This document shows positions 1-64,000 of a stretch of DNA of 64,000 bases, piece by piece. Below the pieces are notes generated by a model. The model worked only from the letters and a program-made list of their open reading frames with translations. It searched no databases and was not told where the DNA came from. The position numbers were made by a program, and so were the translations under genes. Source of the stretch: Homalodisca vitripennis. Its lineage: Eukaryota; Arthropoda; Insecta; Hemiptera; Cicadellidae. Numbering within the stretch: position 1 is the stretch's first letter; each line of letters begins with the position of its first letter. Location: positions 248,001 through 312,000 of the forward strand of contig NW_025776200.1 in assembly GCF_021130785.1 (NCBI RefSeq), given 5' to 3'.

Positions 1-140
1 TCAAAACATGTTTATTTCTAGCTTAGTGTCAGAAGCACCCTTTAAAAGGAAAAGGGTACATGATTCTAAAAGGAAATATACGAGAGAATATAAATTGAAT
101 GATGTAGTTGTTTGCAGGACCAGCTTTGTGCAAACCTTAA
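1..140 (+). pseudogene. Fragment of a GGQN-family transposon protein
   Basis: An open frame through the first 140 bases reads ...KRKYTREYKLNDVVVCRTSF... and then VQTL. The pattern Y-x-L-x(4)-V-C-x(3)-F-x(2)-T-L matches the N-terminal region of the GGQN proteins in this window; GGQN-3 has VCKKMFLATLDIS near 20.82 kb. The frame is cut exactly at the TTAA (137-140) used by piggyBac-A. The rest of this copy is not found in the window. The match rests on one short motif, so the family call is moderate. Confidence 0.45.
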
Positions 141-376
141 CCCTTTAGTGCATACTGTGCCAAATATGGCACAACCAATTTCGTTGTTTATAATCTGTGA
201 AGTTAGAATAATTTTAAGCTCTACTCCATGTTGTTCCACTTGTGGGACATCTGTGAACATAATAGTGTGATTTCACGCCGCTAGGCTGCAGCACTAGCTG
301 TGTCCAATCATTATTGTTAGAAAAAGTGAGGTTAGGAAGAAGCACGTGTTTCATCTGAGTTTGTTGTACTCAGGGA

Positions 377-3300
377 TACTAGACTGACACGGTAGGGGTC
401 AAGCCGGTGTGCGCAGTAGCAAGCCCCGCCCACTGACGTCACCCGTTCACCACCGCGACCCCGCCCACCCGGCCAGTACTGTTTAAGACGTGCTGTGAAC
501 TAGTCGTCTTGTCAGTGCTTCGTACATCAGTGAGTATATTTTAGTGCTTTACTGTTTGCTTTACCGTTGAGTTGTTGAATATGGTTTGTTGTGCTATCGG
601 TAGTTGCAGTAACCATGATAGACACCAAAAAGAACTTGGTATAAGATTTCATAGGTTTCCGAAGAGCCCTGAAACTAGATCTAAGTGGATAAATGCATGT
701 AAACGAGCAGATTTGTTTTCTGCTGATGTAGCTCACGTATGCTCAGCCCACTTCGAAGAATCTGATTACATACGAGATTTAAAAAGTGAGCTGCTTAACC
801 TTCCTAGGAAATTTCTTTTAAAACCTGACGTAGTCCCTCATAAGAATTTATATCAGCACTTTTATGCTCCTGACCTTAAACAGAATGCGTCCTGTACTGA
901 ACGAAAAAGTAGAATAGAAAAAAGAAATCTACACAAGGAAACGCAACAGATTTTAAATATATCACATGATTAAAATATTGACGATGGAGAAAATGAATTA
1001 GACGTATTAAAAGATGCTGACGTAACCAACGATAATATTGCTCCCTGCAAATGTAATGTTTCTGAGATTTACTCAAAACTCAAATCGGCACAAAACGAAA
1101 ACGATGTTTTGAAAAAACAAATATGTGAGTTACAGGATCGTTTAAGTGTAGCAAACAAAGAGTTGACGGAAATGAAACAATTGCGCCAAGCTGTTGAGGG
1201 CACGTTTTCCGTATGTCAGCAGCAGGCTTTACTGAAAGGTAGATGCACCAACTGGTCAACCGAAGATATCGCCAAAGTAACAACTTTGTGATGTATTTCT
1301 TACAAAGCTGTTGGTTTTGTGAAGGGCGTCCTCAAAATCCCACTTCCCAGTGAAAAATCAATAAAACATCGTCTGAGAATGTTTACGGTCCCACCAGGAT
1401 TTATTAATCTCAGCATTGATATTTTAAAAGCACAGAAATGTACTTTGACTGATTTTGAAAAGGACGTAGTAGTCAGCTTCGATGAGATGAAGGTAAAAAA
1501 TGAATTTTGTTTCGATCAAACAGAAGAGATTGTTAGAGGACCATATGATAATGTCCAGGTAGTGCTGATAAGAAGCTTAGTAGGAAAATGGATGCAACCC
1601 ATTTATTATAATTTTGATACTGTTATGACAAAAGAACTTTTGGTAAAAACCATAAAAGTTATTAAAAGCACTGGTTTTAAAGTCAGAGCGCTAGTTTGTG
1701 ACATGGGGCCTACGAATAGAAAAACAATATCTGATTTAGGAATTAACTGGCAACATTCTTACATGATAAATCCAGCTAATGAAAACAGGAAAATTTGGGT
1801 CTTTTGTGACGTGCCTCATGCAATAAAATTATTAAGAAATCATCTCCTTGACGATGGTTATGAACTAGAAAGTGGAAAATTATTTACTAAGGAGCCATTT
1901 ATGAAACTGATAGAAAAACAAAGTTCAGGTGGGGACCTTAAGTACGCCCATAAATTGACCATGCAACATTTGTTAGTGGCTGGCACTGAAAGGCAAAATG
2001 TGCGAAAAGCAGGAGAACTCTTTTCTCTGACTGTTGGGAAAGCAATTTCCTATAATTTCCCAGATGACCAACACGTGGGAGAAACAGTGATGACAATTAA
2101 CGATGGTTTTGATGTGTTAAACTCTAGAGTCCCATATGACAGCGTTTACAAGTTGAAAAGTGCTTATGGTAACTGCATAGCTGATCAGGACAATGCACTA
2201 GACAAATTTCATAAGTTACTCCTAACTATGAGAGTTATTAAAAAAAGTAAAATTGAAAGTAAAGTAGAAGCCCATGAAAAAGCCAAGATGTCAAGCTCTG
2301 AAGAAAAGGTCAAAGAAAAAGATGCGAAAAAGAATAGACAGGAGAAAACAAAGAAAAATAAATCTGATAATTTTCTTCCTTTTCAGAAAGGGCTTCTTAT
2401 TTCCATAGAAAGTCTTCGTGGTTTGTATAAAGACTTGAAAGCAGAAGGTTATTCTTACGTGATGTCTTCAAGGTGCAATCAGGACATCCTAGAAAGTTAC
2501 TCCTCTAAAATCCGTGGTCTAGGGAGGTTTTATGACCACCCATTGCCTACTACAGTAACTCAAAAGGATCAAAACACTTATATTGACCCGCAACGCTAGT
2601 GAATTAATTACCACTGGAAACTGTATCAAAGAAAAAGGTGTCGAAACGCTTAGCGCTAGTATTTTGTCTGTATCATCTCAAGAAGATGGACAGCCTCAGA
2701 CCACATCACAAGAAGATGGACAACCTCAGGCCACATTACAAGAAGAAACCGAGACTGCTAATGATATCAGTGATGATCAAGAATTCACAGCTGCTGTGAA
2801 TGGGCTGGTAGAACATTTTGAAGTCATAAAAGGGGAACGCAACCTAGAGCTTTATTCATAAAATCGTGAGTTACTTGAAATGATTGCCGGTTATTTGGCA
2901 TACAGACTGAAAAAGATTGAACCTGAAAAGGCACAAGCTCGCCTTTTATGGGAGCTTGACCAAAGGAGTTTCATTTTCTGGAAAAAAACTGGCTTTATGC
3001 TTTATCAAGAGGATCGCTAATGAAGCCGACAGAAAAATGTATGCAATATGTGTTAAAGATGGAGGAAGAATTTATAAGGTTCCATGGAGGTTCTGTAAAT
3101 AAGGACATTTGTTTTCACAACTCTGAAAGATAAAATCAAGATGAAGTACCCCGAAAGAGATGATTTTGTAGTAATGTGTTTTGTAAGAACACGAACGTTT
3201 ATTAGAATTAAATCACTTAATAAACGTAGAACCATTTGATCTATTACAAGACACAAACGTACTGAAAGTGACGAAAGAAAAAACACACACAAAATGAAGA

Positions 3301-3811
3301 AAATTGTCTAAGTAGGTACGCGAATCAAATGTATGATTTGTGAAAAAGGTAAATAGAGAAAACGGATTTGAGAAATGTGATTAATCAAGTTTATAGAATA
3401 AAACCAACCAGATTATCGGGGTTTTCTCCGTACCACAGGTCTATTAGGCCTAAGCGTGTGGGATCCTCTTTCCCATGAAAAAAGTAGTGACCTCCGAGAT
3501 GGTGGAAGAGGTTGACGTTTCTTCGGAGGCTTTGTACTAACATTCCACCGGCCTAGATATACAAACCAAACATTTTAAACAAAGGAAAGCTTATTATTCA
3601 GACGAAGGTTTATGCCTATAGCATAAAACTAACATCCACCATTTAAACAAATACAAATAGTAATATAAAGTCCCATTAAAAGAAAAGGTTAGTATCGAGC
3701 AACAGCAGCTTACATAGGCCGGCAGTGGTAGCTGGTGAACGGCTGACGTCATCAGTCGCGGCAGAGCTGCGCGTGACCCCTACCGTGTTCTAGTATCCGT
3801 GGTTGTACTGT
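377..3811 (+). mobile_element. P-element-like (THAP) transposon
   Basis: Inverted ends share GATACTAGA, a 3-base difference, then ACACGGTAGGGGTCA; the left copy is at 375-402 and the right copy at about 3773-3798. The 10-base word TACTCAGGGA flanks both sides (367-376 and 3812-3821) and is the likely target duplication; P elements make 8-bp duplications. The right side carries 13 extra bases between the inverted-repeat match and this duplication, so exact ends are uncertain. The interior encodes a THAP/P-type transposase. The element sits inside piggyBac-A. Confidence 0.75.
581..3020 (+). pseudogene. P-element/THAP9-like transposase, broken
   Basis: Starts at ATG 581 with MVCCAIGSCSNHD; together with VCSAHFEESD (near codon 50) this forms the C2CH THAP zinc finger used for DNA binding. 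A leucine-rich coiled coil follows (about 1080-1200). Then comes the RNase-H-like core with VVVSFDEMKVKNEF, LVCDMGPTNRKTISDLGI and FCDVPHAIKLLRNHLL, motifs shared with Drosophila P transposase and vertebrate THAP9. The C-terminal part (RNASELITTGNC, then IAGYLAYRLKKIEPEKA) continues to a stop at 3018. The frame is broken by in-frame stops at 971 (TAA) and 1289 (TGA) and by shifts near 2580 and 2860. The order of segments is correct, so decay is by point changes rather than rearrangement. Confidence 0.88.
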
Positions 3812-4122
3812 TACTCAGGGAAGAATCGTCATAAGACAGCTGGAAAAATCACCTCATTGCCACCAAAGTAAGTAGTTTCCATAGCAATATCTATTATTTT
3901 GTGATATAATATAAGAGTATTATCAATAATTATATTTATCTGGTTGTTCCATTTATGGCACAACCTAGATAGACTCTGAAACCAGTCGAGCCACATGTGG
4001 CACAACGTGGACACACTGTAGAGTTGGTTGTGCCACATATGGAACGTTATAGTGTATACTATAACAATCAAGAATCACTGTCAAGAATATGCGGATTTAC
4101 AGTATTTTTCTTTTTTTCAGAC

Positions 4123-4206
4123 ATGGAGGAAGATGACATCTGGCTGCTGAGTGATGGAGAAATAGTTGACGCTCTCTTCCCTCCGTCTGACCTTAGTGAA
4201 GACTAA
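4123..4206 (+). pseudogene. piggyBac-A transposase N-terminus (27 codons)
   Basis: A short acidic reading frame, MEEDDIWLLSDGEIVDALF followed by PPSDLSED, begins 5 bases after a polypyrimidine-CAG acceptor. Acidic N-termini of this kind precede the catalytic core in piggyBac transposases; piggyBac-B, -C and -D here start similarly. It ends at a stop followed at once by a (TA)n run and unrelated LINE sequence. It is therefore a truncated first coding exon. The assignment relies on position behind a piggyBac terminus more than on residues. Confidence 0.45.
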
Positions 4207-4269
4207 TACATTTTATATATATATATATATATATACATTTAAATGTATACATTTAAATACATAATATAT

Positions 4270-4563
4270 ACAACAGAAATACATTTTCTAAGTAAATTCT
4301 GTTGTATAAAGTTAAAAGGTCTTTCTTAATTTCCTCCGTCAAGCTCCGCAACATGGCATAATGTATATTGTCAGTACCTGGTGCGGAGTTTGATGTGGCC
4401 TTAAGGGACAAATCGAGTTCGTTTATGGTGAAGGGAAGGTTTAAAGGGGTGTCGTTATTTCGATTTAAATTAATAGGCAACTTTTCCTGAGCAGCTTTAA
4501 AATATTGAAACACGACGACGTCTTTGAAACTTGCTCAAAGTGAGCCGCAAACAAGTTGGCAAC
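4270..4563 (-). pseudogene. LINE-A reverse-transcriptase fragment (first part)
   Basis: The minus strand reads FTINELDLSLKATSNSAPGT and DNIHYAMLRSL. It aligns closely with LINE-C at 61360-61644 (FTLHELNSSLKATSNSAPGP, DSIHYAMLRN), the N-terminal region of the RT domain of an RNase-H LINE. It lacks the catalytic Y/F-x-DD part. The right side stops at the TA used by the Tigger insertion and resumes at 6937. Confidence 0.85.
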
Positions 4564-4565
4564 TA

Positions 4566-6934
4566 CAGTAGGGTCCCGTTAATCCGACCTAATTGGGACC
4601 GAGCCCTATTCGGATTATGTGATTGTTCGGATTAGCCAGAATTACAGAAAAATACGGTTTTAAACTTGAGAATGGGTCTATTTTGTTATAGAATTATCAA
4701 CATTGTTTATTAAAACATGTTTTCTGACTGTTGCATTGTATATCTTGACAAATAAACGTGTTTGCGAATACTAAGCACATTTACCGTATTTAGTGTGAGA
4801 GTTCTATTGTTAAGCAATGTGAGCGTACTGGATATTGTACGGGTCCACGCGCTACGGGTCAGACTGTACTCCCCCTCCCACGGCGCGGCGTGCTATAAAT
4901 ACACACACTGACTCATAGAATAGCCACACATTGCGCTGTAGTCTGCAGTGTGTCGTCTGTCATCTCAGTGCAAACATCGGTTCCACTGTTGTGATTATTT
5001 GCGTACTAAAAGTGTGAGATCTGATTGTTATGGCGAGTAAGCGAAAGTATACTACCGTCACTCTTAAAGACAAGCTAGACGCCCTACAGCGTTTAGATAA
5101 GGGTGAAAGTGTGACTAAATTGGCAACAGAGTTTAATGTTGGCAAATCTACAATTTGTGATTGGAGGAAAAATCGTGCAAAGCTTGAACAATATTGTGCT
5201 ACTTCTTCTGGCCAGACTCTTGAAAACAGACAAGCAGTGAAGCAATCCCAGTATGATAAAGTGGATGAAGCGCTTTTTGTTTGGTTTTCCCAGGAAAGGG
5301 AGAGAGGAACTCCTTTAAGTGGGCCTATTGTTCAAGAAAAGGCAATTCAATTGAATGAATTAATGAACAGCGGTGAATGTTTTCATGCTAGTACTGGGTG
5401 GGTAGACCGATGGAAGAAGCGCCATGGAATACGACAGTTGACAATTACAGGAGAACAAGTTTCATCTGACCACGATGCAGCAAGGGAATACGTGAGTACA
5501 TTTGAAACTTTGATATTGGATGGAAATTATTATCCACAGCAAATTTATAATGCTGATGAAACCGGCCTCAACTTTAGAGCACTGCCTACAAAGAGTTTGG
5601 CGTCTAAAGAAGAAATCCATGCTCCTGGTTTTAAAATGAGCAAATATCGAGTAACAATAATGGCATATTCTAATGCTGCTGGTAATCACAAGCTTCCACT
5701 AATGTTGATAGGGAAATCTGCTAGACCTAGAGCTTTCAAAAATGTCAATATGAACTCATTGCCAGTTTATTACAGGAACCAGAAAAAAGCGTGGATGAAC
5801 GGACAGTTGTTTAAACAATGGTTTCATGATGAGTTTGTACCCCGTGTCCAACAATTCAGTAATGACAATGAATTCTCTCCTCCACGTGCTATTTATTCTC
5901 TTGATTGACAATGCGCCATCGCACCCAAATACCGAAGAACTTTCTAGTGATGAAATTAAAGTATCATTTTTACCTCCAAATGTGCCTTATTGCAGCCAAT
6001 GGACCAAGGTGTGTTGCAATCACTTAAACTTAAATACCGCAAGCAGTTTTTGCGGTTTTCATCCATGATTGAAGATGAAACAGTCTCTTTGGTTCAAAAA
6101 ATAAAACAAACTAACATCAAGGTTGTTGTGTATTGGATTGCTGATTCTTGGGAGAACATTACAGACCAAACTTTGAGGAAGTCTTGGACAAAACTATGGC
6201 CTACCCTTGCGTTCCAAGACAACCAAGCAGACAACGATAGAGAAAATGTGTTACGGCTAGTTCAAGCAATTTCTGGTTGCGAGAAAGCAGACGAAACAGA
6301 CGTCAATGAATGGATGGTAGCAGATGGTGCGTGCTCCGAATTCCTAACTGATCACGACATAGTTGCGGCAGTCACTCAAGAATCAATCGAGTGTGAGGAG
6401 GAAGGAAGTGACGACGAGAACCTGGGTGATAAAGGAGAGTTGGTGCCACACGCAGACGGTGCAGCAGCGCTTAACCTTGCACTACGATACTTAGAGCAAC
6501 AGGCTACTGCTACACCTGCCGATATCATGTTTATGACACGATGGCGAAACTACGTGTCATCCAATAGACTCTCTTCAATGCGACAGAAGACAATAACTGA
6601 ATTTATGTCTTTTAACAATTAATATTGTACTCAATAATAATATCAGTACTTAATACAGGAATTTAACTCATACTTAACCTATAAGTTTCAATTTGGTACT
6701 GTATTTAACTTCATTATTTATGTACTGTACAGTACACAATTTGTCTTAATAAAATACTGTATGTCTATGTAATTAAAGTTTTCTTTGTTTATGTACGAAA
6801 TGATGCACCCGTTTTCATTTTTTAAGTAATTAGTTCCTATAACTGTTCATTATCGTTATAAATAATTCCTCCTGGACCTGTTCGGATTAACCGACGTTCG
6901 GATTACACGTGTTAGGATTAGCGGGACTCCACTG
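4566..6934 (+). mobile_element. Tigger/pogo-type DNA transposon
   Basis: Ends are inverted: left CAGTAGGGTCCCGTTAATCC, right (reverse complement) CAGTGGAGTCCCGCTAATCC. Each is bordered by a TA target duplication (4564-4565 and 6935-6936). The subterminal inverted match continues with GTTCGGATTA-like words on both sides. Length 2369 bp. It encodes a CENP-B/jerky-type transposase and sits inside LINE-A. Confidence 0.92.
5030..6622 (+). pseudogene. Tigger (jerky/CENP-B-like) transposase
   Basis: Starts at ATG 5030 with MASKRKYTTVTLKDKLDALQ; an HTH region follows (ESVTKLATEFNVGKSTICDW), then a CENP-B-type second HTH near codons 80-140. The catalytic domain shows YNADETGLNF (first Asp) and LIDNAPSHPN (second Asp), followed by QPMDQGVLQSLKLKYRKQFL. 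The acidic tail ends TITEFMSFNN, typical of Tigger C-termini. Two compensating frameshifts, near 5900 and 5988, interrupt an otherwise open frame of about 530 codons. It needs few changes to be open, so it is a relatively young copy but inactive as it stands. Confidence 0.92.
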
Positions 6935-6936
6935 TA

Positions 6937-7165
6937 TTGAGGATCTGTCACTATTTCACCGCGACGTTCTAGACTAATTATGGAAGGTGGAGAGGGCCTG
7001 CTGCAAACTGAACGTAGTTTTTTTCGAAAGATCAGACGTAGGAATAGTTATCTTTATTTTTTCAATGTAGTCTAACCAGGACTGCCGTCTACTCAACCTG
7101 AAAACTTGCCTTGCCTTTGCTCTCGATCTTCTGTAATTTTTAAGATTTTGTGCCGTAGGACATCT
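6937..7165 (-). pseudogene. LINE-A fragment (second part, beyond Tigger)
   Basis: Resumes the same LINE after the Tigger element. Plus-strand words match LINE-C at about 61660-61820: a G-rich GGTGGAGAGGG stretch, then GCAAACTGAACGTAGTTTTT against GCACACAGAGCGCAGTTTTC, and TGCTCTCGATCTTCTG against CGCTCTTGATCTCCTG. It corresponds to the linker between endonuclease and RT. It ends where GGQN-1 begins near 7166. Frames are decayed. Confidence 0.7.
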
Positions 7166-7304
7166 GAAGGGTCAGCGGGAAAAACTATGAGAGTCAATAA
7201 ATTAGTAAAATTCGGGTTTTTATGTTTTCTTGTAGAATACAGCAGTAAGTGTTTTTCAGTAGAACACCTTGGGGGAAAACGATGAGGGTCCTGAGATATT
7301 TAAA

Positions 7305-9940
7305 GGGGGAGTCGGATGACCCCCTGGGTCAAAATTTTCAATTTTTATTTTTTTACTAAATTTAGTTTTAAATATATTCCTATTTATTTTAAAACCAATT
7401 TCATGCAAATCCGTTGAGTGAAACTCAATTTACATCACTTTTTATAAAGCAATCAATACATGGAGAGTTTTTCGGTGGTTTTGTCGCAACAAGCTGTCAT
7501 TGTCATGCTAAGTGTCTAACTTTGTTATAGTACTGTGTAAGCGCTGTGATACAGTGATTTCATTTTCTGAGGTTGGTACTAACTTAGCTGTCACCCAACA
7601 ATACAGCTGTTTTGTTGTTTATTTTTTATATTAATATTATTAATATGTATTCTGATTAGTTTCAAGGTGTTGTTGATTTGAATTGGTTAGTAACATCCTA
7701 AGTTTGCTTTATTACTTTTTAGTAAAAATGCCTAGATCATCTAAAGTGTATAAAAAGCGTAAACCTATATGTCTAGGTAATCGTAAGGTTGTGGTTGTTC
7801 GTGAAGAAAATAATGATGAAAGTGCTGGAAGTGATCGTGATTCTGTGGATCTTAGTGCTTCTCCTAGGCCTACCCCACCTCAAAGTGATGTACCGCAACA
7901 AAATTCTTCAAGTATGAAAACAATTGGTGAGAATTTGGCATACTACCAAGACTATTTAGGTAATGGTGAAAAATATGACTTGGTCAATTTGAGGACTGTT
8001 CAAAACTTACTCGGTAAAATAGCTGTATGTTTACATTGTGGAGCAAAACTGGACCTTGTTGCAAAAGATAGATTAGGCTTAGGTTTCACAGTAGAAATAA
8101 TGTGTGTTAACTGTAATTTTAGTGTGAAAGAATCAAACAGCCCAGCACTAAGCACAGGAAAGGGATAAATAAATGTTAGGTTAGCCTACGCTTTTCGTTG
8201 TGTTGGCGTATGTGAAGAGGGCGCTCGAACCTTTTGTGGAGTAATGAACATGCCTCCTCCAGCTTCATTCAAGTACTACAATAATGTTCTTTGTAATGCT
8301 ACCAAGGAAGTGAGCTTAGAATCTATGAAAACATCAGCAGAAGAAGCAGTACAAGTAGAAATTAGTGAAAATGATGATGCGAGTGATGAGTCTAGGGATA
8401 TAACTGTTGCACTAGATGGCTCTTGGCAGAGACGAGACCATACCTTACAAAATGGAGTTGTGACTGCAATTAGTGTTGCTACAGGTAAAGTAATAGATGC
8501 TCAAATACTATCTAAACATTGCAGATGCCCAAAGAGGTTTGAAAAAGAACATTTCGATAGCTGTGCAGCTAATTACATGGGATCCAGCGGAGGTATGGAG
8601 GTAGCCGGACTGGTTGATATTTTTAGGCGGTCAAAAACACTACATAACGTCAGGTACAAAAATTATCTTGGTGATGGTGACACTGCGTCTTGCTCTACTG
8701 TATCGCAATTGAAACCATATGGGCCTGAATTTATAATTGAAAAATTAGAATGTGTCGGGCACGTTCAAAAAAGGATGTCTACTCGCCTTCTCAAACTAAA
8801 AAACAAAAAAAGCAAGCAAGAACTCTCTGACGGCAAAACAATAGGTGGTCGTGGAAGACTTACTGGAGCTGCTATCAAACAAATAGCAATTTACTACGGA
8901 TTTGCCATTAGACGAAATACCGGTAGCCTACAAAAGATGAAAGAAGCCGTATGGGCTGTTTATTTTCATTAGTGCTCCAGTAACCAACATCCAGCACACG
9001 GACTTTGCCCAAAAGGAACAAGTAGCTGGTACAAGTTTCAGAAAGCAAAAGAAAATAAGGACGTTTATGATCAGGATTCACATTTTCATTTACCTGACAC
9101 TGTAATGTCTGATATAAAACCTATTTTCAAAGATTTAGCGTCTCCAGAACTTCTGAAGAAATGTTTGCATGGAGGCACTCAAAATCCGAGCGAGTCGCTC
9201 AAAAATATGATCTGGTCTCGCATTCCCAAAAGGACATTTGTGATGAGGAATACACTCGAGTTTGGTGTGTATGAAGCCTTGGCTTGTTTTAATTTGGGAA
9301 ACATAGCCAGATGTAAAATCTTAGCAAATCTAGGCATTGTTCCGGGAGTGAACAATGTGTTAGTGCCCTTAAAAAACTGGACGAAGCAATAATCGCAAAG
9401 GCTCAGAAAGCTATAGAAGAATTAGAGAGAAAGTGTAGACAAAGCTCTACATTAGCAAAAAGGCGTTTGGAAGATGAGTATGAGGCAGAGGAAGATCCAG
9501 ACAATCCAGCATATGGGGCTGGAATGCACTGAGGTAGGTTTATGTTTTGCATTAGACTAGGCTTTAACTTTAAAGTTTAGATTTTTTCCACTTGTGTACC
9601 TTTTTCTCAGGAACCACTAAAGATATCTTTACAATTTTTTTTTCACTTGATGGGAAAATTAAGGAGCACACTTTGACCCGGGCTTTTAGCAAAATTCTCA
9701 TAAAAAAAATTTTTTATTACAGCTTTTTTACAAAAAATCTGTACTTTTTGAATGTATTTAAAAAAAATCCTAACCATACTAATTTTTTGAATAACTTAAA
9801 AAACCCCGGGTCAAAATCTTAATAAAAGTCTAATAAAAGTAACTACAAAAAATCATGTTGATATCTTATATAGTTTTTGAGAAAAAGGTACACAAACTTG
9901 ATCAAATTAACATTGGCAGCATAGGGCCATCCGACTCCCC
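7305..9940 (+). mobile_element. MULE-1, Mutator-like transposon
   Basis: Termini are inverted: left GGGGAGTCGGATGACCCC (from 7306), right reverse complement GGGGAGTCGGATGGCCC (ends 9940). Subterminal GGGTCAAAATTTT (7326 on) has an inverted partner near 9680 (TTTGACCCGGG) and a direct one near 9806. The interior encodes a Mutator-like transposase. No clean 8-11 bp target duplication is visible. It splits the terminal repeats of GGQN-1. Confidence 0.8.
7728..9532 (+). pseudogene. Mutator-like transposase (MULE-1), nearly intact
   Basis: ATG 7728 gives MPRSSKVYKKRKPICLGNRK after a TTTTTAG acceptor-like site. A zinc-binding C-x2-C (CLHCGAKLD) and a second C-x2-C (CVNCNF) follow. Then come DITVALDGSWQRRDH (first Asp), YLGDGDTAS (second Asp region), LECVGHVQKRM, and GGTQNPSESLKNMIWSRIP (candidate acidic residue). 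The C-terminus has a charged helix and ends DNPAYGAGMH. Only two in-frame stops (8166 and 8970) and one frameshift in an A-run near 9370 separate it from a single ORF of about 600 codons. MULE-2 and MULE-3 in this window share all motifs. Confidence 0.85.
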
Positions 9941-10183
9941 TTAGATTTAGTGATTTAGTGTAAGGGAGAAAAACGATGAGACTCAGTTGGGTCAGACGGA
10001 AAGACGATGAGAGTCAACAAATGGATGTTTGTTGTGTTGGAGGTAGCCACAGCTGTTTCCCGCTCTTTCTTTTGAGGTTTTGCTGATGTTGTTGGTGTTC
10101 TGTTTATGATTCAACTAGTGAATGTGATTTGTGTTAATGGTTAGATATTATTGATTTCACAGTTATTTTGAGTTTTTGCAAGA

Positions 10184-11975
10184 ATGGAGTCAGTGGGGGA
10201 AGTTAATCCAACACCGAAGAAGAAACCCAAGTTAGGCAGATTATCTGATGTCAAGAAAAAACTATTGTCACAAAGTCATGAGGTAGGCCCAAGCTGTCAC
10301 TGCTCTAGGTTAAAATGTTTTGAGACTGGATATTAATGATAGAAAAGTGATAATAAATAAGTTCAATGCAATGACTGAATACAATGAGCAGCATTTGAAC
10401 TTGGGTGGGTTGATTTCTAGTTGGTTAATTAAACAACGAAGACCTAGAAAAGATGAACCTGCAATCCATTCCTACTCTTACAGTTACAAAGTTAGGCTTT
10501 TGAAAAATTACAATCTCGTCGAAATACCTGTGTGCTATAAAGCATTCATATCACTTCACGGTATCACACCAAGGAGAGTACAGACACTTCAGTCTAAGCT
10601 TATGAATAATGGGGAAGTCACCAAAGATGCTCGTGGAACCCACAACAATCGTCCCCATAAATTTAATGAAGATACTATACATAAGGTTCATGAGCATATG
10701 CAGTCTCTTAGAGGTCGCAGGTCTCATTATAATAGACAGGACTCAAAAAAGATTTATTTACCCGATACACTAGATAATAAAAAACTACATGATCTGTATA
10801 AGGAGGCCTACCCTAACTTACCTGTGTCGTATGATTCGTACAGGAACAATTTTAATACCAAGTATAATATTGGTTTTGGCTACCCAAGGAGCGATACGTC
10901 TTGTAGTTGTGACCAATTTAAAGCTCGTGAAAAAACTTAATATTGACCATGAAGTTCACCTCAAAAAGCTGATACATTTTATGAAAGAAAAAGAACTGCT
11001 GGGAAAGCAGCTCAAAAAAGCATTGAAGTAGTAGCCATTTGTATGGGTTAAAAAAAAAAAAAAATCGGAACGTCCCCAATATTTTAACAAACAACATTTA
11101 TTATAAGCGCCAGCTTTCTTATTATCTTTTTAACATCCATGTCTTATCAACCCAGGGAAAGCATATTCTATACATATGATGAGACGGTAGGTAAAAAAGG
11201 CTCCGATGAAGTAACGTCCATGCTGTACGATTTCATTTGTAACGTCTTGAATCCACAAGTGCGTCATTTAACTATTTTCTGTGATTCATGTGCAGGATAA
11301 AATAAAAATTTCACTCTATTCCGTTTTGCTTACTTTGTTGTTCATTTTGTGATTGTCAATAAACAACCACATATCAGTTTTATTTCAACTTGATAGCCTA
11401 AAATAGGTATTTTCTATACGTGGTCACTCGTACATGGAGTGTGACCGAAAAATGGGCCTAGTCAACATGAAATCTTACATCGAGGACACGCACGACTGGA
11501 TAAGTGTGATTGCAAATGCTAGGGTAAAACCTTCATCGTTCTTTGTTGTAAAATGTGATCAATGCCTTTTTATGGGGTGAACAAATTTCTTTGACGGATT
11601 GAATTTCCAAAAAAGTGTGCCTTTAAGTCACGTCCTGTTAGGGAAATAGAAATTGACATTATGAAGCCTACAATGATTCAGGTGCGTGACTCATACAATG
11701 GAACATTCATGTCTAGTATGACTCGGAAGTCCACTAAGACACAGAACAAACAAAGGCTTTAAGAAAACCAAAAAGATGTGATTGAGATGAAACATGGCCT
11801 TAATCTTCATCCATCTCCTTTGTACAATAAGGCAATCCAAATATCAAAAGCTAAGTTTAATGACTTACAAGATCTCAAGAAGTTCTTACCTCGAGAGGCA
11901 CAACTATTTTACGAGGGACTTACATTTAAAGATGGAAACAAAACAGATGACGATGGAGATGTAACTGTTGGGTAA
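10184..11975 (+). pseudogene. GGQN-1 transposon protein, decayed
   Basis: ATG 10184 gives MESVGEVNPTPKKKPKLGRL, then a cysteine motif CHCSRLKCFE. After a frameshift near 10318 it continues INDRKVIINKFNAMTEYNEQ, SYSYSYKVRLL, CYKAFISLHGIT and NIGFGYPRSDTSCSCDQF, all aligning with GGQN-2 (YNEQNAHLSGLIS, CHKGFMSLHGIT, NISFGYPRTDTCSQCDEC). The core survives as YYKRQLSYYLFNIHVLS, EVTSMLYDFICNVLNPQVRH, FCDSCAG-stop-NKN and RGHSYMECDRKMGLVN. The C-terminal module ISKAKFNDLQDLKKFLP lies at 11840-11900. Several stops show it is dead. Function is inferred from position between terminal repeats. Confidence 0.75.
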
Positions 11976-12379
11976 GTTGTGGAATTTTATTTGTATCTTT
12001 CATTTTTCCCAACGTCTAATATGTTATTGGAATATTATGAAACAGAAAATTCCATGTCATTGCTAAGGAGATATCTACTGTAATTAATTTTGTTTCTTTC
12101 CAGATAATAGAAAAGCATCTTCAAAAAAGTAAATAAAATTATCAAGGAATTTTGAAAAAAAAAAAAAAAAACAGCACAGAAACAAACAAATTGATGACAG
12201 AGAGTTTAGTATTAGTATAATCAAACTCTGTAAAACATATTAGCTTAGTATCAAATATGTAAATAAATTTATTATAACCACATTTCTTTGCTTGACTCTC
12301 ATCATTCTTTCCCAAAAAACCAATGACTCTCATCGTTCTTACCTCAAAAGAAGTGTATTAAGATAATTAATTGTATTAA

Positions 12380-13475
12380 TTTTAACCTCGTCAGTCTGAA
12401 TTTTTAGTTTTATTTTGACTCAATTAACACGATTTGTACACTATACTGTACATTAATTAAAATACTATACACAATATTCTCTACTTCATTGAAAGCAAAA
12501 TCATTCCCATTGTACACTCTAGTGTACCTTTCTGAGAGATCTGAAGAGTGCTGCTACCTGTTGATTATAGTTGTAACTATTTGGAATGCATTGTTATACC
12601 AGCAGTTCCAGCCCATTGGCACGAGAGGTTAGACAGCGTGTACAGCTAAGCAGATTAACTAAGTAAAGGTAAGTAAATAAACAATTTAGTAATGCAGTTA
12701 TACTCTAAAAAGTATGGTATTTGTATTATTGTAGTGTCTATAACATAAAAACATTTGTAAGATATTTCAAAGCTGGAGTAACTTTTGATGTACAGTATAC
12801 TGTACAATGAGACCTAACCTATATGAGTTTCAAATCCATACATACAAGTAATCAAAGATTTTCATTACTTTTATTTGTTGTTTTTGCTACAAATGATTGT
12901 GTTTTTTCACAGATTCTGACATGGCGAAACCTCTGAGAGATTTTGACATCCTAAATTTGATTGGCGATGGAAATTTGTCAGAAATAGAAGTCGGCGAAAG
13001 CGAAGACGACGATGAGTGCAGCCCAACTGGTGTACTTAGTCCAAGAGTACAAGAAGTTGAAGAAGAGATTGTTATGGATGACAATTTTGAGAATGAACAA
13101 AACAATATGGTTACAGTTAATGATGTAATTGATGCTGTTGTAAGGGGTGAAATTGGGCTAGATCTACCTTCAGGTAGGCACTCTTCTATTTTAGACATTA
13201 TAACTCACCATGAAGAGAGTGGTGACACTCTTGGAAAAAGTGTATATATATACAAGTAGGGATCCCCCTGAACGGGTACCTCCTAAAACTGATGTTTTTA
13301 CTATTTCCAGTCCACTAGCTTACTTTCAAAAATACCAAGGTCGTTGTTTGAATCGGCAGCAGAGTTTACAAATATTTATGCTCAACAAACCGATAGCCGA
13401 ATGAAACCATGCACAACTGAAGAGATAGAAACCCTTCTTGGACTTCATATTTCCATGGGAAATCTTAGGGGATGG
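12380..13475 (+). mobile_element. piggyBac-B, 5' part
   Basis: Contains the 5' region and first third of a piggyBac transposase. The upstream part holds three GTAC-bordered palindromes: GTACACTATACTGTAC near 12436, GTACACTCTAGTGTAC near 12512 and GTACAGTATACTGTAC near 12791. TTAA sites occur near 12378 and 12455 but the true terminus is not certain. The right side is replaced near 13475 by the repeat region that carries the peptidase fragment. No 3' half was found. Confidence 0.6.
12921..13475 (+). pseudogene. piggyBac-B transposase N-terminal fragment
   Basis: ATG 12921 lies 8 bases after a TTTTTTCACAG acceptor. The product begins MAKPLRDFDILNLIGDGNLS and is acidic for about 80 residues. 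After a frameshift near 13240 it reads TISSPLAYFQKYQ. After another it reads FESAAEFTNIYAQQTDSRMK and TTEEIETLLGLHISMGNLRG, the conserved piggyBac start (aromatic-F, TN-x-YA, T-x-E-E-I, h-h-x-MG). The frame is lost at 13475. The three catalytic aspartates are not present. Confidence 0.8.
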
Positions 13476-14280
13476 AGCACCGAGCTCTGTACGGTACTCA
13501 ACAGAGCAAAATAGGCAGGGTATGAAAAGTAAAAGTTTTATATTATTTCACCTGTCTTTGATTCTTTTCATATCTTGGTGGTTATTCTATCCTACGTTGA
13601 TAATTATCGCGATTTGTCTTTTATTCTACCTTGAACGGTTTAGTCGCAGTCAGTAAAATCTGTCAGCAACAGCAGATTGGCAGGTAGGGACATAGTGAAC
13701 ATCGCCTTTGGTTTAAATTTTCTGACATTTTTACTGGTTTCAGATTGAATCTCTTCTTAGTTGACAGTTAATCTCCTGGTCTCCCTATTCATATATGATT
13801 TTTCCTTTCCGATTTCTTTTCTCACTTTTTACAAACACTTCAGTTCCTCTTCATTTTTGTCTTACTAGTTTAAGTTTATTTTAGAGCAGCGAGCTCTGTA
13901 CGGTACGTAACAAGGCAAGATAGGCAGGTTTTCTGGTTAGGAAAACCTTTATATTATTTCACGTTTTGATTTGTTTTATTTATTGATGGTTATTCTATAC
14001 TAAGTTGATAGTAATCACGATTAGTTTTATCCTACCTTGAACGGTTCAGTTGTAAAACGTGGGTGACAGCAACATTAGTAGATAGGGAAAGAGTGAAGAT
14101 CGTCTTTTGTTTAAATTTTCTCGCTTTCTTATTGGTTTCAGATTGAATCTCTTTTCACTTGACAGTAACCTCTTGGTTTACCTATTCATATACTAATTTG
14201 CTCTCCTTTCCGTTTTCTTTTCTCGCTTTTTACAAACACTACAGTTCCTTGTATATTTTGTATTACAGTTTATTTAACAT
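13475..14280 (+). repeat. Two tandem copies of a ~405-bp unit (left arm)
   Basis: Unit 1 (13475-13880) and unit 2 (13885-14280) both begin GAGCTCTGTACGGTAC. Both contain TATATTATTTCAC, a GGTTATTCTATNCTA word, CTACCTTGAACGGTT, GTTTAAATTTTCT, TTTCAGATTGAATCTCTT and TTTTACAAACACT in the same order with moderate divergence. Reverse-complement words of unit 1 recur at 17640-17890. This makes the block look like a doubled terminal arm of a larger structure. Confidence 0.85.
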
Positions 14281-14284
14281 AACA

Positions 14285-14779
14285 ATGTCTTTCTCTTGTG
14301 TTGTGAAGGGCTCCTTCCATCAGGGAGACGAACAGTTATTTCCTACAAGCAAAAACGCTCAGTGCACTTCGAATTCTGCTTGTGCCCTTGTATGGATGGC
14401 CCTTGGTTTTGAGTTTTCTTTAACGGCCATCGATACAATTCTCATCGCTGGTGACTGTATTTACAGAACATTAAGGGATCAGAATCTTACCGGTACTTGT
14501 GCACCGATGAACTTCCAGGTGAATTCTCCATCCAGGGCCAATCTGTAGCCGTTGAAAAAAATGTTTTTGTGCACGATGCCTTATATACTGTGACAGAGGA
14601 GGATGTAAGCGAAAGTGTTATCTATCTGTCCAATGTTTTAGAATCTCTGATGCCCGAGTAATTTCAAAACATTGGGGTTTTGTTTACTGGACAAACAGTG
14701 ACAGTTGCTTTTTGGCGCTCTCAGAAACAACTGTACCTATTTCATCTGATCCACATCCAGTAAAATGAAAATCGAACAC
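14285..14779 (+). pseudogene. Cysteine-peptidase-like gene fragment (C76/OTU-like)
   Basis: ATG 14285 opens MSFSCVVKGSFHQGDEQLFP and then NAQCTSNSACALVWMALG. A Gln in FHQGD followed by QC-x-SN-S resembles the oxyanion Gln and nucleophile Cys of deubiquitinase-like cysteine peptidases, such as family C76 (herpesvirus large tegument protein type) and OTU-like folds. After a frameshift near 14480 the pattern continues (YLCTDELPGEFSIQG, LSNVLESLMPE, then VLFTGQTVTVAFW). Near 14747 a third frame gives SDPHPV, an Asp-Pro-His as in the C76 catalytic triad. There are at least two frameshifts and a stop at 14659. The homology is by motif order only; an origin in a virus, Helitron or Maverick-like element is undecided. 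Confidence 0.5.
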
Positions 14780-17700
14780 ATGATTTGGATCATGATATCA
14801 ACAACCAGGTGAAAATATTTGGAAATTTTCGTCTTAAAATTTATCTTCCGGGCTTGAAAGCGGCTAAACGGTTGGTCGTAGCCCAAAACACGCATTTAAA
14901 TAAAGTTTTAGTAAATAACGTGTTCTACAAAAAATGTCTAGTAACGTTTTTCCCTATCCTAAAAGGTCTGGCCGAAAAACCTGTTTAAATGGAAATATTT
15001 TATAATTTTTACGTGAGAATTTTGTTTCTGGAGGCGGTAGCAGGTCATAACTTTAATCCTAAATTTTCAACAACTAGACAATCTAGAGATCTAAAACAAA
15101 GGTTAGGTAGCTTTCTGTCGTACAACCTTACGTAACTCCTAAAAGTTCTCTAAAAGTTGGGAAATCTTGGTCGTAATTAGCAATTTCAGGAGTTGTAAAT
15201 ATGGTGCGACTATAATTTGTGCAATCCGTTCTAGTTCCGTATTTAACTTGTGTCACTACATTAACGAGGGACTACAACCCCACATCGTCAATTGGCTGAG
15301 CGTTAGCTAAGCGTCAATAATAGATAGGGACAGAGTACTTTTTAATTATTACTTTAATGAAATAGTGATTCATTGTCAACACTCTGGTATTGAATGATAA
15401 TTTCCTAAGTAATATAAACCCCCAGATCAACGTTTTATTTTTAATAAAAATTACTGTACACATATTCCCGTAGCACAGACACATTTCCCAGACAAGTACT
15501 TCGCGTACTTATAACCCCCCGATAATAAACCCCCCTCTCGGGAATTTCCTGGTAGAGAACTCCTGATTAAGTTACACCCTCTGATCAACTTAATAATCTA
15601 TTAATACAAAATAATGCGACCTACAAAAAATGTCTAGGGACTTTTTGCCCTATCTCCATCGGTTTGGCTAATAAATGTTAATATTTTGTATTGTAAAACG
15701 TTGTTATTGGAGTCGATAGTGGTTGACCCGAATGTGCTAGCTTAAATCTCAAAATATTTGTAAATAGCTATTGATAGGATCTACAAAAAAGTTTCAGTAG
15801 GTTTTTGCTGTATATCTTTCCGTAAGCTTGTTATACGCTCTCAATGGCAAAATCTTTTTTGTGAATTAGCAATTTTAAGGATTTTTGATTGTTTACGACA
15901 AAAAATTGTGCAATTCATATCAGTTCCAGATTTAGTTTGTATTACCAAGTAAACTACTGTCTAGTATACGTCTACTAGAGCACATTGCGAATTGACTGAG
16001 CGTTATCTAAGGCCCACGTGTGTCTTAACCCCTGGTACCATTTCCCACCTGGAATTTTCTGGTATGACCAGATAATATACTGTGTAAATTTAAACTCCTG
16101 ATGTCTTAACCCCCGGTAACATTAAACAACCCCCCCACGTAATTTCCTTGCATGACTAAATAAACTCCTGAGCAGATTAAACCCCTAAACAACTTGAAAA
16201 TACTGACTTAGGGTGGGGTTTTATAATATTTACAATAAACAACTCACAGAAGCTGACCAGTGCAGACTTTTCTTGAAAGACCTGTGCCGGCTAAACCATA
16301 GGTCCTACATCAAATCCAATGGCAGAATGGAAACACAAAATTAAATTTCGACAAAAAATGACTGGACCTTATAACTCCTATACGGTTAAGCCACAAAACG
16401 TCCTCAAACTCAAAACTCTGGTTCAAATTAAACACTTACCACTTTCTGGCGAACCTAATCTCGTTTCGGATTATCTGGTCGATACATTTCCCCCAGAAAA
16501 AAAACAACGTATTCTGATCTGATAACACTAACCCCCCTCCCGGGAATTGCTCCTGAGTAAATGAAAGCCCTGATCAACTTAATCTGACAAAGACCAAAAA
16601 TATATGACATTCACCCGGTCCCAGATTGAGTTTGTATTACTATGTAAACGAACGACTAGTATACGTTTACTAGCCCAAATCGCGAATTGGCTGAGCGTAA
16701 GCAAAGCGTCGATAAGAGGCCTACACGTGTCATTACCCCCGGTAACATTAACCCCCTCCCGGCATTTTCTGGTATGACCAGATAATCTCTTGAGTAAATT
16801 AAACCCCCTGATGTCTTAACCCCCGGTAACATTAACCTCCCCCCCAGGGAATTTCCTAACATGACTAGATAAACTCCTGAGCAAATTAAACCAACAAGTT
16901 AAAAATACTAACTTAGTGTATGTTTTTTATTATATTTACACTCAATAATTCACATTAGCTACCCAGTGCATACTTTTCTCCCAAGCTAATTCTCTGATCT
17001 AACCTTACACTTTTCACCCTTGCAGGCTTTTCTTTGAAGCCCGATTGCGGGTGAACCGTTTGAGCTAGCTCAAATCTGAGGGAAAATCGTTAGTCAGGAA
17101 TGAAGTGAACTACAAAAAAGGTCAACGACTTTTCTCTGTATCCTTATTAGTTTGGCCGCAAAACGCTATTATATGTAAAATTTTTGTAATTTTTATTTAT
17201 AATTTAACTTCCGGGCCTTATGGCGGGTAAACCGTTTGTTGTAGCTCAAAAAACATTGAATTTCTTTTTAGTTGACAGTTAACAAAAAATAGCACTGATA
17301 AGATCTAGAAAAAAGGTCAAGTATCTTTTGTGTCTGTCTCCATCGGTTTGGTCACAAAACGTGATTAAGTGCAACATTTGTGCAAATTTCACGTAAAATT
17401 TAGATTCCGGGCTCGATAACGGCGAAACCATTGGTCGTAGCTCAAAACAAGTTGTCAAGAAGATTTAGGAAATGACATGATCTACAAAAAAGATCTAGTA
17501 ACGTTTTGCCCTCTCCTTATTGATTTGTCCACAAAACATGTTTAAATGCAATACTTTTGTAATTTTTGGGTGAAAATTTAGTTTCTGGTGTCGATAACGG
17601 CCGGTGTTGATCGGAGTTTAAATCTAGGTAGACCAGTAGGTTAACTGTCAACTAAGAAGAGACAATCTGAAACCAGTAAGAATGTGAGAAAATTTAAACC

Positions 17701-18390
17701 AAGGCGATGTTCACTATGTCCATATCTGCCAACCTAGAGTTGCTGACACCGACCTATTGCGACTAAACCGTTCAAGGTATAATAAAAGAGCAATCACGAT
17801 AGTTATCAACTTAGCATAGAATAACAACAAAGAAATGAAAAGAATCAAAAACAGGTGAAATAATATAAACCTTTAAACTTCATGTCCGAATTTAACCAAT
17901 CACCAAATCTATTAAATCCCGAATTTTAAAGCACTCACTTTGGGGGCGTAATTTTTACGTGAAATGTTAGACTCCGGGCACCATAGCGGCCAAACCGTTG
18001 ATCATAGCCCAAAATGGATGTAGTATTGGAATTAGAAAATCACATGATCTACAAAAAGACTTCAGTAACTTTTTGCCTATCGTCAAAACAGGATTTTTTA
18101 AATTTTAAATCACTCAAATTATTTTTTGAATGTTACACTTTTCACCCTTGCAGGCTTTCCTTTGAAGCTCGATAGCGGGCGAACCGTTAGAGCTAGCTCG
18201 AAACGGAGGAAAAATCGTTAGTCAGGAATGAAGTAAACTACAAAAAAGGTCTAATGACTTTTCTCTATATCTTTATGTATTAACCCTCGGTAACATACAT
18301 ACTCTTGGATATTTAACCTGTCTCCGAATTCCGCTTACCCCCGCATTTAGCCAACTCCTCAATCAGGGGCCTGGGCGAGTGTATATTTTT
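14780..18390. repeat. Dispersed and tandem repeat block, two unit types
   Basis: One unit carries CTACAAAAAAGGTCTAGTAA, TTGGCCGCAAAACG, CCGGGC-TCGATAGCGG and GGTCGTAGCTCAAAA; cores start near 14925, 15621, 15781, 17110, 17304, 17482, 18049 and 18238. The other carries AATTGGCTGAGCGTTAGC (15291, 15991, 16686: spacing 700 and 695 bases). It is followed by CCCCGGTAACATTAACCCCC and TGGTATGACCAGATAAACTC. No coding sequence is recognisable; short ORFs here are chance frames in the repeats. Confidence 0.75.
17640..17895 (-). repeat. Inverted partner of the 13.5-kb unit (right arm)
   Basis: Reverse-complement words of the left arm appear in order: AACTGTCAACTAAGAAGAGA, GAGAAAATTTAAACCAAGGC, GATGTTCACTATGTCC, AACCGTTCAAGGTA, AACAGGTGAAATAATATAAA. 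Together with 13475-14280 it brackets the peptidase fragment and most of the repeat block, as long terminal inverted repeats would. No target duplication was found, so the element limits are not fixed. Confidence 0.75.
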
Positions 18391-18498
18391 ACTCAACAAT
18401 GACAGACTCTGATAGACCTTCAACACCTAACCTCTTTGGAGGTAAGTACCAACATTTTGTAAAGTGTATTTTTGTTAATGTTGGAAGTTCTAATATTA

Positions 18499-20095
18499 AA
18501 CTCCTGGACAAAATTAACGCAGCACTAAATAATTTTCTTTTATTACTTATAAAAATACCTTATTTGTCTCATATTGTTACTCAGGATTCTTAGCTTGATA
18601 AAGGAAATATTGTGGCCAGTTGTTATCCTTATCTAATGTAATTATCTTATCTTAATGATTACAGAATTCCAATAGTGTGTTATGTGGACGTGTACAACCT
18701 TGCTCTTCTCCATAATGTGACTCACTGAAAATGTTTATCAGGGTAATGACATTTCTCCTCTCAGTCTGCGCCTGAGTTTACTTTGTGGTGGAAGTGCAAC
18801 AGCAGTATGCCTCGATTCTTGACACCGAGAGAAGCGGCTAGAATAAGGTTTTTTATACAGCAGGGGCGTTCGTATAGAGAAGTTGCTGCTTTGATTGGCA
18901 TACACAACACAACACAACTGTACGAGAGTGGTTCAGCGGTATCAAGAAACCAGGAGCGACAATAGGAGGCGAGGTCAGGGCCGTCCTCGGGCTACAAGCG
19001 AAGCTGACGACCGTTTTGTAAGGCTAAACACATTAAGAAATCGTACTTCAACAAGTACAGAGCTGCAAGCAATGTTAAGAACAACTCGAAATGTCCAAGT
19101 TACAAGTAGAACTATACGCCGACGTCTCCATGAAGCCACATTGAGCAGCAGAAGACCTGCCAGAGGCCCACTTCTCACCAGAAGGCATCGAGTAATGAGA
19201 TTACGGTTTGCTCAAAATCATGTCAATTGGACTGTGGAGGATTGGAAGGCAGTCCTATTCACTGATGAAACAAGAGTCAGTCTGAGGTCTCCGGATGGAC
19301 GAGAGCGTGTATGGAGAAGGCATGGAGAACGTTTCGCTCAGGCCTGTTTCTCACCTCAGGTACCTTTTGGGGGTGGTTCTGTTATGTTTTGGGGAGAAAT
19401 TAATTATGAGGCGTGTACAGAATTAGTAACAATAGCTAGACCAGCTCTAAACGCTCCTAGGTATGTAGAGACTATACTACAAGAACATGTTTGTACCTTT
19501 TGCACCTTTCGTTGGCCCTCAGTTTGTGCTAATGCATGATAACGCCAGACCACACAGTGCCGCAGCAGTGACAGACTACTTAAGAGAGGTTGGTATCACT
19601 ACCCTGGAGTGGCCACCAAGAAGCCCTGATTTAAACCCAATAGAGCATGTGTGGGACACTTTAAAAAAACGAACACGTGCTAGAAATCCACCTCCAGCAA
19701 ACCTTGCAGAGCTGGAACGTGCTGTAACAGAGGAGTGGCAGGGAATACCTATTGTAGATATCCAGCACCTCATTGAAGGTATGCCTAGGAGGCTCCTGGC
19801 AGTGATTCAGGCAAGAGGGGGTAATACCCGTTACTAAATAAGGGGAAATTAACTTTCAACTAAAGTGGAATAATTATAATGTGTTAAATTACGTAAGTAG
19901 TTAAATGGATAAATTAATTCATATTAAATTATAATTTTTTATTCATTAAATCTTGACATAACTAACCATACACAGATTTTATTGAGTTTTCATTGTCTTT
20001 TTCTCTTAAATATATTTTTTACAGCATGGTTAGATATTTATTAATAACTTAGAAAATGAATTTAATAAGTGCTGCGATAATTTTGTCCAGGAGTG
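18499..20095 (+). mobile_element. Tc1-type transposon in the GGQN-3 intron
   Basis: Left end AACTCCTGGACAAAATTAAC and right end (reverse complement) CACTCCTGGACAAAATTATC share about 28 bases of inverted repeat including CGCAGCACT. TA duplications lie at 18497-18498 and 20096-20097. The insertion is wholly inside the first intron of GGQN-3 and leaves both splice sites intact. Confidence 0.93.
18807..19837 (+). pseudogene. Tc1 transposase (DD34E type), frameshifted
   Basis: ATG 18807 gives MPRFLTPREAARIRFFIQQG and an HTH (SYREVAALIGI). After a shift near 18920 a basic GRPRA linker follows, then the second HTH, then FTDETRVSLRSPDGRERVWR (first Asp), GGGSVMFWGEI, MHDNARPHSA (second Asp), and WPPRSPDLNPIEHVWDTLKK (Glu). 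The D-to-E spacing fits DD34E. Another frameshift lies near 19500 just before PQFVLMHDNA. Most of about 340 codons are open, so the copy is fairly young but inactive. Confidence 0.93.
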
Positions 20096-20998
20096 TATAT
20101 TGCTAAAGGTTATTTTTATTGACATATTTTTTATGATCTGTTAAAATCATTATTTTTTTTGATTAGGCATTTCCAAAATACTTTTGTTTTAGATGATGAT
20201 TCGGATGCAGATCCAACTTACCGGGCCCCGAATGATGTCGATAATATGAATTCGAGTGATGCTGAGAGTTTTGAAGGTAAGCCTAATATTTATTAAAAGT
20301 TAAATGACAGTTTATTAGAAGTTACATTACAGGGCCAGCATTAAAGGTTATGTTAACCTAGTTCAACACTTATTCATGTAATTATTGTTTGTTGATTGTT
20401 TCAGATGATCGAGGAAACATACAAGCTGAAGAACTAGGACCACCACCAAAGAGAGCTAAACACCCTTGAAGGAAAAAGACCCGAAGAAGCCACTTATGGA
20501 AAAGTAATATTGATAAAAGTAACGGCAATGAGGGTAAATCTTATATAGATAGGAAAGGGAATCAACACGGAGGAAAGCAGGTAAGACAGTACACACATCA
20601 ATGCAGATTTAAGTGTAATGAAAATATTGATGAACAGCAGAGACAAGAAGTTTTCAAAAAGTTTTGGAAGCTAGGCAATTGGGACCTCCAATCATCCTAT
20701 TTGGGCTCATTAGTGTCTTTTGAAGAACCAACTAGGAAGAAAAAGGAGGGAAGAGGATCAAAATCACTGAGTTGTCAATATTCTTTACTTGGGAAGAGTT
20801 TGCAAAAAAATGTTTCTCGCTACACTTGATATCTCTAAGAGAATAACAAACGTTATTTAAAAAAAAAAAGAAAAGTTAGGTACCAGTAGGGTGTAGCCTT
20901 TCTCATGGCATAGGAATCCTTCCAAAAGATAAAAAAAGGCACAAAATTCCTGGCAATACGCTCAGGAATGCGACTGTTGAAGCAGCCAAAGACCACAT

Positions 20999-23673
20999 GA
21001 AGGGTCCAGGGGGAAAACGATCAAAGTCAAAAAACAAAAAAAAAATTGACATATTTATGTTTTTGTAAAGCTGAGTTGGAGCTCTACAACACAGCACTGC
21101 TGATTTTGTGGAAAAAACGATCATAGTCTAAAATATTAAAAGAAGAAAATAATACACACAGGGGAACAACGATCATGGTCACAGCGCTACTGTGAAAAAA
21201 AGATCATAGTCAACTTCCTGCCAGCTGGTCGGTCGTGATCATATGATTGTCTTGATTTGTTTAACACGTTGCATTTAAGGTTAAGTTGGCTCGCTTACTT
21301 ACAGTGCACTTAGTGTTTACTGTATTGGTATTTTAGTTTCTAAGTGCAGTTTTTTAATAATGAGTAGTAAGGACAGTGAAGAAGATCCTTGTGTTCTATT
21401 AGTCTACAAAAAAGAGAAAGAAAACTGGCCGACTATCAGAGGTCAGTAAGAGATTAAAGTACCAAACTTTGGAAACTGGGGACCCTTGTAACTGCAAACG
21501 GTTTAAATGCTTTACAGAAATAACATCAGAAGAAAGAAAACAGATTATTCAAGACTTAAATCTCATGTCTGGGTATAATGAACAGAATGCGCATTTGAGT
21601 GGCCTTATTTCCATTCACGAGGTGAGCAAACGTAGACCTAGGCCAGAATCTGAAAATCCTAGACCTAATGATTGCTCTTATTCATACAAAGTTTGTGTGA
21701 AAAGAGAAGGGACAGTAACAGAATTACCTGTTTGTCATAAAGGCTTTATGTCACTTCATGGCATTACAAACGGAAGAACCATAACCTTAAAAACTGCACT
21801 TGCAGTTCATGGAAAAGCACCCATTGATAACCGTGGCAAACATATAAACAGACTTCACAAAATAAAAGGTTCAACCTTCAGAAATGTGTGTGATCATATA
21901 AAATCGTTCAAAAGCCGTAAGGCTCACTACAGCCTTCATGACAGTTCAAAAACCTATTTAGATGAAAACTTGAACATTAAAAAAATGCATGATTTATACC
22001 TTGAAGGTAACCCACAACTAAAAGTTTCTTATGAAACCTACCGTGACATTTTTAACAAACATTTTAATATAAGTTTCGGATATCCACGAACTGATACTTG
22101 TAGTCAATGCGACGAATGCAAATCAAAAATAAAACAACTCGAGGTCGATTTGAACAAAACAGGTATTTCAGAAGAAACAAAAACAAAACTGTCTGAAGAA
22201 ATAAAAGCCTTAGAAATTACCAACAGCGTTCACAAAGCAAAAGCTGAAAAAATTTTACAGCATTAAGAGGCAGTCAAGAAAGTCAATTATGAAATCTAAT
22301 GTAAAAGACTCAACTTGTATAGCTATGGATTTCCAAAAAAACCTCCCGATCCCAAACTTAAGCACAAATGACGTGTACTACAGAAGGCAATTGTCTTTTT
22401 TCATGTTCAATATTCATGAACTCCCCAGTAAGAAATCATTTTTTTTTCACATATGTTGAAACAGTAGCCAGAAAGGGATCAAACGAAGTTACGTCAATGT
22501 TGTATCACTATTTAACATGCTTAATGAATCCTAATGTTCGCCATTTAAAAATCTTCTGCGACTCTTGTGGCGGGCAAAACAAAAACTATGTGTATTTAAG
22601 TTTTTGTATTCAGTTGTGCATCACTTAGATATCTTGGATACTGTATCAGTAATTTATCCTATTCGGGGACACACATACCTCGAATGTGGCAAAAATATGG
22701 CCCTTATTAACCAAAAATCACCTTGTGAGACTTCTGATGATTGGAGGGACGAAATAATAAAATCCCGTTCAAAACCTGAACCCTTTGTTGTTATTGACTG
22801 TAAGCAAGACATGTTTTATTCGTGGAATTAAAACTTATCACAATTTTTCCCAAATCTTGTCCTTTTCCAACACGACCACTTAGGGAGTTAAAAGTCACCA
22901 AAGAAGAAGTTGGACATTTTTTGCACAGAGACTCATTTTTCAGGAGCATTTACTGCAAGTAGTGTGCTAAAAAAACCCGTGTGAAGATCTAAACATGTGA
23001 AAACTTCCTCTAACCCTAATGTTGAGCCAACACCATACAACACAGATCTCTTAAAACCTATGTATGCTGGCCCGTTATCGGTAAGCTAGGCTAAGTTTCA
23101 GGACTTGATGCATCTTAAACGCTTCTGCAATCCAGTGGGAAAAGAATTTTTGGAAAATCTTACCCCTGCTATTCAAGTTGAGAGTGAATCCGAAGTGGAT
23201 GACGAAGACAACTAAAAGAGATTTTGTCTATGTGTTTATTTTACTGAACATTTGACTTGTTTTTTTACACTATATGACTTAATATTAATTATTCTTTCTC
23301 TAATTTTTTAATACAGACTGAGTTTTTCAATACAACCAGGAGTATGTTATTGAATTAACCTAACCTATTAACCAACTTAATAAAAAATACGATAGACTAT
23401 GATCGTTTTTTTGGCATTTTTTCATAGACTATGATCGTTTTTGCCGGTCTGAATTGTAGTTTAAGAAGAAAATGCTGTTTCATTCGGCTCTTAAAGTGGT
23501 TTATCAAAAATGTTTTCTCTGTTTTTGGTAATAAAAAGATATGTATATATTATTACAAATTTGATCATACAAATTTTACCACTAAAGTACAATTCAAACA
23601 TTATGCAAAGTTTAAAATTCATATTTCTCAAAACTACTTTCGGTGACTATGATCGTTTTTCCCCTGGACTCTT
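20999..23673 (+). mobile_element. GGQN-2 transposon, inserted in GGQN-3
   Basis: The left end GAAGGGTCCAGGGGGAAAAC and right end (reverse complement) AAGAGTCCAGGGGAAAAAC are inverted. Host bases CACAT lie on both sides (20994-20998 and 23674-23678), a 4-5 bp target duplication. The motif AAAACGATCATAGTCA occurs at about 21014, 21114, 21165 and 21195. It is inverted at 23393, 23425 and 23643. Total length 2675 bp. Removing it with one CACAT rejoins the GGQN-3 frame (KDH-IRSF). Confidence 0.88.
21360..23215 (+). pseudogene. GGQN-2 transposon protein, lightly broken
   Basis: ATG 21360 gives MSSKDSEEDPCVL. After a shift it reads GDPCNCKRFKCFTEITSEER (cysteine motif) and SGYNEQNAHLSGLIS. The 21469-22266 frame is open for 265 codons and includes CHKGFMSLHGITNGRT and ISFGYPRTDTCSQCDECKSK. 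An EETKTKLSEEIKALE coiled coil follows. Then come DVYYRRQLSFFMFNIHELPS, EVTSMLYHYLTCLMNPNVRH, FCDSCGGQNKNYVYL and RGHTYLECGKNMALINQ. The C-terminus ends VESESEVDDEDN. The acidic residues around FCDSCGGQNK are candidate catalytic positions (inference). Four or more shifts or stops split it. Confidence 0.8.
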
Positions 23674-24541
23674 CACATCCGTTCTTTTCCAAAATATAGT
23701 AGCCACTACTCCCGTAGCCAGGCTCCAAATAGGAAGTATCTCAGTCCCAACTTAAACTTAAAAAAATTATTTAGCCTATACAGTGATTATTGTAAAGAGA
23801 GACAGATTGAGGCGGTAAAAGAAAGTTATTATCGTTATTTGTTCAACAACCACTTCACTTGAGTTTTTACAAGCCTCATACTGACACATGCGTGACATGT
23901 GATGTGTGGTCTCCAGACCACTATTGACAATGGACAACCACATGAAAAAGAAGCAGCGCAAACAAAAAAAGAATTACATCTGCGTAAAGCAGAAAATGCC
24001 AGGAAACTTGTTCAAGATGCCCAAGAAGAGGTTAAAAGTGATCCAAGTCACATATCAATATGTTTTGATTTACAAAAGATGCTTCCTTCTCCTGTTCTTA
24101 GGTGTTCCAAGGTATATTATGCACGACAACTGTGGACTTATAATTTCTGCGTTCACAATTTGGGAAGTGGAATAGCGTGTATGTACATGTGGTATGAAGG
24201 GCAGGCTGCCAGGGGCTGTGAAGAAATGCTATCTTGCCTATTAAAATTTATAGGCACCCTCCCTAACAACGTCAAAAAATAACTATGTTCAGCGACAACG
24301 CAGGTGGCCAAAACAAAAGTAGATTTACAGTTAAGTTTTGGTTATACGTAGTCAGGACCACACACATTGAAAAGGTTGATCACAAGTACTTAATGTCTGG
24401 ACACTCGTACAACAAGTGCGATAAAAACTTTAGCGTTATTGAAAGAACCCGCAAACAATCACAGAGAGGGATATTTGTGCCTCAAGACCGGATGGATGTT
24501 GTTGCTAAATCATCTAAAGTTGAACTAAATGCAGAAGGGTA
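23674..24541 (+). pseudogene. GGQN-3 protein, middle part
   Basis: Continues GGQN-3 after GGQN-2: IRSFPKYSSHYSRSQAPNRK, YLSPNLNLKKLFSLYSDYCK, ESYYRYLFNNHF, then (shifted) LSFYKPHTDTCVTCD, aligning with FGYPRTDTCSQCDEC of GGQN-2. Core motifs follow: SICFDLQKMLP, YYARQLWTYNFCVHNLGSG, YMWYEGQAARGCEEMLSCLL, FSDNAGGQNKSRFTVKFWL and MSGHSYNKCDKNFSVIERTR. The frame stops being GGQN-like at the TA (24540-24541) where Sailor-1 entered. It resumes at 43774 as PSVFKFDF. Confidence 0.85.
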
Positions 24542-24961
24542 TTGGGACGAGCTCGACCGAAGACAGCCGAACTGCCCCTCACGAAGGCTCGCCCTACCGC
24601 TCCACCAATCACAGCCGAGCACTTTCCTTTACGACGGAGGCAGCGTTGTCACGTCTCCTCTGTTGTAGCTGTCATCCGGTAGGTATCAGCTGGGTGATGC
24701 GCAGTAGCAAACCGTGCTTCATTACGTCATTGGTTGTTGGTTATGTATGTTGTTTCGTGTGGTGTTATTGCGCTTCTGTGTGTTCGTGGCCAAGTGTTTA
24801 AACAGTATTTTTCAAGACTAAACCTTATTTGAAAGACAAGTGTACGCACGTACTTTCTTGTGTTACATTTTTGTGACAGACATTATTTAATTACTGTTAA
24901 TTCCGTACCATGTCTCAGTGCACTGAAACAGTGATAAAAACGCGGTAGGCCCCGCACTCGC

Positions 24962-26388
24962 GTGATAAGTGTGCCTTACACCAAGGTTGGAGAAAAAGGC
25001 GTGCCATTGCGAGGCCAATCCCGGGAGTTGGTTTGTCGAGTGAGAGACTACTTCCAGCGAGAGAAAATTAACAAAGGACCGATACTTCCAGTAGAAAAAG
25101 TTATCGAAAGAACTGCTGCGGCTTTGGAGATAGGAAACAATACAGTTGTGATAATTGGAAAGGAGAAAATACAAAGTGAACAGAGTGGCTTGAAACTGAA
25201 CACTCTCGATAAGAAATATTCGAGGTTTAAGCCTGTTACGGAGCTGGACGCCTTTCAAAAAGATGCCATCCGCCGCCATGTCTACGGATTCTTCGTAAGA
25301 AGAGAGTATCCCACAGTAAGGAAGCTACAAGTAAGTCTTGCAGAAGCAGATCTTTTTCGTGGAAGCAAATCATCTATTGCCATTATATTGAAGAGATTGG
25401 GTTTAAAACACAAGAAATTTGGCAGCCGTAAAATATTAATGGAAAGATGAGATATCATTGCTTGGAGGTGCAGATTTCTTAGAGAAATAAAAGATTTAAA
25501 TTTTGAGGAAATAGTTTGGCTTGATGAAACTTGGGTAAATTCTAGGCACTGTAAAAAAATTGGATGGACTGATGATTCTGTTGAAGGTACGTATCCTGTT
25601 CCCGTTGGAAAAGGGGGGAGGATAATTCTTTTGCATGCTGGCAGCTCTGCTGGATTTATTCCTAACTGTGCATTACTTTTTACATCAAAGAAACCAACGA
25701 GTATCATGAAGAGATGAACCACTAAGTATTGTCAAAACGTTTTCAAGATGCTTTACTTCCAAACCTAACGAGGCCCTCGCTCATTGTAATGGACAATGCA
25801 AAGTACCGCTCAAAAGTAGTTGACAAACCACCTAACAGCAGTTCTAGAAAGGATGAAATAATAGAGTGGTTAAATAATCATGACATACATTATGAAAAGG
25901 CGATGTTAAAAGCCGAATTGTTAGAACTTATTCAAAGAAACAAACCTCAGACAAAATATGAAGTCGACGAAATTGCGAAGAAACATGGTCACCGAGTACT
26001 TCGTCTGCCACCATACCAGTGTCACTTCAATCCTATAGAATTAATCTGGGCTCAAGTAAAGGAATATGTTGCAAGAAGCAACAGGAAATTTAACATAACT
26101 GAAATATTACAGTTGACGAAAGAGGGGTTGGAACGTGTAACAGAGTCTGATTGGAAGAAGGTAGTAGACCACACGAAGAATATAATCCTAGATGCTAGGA
26201 AAAATGAAGGGTTGATGGAATACTCCGTTGAGCAGATGGCAATAAACATCGGCAATGACAGCTCCAGTGAAGAGGATTCGGACAGTGACAGCAGCGACAA
26301 TGCAGAGGAAGAACGCGGCAGTAACGTGAGTGGTATTTTCCCTCTCTCTCCGGTGGCAGAAAGAGTGTTGGACTTCGATGAACTGTAA
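24962..26388 (+). pseudogene. Sailor-1 transposase (DDE_3 fold)
   Basis: A basic GRPR-like stretch precedes PYTKVGEKGVPLRGQSRELV and an HTH region. KRLGLKHKKFGSRKILMER is followed by an in-frame TGA (25448). Then come IVWLDETWVNSRHCKKIGWT (first Asp) and RIILLHAGSSAGFI. After a second break near 25715 come LIVMDNAKYRSK (second Asp) and PPYQCHFNPIELIWAQVKEY (Glu). Eighty-one residues separate the last Asp and Glu, far more than the 34-41 of Tc1/mariner families. I recall a published IS630-related group named Sailor (DD82E), and this fits it. The acidic tail ends ERVLDFDEL. The start codon is uncertain. Confidence 0.82.
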
Positions 26389-27296
26389 AAAGCCGTATTG
26401 ATTGATAGTTTGTAATGATTGGTAAATATTACACCTTACATGTTACTAATAAAATTTGTTAAATGCATTTTAATGGCACTACTTATTTCCTGGTTAAACT
26501 GTGCAGCAAAGTCAGTTGGCTTTTTGTATATGTACTGTTTAGTATTTAATTTACTCAGAAATAAAAGTAATTTCCAAAGAGGTTTTAACCAATTATAAAA
26601 TGGGCGCTATTGAAAAATAAATGAAAAAATTATAAGACTTAAATAAAAATAATTGACTCACTAAAACATTTTGTAAATAAATCCACGTTTTCTATATATC
26701 AAATTGATTTCCAAAATTAAATGATAAGAAAATAAAAAAAAAATATATCCTTCATCACAAATCTGTGGTTTAAAGTTAGTAACATTTAGTAATAGATTAA
26801 AAATATAACAAGTTTCGAAATATTTTTACAGATCTTTTGTCAAGTAATTAGATTACATTAACCCTTCAAGCTGGTTTGACGTGTATTTAACGTCATGACG
26901 ACATTCCGTCATGTGGTGAAACCTGTCGTTATTTTGGTGAACTATATCGGACTCGGGCTATATGGAATACGTTGTCTATGAGTTGGTCGATCTTTTGCAG
27001 CTGTTTGCAGTCGAAAATGAGTGCGACAGAGACAGCTGTATTGTTTACAAAACTGAGCATCTGACCTTGACATTGTGCGTACTCAGTTCGTTCGCGCCGG
27101 TGCAACTTGTTACTATGCAATGCGTTCTGTGATTGTTGTCTTGTGTTTTTAATATTCTTTTGTTGAATAATATAATGGCAAGCTACATTTTATAGTTATC
27201 CCAATCAGTGTTGTAACTTTAGAATCACGTAGGAGTGTGTATAACTTACATTTATAATGTAGGTTATTGTGAAATGTGCAGCAACGTGTTGGATAT

Positions 27297-27793
27297 ATAT
27301 ACAGGGTGTATATTATGTCTGGAAACACCCAAATATATCCTTTAATAATTTAAATATAAATTTGAAACCTCTTACAATCGTGATAGAGATTGGGCATCTA
27401 CTTTTTGGAACAATGTTTTGTTATGTCACACCAACGGGGGACGTCCTGCCGAGGGTATCGTGAATATTCTTAATGGAAGCCTATACCTTGTGTAAATTTT
27501 CAATACTAAAAATGCTCTATTTTCTGATAGAATAATTCCCTTGAGATGCGGTTTGTGGCATTCAATTCAGTAAGCTATTACCTTTAAAATTATGTATCAC
27601 AAGGTATAGGCTTCCATTAAGAATATTCACGATACCCTCGGCAGGACGTCCCCCGTTGGTGTGACATAACAAAACATTGTTCCAAAAAGTAGATGCCCAA
27701 TCTCTATCACGATTGTAAGAGGTTTCAAATTTATATTTAAATTATTAAAGGATATATTTGGGTGTTTCCAGACATAATATACACCCTGTATAT
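27297..27793. repeat. Foldback element: 196-bp arms, 105-bp loop
   Basis: The left arm (27297-27492) and right arm (27598-27793) appear identical in inverted orientation, starting ATATACAGGGTGTATATTAT and ending GCCTATACCTTGTG. The loop (27493-27597) has no ORF. Such hairpins are typical of foldback or MITE-type non-autonomous elements. A TA or TATA target duplication is possible but cannot be separated from the AT-rich ends. Identity of the arms implies recent formation or insertion. Confidence 0.92.
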
Positions 27794-27864
27794 CTTTGTT
27801 TGGTTAGAGTGAGGTTATTTTCGGGAGTGTTATTGCATTTAATTTTTCTTTTTGTAATTCTAAA

Positions 27865-29593
27865 ATGGCACGGTCAAGTGAAATAGATCGCTGGATAGAT
27901 AGTGAAGCATTATTATCAGAAGAATTCGAGGAAGATGAAATTGACTTCGCACAACAAGAGGTAGGCCTAGAAGGTAACGAGGACGCCAGTGACGCTGATG
28001 ATATTATTTCTCAATCAAATAGAAACATTGATAATGTTATTGAGAGTGTTATATTAGGTGCTGGTGATTGTCCTGTGTTCATACACGGACAAGAAAGGCC
28101 TACTATGAGTTGGGAAAACAATGGAAGGTTATGAACCTGTTAGAGAAACATTTTCAAGTGAATGTGGTCCTAAAATCCCTGTTGATAATTCCCTCAATAT
28201 TTTTAAATTCTTTTTTGATAATACTATTATGGATGTAATTGTAGCTAGTACAAACATGTATGCTGACCAACAAAGAGCTAAACGGGGAATGGTTTTTTCT
28301 CGCCGATCCAGAGATTGGGATTGGCAACCCGTAGTGAAAGATGAGCTCTATTTTATATTTTGCACTTGTAATACTGATGGGTGTTGATCAAAAACCTTCC
28401 CTTAGATCTTACTATTCAAAAAAACCCTCTGTTAGAAACTCCAATTTTTCCAAGTACCATGCCAATGGAACGTTTTCAACTAATAAGCAAATATTTGCAT
28501 TTCAGTGCTTCTTTAAATCTCTCAGATTTCCTAGGTCCAAAAAAGCTCTTCGAAATTTTTGTTGTCATTGAACACTTGAATAGAAAGTTTATGGAATCAT
28601 GTGGGTTAGGCCAAAACGTTTCAATTGATGAATCACTTACACTCTGGAAGGGGCGCCTGTCGTTCCGACAATATTTGCCACTAAAGTCCGCCCAGTTCGG
28701 AATAAAATCTTTTGAGGTTTGTGAATCCTCATCTGGTTTCACTTGGACCCTACTTATTTACACAGGGAAAAACTCTCAGATAGATTGTCCTATTATTCCA
28801 CCTGATAGTAACAAATCCACTGCAATCGTTGTTAAGTTGTTGGAACCATTGTTGGACAAAGGTCACACTATTTGGATGGACAATTGGTACAATTCCCCAG
28901 ACTTGTCAGCTTTTTTGAAAACAAGAAAAACTTATACTTGTGGGACCCTTAAACTTTCAAGAAAAAATGTTCCACAAGAAATAAAAGAAGTTAGACTGAA
29001 TAAAGGAGAAATGTCAGCTCTCCATAGTGGAAATGTCACCATTCTAAAATGGAGAGACAAGCGACTTATGAAATGGAAGGTAGAACAAACAAAGCTGGTT
29101 ATGAAACAAATGAAACCAGTTCTTGTCTATGACTATAATAAACAGTTGGGGGAGTGGATCTCAGAGATCAGATGCTGAACAATTTTCTCATGGAAAGAAA
29201 GCGGGGAATAAAATGGTACATTAAAATTTTTAAGCGCCTTCTCAATATTTCTGTGTTGAACTCATATTATCTGGAAAACTTCGGATAGCAAATGTGAGCA
29301 TTTGCAATTTAGACTTCAATTGGTAAAGGACTTGATTCATGCGCATGGTTCAAATGTGAAGAGGCCAGTGAATGGAAGGCCGAGTATTGAAACCAAAGCC
29401 CACAAGACTCACTGAAAGACACTTTATTGAACACATTCCCCCAACAGAAAGCAAGATGAAACCCCAGAGGAGGTGTGTTGTGTGCTATAAACATGGGATA
29501 AGAAAATATAGTGTTTACTGGTGCCCTGACTGTAAAGCTGGTCTCTGTCTTGTCAACTGTTTCAAGGAATACCACACACAACTCAACTTCTGA
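27865..29593 (+). pseudogene. piggyBac-C transposase, frameshifted
   Basis: ATG 27865 gives MARSSEIDRWIDSEALLSEE, an acidic N-terminus. After shifts at about 28120 and 28380 come FFDNTIMDVIVASTNMYADQ, TMPMERFQLISKYLHFS, then NVSIDESLTLWKGRLSFRQY (first Asp), KSAQFGIKSFEVCESSSGF and TIWMDNWYNSPDLSAFLK (second Asp). The C-terminus carries a Cys-rich finger CVVCYKHGIRKYSVYWCPDC and LCLVNCFKEYHT, as in many piggyBac proteins. The region around the third Asp (29180-29370) is shifted and I did not locate a clear GGVD. At least three frameshifts make it inactive. Confidence 0.9.
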
Positions 29594-30990
29594 CGGGTAT
29601 GTAAATATAATCAGCTTTTAAATTTTATTATATATACTTTTATATTGTAGTATACTTATTTCTTAACAATTTGGTAAAACAATTGTGTTGATAAAGTGTC
29701 TACAGCCCGAGAAAAAAAGGTTTTTGTAAAAGCTTGCGAAAATATGGCGCGATCTGGAAAATAGTCCCGCAGCAGGGTCCGGCTTGCATTAAAATACTCC
29801 CGCCTTGAAGGGTTTTAAGTTGATCGATAAAAGTCACACTGAAGGAAATTTCATATCATAGTCGGATTGACGCCCTAGTCGCAAATTTTGCATTTTGGTC
29901 ACCCTAGCAATTTAAGTTTAGACTCAACAATTAACAATTATTATCCTATAACGGTTTTAACAGGATACCTTTTATTGATTACAAATACTATCCTAAACGT
30001 GCTTTGTCAGGTTCAAACTACAGTATCTTTATCTTGTTTTAAGTTGATTTTTGACCGCGGCACAGTGGCCATTTCAATGGATTTGCTAAGACTGATAAGA
30101 CTGAGTAAATAATTATAACTTAGCAGACTTGCATTTACAAGGGGATATGGCACTGAAATCATGGAAAATTTTGCAAAAAAGTGATTTTTTTATTAACGTT
30201 TTTTTATTGTTTATAATGTTAAAAACAATAAACAAGTGTCAAAAAAATAAAAAAAAATAATTTTTTTCGTTTTTTAGGCGTTTTCTTGAATTGTGGAACA
30301 GGCTCTCGAAAAAGCCGGTCGGACGACTTTTTTCAACACATTAAATATGATATAACTTGAGTTGTAATTGTTAGATTTTAATGATTTCAACGTTAAATTG
30401 TAGGATATAATGTCCTATAATTTTTTTAGGTAGCTTGATAAGTATAGTCCAATAAATAATAAATATTCAAGCTAATTTCTAAAAAATAATGTAAAAACTG
30501 ATAAAAATTGTTTTATACTTTTTTATATGTCTTTTTATGATCATATATGACTAATTCTACCTAAATATGTACATAACAACAGCCCAATCATATATAAAAA
30601 ATTTCAACAATGTAGCTCAAATAGTTTTTGAGTTATATCAGTTTGTATAGCAAAGATTTTTAATAAATCGAATTCGCTTGGATTGCGTTGCAAAGTTGCC
30701 TCAAACTGTAGTTAGTAAATATTTGCCACTCAAATATTTTTTTATATGCATGTAAATATAAACAATATTATGTAGGCCTATTTTTATACATACATATATA
30801 TATATTGTAATTAAAAACTAGGAAATTGTTAAATCCTAGTGCCTGCCTTTATTGGTCAGCTGATGAAACAAATAACATAAATAAAACAGCTGCCATGTTA
30901 GTCTGTTTTGTTTGTAAACACTCTGTGTTGTTCGTTATTGTACCTCAAACAGATTTATAGTGTTTAGTGATTTTTTATTAGTGATTTACA

Positions 30991-32517
30991 ATGGGAAGAA
31001 TTTCCAAGAAAAAAAAAACATTCAGCTAAAGAATAAACTAAATCTAAGCATTCGGTACAGTAGAACAAATACAGAAACAATAGACAATATTTGTGAAGTG
31101 ACAAGTGAGGTTAGTGTGTTGCCTAGTTTTCAACAAAACTCAAATGAACCTGAACCTAGCACCAGTAGTGATGTAATTTACAGCAATGTAAACCTGAGAA
31201 ACCTACAGGATTTTCTCTGTATAGTACATACAATGATCAAATTAGAATCAATCAATCCGCGCCAAGTTATGTTATAGTTGGCAAAAGCCTACTTACTAAG
31301 TTCTTATGTACTTTTCCATGTTCTGAATGTTTAAACAAAACTCTGTCAACTGAAGAATGTATTCAGAGATATGCTTCAGTCATAAAAGTAAAATGTGAGA
31401 CTTGTGAGTCTGAAACAACCTTTGAAACTTCGCAGCGGTTAGGCCATGCAACGAATAACTCAACACGAGCTCCTTACGATATAAACCGTCGTATGGTTCA
31501 GTCATTCATGTCACTAGGTAAAGGTTATAGAGGTATAGAAACCTTCAGTATGCACCTTAACATGGAGCCTATTAAATTAAAATCTTTCAAATGGCATATG
31601 GAAAAAATACACCGGATATGTAAAGAATCCGCTGACGCGAATATTGAAGCGGCTCGATTCGAAGTGAGCAAAGCCTATTCTGAGGTGGAAAACTTACCTT
31701 TAGATTACAAAGGTCCTTTTGACATAACTGTAAGCTACGATGGGAGCTGGCAAAAAATGGGGTTTACTTCTAAAAACGGAGTCGGCTGTTGTGTAGAAGT
31801 ACTTACTGGACTTGTAATAGACTATGAGGTACTGACAAAATATTGTCGGTCTTGTGAGGCAAAGAAAAATGAGCTGGGTGGTAATTCAGGGGACTTCAAA
31901 ACCTGGTTTCTAAACCATAAAACTCAATGTCAAAAGAATTATGATGGGTCATCTCCCAATATGGAGGTAGTTGCAGCAGAGCGTATTTGGCAACGATCCG
32001 AAAACCATGGTTTTCGGTATACCACTGTAGTTTCCGATGGGGATTCCAAAACTTATTCTCACCTGAGTGATTTAAAACTTTATGGGGACACTAAAATTGA
32101 AAAGGTTGAGTGCCTCAACCATGTGGCTAAACGATTAGGAACAGGATTGAGAAAAGTTGTAGCAGACTTCACTGGCAGCGGAGAACCACTAGGAGGCAAA
32201 AAGCATGGTAGCCTAAAAGGCACAACAATTGACAAACTTACAGGTTTCTATAGAAACGCCATTCAGAACAATTTAGGTGACATAGGCAAAATGAAAAATG
32301 CAATTTTTTGCTACTTTGGAGCATTGTAATTCAACAGATAGCAAACCTCGTCATACAAATACCCTCAAGGTTCAGCATCTTGGTGTTTCTTCAACAGAGC
32401 CATATCAAATAACGAACAGCCTGCAAGCCATGAAGTAATGTTAAAAACACCTCTAAATGACAAGGTTGTAAGTAAAACCATTCCTTTGTACAATAGGCTA
32501 TCTGCTGCACTTTGTTA
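30991..32517 (+). pseudogene. MULE-2 transposase, N-terminal and core part
   Basis: ATG 30991 begins MGRISKKKK. An A-run shift follows, and a further shift occurs near 31260 before a C-x2-C pair (VKCETCES near 31395). The open segment 31493-32329 shows RMVQSFMSLGKGYRGIETFS, FDITVSYDGSWQKMGF (first Asp), YTTVVSDGDSKTYSHL (second Asp region), KVECLNHVAKRLGTGLRK and IGKMKNAIFCYFGAL. After one more shift it reaches SKTIPLYNRLSAALC, then the TA where Sailor-2 inserted. All motifs align with MULE-1. Confidence 0.85.
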
Positions 32518-32656
32518 TACAAAAACCCACAAGAGAGTGCAGTTGAGGGAGGAGCCTATTTTGCCCGTGACCTTGGAGCGGCCAACGAGAACTGAGCGAC
32601 GTTGCCAAACTTGTTCCCCGCTGTAACCACAAGCCGCGCGAGTCCAGCGTTCTTAA

Positions 32657-33674
32657 CCCTTTTAGTGCCAAGCATAATTTATTACAGTTATACTGAAAGT
32701 GCCAGGCCTTCACACACCTGTCTGTACCAAGATTGCCAGCCACTTTTGGCCAAAAATTACTCATTTTCTTTAAAAAACTCTAACTGGACCATTTTTTAAG
32801 ATAAATTCCTATTTCTTTTTTTATATTACTCCTAGATAATTGTATTTTTCAAAAATATAATTAATTATACAACCAAATTTGTTTATTTATTTTTTTAAGG
32901 TAAAAATACTCAGTAAAAAATAAAAAAATATATATTTTTTGAGTTTGACTTGAAATACAGTACAGAAAAAATCACATTACCACAACATTAGGTACATGAC
33001 TCAATTCCTCATTTAATTCTGAACAAAATCTCAAAATTTGAAAATGCTAACTTAAAAAAACATGTAAAATTTTACTTACCAGGAAAACATTCCATTTTGT
33101 GAATTAAATGTCAACTAATGTTTCTGGTTACTATAACAATATTAGTTAGCCTAGTCAACCTTGCAAATATTTTCACTTTTCATTATCGTATCTTGTTTTT
33201 GAAAGAATAAAAATTAATTGTTCACTTATAAACACTAAAAATAACAAGTAACTATTTACATATATGTACACATAGAAAAATCATAAACAAAAAACTCAGC
33301 AGAAGTGTGAAGGGTAACACTTTGTGTGTGTGCACCCCTCTCTTGCACTTAACACACACATACAAGGATTTTTTTCTTTTTCCTCCTCCTTTAGGGCGCT
33401 CAACACTACAAACACAACAGTTTTTTTGCTTGTTTTTTTACTTTTTTAAAAAATTAAAAAAGTAAAATTAAAGTAAATTAAAAAAAATTAAATTAAACAA
33501 AGTAATACTTGGAAAGATTGTTTTATTGTGATTCCAAAACACTACTGATATGTTTATTTTAATTACTAAATATATTTTTAATCTTTTTTTTACAAAACGT
33601 CCTAAAAATAGGACGCTGGCAATCTTCATACAATTATCCAACGTCCTAATTTTAGGACGTTGGCACTAAAAGGG
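32657..33674. mobile_element. piggyBac-type MITE
   Basis: Left CCCTTTTAGTGCCAAGC and right (reverse complement) CCCTTTTAGTGCCAACG share 15 bases. Perfect TTAA lies on each side (32653-32656 and 33675-33678). Length 1018 bp, strongly AT-rich, no transposase. Near the right end there are two hairpin-like words, ACGTCCTAAAAATAGGACG and ACGTCCTAATTTTAGGACG. The terminus resembles that of piggyBac-A (CCCTTTAGTGC), so a related source could mobilise it (inference). Confidence 0.92.
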
Positions 33675-34657
33675 TTAAAATACTTAACCGTTACGCTCGA
33701 AAGAAATGTTAGAGCTGTCTTGAATTAATTAACTACGTATTACAAAATGTAATTTTACGGTCATTTAAAAAAAAGTACATCTCTGTAGCTTATTTCCATG
33801 TTGAGTTAAATGGATTGAAATAAATTATTGTATTATATTACTCATATACGAAGATCGTAGGATTAAAATCTTTAGCCGAAATATAAATAAAAAAAAAAAC
33901 ATAAAAATACCGCTAAAACGTTAATTTCCCGTATTTTCAATTTGGTAAGAAAGTTATCAAATACATCTGAAATATATGTTCTTTTCCATAAATATACTTA
34001 TTCAGTGCATAACGGTGGGAATTGTTGCCGCAACGGTTTTGTTACGCACTTCGGTTCTCGTAAATTTATAACCATTTGAAAGCAATTTTCCTACCTGGCT
34101 ATTAATAGTCTTGAATTTGTGTTATGTAAAATTGTTTTCACACATGGGTGATTTAAATATTTAAACTGGCCATAGTTGAAAAATCATACAGCACAAGTAT
34201 TTTTATAATATGAATGCACTTTCTTATAAAATTCTAAAGTAACGGTTTTCTATAACACCCAATGAAATTTGAACACAGTACACAATAGATGATGTCAGAC
34301 GAGTGAAAATGTGGAGGAAACGGGTGAAATACCTGTAAACAAAAGCCGCACCAGCCAGCAGTGGTGGTAATACCAGACGGATGAGTCATACTGTTTCCAA
34401 GAAAGAGCCCCTTCCTCCTTCCGGTCTCTGACCGTCAGTCAGTGCCTATTGTCGCTTAATCAGTGGCGGTTGAAAATACTACATTCTCTTCAATTCCAGT
34501 ACGCGTATATTATTTTGTGCTGAATTTTACTGTTGATGAACGTTTTCGTGTTTTTAAGTGTTGAATATTGGTAGCTATTATAAGTGTACCGATTATTTTC
34601 TGTGTAGTGTCATTAAATTGTAATATACTTGTTATTGTGATTCCTTATTTGGACAAA

Positions 34658-35035
34658 ATGGAGTGTGATGATGTTTGTTCAAGTGCACAGCCATCCGGAA
34701 GTAAGAGCGGTAGTGGAAAAACCCTACGTAGTGGAGAACGACGCCGTATTATTTACAACGTTTACAAATTTTTCAAAAAACTGTCGTCGACAAATTTCCG
34801 ACAAACTCTAAACTTTAAGCAAAGTGGTAAACTGTGTGCTGAGGCCTGCGGTGTAAGTGAAAGAACCGTTAACAAAATAAGTAAAGAAGCTAAGCTGTCC
34901 GAAGAAGATGGACGTTCAAAGAAGTCGAAAATCAAAAATAACAGGCTTTGATGACTTTGAAAAAGGTGTTTTGAGACGAACTGTCCTTTCGTGCTACGAC
35001 AGAGGGGAATTTCCCACATGAAAAAGAATCACGCA
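34658..35035 (+). pseudogene. Sailor-2 transposase, N-terminal part
   Basis: ATG 34658 gives MECDDVCSSAQPSGSKSGSG. Then comes SGERRRIIYNVYKFFKKL, an HTH segment AEACGVSERTVNKISKEAK, and after a shift FDDFEKGVLRRTVLSCYDRG, the counterpart of LDAFQKDAIRRHVYGFFVRR in Sailor-1. A TGA follows EFPT. The frame reaches GGAT (35036-35039), the Gypsy target site. Confidence 0.85.
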
Positions 35036-35039
35036 GGAT

Positions 35040-36170
35040 TGTAACAGGTCAAATTACGACATTTGAATATTCGCGGGGAATTGGCAGACTGTGACGTCAA
35101 TGAATCGGCAGACTGTGACGTCAGTGAATCACATGTTGTCGGAATTGAAATTTAACTAATAACGAAGAAATTTATTGAACTTTATACGGGAAAAGATTTG
35201 ATTAATTAAAATGAAGTAAACATAACCAAAATTCGTGTTTTACAAAAACATTAAATAGAATTACGCAGAAAAGCCAATTTTGGTATGAATGACTTGTATA
35301 TTGATGACGCCATAAAGCACATGTTGCTAAAAAATTTAAATAAAAAGCTTTGAAAAAATAATAAAAAGAAAATAGAAATACTTAAATTGATTAATTATAG
35401 TAAACGTGATAAATTTCGACAATTATAAAAAAAGAATCAAATTAAATTTATTCGTGAAGACGCTGATTTGAACGAGAGAAGGGATGAATGAGTATTGTTT
35501 TGAGTCGGTATCCGTCGTTTTATACGGAGATTCCTTCTTCTTTCACCAGACTCGAAGCAAGGAGGTTGTGTTAATTCTTCTGGGATAGTAATGATCTGTT
35601 GTATAGTGTATTGAAATTTAATCAAGGATGGGATATTGTTTTAGACTTTTAAATTATTAAAGCATTGCAAGGTGAGTGAAATTGTAATATGTGTTGAGAG
35701 TGTGACATTTAATAAATTAATCTCGTGGTCACTTGGTTTGACTTTCTTTGAATATCCCTTTTATAAAAAGTGTGGAGTGATATTAAATTTTGTAATCATT
35801 ACTTAACATATTTTGGAACCCTGACATACACACAGACTTGTCTCTGGTGATAACACCAGAGACGTTCAAATTAAATAAGTTTTGAGTAATACCGAGGGAA
35901 TACAGCTAGCATTGGGCAAGATGGCGACCGATACCATGATGAGCAACATGGTACAACAACGTGCCACTGGTGACAAAGGGCGTACAACTACATGGTGAGT
36001 CAATAACTCTAAAGAACTGACTTTCAGCAAATTATCGCAACCAACGTGGGGGTGACACACAGCAAATTGGCGTTATAACCGGGGGACACTCATCAAAAAG
36101 GCGCAGCAACGAGGGGCCTTCATCAAATTGGCACCAGAACGTGGGGCTCACATCAAATTTACATTCATCA
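35040..36170 (+). repeat. 5' LTR of the Gypsy element
   Basis: 1131 bp, TG...CA bounded. It contains the tandem words GGCAGACTGTGACGTCAATG / GGCAGACTGTGACGTCAGTG near the start. Near 35820 there is a short hairpin (TCTCTGGTGATAACACCAGAGA). Compared with the 3' LTR it shows only scattered substitutions plus one missing duplication, so insertion is not very old. Confidence 0.92.
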
Positions 36171-36173
36171 AAA

Positions 36174-36232
36174 TGGCGCCCAACGTGGGGCTTTCATAAA
36201 AAATGGCGCCCAACGTCGGGCTCGAACTTCCA
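36174..36232 (+). other. tRNA-Lys primer-binding site, two copies
   Basis: TGGCGCCCAACGTGGGGCT begins 3 bases after the 5' LTR and is complementary to the 3' end of eukaryotic tRNA-Lys(CTT) (established tRNA sequence). A second copy, TGGCGCCCAACGTCGGGCTC plus GAAC, follows 13 bases later and extends further into the T-arm complement. Degenerate copies are also present inside the LTR end (36040-36150). Confidence 0.88.
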
Positions 36233-36473
36233 CAACTAATTTAACTAGGTTAGTGGTAGCATATTTTAGACTAAGTAAAAATCACTGTTTTTATATAATT
36301 GTATTTTCAGGTGTGTGTCTAGAAGAAGTATGACAAATTATAGTCTATAAGTTTAATAACTTTGAACAACCTAGTTATAATATAAATTGGTAAAAATTTC
36401 CTGGTAGGCTAGTAAAACAAAAATAAGGCCTAAATTAATATTAGAAATTTTCAAATTAAACATAGGCTACAAA

Positions 36474-37421
36474 ATGGAAGGCGAACAAAATAATGAAGGA
36501 CCCGCACCAATATTTATACCAGTAGAAATAGATATTCATAGCTCAGGAGATACAGGGTTTTTAGGTTGGTCATCCCCTAATACAGTAGAACAGGAGGTGT
36601 CGACAACAGATGACAGAAATTCATTAGAGAATGAGGTTAGCAGAGTTAGTAGTCCAGTAGGAGTTGATAGGGGTGAAGGTCTTATTGCATTCATGAGGAC
36701 TATGATGAATAGTCTGAATGAAAAGATGGATAAAAATAATGAGGGATTAAGGGATCTGAATCATAAAATAGATCAGAATAATGAGGAACTAAAAAAGGAA
36801 ATTCAAAGAAGTAATGAGCAGTTAAAACGAGACATGGAACAGATGAGAGGTGAGTTAAACAATAAAATAGTAGAGACAACGGAGGTTATGAGAGTAGAGA
36901 TAAATAAAGACTTAAATACTTTAAATAAAGACTTAAAGAACTTGGAGGAGTGGGCCAGACTTGAAATAAACGAACAAGCTGAGAAAAACAAAGGTGAGAG
37001 GAATAAACTTAAAAGTCAGGTTAGAGGAGAGATTACTACGGAGATAAAGAAATTAAAAGATAAAAGAGAAGAAGATATGAGGGAAATTGAGAAAAGGTTT
37101 GTACACATTGAGGAAGATAAAAAGAAAATAGATCAAAGATTAGAAAAGTTAAATAAGAGATTTAAAACAGGATTAGATGAATTAAATGGTAGAGTAGATA
37201 GGGACAGAACTAACTTAGAACTTGACCAGGTCTTAAGTAGATTAAAAGAAGGAGGAATGACAATCAAACTAAAAAAATCACAATTTTTAAGAAAAGAGAT
37301 AAATTATTTAGGATACATTATTTCAGCTGAAGGAATTAAAATGGATAAAAATAAAATTGAACAAATAGTGAATTTCAAACGACCTATAAACATAAAAGAA
37401 CTAAAGAGATTCATAGAATAA
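36474..37421 (+). CDS. Gag coiled-coil / RT-fragment fusion protein
   Basis: A 315-codon open frame from ATG 36474 (MEGEQNNEGPAPIFIPVEID). After about 80 acidic residues comes a long coiled coil rich in heptads (NEKMDKNNEGLRDLNHKID through KKKIDQRLEKLNKRFKTG, about residues 85-245). Such a region is plausible for Gag multimerisation. The last 65 residues, from LDQVLSRLKEGGMTIKLKKS through YLGYIISAEGIKMDKNKI to KELKRFIE, are the palm-thumb end of a Gypsy RT, downstream of the lost YxDD. An internal deletion thus joined gag to late RT in frame. It cannot supply RT activity; any role would be structural (inference). Confidence 0.85.
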   Translation: MEGEQNNEGPAPIFIPVEIDIHSSGDTGFLGWSSPNTVEQEVSTTDDRNSLENEVSRVSSPVGVDRGEGLIAFMRTMMNSLNEKMDKNNEGLRDLNHKIDQNNEELKKEIQRSNEQLKRDMEQMRGELNNKIVETTEVMRVEINKDLNTLNKDLKNLEEWARLEINEQAEKNKGERNKLKSQVRGEITTEIKKLKDKREEDMREIEKRFVHIEEDKKKIDQRLEKLNKRFKTGLDELNGRVDRDRTNLELDQVLSRLKEGGMTIKLKKSQFLRKEINYLGYIISAEGIKMDKNKIEQIVNFKRPINIKELKRFIE

Positions 37422-37483
37422 GAGTAAGTCAGATTAGTATAGGGTTGTATAAATATTTAGAATAAGATGTGACAAGGATAATG

Positions 37484-38696
37484 GGATCTTTTCCGTTATG
37501 TGTCAGCAATTTCTATTTATTGTCTATGAGGCAAAACTGAGTGGAATTCACTTTGTAATGGAAGAATAGGTATTTTTAGATAATACAAACTGCCGACAGT
37601 AGTTATAACCGGTTGGACTTTGCCCGTCTGGACAAGATAACGAGGCGGCGCGATAACGGAGCCACGGTAGCGGTGCAGTCAGTTCCTGCTCTTGCCTGTG
37701 CGTGTATTGTTGTCCTGTTTAGTCGTCTTAGTGTGTTTAATGCTGTGTAATGAATTTTATCCAGTTGGTTGAAAGTTGTAAAAATGAAGAAGACGCTGTG
37801 TCGTTTTTCCAGAAAAAAGGATTGTTACACAATCCACGTAAATGTGCGAACGGACATGAAATGAAATTATATTTACAAAATCGATTCCGTTGGGTTTGTA
37901 ATAAAACAACGTGCCGCGAGTACAAACAATTGCGTCAAGACACATATTTCACCGGCTCAAAGTTACCTTTTCGAACAGTTCTGTTTTTCATATATTGTTG
38001 GTCACAAGAATTGACGTCGACAAAATTCTGCGAAAAAGAACTTGGTATAAATCATGGAACTGCGGTGGACTGGAACAATTACATGCGTGAAGTGACCGCG
38101 AGTCACTTGGTACAAAACCCTATTGTAATTGGCGGACCTGGCCTGACGGTTGAAATTGACGAAAGTTTATTTGCTCGCCGGAAAAATAACGTCGGTCGTG
38201 TTATTCCAGAACAGTGGGTTTTCGGTGGAATCTGTAGAGAAACTAAAGAATGTTTCTTGGTTGCCGTCGAAAATAGATCAGCCACACAATTAATTCCAAT
38301 AATTAAAAACTACATTCGAAGTGGAACGACAATCATTTCAGACGAATGGAAATCATATAAACAATTGTACAAACACGGTTATGAACATTTTACTGTTACT
38401 CATAAATACAATTTTGTTGATCCGGAGACAGGTGCTCACACACAAACGGTTGAAAGTAACTGGCGGCTTGCAAAACATCGGAATAAAGTTCAGTGCGGTA
38501 CGCGGCGCTCTATGATTGACTCATATTTGTGTGAATTTTTGTGGCGTCGCCGAAATCGTGATAAAGACTTATTTGAACAAATTATTAGTGATATTGTCGC
38601 CTACTGGCCTCCAGAATAAAGGTATGTGGTATTTGTTTTATTACAAAGACATAGAAATAATTTTTAGAAATTGCTGACACATAACGGAAAAGATCC
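37484..38696 (+). mobile_element. Merlin transposon, intact, with 8-bp TSD
   Basis: 32-bp inverted ends that look perfect, GGATCTTTTCCGTTATGTGT then CAGCAATTTCTA (left 37484-37515, right 38665-38696). GGATAATG is duplicated on both sides (37476-37483 and 38697-38704). Merlin elements make 8-9 bp duplications. Length 1213 bp with one uninterrupted transposase ORF. It lies inside the Gypsy body. By these signs it is the best-preserved element in the window. Confidence 0.96.
37750..38619 (+). CDS. Merlin (ISXO2/IS1016-type) transposase, intact
   Basis: 289 codons from ATG 37750 (MNFIQLVESCKNEEDAVSFF), no break. The N-terminal zinc ribbon has C-x(4)-H (KCANGHEMKLYLQNRFRWVC) and C-x(4)-C (CNKTTC). 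An HTH-like stretch follows (STKFCEKELGINHGTAVDWN). The DDE_Tnp_IS1595 catalytic core shows LTVEIDESLFARRKNNVGRV (first Asp/Glu), TTIISDEWKSYKQLYKHGYE (second Asp), and HTQTVESNWRLAKHRNK (third acidic position). Length matches known Merlin proteins. ATG 37750 is the first in frame. Being complete and flanked by perfect repeats, it may be active (inference). Confidence 0.95.
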   Translation: MNFIQLVESCKNEEDAVSFFQKKGLLHNPRKCANGHEMKLYLQNRFRWVCNKTTCREYKQLRQDTYFTGSKLPFRTVLFFIYCWSQELTSTKFCEKELGINHGTAVDWNNYMREVTASHLVQNPIVIGGPGLTVEIDESLFARRKNNVGRVIPEQWVFGGICRETKECFLVAVENRSATQLIPIIKNYIRSGTTIISDEWKSYKQLYKHGYEHFTVTHKYNFVDPETGAHTQTVESNWRLAKHRNKVQCGTRRSMIDSYLCEFLWRRRNRDKDLFEQIISDIVAYWPPE

Positions 38697-38994
38697 GGAT
38701 AATGTAATATAGTAGATAGTATATGTAATATGTTTCCAGTAGGAGATGACAATATAAGGATATTACAATATTGTTTATCAGTAAGAATATGTTTAGGATT
38801 TTTACAAAGTATTTGTGTATTATTATAACTTGTGAGTGTATAATCTAATAGAGTTAACTTGTATTGAACAATATGTTATGTGAAATGGACACGTTAAACA
38901 TTATATTCAAAACGTATAGAGGTTACATGTATAAAATTTAAAAATATTTAAAACTTTAGTACTGTTCTTAGTAATAGTAACTTTAGTAATATAT

Positions 38995-39205
38995 ATATTC
39001 ATTGATATTTGTATTAATTGTAATTTGTGTAATTGATTTATATGTACATTGTAATTTGTGTAATCATTTAATATTCATTGTAATTTGTGTAGCTGATTTA
39101 TATATTCATTGATATTTGTATTAATTGTAATTTGTGTAATTGATTTATATGTACACTGTAATTTGTGTAAACATTTAATACATTGTAATTTGTGTAATAT
39201 GATTG
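38995..39205. repeat. 107-bp tandem repeat in the Gypsy 3' region
   Basis: ATTCATTGATATTTGTATTA occurs at 38997 and 39104, each followed by ATTGTAATTTGTGTAATTGA and TTATATGTACA. The shorter module TTGTAATTTGTGTAA recurs about six times. No ORF. It lies between Merlin and the 3' LTR. Confidence 0.8.
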
Positions 39206-39360
39206 TAAGCTTTGCTTTGATATTTTACTTTCTTTTAAATGAATACTTTTAAACAAAATTATCAAGAAATTTAAATAATAGCTTAATTGGACAAAAATTT
39301 AAAAGATTTAATTGGAGGAGAAATATAACAAATATGTGATCAATTTGTATTTGGGGGTTG

Positions 39361-40591
39361 TGTAACAGGTCAAATTACGACATTTGAATATTCGCGGGGA
39401 ATTGGCAGACTGTGACGTCAATAAATCGGCAGACTGTGACGTCAGTGAATCACATGTTGTCGGAATTGAAATTTAACTAATAACGAAGAAATTTATTGAA
39501 CTTTATACGGGAAAAGATTTGATTAATTAAAATGAAGTAAACATAACCAAAATTCGTGTTTTACAAAAACATTAAATAGAATTACGCAGAAAAGCCAATT
39601 TTGGTATGAATGACTTGTATATTGATGACGTCATAAAGCACATGTTGCTAAAAAATTTAAATAAAAAGCTTTGAAAAAATAATAAAAAGAAAATAGAAAT
39701 ACTTAAATTGATTAATTATAGTAAACGTGATAAATTTCGACAATTATAAAAAAAGAATCAAATTAAATTTATTCGTGAAGACGCTGATTTGAACGAGAGA
39801 AGGGATTAATTGATTAATTATAGTAAACGTGATAAATTTCGACAATTATAAAAAAAGAATCAAATTAAATTTATTCGTGAAGACGCTGATTTGAACGAGA
39901 GAAGGGATGAGTATTGTTTTGAGTCGGTATCCGTCGTTTTATACGGAGATTCGTTCTTCTTTCACCAGACTCGAAGCAAGGAGGTTGTGTTAATTCTCCT
40001 GGGATAGTAATGATCTGTTGTACAGTGTATTGAAATTTAATCAAGGATGGGATATTGTTTTAGACTTTTAAATTATTAAAGCATTGCAAGGTGAGTGAAA
40101 TTGGTAATATGTGTAGAGAGTGTGACATTTAATAAATTAATCTCGTGGTCACTTGGTTTGACTTTCTTTGAATATCCCTTTTATAAAAAGTGTGGAGTGA
40201 TATTAAATTTTGTAATCATTACTTAACATATTTTGGAACCCTGACATACACACAGACTTGTCTCTGGTGATAACACCAGAGACGTTCAAATTAAATAAGT
40301 TTTGAGTAATACCGAGGGAATACAGCTAGCATTGGGCAAGATGGCGACCGATACCATGATGAGCAACATGGTACAACAACGTGCCACTGGTGACAAAGGG
40401 CGTACAACTACATGATGAGTCAATAACTCTAAAGAACTGACTTTCAGGCAAATTATCGCAACCAACGTGGAGGTGACACACAGCAAATTGGCGTTATAAC
40501 CGGGGGACACTCATCAAAAAGGCGCAGCAACGAGGGGCCTTCATCAAATTGGCACCAGAACGTGGGGCTCACGTCAAATTTACATTCATCA
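39361..40591 (+). repeat. 3' LTR of the Gypsy element
   Basis: 1231 bp, same TGTAACAGG...ATTCATCA ends as the 5' LTR. It is about 100 bp longer because a segment starting ATTAATTATAGTAAACGTGA and ending GAACGAGAGAAGGGA is tandemly duplicated (about 39710-39908). A G-rich stretch, TATTTGGGGGTTG, directly precedes it and may act as the polypurine tract. Confidence 0.9.
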
Positions 40592-41632
40592 GGATCTCAA
40601 ACAAAAACTTGATTACAACGGATCGGTAACTTCAACAAATAGATTATTAAAGGCATGTTGGTTTCAGGTATAAGAAAACCAATGATGGTAGAAAGTTTTT
40701 ATTGGAACGAAATGATATTGTAGCGGCTCGTTAAAAAATTTTGAGAACTATGCAAGAGCTTAGAGAATATGGTGATTGTAGTCCCATATATTACCTCGAT
40801 GAAACATGGGTTAATGAAAACCATACTCGAAAATACATATGGCAGGATACGACTGAGTCTGGTGGACTAAAGGTTCCTCTCGGCAAAGTTAGAAGATTAA
40901 TAATTTGTCATGTCGGTTCGGCAAAAGATGGGTTTTTGCAAGAATGTAAGTGGGTTTTTCGGTCTAAGACATCATCCAGTTCGGCCTATCACGATGAAAT
41001 GAACGCTGAATCGTTTAGAAAATGGTTTAAAAAATTGCTATGCATTTTGGAAGAAGGCTCGATCATCGTTATGGACAATGCTCCATACCATTAAGTACTC
41101 GCCGAGGAAATTTCCAAATTCATCGTGAAGAAAGGAAGAGATTCAAAATTGGCTGTCTCGAAAAAACATACAATACTGTATGAAAGAAACGAAACCAGAA
41201 CTTATAATGAGGGTTCTCCCATATAAAACCCAACAAAAAACTTATGAACTCGACGTATTAGCCAATGAAATGGGACATACAGTTGTCAGGCTCCCTCCTT
41301 ATCACTGCCAGTACAATCCCATTGAAATGGTATGGGCTCAAGTGAAGGGAGAGGTAGCACGTAATAATAAGACATTTAAAATAACCGACGTTGAGAAACT
41401 TGTTCATGATGCTCTGGACAAAGTGACTAAAGAAGACTAGCAATCAAGAGTTCAGCACGCAGAAGCCTTGCAGCAAGCTGATTTTGAAAAGGAATGTATC
41501 CGCACAAGTGTTGTAGAGCAAATAATTATAAACTTAGCAGACAATTTTGACACGAGTAGCAGTGAGGCAGAAAGTGAAAATGAAGAAGACTCCGAGGTTT
41601 TGGCTACGATATTGCCGCCTGAGAGCGAATAA
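40592..41632 (+). pseudogene. Sailor-2 transposase, C-terminal part
   Basis: Continues after the Gypsy element (DLKQKLDYNGSVTSTNRLLK, then GRKFLLERNDIVAAR, counterpart of SRKILMER in Sailor-1). The frame 40741-41094 holds PIYYLDETWVNENHTRKYIW (first Asp), RLIICHVGSAKDGF, AYHDEMNAESFRKWFKKLLC and SIIVMDNAPYH (second Asp), then a stop. The frame 41180-41440 holds LPPYHCQYNPIEMVWAQVKG (Glu). An acidic tail ends at 41632 (LPPESE). Its long second-Asp-to-Glu gap matches Sailor-1. Confidence 0.87.
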
Positions 41633-42246
41633 ATAATATACAAGTGCAAAGGTAAGAATATTATTACGTCAATCATGCTTTTTAACGTATTTCATTTTAA
41701 AACAGTAGGCCCTAAAAGTTATTTAGTGGAAAATTTGATTATTTCATAATTTAAAAATATAATTGTTCGATAATTTTTAACATTGATTATATTGTTATAT
41801 TTTTTAATTATTTTTAATCAAGCAACACGACATGCAGTTTGCAATATAAGCAAAATGTATATTAATTTTGTGTGTGTTTAGTAATCGTTTAAAATCACTG
41901 ATAAGATTGTTGTATCGTATGGAAATAAGGAAGTACTTTACTCTGACTAACTGACGGGACGATTTGTTTGTTTTAAATCGATAGTTAGTTTGTAATAACA
42001 TTAATAAACTATACAAGTAATTTAAATATAATATAGCAAACTGTCAACGCATTTTAAATATTGTTTTTCAATTATACTGATAAGTTTTAAATGTTCAGTA
42101 TCAGTGTTAGTTGTGACAGCGCAGCGGTTTTGTCAGCCACAATGCGCCAGCCGTGCCGGGCGGCAGCGGCAGTTGTGTGGCAACGTCGCGCAGGCCAGTC
42201 CATTCTATTGATCGCCGCCAACTGCACTCTCTGGTGGTTCCTTGTA

Positions 42247-42615
42247 TAGAAATGTGTGTCTGGCAAAACGCAAAATGCGAATGAGTTGCTGCATGGGGTG
42301 GTCTGGTCCAAATGCCCTAAAACTTCTTTTTCCTCCAGAAAAAGGTTAGAAATTGGAGTTTGTGAGGCTGTTTGCCAATACAACACTGGAGTTTATAAAA
42401 GTGTTCATGATATACAGTCAACTGGAGGCATCAGTCCTGGCTCAGATATGTCAAAGGTAGCCAAGCGTTTCGACCGACACCGTCTTCGAATCGCTAAATA
42501 TCGTAAAGACATGAAGTATTCAGAGTATAAAAGAAAAGTTAGACAAGCCCAAATGCGAGAGGAAGAGAGAAGAAAAGAAATTGAGGGACCTACCTATGGA
42601 GCTGGGGAGTTTTAA
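42247..42615 (+). pseudogene. MULE-2 transposase, C-terminal part
   Basis: Resumes right after Sailor-2 with KCVSGKTQNANELLHGVVWS, aligning with KCLHGGTQNPSESLKNMIWS of MULE-1 and KCVHGKTQNQNESFNNMIWT of MULE-3. The C-terminal charged helix (KYSEYKRKVRQAQMREEERR) and the end GPTYGAGEF match the MULE-1 end. A TAG is created at the junction (ALC-stop-KCV); with one TA left the frame otherwise continues. Confidence 0.88.
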
Positions 42616-43771
42616 ATAATGCATGTTTAGCAATGTAAGTGCAGTATTCATGTTAGTATATGTACGTTAGGCCTAATTTACAATAATTTTCGTTGTGTCA
42701 CAATTACATCTTTCCTTTGTTTGAACAAATAAAATTTTATAACCACCTGAAAGTGTTGCTAATACTTTTATTTATTCCCCATAAAAGTGCAACAATAAAA
42801 AAAGTCCATATAAAGTAATATGTTTGACTATAACACTCTAGTAAGTCATAAAACCGAGGTAAATTTTCAACGCGCGATTCCCGAAAATCGAATTTTTGGC
42901 TGTTATTAATTTTTAAATTGATATAACTCAAAAACTATTTGTACCACATCATTCAAATTTTTACCAAGGGTTTAGGGTATTGTAATCTACACATTTAGGT
43001 AGAATTATACATGTATGGTCATAAGAAAAAAAATATGATTTTTTATAAATGTCAAATCAAATTTTTAAACCTAAAATATTTTTTAAAATGACACCACAGA
43101 TTTGTTTATTGAGATAAAGTTATAATTCTACCTAAATATTTCAAGGCAGTTGTAAGCTACAAAATGATAGTTTATTTGTCAAAATCTAATCAGTATAACT
43201 GGAGTTATATTAAATCTTGGTAGTTACCTAAAAATTTTACAAAAAAATTATATGTAATATATGTATATAAAATTTTTTTTATTTCCTATTTGTATATTCT
43301 TATACCCCAGAAACACACATGCAAAGTTTCAAAGGCCTAGTGATAACCTTATTAAAGTTAGTAATTTCAGTGCCATATCCCCTTAACGAATATAATTTTA
43401 GTTCTTTTCACTATACTCCTTGGTGTTTTGAAGGTAACTATTAATAACAGTAAAATGTACCATATTCAAATTATTGTTATTAGGCCTATGTATATATATT
43501 TTCAATAATACACTCGTGGTTTCAGTAAAAATCCTTTACAATGTTTTGATTTCTGACTCAGTTACTTATAAAATAACAATTCTCAAAACAACGATCACTA
43601 TTAATTGATCGCTTCGATAAATGTGTTCACATGTTTCCGCTGCGAACCACCCACCCCTACCTAGAAGCGGTTGATGTGAACGATGATCGAGTCAGACAGA
43701 ACAACTTGGCAACACTGCAGCCGACCGGTCCCGAAGAGCCCCGAACCTCGGCCATCGCTGCCGGGTCTCAA

Positions 43772-44252
43772 TACCCTTCTGTCTTTAAATTCGACTTTAA
43801 AATGTTTTTGGAGACTCAAATGCAAAATGAGGAATTTCTCAGCTTGGATTCCTTAGAAAACGACTATGTCAAGACAAACAAAGGCATTCGAGGAATGCAG
43901 TGGCTTCGGTTTACAAAGTCAGATCCTTTCACATTGTTGTACAAAACGACATTCAATAGGACATGCCATTTTCCGAGTACAACATGAAACCTGAAGTTTA
44001 AACCTGGGCGAAGATCACAACACCTTGCGTCAGAGCTACAATCCAAACCAAATGTTCCAGGAATCAAGCCAAACAAGTATAAGGACTTCAAGGACTTGCT
44101 AACTGCTAACATTTATTCCCCTATGTCATCATGCTTTCTATAATGACCTACCAGTCCGTTCAGGCCAACAGCTCCGTAGACAGACAGAGCCTAATGATGA
44201 TGGTGATAATGTAGAAAAAGAAGACCTCATTTTGGACAGTGATTCAGACTAA
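43772..44252 (+). pseudogene. GGQN-3 protein, C-terminal part
   Basis: Resumes after Sailor-1: PSVFKFDFKMFLETQMQNEE, FLSLDSLENDYVKTNKGIRG, MQWLRFTKSDPFTLLYKTTF. After shifts it continues with KPNKYKDFKDLLTA and an acidic end DLILDSDSD. The K-x(3)-DL-x-x-LL module matches ISKAKFNDLQDLKKFLP of GGQN-1 and VPKLKDIKSILHLIP of GGQN-4, defining a conserved C-terminal domain of the family. Two or three frameshifts are present. Confidence 0.78.
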
Positions 44253-44629
44253 AATACTGGGGCCTATTTATTTTAACTGTAATTGTTTTCAATAATGGCT
44301 AAGTTTAGACATTTTCTTACTTTTTAATCAGTTTTAAAATAATAACTTGTTGCTCATTTTGTTCAATTTTCTCTTATTACCTCTTTTCCTTTGGAAGCCA
44401 AGGGGTACTAGTGATACCTCTTATCATTTTCACAATATTACAGGCTGTTGTTTTTTTTTTTAGTTTTTTTGGTATATTGTTAATAGTTTGGGAATAAACT
44501 CTAGAATAACATAAATATTAATTTTAACATAACAAAATATTCATGAAATGGATCAAAGTGTTTTAACTTTGACATGCCATATCTCAAGACTTTGAAAATG
44601 TCACTCGTACCCCTTAGCTTCTCACCCCC

Positions 44630-46750
44630 TCAAATATTTTGATTATAAAGGGAAATTGGTTGAATCCAGGCAATTCATAAATTTCAGATGCAACTGTATA
44701 AAAAAAATGTCATAAGCTTGTCTCAGAAGATTTAAGAAAATCTGAATTGAAAAATTCTGGAACCTGGGAGACTATAACTCTCAAAATATGTTTATTGCAG
44801 TTTGTCGTGAACAGTTCATAGAAACTTTTAGAATTTCTACTAAGAGGGTTAACATAGCTCTGTGTAAATTAAGATCTGATGACCTTGGTGATCGGCGTGG
44901 AAAAGAACAGGGAGGTAAAAACAAGATTAGTGATGTTAGAATAGAAGAAGTCAAAACTCAAATCAATAAAATACCAAAGTATGTTTCTCACTACAAACGA
45001 GCAGAAAACAACAATAAATTCCCTTCCTTCAGAAATGACATTACAAAAAATGTTTGATTTATACATCGAAGAAAAAATTGAAAGAAATGGCGGAGAGCAT
45101 TTGAAAAATAAATGGAAAAATGGAAGTGAAAAAGAAAAAAGGAATATTGAGGCAAATGTAGACGCTGTAAACTTTTCATCACACAGACGGATCTTTTTGA
45201 AATATTTTAACTTTGAAATTTAAAGCATTAAAAAGTGACACATGCAATACATGTGACAATTTTTCTGCAAGAATTCAATCTGCTACACCTTCTGAAAAGA
45301 ATGAAATAGAAGATGCTCAAAATAAACATATAGCTCTGTGGAAAGAAGCAAGAGAAAAAATGAAAGAATATGGTGAAGAAGCAAAAAGAAATAAAGAATT
45401 TGAATGTTTAACGTTCGACTTAGAAAAAAATTTACCCCTACCGAGGATCCCTACCAACCTCATATTTTACAAAAGGCAATTATGGGTGTATAATGCAGAA
45501 GTTCATTCTTTCAAAAACAACACTGGAGACTGTTATGTTTGGACTGAGGGAGAAGCGGGGAGGGGAGCACAAGAAATTGGCTCTTGCTTAATAAAACACA
45601 TAGAGTCCCAACTTGGGAATGGCATCAAACATTTAGTTCTTTGGAGTGATTCATGTGGAGGGCAGAATAGGAATATAAAAATTGTTCTTATTATGAAATC
45701 ATGTTTGGAAAGTCATCCCTCACTTGAAATTATAAAGCTAAAATATTTAATACCAGGACATAGCTTTCTCCCAAATGACTCTGATTTCTCTGACATAGAG
45801 TCAGCATTAAAGCATGTTCAAAGACTGTATCTCTCTGACGATTATGTCCAAGTTATGAGAAGCTGCAGTAAGAAAAAACCATTTTCCTGTAACCAGAGTG
45901 GTTCCAAATGACTTCAAAGCAACATCAGTATTGGAAAAGAAAATTGTTAATAGGAAGCAAACAGATGAAGAAAGTCATAAAAAGATTAATTGGCTGAAAA
46001 TAAGGGAAATATATATTTTTTTAAAGAAGAACCACTAAAACTGTTTTGTCTGAAAGATTTTTACTCTGAATATGACAAAATTGACTTGGAAAAAAAGCAA
46101 AGAAAGGGAGACCAAATAGTGGAAATGTCAGTTTTAAGCAGTCCCTGCAAACCTCTTTGGATTCATGGAAAGGAGATTTCTGTCCCAAAATTAAAGGATA
46201 TAAAATCAATTCTACACCTCATCCCAAACGATGCTAAGGCCTTTTATCAGTCTTTAATTGGAAGCAGGGCAGTAGAGGATGATATTGATGGGTTCAGTGC
46301 TCCTCTGGATTTTGATGTTGAAGAAAACAACTAGCCAACCTAATCTGACACTTTTTTCCGTTTGTGTAATATATTAAATAAACTTCTGAAATTTGACTAA
46401 TAAGCTAGAGTTTTTAATCTGTACCTTGTTGGTTCCTTTGTTATAAAAATTCAATGTTTCCAATTTCAGAGGACAGAACCAACTACTTGGTTCCTTTCTG
46501 CTTAATGGTGATGTACTTTTATTTCCAATAGCAAAATAGATCCAGACCTATCAAAATTGTTATATTACAGTACATTTTTTGGTGTAAGCACATTAATTCT
46601 TCATTAAAAAAAATTCAAAAATAACATTATCAGATTAGTATAAAATACAATAGTTTTGAATGAAAGTATGATTTATGGCAAGACTCTAACTTTGAAGGCT
46701 CCTAACACGACATTTTAGTTTTATGTGTTGGTTCCTTTTTGCTTAATGCC
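44630..46750 (+). mobile_element. GGQN-4 transposon, 5'-truncated
   Basis: The gene spans 44650-46334. Downstream, TTGGTTCCTTT recurs at 46427, 46486 and 46729; the last two extend as TTGGTTCCTTTCTGCTTAAT and TTGGTTCCTTTTTGCTTAAT. These resemble the 3' subterminal arrays of GGQN-1 and GGQN-2 but share no sequence with them. No matching 5' array is seen, so the left part is missing. The left junction with GGQN-3 is near 44620. Confidence 0.6.
44650..46334 (+). pseudogene. GGQN-4 transposon protein, partial
   Basis: The sequence starts in the cysteine/FW region (EKFWN, then WDYNSQNMFIAVCREQFIET) and continues RISTKRVNIALCKLRSDDLG and KIPKYVSHYKRAENNN. After a shift it reads TLQKMFDLYIEEKIERNGGE. 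From 45213 a 232-codon frame shows SDTCNTCDNFSARIQSATPS, ECLTFDLEKNLPLPRIPTNL, FYKRQLWVYNAEVHSFKNNT, YVWTEGEAGRGAQEIGSCLI, LWSDSCGGQNRNIKIV and LKYLIPGHSFLPNDSDFSDI. The C-terminal domain (VPKLKDIKSILHLIPNDAKA) is at 46170-46240, ending at 46334. It is the longest continuous GGQN core in the window. Three shifts break it. Confidence 0.82.
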
Positions 46751-46799
46751 GCTCAATTAATTGTAGTTGTTTACCATGAATCTCTACTTTTAAACTTTA

Positions 46800-47290
46800 A
46801 CAACTGTATACCTATCACATGATATCTAACAATATTTTATGTCAAAACATCATATAATACACAACAGAATATTAATCTGTTACACTATAGTTGTTTACTG
46901 TGAATCTCAACTTTTAGGCATAATCCACTATATACACACACAACATGTAAACAATAAGTGATCTCAAATGGTAACCATTAACCAAAGTATATTCTCGCTT
47001 GATATCTAAACAATAAGTGATGTCAATATTGGAAATGATACATAACAAAATATTAATCATTTGTTTATGCTAATCATAGTTGTTAACTATGGATCTCAAC
47101 TTGTAAGCATTAACCAATGTATACTCTCGCATGATATCTAAACAATAAGTGATGTCAATATTGGAAATGATACATAACAAAATATTAATCATTTGTTTAT
47201 GCTAATCATAGTTGTTAACTATGGATCTCAACTTGTAAGCATAAACCACTTTAAACTCACATACGATATCTAATCAATAAGTGAATTAAT
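46800..47290. repeat. 132-bp tandem repeat, about 3-4 units
   Basis: GATATCTAAACAATAAGTGA occurs at about 46999 and 47131 (period 132). Each is followed by TGTCAATATTGGAAATGATA, CATAACAAAATATTAATCAT and ATAGTTGTTAACTATGGATC. Two flanking units are more diverged (from about 46812 and from 47265). The central two are nearly identical. No ORF. Confidence 0.88.
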
Positions 47291-49015
47291 TACTCTTTTG
47301 TCTCATGCACTACTAGAAGGCTGTACAGAAGTACAATTAGGACATCTATAGATACTAAATATTTATTCATAAAATCTGAAGTTTAATAAAAATATCAATC
47401 ACTAAATTTTCTTCTTTTTAATTGAAAATGGGGTGGGTGTTGAGGAGTGATGAGTTTTACTTTTGTAAAATATTTTCAACAGACTATATTCCTTAAATGC
47501 CCGTGGGCAAATATACTGCTGGTAAATTTCGTAATTTCAAAAAGGAAAAATTCTTTAGACTTTAAAAATAAAAATATTTTATAAAATTGTTATGAGTAAT
47601 GATTGACCGCGGTAGACCATGTGCTTCACATTTTCCTGTTTGGACAAAAGTTTGTCACGACAGGTTCGTGGCTCTGGAGTTTGGTTTGCTTGTACGAATT
47701 TAAAGTTGAAATTAAAAAAAAAATTTTTAAGGTTGAAAATCGTAAATCGAGTAATTAATTAATCCATATCTCACAACTAAAAATTTACCGCATGTAAGAC
47801 AACCGAACATTAAAATGCAATATTATTCAAATATTGTCACATTAATAGTGCAGAGTAATATTATAAAATTATCAACATATATTATTTTTCATATACACAA
47901 ACATCAACCTTATTTCCATTTCCTTGATGTAACTAGTGTGCTATTTCCTTTACATTCCACCTTGCCAAAAATCAATACAGTTAATAACAACCAACTTTCA
48001 AAAAGTTAAATCAATCTAGATAGGTTTAGGGTACAAATTTTAGGATCACGTAGGAAATTTATTTTATATATAACAAAGCGAGTGCATCTTGGTTTTGCAA
48101 TGATTAATATTCAGAAAGAAACATTAAATCGGTCAACAAAAATATTCAGAAAGAAACATTAAATCGGTCAACAAAAATTATCAGAATGAAGATCTGTCAA
48201 CACCTCATACCATAATAATAATAAACCGGTTCTTGGACCATCACTAACTCATCTAGAATACCAAAACAAGAAGAATAACATCACCATCCATCATATATAA
48301 TACCTTCATTACAACAGCCTCACAAGTGCGGTGAACTGAGTAGCCGCACGAGTGACATTGAATATACCATCAACACAGTGTACTGGACAGATTTGATACA
48401 TGTCTATGGTGCCAACTCCTTTTTTTTTATTATCTACAACCGCATCTTCAGTAAAAGAATCAACAGCTGCATCAGTTAAAATAGTGTGAGGAATGGGAAA
48501 CAGGCAAGAATTAAGTTCGACAGCTCAAGACAATTCTGAAATTAATACATTGAGTCAACAACCACAAACACCAAGTATAATCAAGCCAAATGCAACAACC
48601 ACAATGCACAAGTATTTAGCCATAGATCAAATAGCTTAGTAGGTTCAATAGTTTAATAATAATACAATATTAAAAAAACCAAATCCATACCTAACCAAAC
48701 CTTAAGTGCATACTAGTGAAACTCCTAACCCTACTTCAATTAGACAGACATAATACACGTGTCCATTCGTGCGGGATACTCCCTTCCTCTCTCGATAGAG
48801 GGGGGAGGGTGTGCTGACAAACTTGCCACACACGCCAAAATTGCCAACCTTACTCTGCACTGCTGTGTCGGAACCTTAAACGCGAGTGTCGCTGAGATTG
48901 CTGTCAGGTACGTGCCCCCCAAGGGACTCCGGTCTGCAGCTGTGACCGTGCGGACTGCTGATCTGAGAGTACAGGCGGGCCGACTGGTGCGCTACCTCAC
49001 GCGGCACTATAATAT
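47291..49015. other. Gene-free stretch
   Basis: No recognisable coding or element sequence. A 35-bp direct duplication, ATATTCAGAAAGAAACATTA and following bases, lies at 48107-48141 and 48142-48176. The rest is AT-rich with scattered stops. From 48720 the base composition rises toward GC, and a 102-codon frame there (48759-49067) has no recognisable motif and runs into the piggyBac-D terminus. Confidence 0.6.
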
Positions 49016-49019
49016 TAAC

Positions 49020-50975
49020 CCTCCAAGTGATAGCGGCTCGGACCGAGCCGTTAGGGAACCCGTCTGAATCGATAACGGCTCGGTCCGAGCCATTCGTGAA
49101 AAACGACGTAAAATTATAACTAGTATCGGAATCCAGCTATATTTTATACTAAACAGTTTAGAAAGAGTTCCTTTACTTGATACTCTATATCGTATATTTT
49201 CAAGTACATATAAATAATAGTATTACGTCATTCACCATCAGCTGATTCACGGCGTCTCTCATTCGCGTGTCTGAGACACTACGTCGTTCGGCAGTGTTGT
49301 TATTGTTGTTGGTTATGTCGTTTCATGGTTATATTAGTGGGTTTAGTTGTTTTATTTAGTTTGTATGTTGGTTATTGTTCGTAAATATGAGTGAACTAAG
49401 CCGTTCAAGTCAAATACGAGCTTGTCTACTTGATATTTCAAGTGATGAATCTGACGTAGACAATGGACGTAACAGTGATGTAGGCACGGATTTGGAAGAT
49501 TTGCCAGCTTCTGATTTATCTCCATCATTGCTAGATCATTCTTCAGGTAGTGGGGAAGAGTACGATCCTAATTTGGATCAAAATCAGTTTAGTGCCTCAG
49601 ACAATAATATTCAAGTAAATAATCAACCTACTTCGAGTATTGGTAGGCCTCAGACTAACTTGGCTCAAACCTCAGCGCACAATTTATCTGATGTCTCTGA
49701 CAATGAAAGTGATTACAGTGTTCAATCTGCACAACAAAACCCTCAACCTGCCATATGGGTTATGGTTTTTCCCCCAGGACCTGAAGTTAATTTAGGAAAC
49801 CAATTTCGCGTCAGAATGACAGGGGTAAAAAATTTGCCTGAAGAAAATAGCACCCCATTGAAATATTTTTATTTGTTTTTTTCTGAATTCATATGGTCTA
49901 TGATGACAAGGGAGACAAACTTGTATGCACAAGACAAAATTACGAATAAGAGAAACTCTGGTACAATTTCTCGGTTCAGTAGGCTGACAAAATGGGTTGA
50001 GGTCACCAAAACAGAAATGAAACGATACATTGCCATCATAATAAATATGGGCCTAAGCTATAAGAATAATTACAAACATTACTGGTCGACTCGGAAATCT
50101 CAAAAAAGTCCTTTTTATTCAGAAACAATGGGTATAAACAGATTTGAGGCAATAAGATCAAATTTTCACCTTAGTTCACTGAAACGAATTCCTAAGGGTC
50201 AGCCTGGACACGATCCTTGGTATAAAATAAGGCATTTTTATGACCATTTGAATGCTTGTTTCAAAATGTATTTCGTACCTGGGCAAAACATTTCCATAGA
50301 CGAATCTATGGTTGGAATGAAGAACAGGTGTTCTTTCATTCAGTATATGCCGAATAAGCGGCATGCTCGCTTCGGAATTAAAAAGTTTGAATTATGTGAC
50401 AGCGAAACGAGCTATGTTCTTCATTCAGAGATGTATAGTGGGAAAGGGTTTTTAGAGGATAATCAAGTCCAAGCTCCATTCACTCAGAAAGTGGTGATGC
50501 ATCTTTTGACAGTGTGTAACCTACTAAATAAAGGATACCATTTGTACACTGATAATTTTTATACGAAGGTGCCACTTGCAGAACAACTAATTCAAAACCA
50601 AACTTATATGACTGGGACTATAAATAAAAACTCCAAAGGTTTATCAAAACATCTTGTCACACAAAAATTGGAACCTCTACAATCTGTTTATTACAGAAAG
50701 GATAAGATTCTGCTTGTAGGCTATAAGCAGAAGAAGACACGTAAACCAGTATACCTTTTATCAACAGCATTTCCTGCCAACGATAAAATTATCAGAAGCA
50801 CGAAAAGTGGGATTGAGGCTCTAAAGCCAGAACTAATAAATGAGTACAATTTGTCTATGGGTGGTGTTGATGTCAAGGACAAATCAATTTATCACACAAC
50901 ATCAACACGCCCAACAAAGAAATACTGGAAAAAACTTTTTGAAAATTTTCTAGATATGGCTTTGCTCAATGCCTA
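49020..50975 (+). mobile_element. piggyBac-D, lacking its 3' end
   Basis: CCCTCCAAGTGATAGCGGCT follows TTAA (49016-49019). Two long palindromes lie inside: CGGCTCGGACCGAGCCG (49034-49050) and CGGCTCGGTCCGAGCC (49076-49091). The transposase ORF is open up to the TA at 50974-50975, where pogo-2 begins. The 3' terminus is not found beyond pogo-2. Confidence 0.85.
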
Positions 50976-50976
50976 G
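49387..50976 (+). CDS. piggyBac-D transposase, open but C-truncated
   Basis: 529 codons from ATG 49387 (MSELSRSSQIRACLLDISSD). An acidic N-terminus of about 140 residues precedes LKYFYLFFSEFIWSMMTRET and NLYAQDK. Catalytic Asp residues appear in NISIDESMVGMKNRCSFIQY, YHLYTDNFYTKVPLAEQL and NLSMGGVDVKDKSIYHTTST. These correspond to the D268/D346/D447 positions of the Trichoplusia enzyme. The frame ends at FLDMALLNA, where pogo-2 starts; the C-terminal Cys-rich finger is missing. All three aspartates are kept and there is no frameshift, so loss of the tail is the only visible defect. Confidence 0.95.
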   Translation: MSELSRSSQIRACLLDISSDESDVDNGRNSDVGTDLEDLPASDLSPSLLDHSSGSGEEYDPNLDQNQFSASDNNIQVNNQPTSSIGRPQTNLAQTSAHNLSDVSDNESDYSVQSAQQNPQPAIWVMVFPPGPEVNLGNQFRVRMTGVKNLPEENSTPLKYFYLFFSEFIWSMMTRETNLYAQDKITNKRNSGTISRFSRLTKWVEVTKTEMKRYIAIIINMGLSYKNNYKHYWSTRKSQKSPFYSETMGINRFEAIRSNFHLSSLKRIPKGQPGHDPWYKIRHFYDHLNACFKMYFVPGQNISIDESMVGMKNRCSFIQYMPNKRHARFGIKKFELCDSETSYVLHSEMYSGKGFLEDNQVQAPFTQKVVMHLLTVCNLLNKGYHLYTDNFYTKVPLAEQLIQNQTYMTGTINKNSKGLSKHLVTQKLEPLQSVYYRKDKILLVGYKQKKTRKPVYLLSTAFPANDKIIRSTKSGIEALKPELINEYNLSMGGVDVKDKSIYHTTSTRPTKKYWKKLFENFLDMALLNA

Positions 50977-52885
50977 AGGAAGGTTGCCTAAATCGTACCG
51001 CCTCCTAAATCGTACCACCGCGATTTTAACAAGAAATAGAACTACTACAGCACTCTTGCAGCGCTAGCAGGAAGTAGCCATTACTAGAAAATGTGAGACA
51101 AAGTTCAGTCTGTGTGCAGTTGATCTCTACGTTTTTGTGAACGATTCCTTGCTTTGGAGCAAGTTGATGGTGTTTTGGAACCTTTTTCATAAGAGATTAA
51201 TGACTGTCAAGGTACGTACTAATAAAAGCCAGCAGTAGTTCGTATAAATAGCACTAATATAGAGTATTTTGATATACCAGTTTACGTTGCCATGTGTGTT
51301 TGAGGTTAGTAATAAGGTTATGTTTGCCGCGAGACCAAGTTGCCTAAATCGTACCTCTAATGGTATCCCAAATCGTACCGGTACGATTTGGGAGCCCATT
51401 ACATTCCATGTTTCATATTTGCGATTTGTTGTATGTAAATAACTATGGATTGCTTAAATTAATTTGTTTCTTAGTAAGTAAAACAAGTTAACACAATATT
51501 AAAGCGTAACACAATTTATTATTGTGTTTCAGAATGGCAAAAAGAAAGTATGGAGCGTGGGATGAAGAGGATATGGAAAGAGCCATAGCTGCTTACAGAA
51601 ACGGAGATATGGGATTTAATCAATGTTGCGGACAGTATGGAATCCCGAAACCAACAATTAAGCGCCATTTAGGCAACAAAAATGTTAACGCTAACGAGGG
51701 TAAAAAAGCGATGGGGCGTCAAACTACACTACCTCCCGATGTAGAGCAACAGCTTGTTGACCATATAAAAAAACTAGAGGCGTGTTTTTTTGGACTGACG
51801 ATAACAGACGTTCGTAGGCTTGCATTTCAAATCGCCGAAAGAAGAGGTATCTCCCACGTATTTAATGCGGAAAAACAAATCGCTGGTAAGAAGTGGTATT
51901 ACAACTTCATGAAACGTCATAAGGACATCTCTCTTCGTGAACATCAGGCAACATCATTGGCTAGAGCAAAAGGATTTTCTAAAGAAAACGTCAATGAATT
52001 CTTTGAAGTTTTGAAAACAACTGCCGATGAAAATAATATTGATGCTACTACTCTTTTCAACGTTGACGAGACAGGCGTAAGTCTGTTCAAAATAAATGTC
52101 AGTGGTGGTAGCTGAAAAGGGGAAGCGTGCTGTGGGTACAATATCTAGTGCAGAAAGAGGAGTCAATACAACTGTTGTGTGATGTTCAAGTGCAGCAGGG
52201 ATGTATGTTCCACCCCTTATTATTTTCAAAAGAATGAGAATGTGTGACGATTTGAAGGTAGGAGCTCCACCTGGAAGTGTGGTTAATATATCATAGAATG
52301 GATGGATAAACTCTGAGTTGTTTGTTAAGTGGCTTCGTCACTTCATTGCCACTGTAAAGCCAAGCAAAGAGAGAAAAGTTCTTCTCCTTCTTGATGGCCA
52401 CACGACACATTCTAAGAACTTAGAGGCACTGGAAATCGCTCGAGATGCTGGAGTCAGTTACCAGGACACACAACACAATGGCTACAGCCATTAGACAGGT
52501 CCTTCTTCAAACCATTTAAGGGCTACTTCACTCAAGCCGTAGATAAATGGTTGCGAACAAACCCTGGCTTAAGAGTCACTCAATACCAGATCTCACAGTT
52601 AGTGAAAGACGCATATTGTAAGGCTGCGACAATTGAGAATTCTTGCAATGGATTCAAATGTAGTGGTGTGTGGCCCATTGACCCGTCCATCTTCACAGAG
52701 TCAGACTTTTTGCCAGCAGAATGCCTCAACTCAACTTTGGATCAAAATAAAGATAAAGATGAATATTCAGATCAAGAGCAAACAGGGCAAACTTCCTTGG
52801 ATGAGAATAAGCTCCTTAATGTTGAAGTAACCACACCGACCGGCTTAACTGGAAAACTTAATGTTTCTATTGAAAATTTCTATTG
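50976..52885 (+). mobile_element. pogo-2 transposon, right end missing
   Basis: Starts after TA with GAGGAAGGTTGCCTAAATCG. CCTAAATCGTACC or CCAAATCGTACC recurs at 50987, 51003, 51344 and 51367, with an inverted CGGTACGATTTGGG at 51380. These are candidate transposase-binding sites. The gene lies at 51534-52886. There is no inverted terminus at the right, where MULE-3 coding sequence begins directly. Confidence 0.75.
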
Positions 52886-52886
52886 A
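51534..52886 (+). pseudogene. pogo-2 transposase, broken
   Basis: ATG 51534 follows a TTGTGTTTCAG acceptor. The product starts MAKRKYGAWDEEDMERAIAA with a psq/pipsqueak-like HTH (GFNQCCGQYGIPKPTIKRHL). Then come a CENP-B-like middle (TITDVRRLAFQIAERRGISH, EHQATSLARAKGFSKENVNE) and TLFNVDETGVSLFK (first Asp). A shift at about 52095 and further damage follow: LLLLDGHTTHSKN (second Asp region, 52380-52420), then a garbled stretch. The C-terminal frame 52551-52886 has YQISQLVKDAYCKAATIENS and GVWPIDPSIFTESDF. Related to pogo-3. Confidence 0.88.
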
Positions 52887-53846
52887 TGTCTTGCTAATTA
52901 TAGAGGAACCAGTGGAGGGATGGAAATAAATGGTGTTGTCAAAATATATGAGCGCTCTGACAAAGGTAATATTCCTACACGTTATGTGAATTACTTAGGC
53001 GACGGAGACAGTAAAGACTTTGAGGTTGTAAACAATAGTAAACCGTATGGACCTGATATTACAATACAGAAACTTGAATGTATTGGACATATCCAGAAAC
53101 GTATGGGTGGTAGGCTCCGAAGACTGAAGAAAAAGTACAAGGGTGTAACATTACCCGATGGCAAGCCTTTATCAGGAAAAGGAAGGTTGACTGATAATAT
53201 AATAACAGAGCTACAAACTTATTATGGAACAGCCATTAGACAGAACTGTGATGATGTAGATAAGATGAAACAAGCAGTATGGGTTACTTTTTTTCATAAG
53301 TTGTCTACTGCAGACAAACCTCAGCACGGCCTATGCCCAGCAGGCACAACTTCGTGGTGTAAGTATAATCGAAGTAAAGAATTGAATGTTGAACCACCAT
53401 TACCAAAGAACAATATACCATCTACAATCATGGAAGTAATCAAGCCCATCTATCAAGACTTAGCTAATCCTACCTTGCTAAAAAAATGTGTCCATGGAAA
53501 AACACAAAATCAGAATGAATCATTCAATAATATGATTTGGACGCGAGTTTCAAAAAATAATTTTGTTGGATTAGAAACATTGAAAAATGGAGTGTATGAT
53601 GCTGTTATATGTTATAATGAGGGAGTTTTAGGAAAGGCAAAAGTTATGGAAAAGGTATGTGGAAAATCTGGTGCAAACTGTATTGTGGGACTAAAACGTC
53701 AAGATTTGAAACGGGTCTACGAAGCTGAACAGGCTATGAAAGAAATTGAAAAAAGGGCTCGTGCGGCAAGACTAAATGTAAAAAGAAGACTTCAAGACAA
53801 TGAACAAGTATCCGATGATCCAGACTATGGATATGGTGCTCATTAG
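52886..53846 (+). pseudogene. MULE-3 transposase, C-terminal part (open)
   Basis: From the pogo-2 junction the frame reads CLANYRGTSGGMEINGVVKI, matching CAANYMGSSGGMEVAGLVDI in MULE-1. It then has YVNYLGDGDSKDFEVV (second Asp region), LECIGHIQKRMGGRLRRLKK, HGLCPAGTTSWCKYNRSKEL and KCVHGKTQNQNESFNNMIWT (candidate acidic residue). The C-terminal helix KEIEKRARAARLNVKRRLQD leads to DDPDYGYGAH. No stop or shift in 308 codons. The first catalytic Asp (DGSW) is missing, so it cannot be active alone. Confidence 0.9.
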
Positions 53847-54240
53847 TGGATATAAGTGCGATTATTGTGAGTTATAATCAATAATTTTTTTTTATTTTTG
53901 AATTTCCGAAAGTTGTGTATTTTATTACTTAGGTACCAATATTTCCTAAAGTATTTATTGGTTTTTTATGAAACTTTCACAAGTTATTTATAGTATTATT
54001 AGCAACAATAATAAGCTTTTTCTAGAAGATTTGAATAAATATGAAGTTTTTATAAGAGTTTTCAATTTAATTGTATTGATTTATTTATTTGATATAAAAT
54101 ACATGACATTAAAAAAAACCCATGCTACCAAAACTATTTATATTCCTTATTATTATTTTTAAAGAACTATACGACATCAGGTTAAAATTTCATGAGGTTT
54201 TATGCATTAGTTGCTGAGAAAAGTGTACCACAATATGTGT
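52886..54240 (+). mobile_element. MULE-3, 3' part only
   Basis: Contains the C-terminal 310 codons of a Mutator-like transposase plus about 390 bp of AT-rich 3' sequence. Its 5' half and left terminus are absent from the window. The right end meets LINE-B near 54244 and no inverted terminus could be paired. Confidence 0.7.
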
Positions 54241-54243
54241 AAT

Positions 54244-55269
54244 TTAACATGGGCGAGATAGGCACTGACAGGTCCCCTTAATAGGGGTCATAGCTAATCT
54301 AAATGTTTTTAAAGCTAATCTTCTTTTAGCTACTGCATGAGAGCATTCCTGAGTCCACCAAGCTTTGGGTTTAAATGTAGTTTTTTTCATTATGGGTTTT
54401 ATATCAGGAATATTTTCCTCTACAGCCTGGTAAATAATTTCATATAGATTTTCTATGTTATGATTTAATTCATGTATTTCCAGTTTACTAATTTTCTCTT
54501 TTACGTGTTTAGTATACCCTTTCCAATTGGCTTGTTTATAAGTTTTCATGTTTGGACAATTAGACTGTTGATTTTTTAAATAAACTATAGGCCTATTGGG
54601 GTTATTATTATAATGCTCTTGAAATTGAATGTAAATGGGAAAATGGTCGCTTCCCATAGGGTCATTTCCTACTTTCCAGGTTAGCAGTTGTGCATATAGT
54701 TCTGGAGTTATAAAAGTTAAATCAAGGATAGATTGCCTTTTAAACATGTTGTTTACTGTTGTATAATTGTGATCATTAATTAAAATAAAATTGGAATCAT
54801 TATAGACCTTAAAAATTGAATTGCCCCTTCTGTCGGCTTTAGTACAATTCCAGAAAGGATGATGCGCGTTGAAGTCTCTACCAATTAGAGTATGTCCACT
54901 ATCTTTAGAAAATAATTCGTTGTACCAGAATGCTGGATTTATATGTCTATTGGTGCAATATATGTTATATAGTTTAATAGGAGAACTTAAATTATTAATA
55001 CTTATAGCTAACAATTGTAATATATGATTGTTATATTCTCTAATAATCTTAAAACTTATACTACTATGTATAATAAAGGCTACTCCTCCATAAGAGTCGT
55101 TCCCATCTAGCCTGATTAGTTTATAATTATTGTCAGTTAGCCTATCATTTGCCTGTAACCAGGTTTCTTGTATAAGCGCTATATGAATTTCATTTTGTAT
55201 TAATGTATTAATTACCTCTGGCCACTTAGACTTAAGTGACCGAGCATTCCACTGAATAATATTGATCAT
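54244..55269 (-). CDS. LINE-B AP-like endonuclease domain, open frame
   Basis: 341 codons from ATG 55269 (minus strand), MINIIQWNARSLKSKWPEVI. Exo/endo/phosphatase fold motifs are seen in order: QWNARSL, IALIQETWL, SYGGVAFIIHSS, IKLYNIYCTNRHINPAFWYN, LIGRDFNAHHPFWNC, ILDLTFITPEL and GSDHFPIYIQF. This domain nicks target DNA for LINE insertion. The usual GDFNAHH is GRDFNAHH here, with an extra Arg and the Asp and Asn kept. The last part (KAWWTQECSHAVAKRRLALK) is the linker to RT, after which the frame leaves LINE sequence. Jockey/I-like by motif style; clade not certain. Confidence 0.88.
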   Translation of the reverse strand: MINIIQWNARSLKSKWPEVINTLIQNEIHIALIQETWLQANDRLTDNNYKLIRLDGNDSYGGVAFIIHSSISFKIIREYNNHILQLLAISINNLSSPIKLYNIYCTNRHINPAFWYNELFSKDSGHTLIGRDFNAHHPFWNCTKADRRGNSIFKVYNDSNFILINDHNYTTVNNMFKRQSILDLTFITPELYAQLLTWKVGNDPMGSDHFPIYIQFQEHYNNNPNRPIVYLKNQQSNCPNMKTYKQANWKGYTKHVKEKISKLEIHELNHNIENLYEIIYQAVEENIPDIKPIMKKTTFKPKAWWTQECSHAVAKRRLALKTFRLAMTPIKGTCQCLSRPC

Positions 55270-55417
55270 AATTTTAACTTATTTTTATTTGTTTTTAAGG
55301 TTTGTTTTACCAACTAGCTGTAACGGTCGATTATTGCTTCTATTATTAGGTTTGGCTATTGTTCCTACTGATTGTTTATTGGTTTCAAGGGTGTATTTAA
55401 AACACTCTCTTATTATA

Positions 55418-55742
55418 TCATCCACTTTTTTTGTTTAAAATTTTTTCTTCCTGGATTCGGTTGAGCAACTCATCAACTTTGCTGCGTAATAAAATTTTTT
55501 GTTGTTCCCTATCATTAATCAGGGTTTGATCTGGTAATGAAAGTTTACTTTCAACACTTAGACTTGATTGGCACGATTCCGTTTCTAGATTTCGTATGTT
55601 ATGGTTAGATTTATTTTTATTTATATAAGTATGTTTTGGTTTATTACCATATCTATCTCTATTATTAGGCCTATTACCATATATTTCTGGACTAATATTG
55701 GATTTGTCATCATTATCACTTACCTGTGACATAAGTGGAAGG
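55418..55742 (-). pseudogene. LINE-B ORF1 C-terminal fragment
   Basis: The minus-strand frame reads SQVSDNDDKSNISPEIYGNR, asparagine-rich, then SLPDQTLINDREQQKILLRS and KVDELLNRIQEEKILNKKSG, a likely coiled coil. No zinc knuckle is in the retained part. The stop lies shortly before the endonuclease ORF, the normal ORF1-ORF2 order. Codons beyond about 55742 derive from the pogo-3 end and are not part of the protein. Confidence 0.6.
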
Positions 55743-55744
55743 TA

Positions 55745-58010
55745 GGGGAGACCGGGGGAATCGCGCCACACTGTGCAATGCCGCCACCCCTTGTATTTCA
55801 CCAGTGGTTGTGTGTGGAGGGGGGCTGTGAGTGTTGAACTCTAGCGGGAAACACTGCAATCAGTAGTACAAACGCTTATGGCCGTGCGGTGTGTTGGTGT
55901 AACGTAATAATAACAAATACGGTTTTTAGTGAGAGTCATCTAATTTTGAGTCTTTTGAAGCTAAGAGGTAAGTGACTGTTATCCTTAAGTTAGATAAATC
56001 AGTTATATCTAGTTGAAAAGAGAAACTATTTGGCCATGTTTTCACGTTGTTAGTTGGGAAGTTAGACTATCTACCTTCCCTTAAACAAGCAATCTACGCC
56101 ATTTTGTCTTACTGGGGTTATGCCGCCACATCACTCCGGGGTTGTGCCGCCATCCTTGTGTGGGTGGCGGCATAACCCCGTAAAATCAAAATTTCTTATA
56201 TTGGCCCTACAATTTATTTGTTTTCTTTCTAGATGCCACGTATCCGGAAAAGAATAACTGAAAAGGCTAAATGAACCGAAGAAACGTTAAAACAAGCTGT
56301 CCGGCTGGTTTCAGAGGGAAAATCAGTAAAAAGTGTAGCTGTACAGTTTGCCATTCCAAGGTCAACGTAACGGGACAGACTAAAATCAGAAAAAAACGTG
56401 CGAGCCTTGTATGGGAAGAAAACCTGTGTTTAACAAAGAGCAGGAAAATGAGTTAACAGCCAGAGTAATCGATTTAGCTAACATGTTCTACGGGATAACC
56501 ATAACAGACTTGCGACGGTTGGCGTTTACTGTGGCAGAAGAGCTAAAAATTAGCCACAACTTTAATAAGGAAACCCAGATGGCTGGTGAGGATTGGGTTG
56601 CAGGATTTCGGAAAAGAAATCCTCAGATCAGTTTGCGGAAACCATCTGCTACAAGTCTTAGCCGAGTAATAGGGTTCAACAAACCGGAAGTAGACTTATT
56701 TTTTAAGAACCTCGAAAATCTAATAGACAAACACAAATTTCCAGCCAGTCGAGTCTTCAACATGGACGAAACTGGGATTTCATCCGTTCAGAAGCCTGGC
56801 CACATTCTAGCACCAAAGGGCCAGAAACAAGTTGGTGGAGTAACTAGTTGGGAAAGAGGACGAAACGTCACCGTAGTCTGTGCCTTCAGTGCATCTGGCC
56901 AGTATGTACCCCCGATGTTTATTTTTCCATGGAAAAGAATGACGCCTCTTCTTGAACGCGGTGGACCACCCGGTTCGATTTATGGTTGCCCTCACAACGG
57001 CTGGTCTAATGAGGATCTGTTTTTGGACTGGTTGCAACATTTTAAATCCGTTTGCAAGCCAACTGAAGACGAACCGGTTCTCTTGGTTCTGGACAACCAT
57101 GGGAGCCATATTTCCGTGGACAGCTACACATTCTGCCGCAAGAATCACATTCACATTCTGTCGATACCTCCTCACACATCACACAAGATCCAGCCACTAG
57201 ATGTGTCCTTTTATGCTCCGCTGAAAAGCGCTTTCAAAAAGAAGTGTGACAAGTTTATGAGGGCTAATGTTTATCAGAAAATCACACCCTACGACATTGC
57301 TCACATTTTCAACCAAGCTTATATGAATGTGGCGACCATAGAAAAAGCCATATCAGGCTTTGAAAGCACAGGTATTCATCCAGTAAATCGAGACAAGTTT
57401 AAAGAAGAAGATTTCGTGTCTGAATGGCGTTTAAGAGCACCTGTCATTGAGGACCCAGATGGCGAGGAAAATCTTGAAGAAGAATCTCAAACCAAGCTTA
57501 ACAACAATCTATCTCAGACTCCTGTGAACAACGAATCTAATATAGACCAAAACCAAGTCTCTGAAGAGCCAACAGTTGCTATCAATAAGCAGGATGGTTA
57601 CATAGGGCTGCCAGGACCATCGGAAATGTCAAAGAAAATCACTTTAGAACCAACCTCTAACTGCAGTGGAAGTATTACAGCAGTTATAAATAAGTTTTCA
57701 CCACTCCCGGCTTTTGCAGCTGACCAGATAAAAGGAAATTCTAGGCGGAAAGGCCAGTCATCAATCTTGACATCAACTCCAATGAAAGCAACTCTAGAAG
57801 AAGCTTTAGAAAAAAGGAAACAGAAAGATTTGAAAAAATTTAATTCTGCCAAATGGGCAGCAGCAAAACTATTGACAAGCAAGTTAGACATAGGTCTTTC
57901 GCCTAAAAAGAGACCACGTATTAAGAAAGAAGGGACAAGAAAACCTGGAAGGAAAACTAACGCAAAACGTGGCACCTGTAGACGTCAAAGACTTTAGTAG
58001 TAGTAAATTG
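55745..58010 (+). mobile_element. pogo-3 transposon, right end unresolved
   Basis: The left part starts after TA (55743-55744) with GGGGAGACCGGGGGAATCGC. The word (GGGGTT)(A/G)TGCCGCCA is seen at 55778 (ATGCCGCCACCCC), 56115 and 56142, with an inverted copy GGCGGCATAACCCCG at 56166. These iterons precede the gene (56233-57997). A matching inverted terminus downstream was not found. Confidence 0.72.
56233..57997 (+). pseudogene. pogo-3 transposase, core intact, N-terminus broken
   Basis: ATG 56233 follows TTTTCTTTCTAG. The HTH part (KRITEKAK-stop-TEETLKQ, then VSEGKSVKSVAVQFAIPRST) has in-frame stops at 56271 and about 56371. A frameshift leads into the long frame starting [20 protein letters not shown] at 56411, open for 528 codons. 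It shows [40 protein letters not shown] (first Asp), [40 protein letters not shown] (second Asp), [20 protein letters not shown] (third, D) and a lysine-rich tail ([18 protein letters not shown]) that may be a nuclear localisation signal. The catalytic D-D-D is complete; DNA binding is disabled. Confidence 0.92.
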
Positions 58011-58039
58011 TAGGTTCTAGGACAGAATGTTATCTCTCT

Positions 58040-58255
58040 GCGGGGGGTCCTTATCAGTGATAACCTCTGACCTTTTCCGCATTCCTATGATAAACACGCG
58101 CTAGATAACCCCGACCCCAATTAAAAATCAATTAGATAAGGCTTATCAAAGATAACCTTCGACTTTTTCCGGTTTGGCACGCGCCAGATAACCTTGAGCT
58201 CAATTAAAAAGCATTTTGATACGTCTTATCGGAGATTAGCACGCGCCACTATTGT
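58040..58255. repeat. Direct repeats with CTTATC-GATAACC and GCACGCGCC
   Basis: CTTATCAGTGATAACCTCTG ACC...ACACGCGCTAGATAACCCCGA (from 58050) is repeated as CTTATCAAAGATAACCTTCG...GCACGCGCCAGATAACCTTGA (from 58144). A partial third copy starts near 58225 (CTTATCGGAGATTAGCACGC). The period is roughly 90-100 bp. CTTATCnnnGATAA is itself a short dyad. Owner element unknown; it lies between pogo-3 and LINE-C. Confidence 0.7.
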
Positions 58256-58540
58256 TTACGTTTCGTATCGCGGTCTACTGACCTCAGGTTCACGGACGTC
58301 GATATTATTGTTTTAGACTTACATTTTCTGAAGAAAAATTGAAGTTCTAACAGTGTGGAGAAAAAAAAATGAAAACATCATCATGTCCCACCGGGAAAGA
58401 CGACAACAACCGAGTGGATTTAAGAACGCGCATTCCGAATCGAATTGTAAAAATTGATAATAGTGATTTCCTCAGTGTTTTAAAAATGAAGTTCATTGAA
58501 ATAATTGTATGGTACTTGATGTAAAGAGTAACTCTGATTC

Positions 58541-58542
<2 letters not shown>

Positions 58543-58579
<37 letters not shown>
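58543..58579 (-). other. Poly(A) tail of LINE-C (37 T on + strand)
   Basis: A pure run of 37 T on the plus strand marks the 3' end of the minus-strand LINE-C. The non-coding 3' region extends rightward to about 59036. Target duplication cannot be checked because the 5' end lies outside the window. Confidence 0.9.
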
Positions 58580-58581
<2 letters not shown>

Positions 58582-59036
58582 TAGGGCCATTAAAACACAA
58601 GAGGTTATCAATGGCCTCTAGATTCAAGACAACAGCTCATGTTGTGGCGGTTGTCATTTGTTCGGTAGTACGTATAAGGTCGTCGTGAGAACATTAAATA
58701 AAATAGTTTAAGTCTAAGCAATAACAAAGTATATATACTATATACTAAATAACAATGCAACAAACTCAACAATCAATGTTATTGTCAGAGTGGCTGTAAA
58801 TGGGCCACTATGACAACAATTAAAAACGAAATAATAGGGAAATAGATACTGAATAATATTTTATACAAAACAAGAACATGGTGGAGCATGGCTGTAGGTG
58901 GGCCATCCTGATTTCTAATAGCTTAGGATCTAGGCAACAAGAGTAATAAATCTATTAAATACTAAATAAACAAGCATAATAACCTGGGAACAAAACAACG
59001 TAGGTATCAAAAGTATGGAGGAATAAATAATTAAAA

Positions 59037-62000
59037 TTAGATCTTGCTTACTAGGGAGGATTCTGTTAAAAAGGCGAAGAGCCTCCTCACAACAGTTTCG
59101 TCATCACCTAGCACATCCCTTAACGAAGCTGGCAGATTGATAGCTCGACGGCACCTTGAGTAGCAAGGACAGTCGACCAGCACATGCTTCACTGTAATAA
59201 CAGTGTCGCATGTGGCGCAAATCGGTGGGTCCCCTCGATTCATAAGGAAGCCGTGAGAGAGCAAGTGTGTGGCCAAGACGAAGGCGACACAACACCACCT
59301 CCTCACGCCGACTCCGGCGATGAGCTGTACCCCAAGGTCTTGTGCAGTCTTTGATGATTCTTAGCTTGTTGTTGTAGACCGCCTGCCATTCGGAACTCCA
59401 CATAGCTTTTTAACTTGGCTTTCACCACAGGAGTGATGTCTGATGTCACCATCCGTAAGGTGAATGGTTGGAGCTCCAAAGCTTCCTTTGCTCCTCTGTC
59501 TGCCAGCTCGTTGCCATGGATGCCTACGTGTCGGGAAAACCCAGACAAAAATAACAACCACTCCCTCCGACTGTAGCTTGTGTAGTGAGGACCAGATACT
59601 TCGAAACCAAGATGTTCTTAGAGTACATGTCGCCAATTGCTTGCAGACTACTAAGGAGAGTCACTGCAGATTACCAAACTTTACCAGTTCTTAGACCACG
59701 TAATGTTCAGGGTCTTCTGTATAGCTGTCAGTTCAGCCGTGTAAACAGAGGAGTCGCTGGGGAGTCGGAAACCCGTTATCGTCTACCCGCAGTAACAAAA
59801 GCGCAACCTGTCCTCGGACCATCCTTTGATCCATCTGTGTATAGCACATCGCACGGAGAGAGTTGTTGTAAGATTTGACGGGAATTCTTGATGATATATG
59901 GTGTCTCCGGTGTCGTATGTTTTTTTAAAGGTGGAGAGGCTCAAGATTATTTCTGGTGGAGTTACGGACCAAGGCGGGACATCGCACTGGATGCAACTCC
60001 CTGACCTCGTAATCGGTTAGACCTATCTGAGACTTGTATGATATAGCTCTTACACCAATTTGGTGCAGGGTGCCTCGGTTTTAGTAATGAAAAAACTGAT
60101 CGTGTAGTGAATTGTTTAGGACCCAGTCGTAGGCGGGATTTTGAGGTTTGGACATGAGTGTGTGGACGTAATTCAATGAAAGTTGAACTCTTCTATGACT
60201 AAGCGGAGGCTCTCCTGTTTCGGCATATATACTAATCACAGGGCTAGATCGCAATGCTCCCGTGGCCAGTCTTAGAGAAGAGTTGTGGATTGAGTCTAGC
60301 CATCTTGAGTGCATTAGGTCTCGCTGATCCATAAACCTGACATCCATAGTCCAAGCAGGGAGCGTATCAAGGCCTTTATAGAACCTGAGCATGCAGGTCC
60401 TGTCTGCCCCCAATTCGTCCCACTCAGAGCTCTGATAAGGTTTAGCCGCTTAAGGCATTTAGACTTAAGACTTTTAAGGTGTGAAATCCAGGTAAGGCGG
60501 CGATCGAAGGTTAGGCCTAAGAATTTAATTTCTTCACAAGGCGTTATTCTCTGACCCTTTAAAAAAAAGTGTTGGTTCATCGACTGAGCGCAACCTAGAG
60601 GAACACCATGCACCTCGTTTTTTGGCAGAGGAAAAGGTGAAACCAGTTCTACCGCACCACTTAACAAGGCGATTAATAGTGAGCTGAAGAGCACGCTCCG
60701 TTGTAGACAGCCTTTTTGCTGTAACAAAGATGGCGAAGTCGTCAACGAAGTAGAGAAACAATGTACCGGAGGGGGCGACACATAGAGGCGATATCATTGA
60801 TGGCAATAGCGAACAGAGTACAGCTCAGGACGCTTCTTGCGGAATTCCATTCTCTTGAATGAAAGGGTCAGAAAAGAGTTTTTCCTAGCCTCACTTGAAT
60901 AGATCTATCCATCATAAAACCGTTAATGAACGCCAGCATGTGGTTTCCAATTCCCCAAGATACCAGTGTATTTATGATACCTCTTCTCCAAGCAGTGTCA
61001 TATGCTTTCATTAAGTCAAAGAAAACGGCCAGTATTTGCCTTCTTTGGATGTGAAAGCATTCAGTATGGCCGTTTCCATTGTTATCAAAATGGTCAGTAG
61101 GACGATCTCCCCTGACGAAAGCCACACTGGTGGGGCAGATAGGAGATTATTTTTCTCCAAAAACCAGACGAGTCTCCGATTGACCATGCGTTCGAGGGTC
61201 TTGCAAAGGACTGCTCGTTAGTGAGATAGGTCGATAGCTCCCAGGAGAGAAGTGCTATCCTGGCCCATTTTGTGCAATGCAATAACATGTGATCGACGCC
61301 AAGACACAGGGAATTTGTTTTCTATAAATATTCTATTGTACAGAAGGAGTAAATCATGTTTAAGACCAGCTGGTAGGGTTTCGCAGCATTGCATAATGTA
61401 TGCTATCGGGACCTGGAGCGGAGTTGGAGGTGGCCTTTAGTGAAGAGTTTAGTTCGTGGAGAGTGAAAGGATGATTGAGAGGAGAGTCGTCGTGTAAATT
61501 CAGATTGAGGGGGAGCGATTCTTTTATGGCTTTGAAATTTTTTAAACTCGCGGTCGTAGGGACGATGTTTTTGGAGATTCCCGCAAAGTAGGAGGCAAAC
61601 CTATTTGCGATCGCCTTGGGACTCGGTAACAAAATCATTTCCATGTTTTTAAACCTAAGATGGGGGGTGGGGAGTGATTATTGCACACAGAGCGCAGTTT
61701 TCTCCAAAACGTCTGACACAGGAGTAGTTCGAGTAATGTGGTCGGTAAAGTTTAGCCAAGATTGGCGCCGGACTCAGTCTGAATACTTGTCGAGCCTTCG
61801 CTCTTGATCTCCTGAAACCGCTCAAGATTTGGCTCAGTCGGAAATTTATTAAATATTTTTAAACATTTTCTTCGGTCTTTTAGGGCTTTTGAGCATTCAT
61901 CGGACCACCACGGCACATTGTGCCTCTTTGGTTTCCCCGAAGTTTTGGGAATGCTCTTTTCGGCCGCTAAAACCAGTGATGATGTAAATAACGATGTTGC

Positions 62001-62781
62001 TGCGTTTATATCAGTGTTTTGAATGTTTTCGGTTTGAGAACTTATGCTCTTTTTGAATTCATCCCAATTGGCTTTGTTAATTATCCCATCTCGGAGTCTT
62101 GGTCAACGGCTGGGTAAGGGATTCAATAGCCACAGCAATCGGGGCCATGGTCGCTTCCCGACAGGTCGGAGATAGGATAGGACAGACCAATGGACTCTGG
62201 TGGATAAGGCAGGACTACAGATCGGACAAGTCAATAGCAGACCACGCGCCAGTTCTGGGGCACATATAGGTGGCCGACCCATCGTTGAGGATCACAAGTT
62301 GTAATCCGTCGCACAACCGGCAACCATGTTACCTCGACTCGCTGACCGCAATGGCCGGAACCCCAAGAAAGGTGATGAGCGTTGAAGTCGCCAACAATCA
62401 GAAAGGGAACTGGAAGCTGAGCAATGAGATCACTCAGATCATCGCGTGCCACAACCGGAGGGGCTGGTGGTAAATACAGGGAAGCATATAGTTACTGTAA
62501 TAGGGAGTGATACTGTTACTGCAATTGCTTGAAGATTGGTATTGAGGTTTATCTCTCTGGCATTTAAGGAGGGATACAGTTAGTATCGCAACACCTCCAC
62601 AAGCAATGGCTTGGTAGTAGTCGCGACGAAAAGTGTTGTAGTCCTTTTGATTAAAATGTATGTGTGGAGCTAATTTGGTTTCTTGTAGGCATATTACTAT
62701 TTGGGCCTTTTCGTGTTTATAAGGATCTTTAGGTCTTCTTAGGTGACTTCTCAAACCGTTAATATTCCATTGTAGCAACAT
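59037..62781 (-). pseudogene. LINE-C ORF2: endonuclease-RT-RNase H, frameshifted
   Basis: Reading the minus strand from 62781: MLLQWNINGLRSHLRRPKDP and IVICLQETKLAPH (endonuclease), then VGDFNAHHLSWGSG in the 62231-62452 frame. RT begins with FTLHELNSSLKATSNSAPGP and DSIHYAMLRN (61360-61644). It continues GFRQGRS (61094-61288), AVFFDLMKAYDTAWRRGIIN (motif A, 60868-61125) and YFVDDFAIFVTAKRL (motif C with FVDD, 60534-60806). RNase H is marked by HVGIHGNELADRGAKEALEL (59303-59557). The terminal C-x2-C-x(7)-H-x(4)-C is CATCDTVITVKHVLVDC (59037-59306). At least eight frameshifts or stops separate these, yet catalytic motifs are readable. Confidence 0.9.
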
Positions 62782-62808
62782 GATTTGTTTTTATATTCAA
62801 TCGTATTT

Positions 62809-64000
62809 TTATTTATAAGTAATTATTTTCTTTTTATGGTTTGCAGTTGGGCGGAAGGTTCCCTGAACTGTCTGGAACTCCGACTGCAACTGCAAAGGGT
62901 CATCGATCATATCTTCGTCAGGAATTGACTGTAGAGAGGATTTAGATGAGGGTGAATTTCTTACCGGCACCTTCGTCCTATTGTCTACTTTTTTCTGAAT
63001 CGACCGCTTTGAGCTTGACGAAATCTGTCTTTTTTCTTCCAAGGATAACTGTGGTTTTATGTTCTGTTGCGATCTGTCTTTGGAATGTGATGCGACTGCT
63101 GAATATGTTTGGGGCTGATTCTGCTTTTGAGCCGGTTGTAAGGGCCTTTTGAGTAGATTATTGTTGGCGACGATAAAGAATGCCCTCCTCCAACGGCAGC
63201 AAGCTGTTGCACAAGAGTGGCAACCTGCTCGGTTAGAGTTCGGAGCATACCCTCCAAAACTGAGCAGGATGAACATTGGGTAGGATGGACCGGGGGCAGC
63301 AGCGGCTTCAGAGTAGGATACTCCCTTTTTGGGAGTAGGGGCAACCCTTCTCCTATTACTCCCTGCGAGCCCTCGTTGAAGGAAAGTTTATCGAGGGTCA
63401 CTATCTTTTTTTTTGTTAAGAATTTCTTTTTCCTCTAAATATACTTTGCATTCTCTAGAGGGATGATAGGTGTTTCCCTTTGCAGTTTACACACTGGATG
63501 TCGTTTTTACAGCTTCCTCGTTTATGGCCCTCTGTGGCGCAACGAGAGCAAGTCTCTGAAATTGGTGCACACCTTGCTAGAATGCCCAAACCTTTGGCAC
63601 CTAAAGCACCTCTGAGGGTTTTTAAAATAAGGTCTTACTGCCAAGGACAGGTATCCGGCCTTTATAGTAGACGGGGGCTGAGGCATAGCAAAAGTCAATA
63701 TCAATCCAGCTGTGGGAACTTTTTGACCGTTCTCAGTCCTAAATATCCCTAACCACGTCCGTTACCATCGAATAATGCAACTCTTCTCTGAGCTCATCTT
63801 CACTGCAATCGATGAGATCACGGCTAAAAAACAATTCCCTTAGAGGAGTTTAGAGAAGGGATGTGGTTTGGACATTGATCTCGACCTGGTCAAAGAAACG
63901 TTGTGCATTTGCAGGAGCTTCTTGGCTTGACCGCAATTCGCAGCCTTCCACCAAAATTGTTCCGTTTTCTCAACTTTCTGATTGACTTTGGTTGTCTCCT
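62809..64000 (-). pseudogene. LINE-C ORF1 (Gag-like) with zinc knuckles
   Basis: In the minus frame at 63522-63704, RPYFKNPQRCFRCQRFGHSS-KVC is a C-x2-C-x4-H-x4-C knuckle. After a shift a second follows (EGHKRGSCKNDIQCVNCKGK, ending KH), as usual in ORF1 proteins of the I/Jockey group. Downstream segments (63057-63401 and 62809-63276) carry a Ser/Gln-rich linker with QVATLVQQLAAVGG. ORF1 binds element RNA. At least three frameshifts; the N-terminus lies beyond the window. Confidence 0.8.

What the first reader, a model, noticed from the sequence alone, without database searches (positions are those of the whole stretch)
18399..44252. Six-level nested transposon stack that can be undone base by base
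GGQN-3 contains Sailor-1, which contains MULE-2, which contains Sailor-2, which contains a Gypsy element, which contains Merlin. At the coding junctions the host frame rejoins after removal: NAEG-Y-PSVF at the TA around Sailor-1, SAALC-(stop)-KCVSGKTQN at the TA around Sailor-2, and QDLKQKL at the GGAT around Gypsy. GGATAATG flanks Merlin. The order of insertion is thus fixed by logic, giving a relative clock for five superfamilies.
Basis: seen in the sequence. Interest (0 to 1): 0.9.

Follow-up and report, generated by a model that had tools for sequence, protein, structure and literature searches.

The report
Six mobile elements nested in DNA

Summary
The stack is real: GGQN-3 > Sailor-1 > "MULE-2" > Sailor-2 > Gypsy > Merlin. 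I checked it against copies in the same 2.3-Gb assembly. Empty sites were seen for Sailor-1 in GGQN-3 (3 of 3 copies read), "MULE-2" in Sailor-1 (5 of 5), Sailor-2 in "MULE-2" (3 of 3) and Gypsy in Sailor-2 (the 1 informative copy of 5 stretches). Merlin rests on an exact 8-bp duplication and family-wide ends.

Corrections: NAEG-Y-PSVF is not host sequence but lies inside Sailor-1's inverted repeat; the true site is 25-26 bp further out (SSK-MFLE). The "stop" at Sailor-2 is a frameshift reading, although the TA cut is right. "MULE-2" looks like Kolobok (TTAA target, GGGG..CCCC ends). QDLKQKL at GGAT and the GGATAATG pair are right.

The claim that logic fixes the order is weakened at the outermost step: junctions of GGQN-3 with Sailor-1 recur at two other loci, so that pair was probably copied as a unit. 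Three inner junctions had no second crossing copy among 40 scored rows each. One nest orders copies, not superfamilies, and six levels is no record (wheat 3B: up to 8 layers). Known kind, well documented.

The parts
18380..44631 (+). GGQN-3, outermost element (DUF7869 protein). Right terminus CACCCCCTC at 44631; left terminus not found in the window, homology to longer copies begins at 18380
   Evidence: copies L009, L010, L011; full-length family copy L009 5296-8418 with a 41-bp inverted repeat; Pfam DUF7869
18499..20095 (+). Tc1-like element in a GGQN-3 intron, TA duplication 18497-18498 / 20096-20097
   Evidence: empty sites in L009 and L010; Pfam DDE_3
20999..23673 (+). GGQN-2 inside GGQN-3, CACAT on both sides (20994-20998 / 23674-23678; 4 or 5 bp)
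   Evidence: empty sites in L009, L010, L011, L012; 25 of 25 homologs with both flanks (75 tested) exact
24517..43797 (+). Sailor-1 with everything inside it; TA at 24515-24516 / 43798-43799 (reads TAAA on both sides); ends AAGTTGAAC..TTCGACTT
   Evidence: empty sites L009-L011; family ends in L017-L027
26862..29814 (+). piggyBac-type element inside Sailor-1, TTAA 26858-26861 / 29815-29818
   Evidence: empty sites in L012 and L015 and in L021 and L025; L013 by BLAST only; Pfam DDE_Tnp_1_7
27297..27793 (.). foldback element (196-nt perfect arms) inside the piggyBac
   Evidence: no empty site sought
30141..43382 (+). 'MULE-2', here read as Kolobok-type: GGGGATATGGCACTG..CAGTGCCATATCCCC; right TTAA 43383-43386, left TTAA reduced to AA 30139-30140
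   Evidence: empty sites L012, L013, L015, L021, L025; family copy with TTAA at both ends; Pfam PF20700
32518..42246 (+). Sailor-2 with its inserts, TACAAA..TTGTA; TA at 32516-32517 / 42247-42248
   Evidence: empty sites in three copies, L070, L073, L076; 27 of 40 rows are Sailor-2-side matches
32657..33674 (.). TTAA-flanked element without a long ORF inside Sailor-2 (TTAA 32653-32656 / 33675-33678)
   Evidence: part of it recurs in another Sailor-1 copy, L023
35040..40591 (+). Gypsy-type LTR element (LTRs 35040-36170 and 39361-40591), GGAT 35036-35039 / 40592-40595; coding part short
37484..38696 (+). Merlin, 292-aa open frame, 32/32 inverted repeat, 8-bp duplication GGATAATG 37476-37483 / 38697-38704
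   Evidence: Pfam DDE_Tnp_IS1595

Best explanation
It is an ordinary nest of transposable elements made by five successive insertions along one path, plus at least five side insertions. Sailor-1 (IS630-Tc1-mariner type) landed at a TA in the coding region of GGQN-3, a DUF7869 element. Junctions of that pair recur at two other loci, so the pair was probably copied as a unit (step inferred; transposition or segmental duplication is open). In the window's copy a Kolobok-type element then landed at a TTAA in Sailor-1's 3' part, Sailor-2 at a TA in the Kolobok coding region, a Gypsy-type LTR element at GGAT in Sailor-2's coding region, and finally Merlin in the Gypsy with an 8-bp duplication. Shown: the containment and four of five empty sites. 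Inferred: that the inner events happened in place, from the absence of other junction-crossing copies among the rows scored.
For: Empty sites: Sailor-1/GGQN-3 3 of 3 copies read, which share flanks and so count as about one locus; Kolobok/Sailor-1 5 of 5 copies read, about three loci; Sailor-2/Kolobok 3 of 3; Gypsy/Sailor-2 1 informative of 5 stretches fetched. Protein registers over the junctions from separately aligned flanks. Merlin: 15 of the 16 loci with both ends found (20 loci, window's own included; some share a site) have an exact 8-bp duplication. Junction-crossing copies other than the window: 0 of 39 other rows for Gypsy/Sailor-2, although one row runs about 22 bp past the LTR start; 0 of 39 for Merlin/Gypsy, rows running at most 12 bp outside; 0 of 39 for Sailor-2/Kolobok. 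Pair copied: L017 on C14564 crosses the left junction; L012, L013 and L015 cross the right junction, and window and L012 share 12 sites against L021/L025 where each alone differs at 8 and 7.
Against: No empty Gypsy without Merlin was fetched. Only the best 40 candidates are scored in each genome search, of 85 to 736 in the first look, so rarer crossing copies could be missed. A search across Sailor-1/Kolobok did not complete. Sailor-2 carries more stops and frameshifts (8 in 466 codons) than its older container (3 in 619; one-sided P 0.046), opposite to a simple clock. C14564's Sailor-1 shares only 1 diagnostic site with the window, so a separate hit at the same site is not excluded there. No reads were available to exclude mis-assembly.
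Confidence: 0.93

Rival explanations
1. The stack is partly an assembly artefact: unrelated repeats were joined by the assembler.
For: Very repetitive, 14901 contigs; near-identical contigs C5334, C5172 and C1893.
Against: Target duplications at the junctions and matching empty sites in independent contigs are not expected from chance joins.
Confidence: 0.04
2. The inner elements did not land here one by one: larger compounds (such as Kolobok already holding Sailor-2 and Gypsy) moved in as units, so nesting order is not the order of arrival at this locus.
For: The pair GGQN-3/Sailor-1 has junctions at other loci, so such movement happens in this genome.
Against: No copy other than the window crosses Sailor-2/Kolobok, Gypsy/Sailor-2 or Merlin/Gypsy among the 39 other rows scored for each; copies empty for Kolobok exist at about three loci.
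Confidence: 0.1
3. Two independent Sailor-1 elements hit the same site in different GGQN-3 copies, so the pair was not copied as a unit.
For: Sailor-1 is abundant (40 rows scored), and C14564's copy shares only 1 diagnostic site with the window.
Against: The C5334 group shares with the window the same right border, CTTTAAAA against the family's CAACTATA, and 12 diagnostic sites.
Confidence: 0.2
4. MULE-2 is a true Mutator-like element that lost its 9-bp duplication.
For: Pfam names PF20700 'Mutator-like transposase'; the left TTAA in the window is incomplete; one of three family copies lacks TTAA on the right.
Against: TTAA on both sides of a family copy and in five empty sites; RR..YY ends; Kolobok is described with TTAA and RR/YY ends (PMC9587614, passages).
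Confidence: 0.08

Closest known systems
Nested transposable-element clusters (wheat chromosome 3B: 30,199 nested insertions, up to 8 layers; PMC4290129, passages seen)
   Same: element-in-element insertions whose order is read from containment
   Different: mostly plant LTR elements there; here one path runs through five superfamilies, mostly DNA transposons
REANNOTATE and TinT chronology (PMC2672092, PMC3014933; passages seen)
   Same: insertion order from nesting, LTR ages as bounds
   Different: they use many nests; this is a single nest
Sailor / DD82E superfamily (PMC8533490; passages seen)
   Same: DD81-82E spacing, TATA or TAAA flanks, insect-rich relatives
   Different: two reconstructed target sites fit a 2-bp TA duplication with TA/AA as element ends, not a 4-bp TATA duplication
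Kolobok (PMC9587614; passages and section 10 seen)
   Same: TTAA target, GG..CC ends, CxxH motif
   Different: Pfam names the domain Mutator-like; no tree made here
Merlin
   Same: IS1595-type transposase domain, 8-bp duplication; recalled family traits
   Different: nothing seen
DUF7869 / 'GGQN' proteins (PF25273)
   Same: and 15 homologs, including named Hydra and beetle proteins
   Different: no paper in the library holds the term DUF7869

Membership tests
Sailor (DD82E) | DDE triad with about 82 (78-111) residues between the second D and E | tested here: met
   Sailor-1 81; Sailor-2 about 85 on a frameshift-joined reading; of 120 homologs 83 have 82, 21 have 81, 3 have 83, 1 has 77, 12 not matched by the pattern
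Sailor (DD82E) | 4-bp TATA target duplication | tested here: inconclusive
   Flanks are TATA in 8 of 11 Sailor-1 loci and TAAA in 3, one of these being the GGQN-3 site itself; but the empty sites read TTTGT-TA-GAAA and CATC-TA-AAAGG, which fit TA with TA/AA as element ends
Kolobok | TTAA target duplication | tested here: met
   one family copy TTAA on both sides, one on the left only, a third not readable; empty sites hold TTAA in 5 of 5 copies; the window's left TTAA is incomplete
Kolobok | 5'-RR and YY-3' ends | tested here: met
   GGGG..CCCC
[quoted passage not shown] placement in a Kolobok tree | tested here: inconclusive
   CLNH is seen in the open frame 31172-32329; MuDR shares this motif; no tree made
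Mutator-like (MULE) | 8-11-bp target duplication (recalled trait) | tested here: not met
   none at the window site; empty sites show none
Merlin | IS1595-type transposase, inverted repeats, 8-bp duplication | tested here: met
Gypsy-type LTR element | LTRs TG..CA, short target duplication, primer site, reverse transcriptase | tested here: met
LTRs and GGAT; TGGCGCCCAACGTGGGGC follows the 5' LTR (name of the tRNA recalled and not tested).
GGQN-3 as a DDE transposon | RNase-H-like catalytic fold, inverted repeats, target duplication | tested here: inconclusive
   [not shown]

The most novel reading that the evidence does not exclude
The outer two layers are not a passive pile: a GGQN-3 carrying Sailor-1 was itself transposed to several loci as one compound element and then kept collecting insertions, so nested stacks can travel and multiply, and containment records the order of hits on a moving vehicle rather than the order of arrival at a locus. 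Side reading: DUF7869 is an undescribed DDE transposase superfamily, and Sailor's target duplication is TA, not TATA.
Probability: 0.3. Interest if true: 0.55.

Novelty: new member of a known kind. Interest (0 to 1): 0.42.

Why it matters
It is a clean worked example in which nested-insertion logic could be checked against empty sites, and it shows two pitfalls: terminal inverted repeats can mimic an in-frame host junction, and a host can be copied with its passenger, so nesting gives order of hits only under a premise that must be tested. By-products are a candidate correction of the Sailor target duplication, reassignment of a 'MULE' to Kolobok, and evidence that DUF7869 proteins are transposase-like.

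Tried and rejected
A left terminus of GGQN-3 in the window: not found. A decay clock from stops and frameshifts: counts do not follow nesting depth, and at the sites covered the window's Sailor-2 lesions are not shared by copy L079. The right end of the Sailor-1 copy on C4 was not in the stretch fetched. Left flanks of three short Sailor-2 copies read TATA, which does not separate TA from TATA (the script's split of these flanks failed and the strings were read by eye). One of the empty-site alignments for piggyBac (L013) was uninformative; its BLAST rows show the empty site. In VIA-align and Foldseek no particular transposase superfamily stood out for DUF7869; whether it equals a named superfamily such as Sola was not tested. 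Paper searches for nest depth; only the papers named were opened, as passages or one section; the others were seen as listings.
Full report
What was checked. The window is G000:C86:248001-312000 of a 2,304,811,887-base assembly with 14901 contigs.

Junctions tested with proteins. Each host flank was aligned separately to homologs, and the residues between the two flanks were counted. Sailor-2/Gypsy: 108 of 120 tested homologs matched both flanks, 100 have exactly QDL's three residues, 6 have four, 2 are off. GGQN-3/GGQN-2, not in the finding: 25 of 75 matched both and all 25 agree with excision at CACAT.

Junctions tested with genome copies. GGQN-3 copies L009, L010 and L011 lack Sailor-1 and read CATCTAAA/AGG; their flanks are alike, so they are about one locus. 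Sailor-1 is a large family: of 40 rows, 1 is the window, 1 crosses into GGQN-3, and 38 begin between window 24498 and 24532, 26 of them at 24514-24515. Its ends are GTTGAATTAAAGACAGAAGG preceded by TATA in 8 of 11 loci and TAAA in 3, one of them the GGQN-3 site itself. Kolobok in Sailor-1: L012, L013, L015, L021 and L025 all read TTTAC/TTAACG; L012, L013 and L015 are near-identical and count as one locus, L021 and L025 have different flanks. Sailor-2 in Kolobok: three copies read TTTGTTAGAAAGATG. Gypsy in Sailor-2: of five stretches fetched one covers the site and reads GCAGGAT/CTCAAAC; three match only Sailor-2's right end, one gave no useful match. Merlin: 15 of 16 loci with both ends found, out of 20, have an exact 8-bp duplication; the 16 include the window's own, and some share a site.

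Target duplications. The two reconstructed Sailor target sites, TTTGT-TA-GAAA and CATC-TA-AAAGG, fit a TA duplication with element ends TACAAA..TTGTA and AAGTTG..CGACTT. The published description is a predominantly 4-bp TATA duplication (PMC8533490, passages). TATA on both sides of a copy cannot tell the two apart, empty sites can; two sites are few. Kolobok: TTAA on both sides of copy C2138, on the left of C6, not readable in C3. Kolobok is described with TTAA and RR/YY ends (PMC9587614, passages).

Order of events. Containment gives GGQN-3, Sailor-1, Kolobok, Sailor-2, Gypsy, Merlin. This is the order of arrival at the locus only if hosts stayed put. For Kolobok/Sailor-2, Sailor-2/Gypsy and Gypsy/Merlin no second copy crosses the junction among the 39 other rows scored each; a copy crossing it would be expected at the top of the list, but only 40 of 736, 716 and 204 first-look candidates were scored. 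The same search over Sailor-1/Kolobok did not complete; there the five empty copies speak. For GGQN-3/Sailor-1 the left junction recurs on C14564, where the contig ends inside GGQN-3, and the right junction on C5334, C5172 and C1893. The latter copies lack 24061-26615, Kolobok, piggyBac and GGQN-2, and hold another 2.7-kb insert at 43607. So Sailor-1's landing probably predates the copying of the pair, and the copying predates Kolobok and piggyBac. I could not tell transposition from segmental duplication: homology to the window stops inside GGQN-3 on both sides (20363 and 43992) and no element ends were found there.

Ages. The two LTRs differ at 10 of 1131 aligned sites, K2P 0.0089. Merlin matches elsewhere are mostly 99-100% identical over the stretch searched, Gypsy LTR matches 94-98% besides the element's own other LTR, Kolobok matches 94-97% and Sailor-2 matches 97-100%, Sailor-1 matches 94-98%, GGQN-3's closest matches 91-93%. 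This is roughly in line with the nest, but these are different stretches and families. Against a simple clock, Sailor-2 has 5 stops and 3 frameshifts in 466 codons, its container 0 and 3 in 619; GGQN-3 has 1 and 6 in 469, Sailor-1 2 and 1 in 434, each with the first reference used (tests). Copy L079 does not share the window's lesions at 34919 and 35019 and differs at 40653.

Verdict. The nest is real and its containment order right. What is good here is that most levels can be checked against empty sites.

Noticed in passing
20999-23673: A second DUF7869-like element (GGQN-2) sits in GGQN-3 with CACAT on both sides, in-frame on removal; absent from four other copies.
   Followed up: yes
24061-26615; L012, L013, L015: Copies of the GGQN-3/Sailor-1 pair elsewhere share an internal deletion and a further 2.7-kb insert with about 50-bp inverted repeats at 43607.
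   Followed up: partly
26862-29814 and 27297-27793: piggyBac-type element in Sailor-1 with a foldback element of 196-nt perfect arms inside it, a parallel branch of the nest.
   Followed up: partly
32657-33674: TTAA-flanked element without a long ORF in Sailor-2; a piece 98.9% alike lies in a Sailor-1 copy on C104 (L023).
   Followed up: partly
39706-39910: The 3' LTR of the Gypsy carries an extra tandem unit of about 100 bp absent from the 5' LTR, so the LTRs are not a simple pair.
   Followed up: partly
36408-37421: The Gypsy's only long frame joins a coiled-coil-like part to a short reverse-transcriptase fragment, as if internally deleted.
   Followed up: no
[not shown]
   Followed up: partly
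18380: GGQN-3's homology to longer copies stops here; their left 440 bp and terminus were not found in the window, and 16000-18380 is full of other repeats.
   Followed up: partly
34640-41640: Sailor-2 is more decayed than the element that contains it (8 against 3 lesions, one-sided P 0.046), unexplained.
   Followed up: partly
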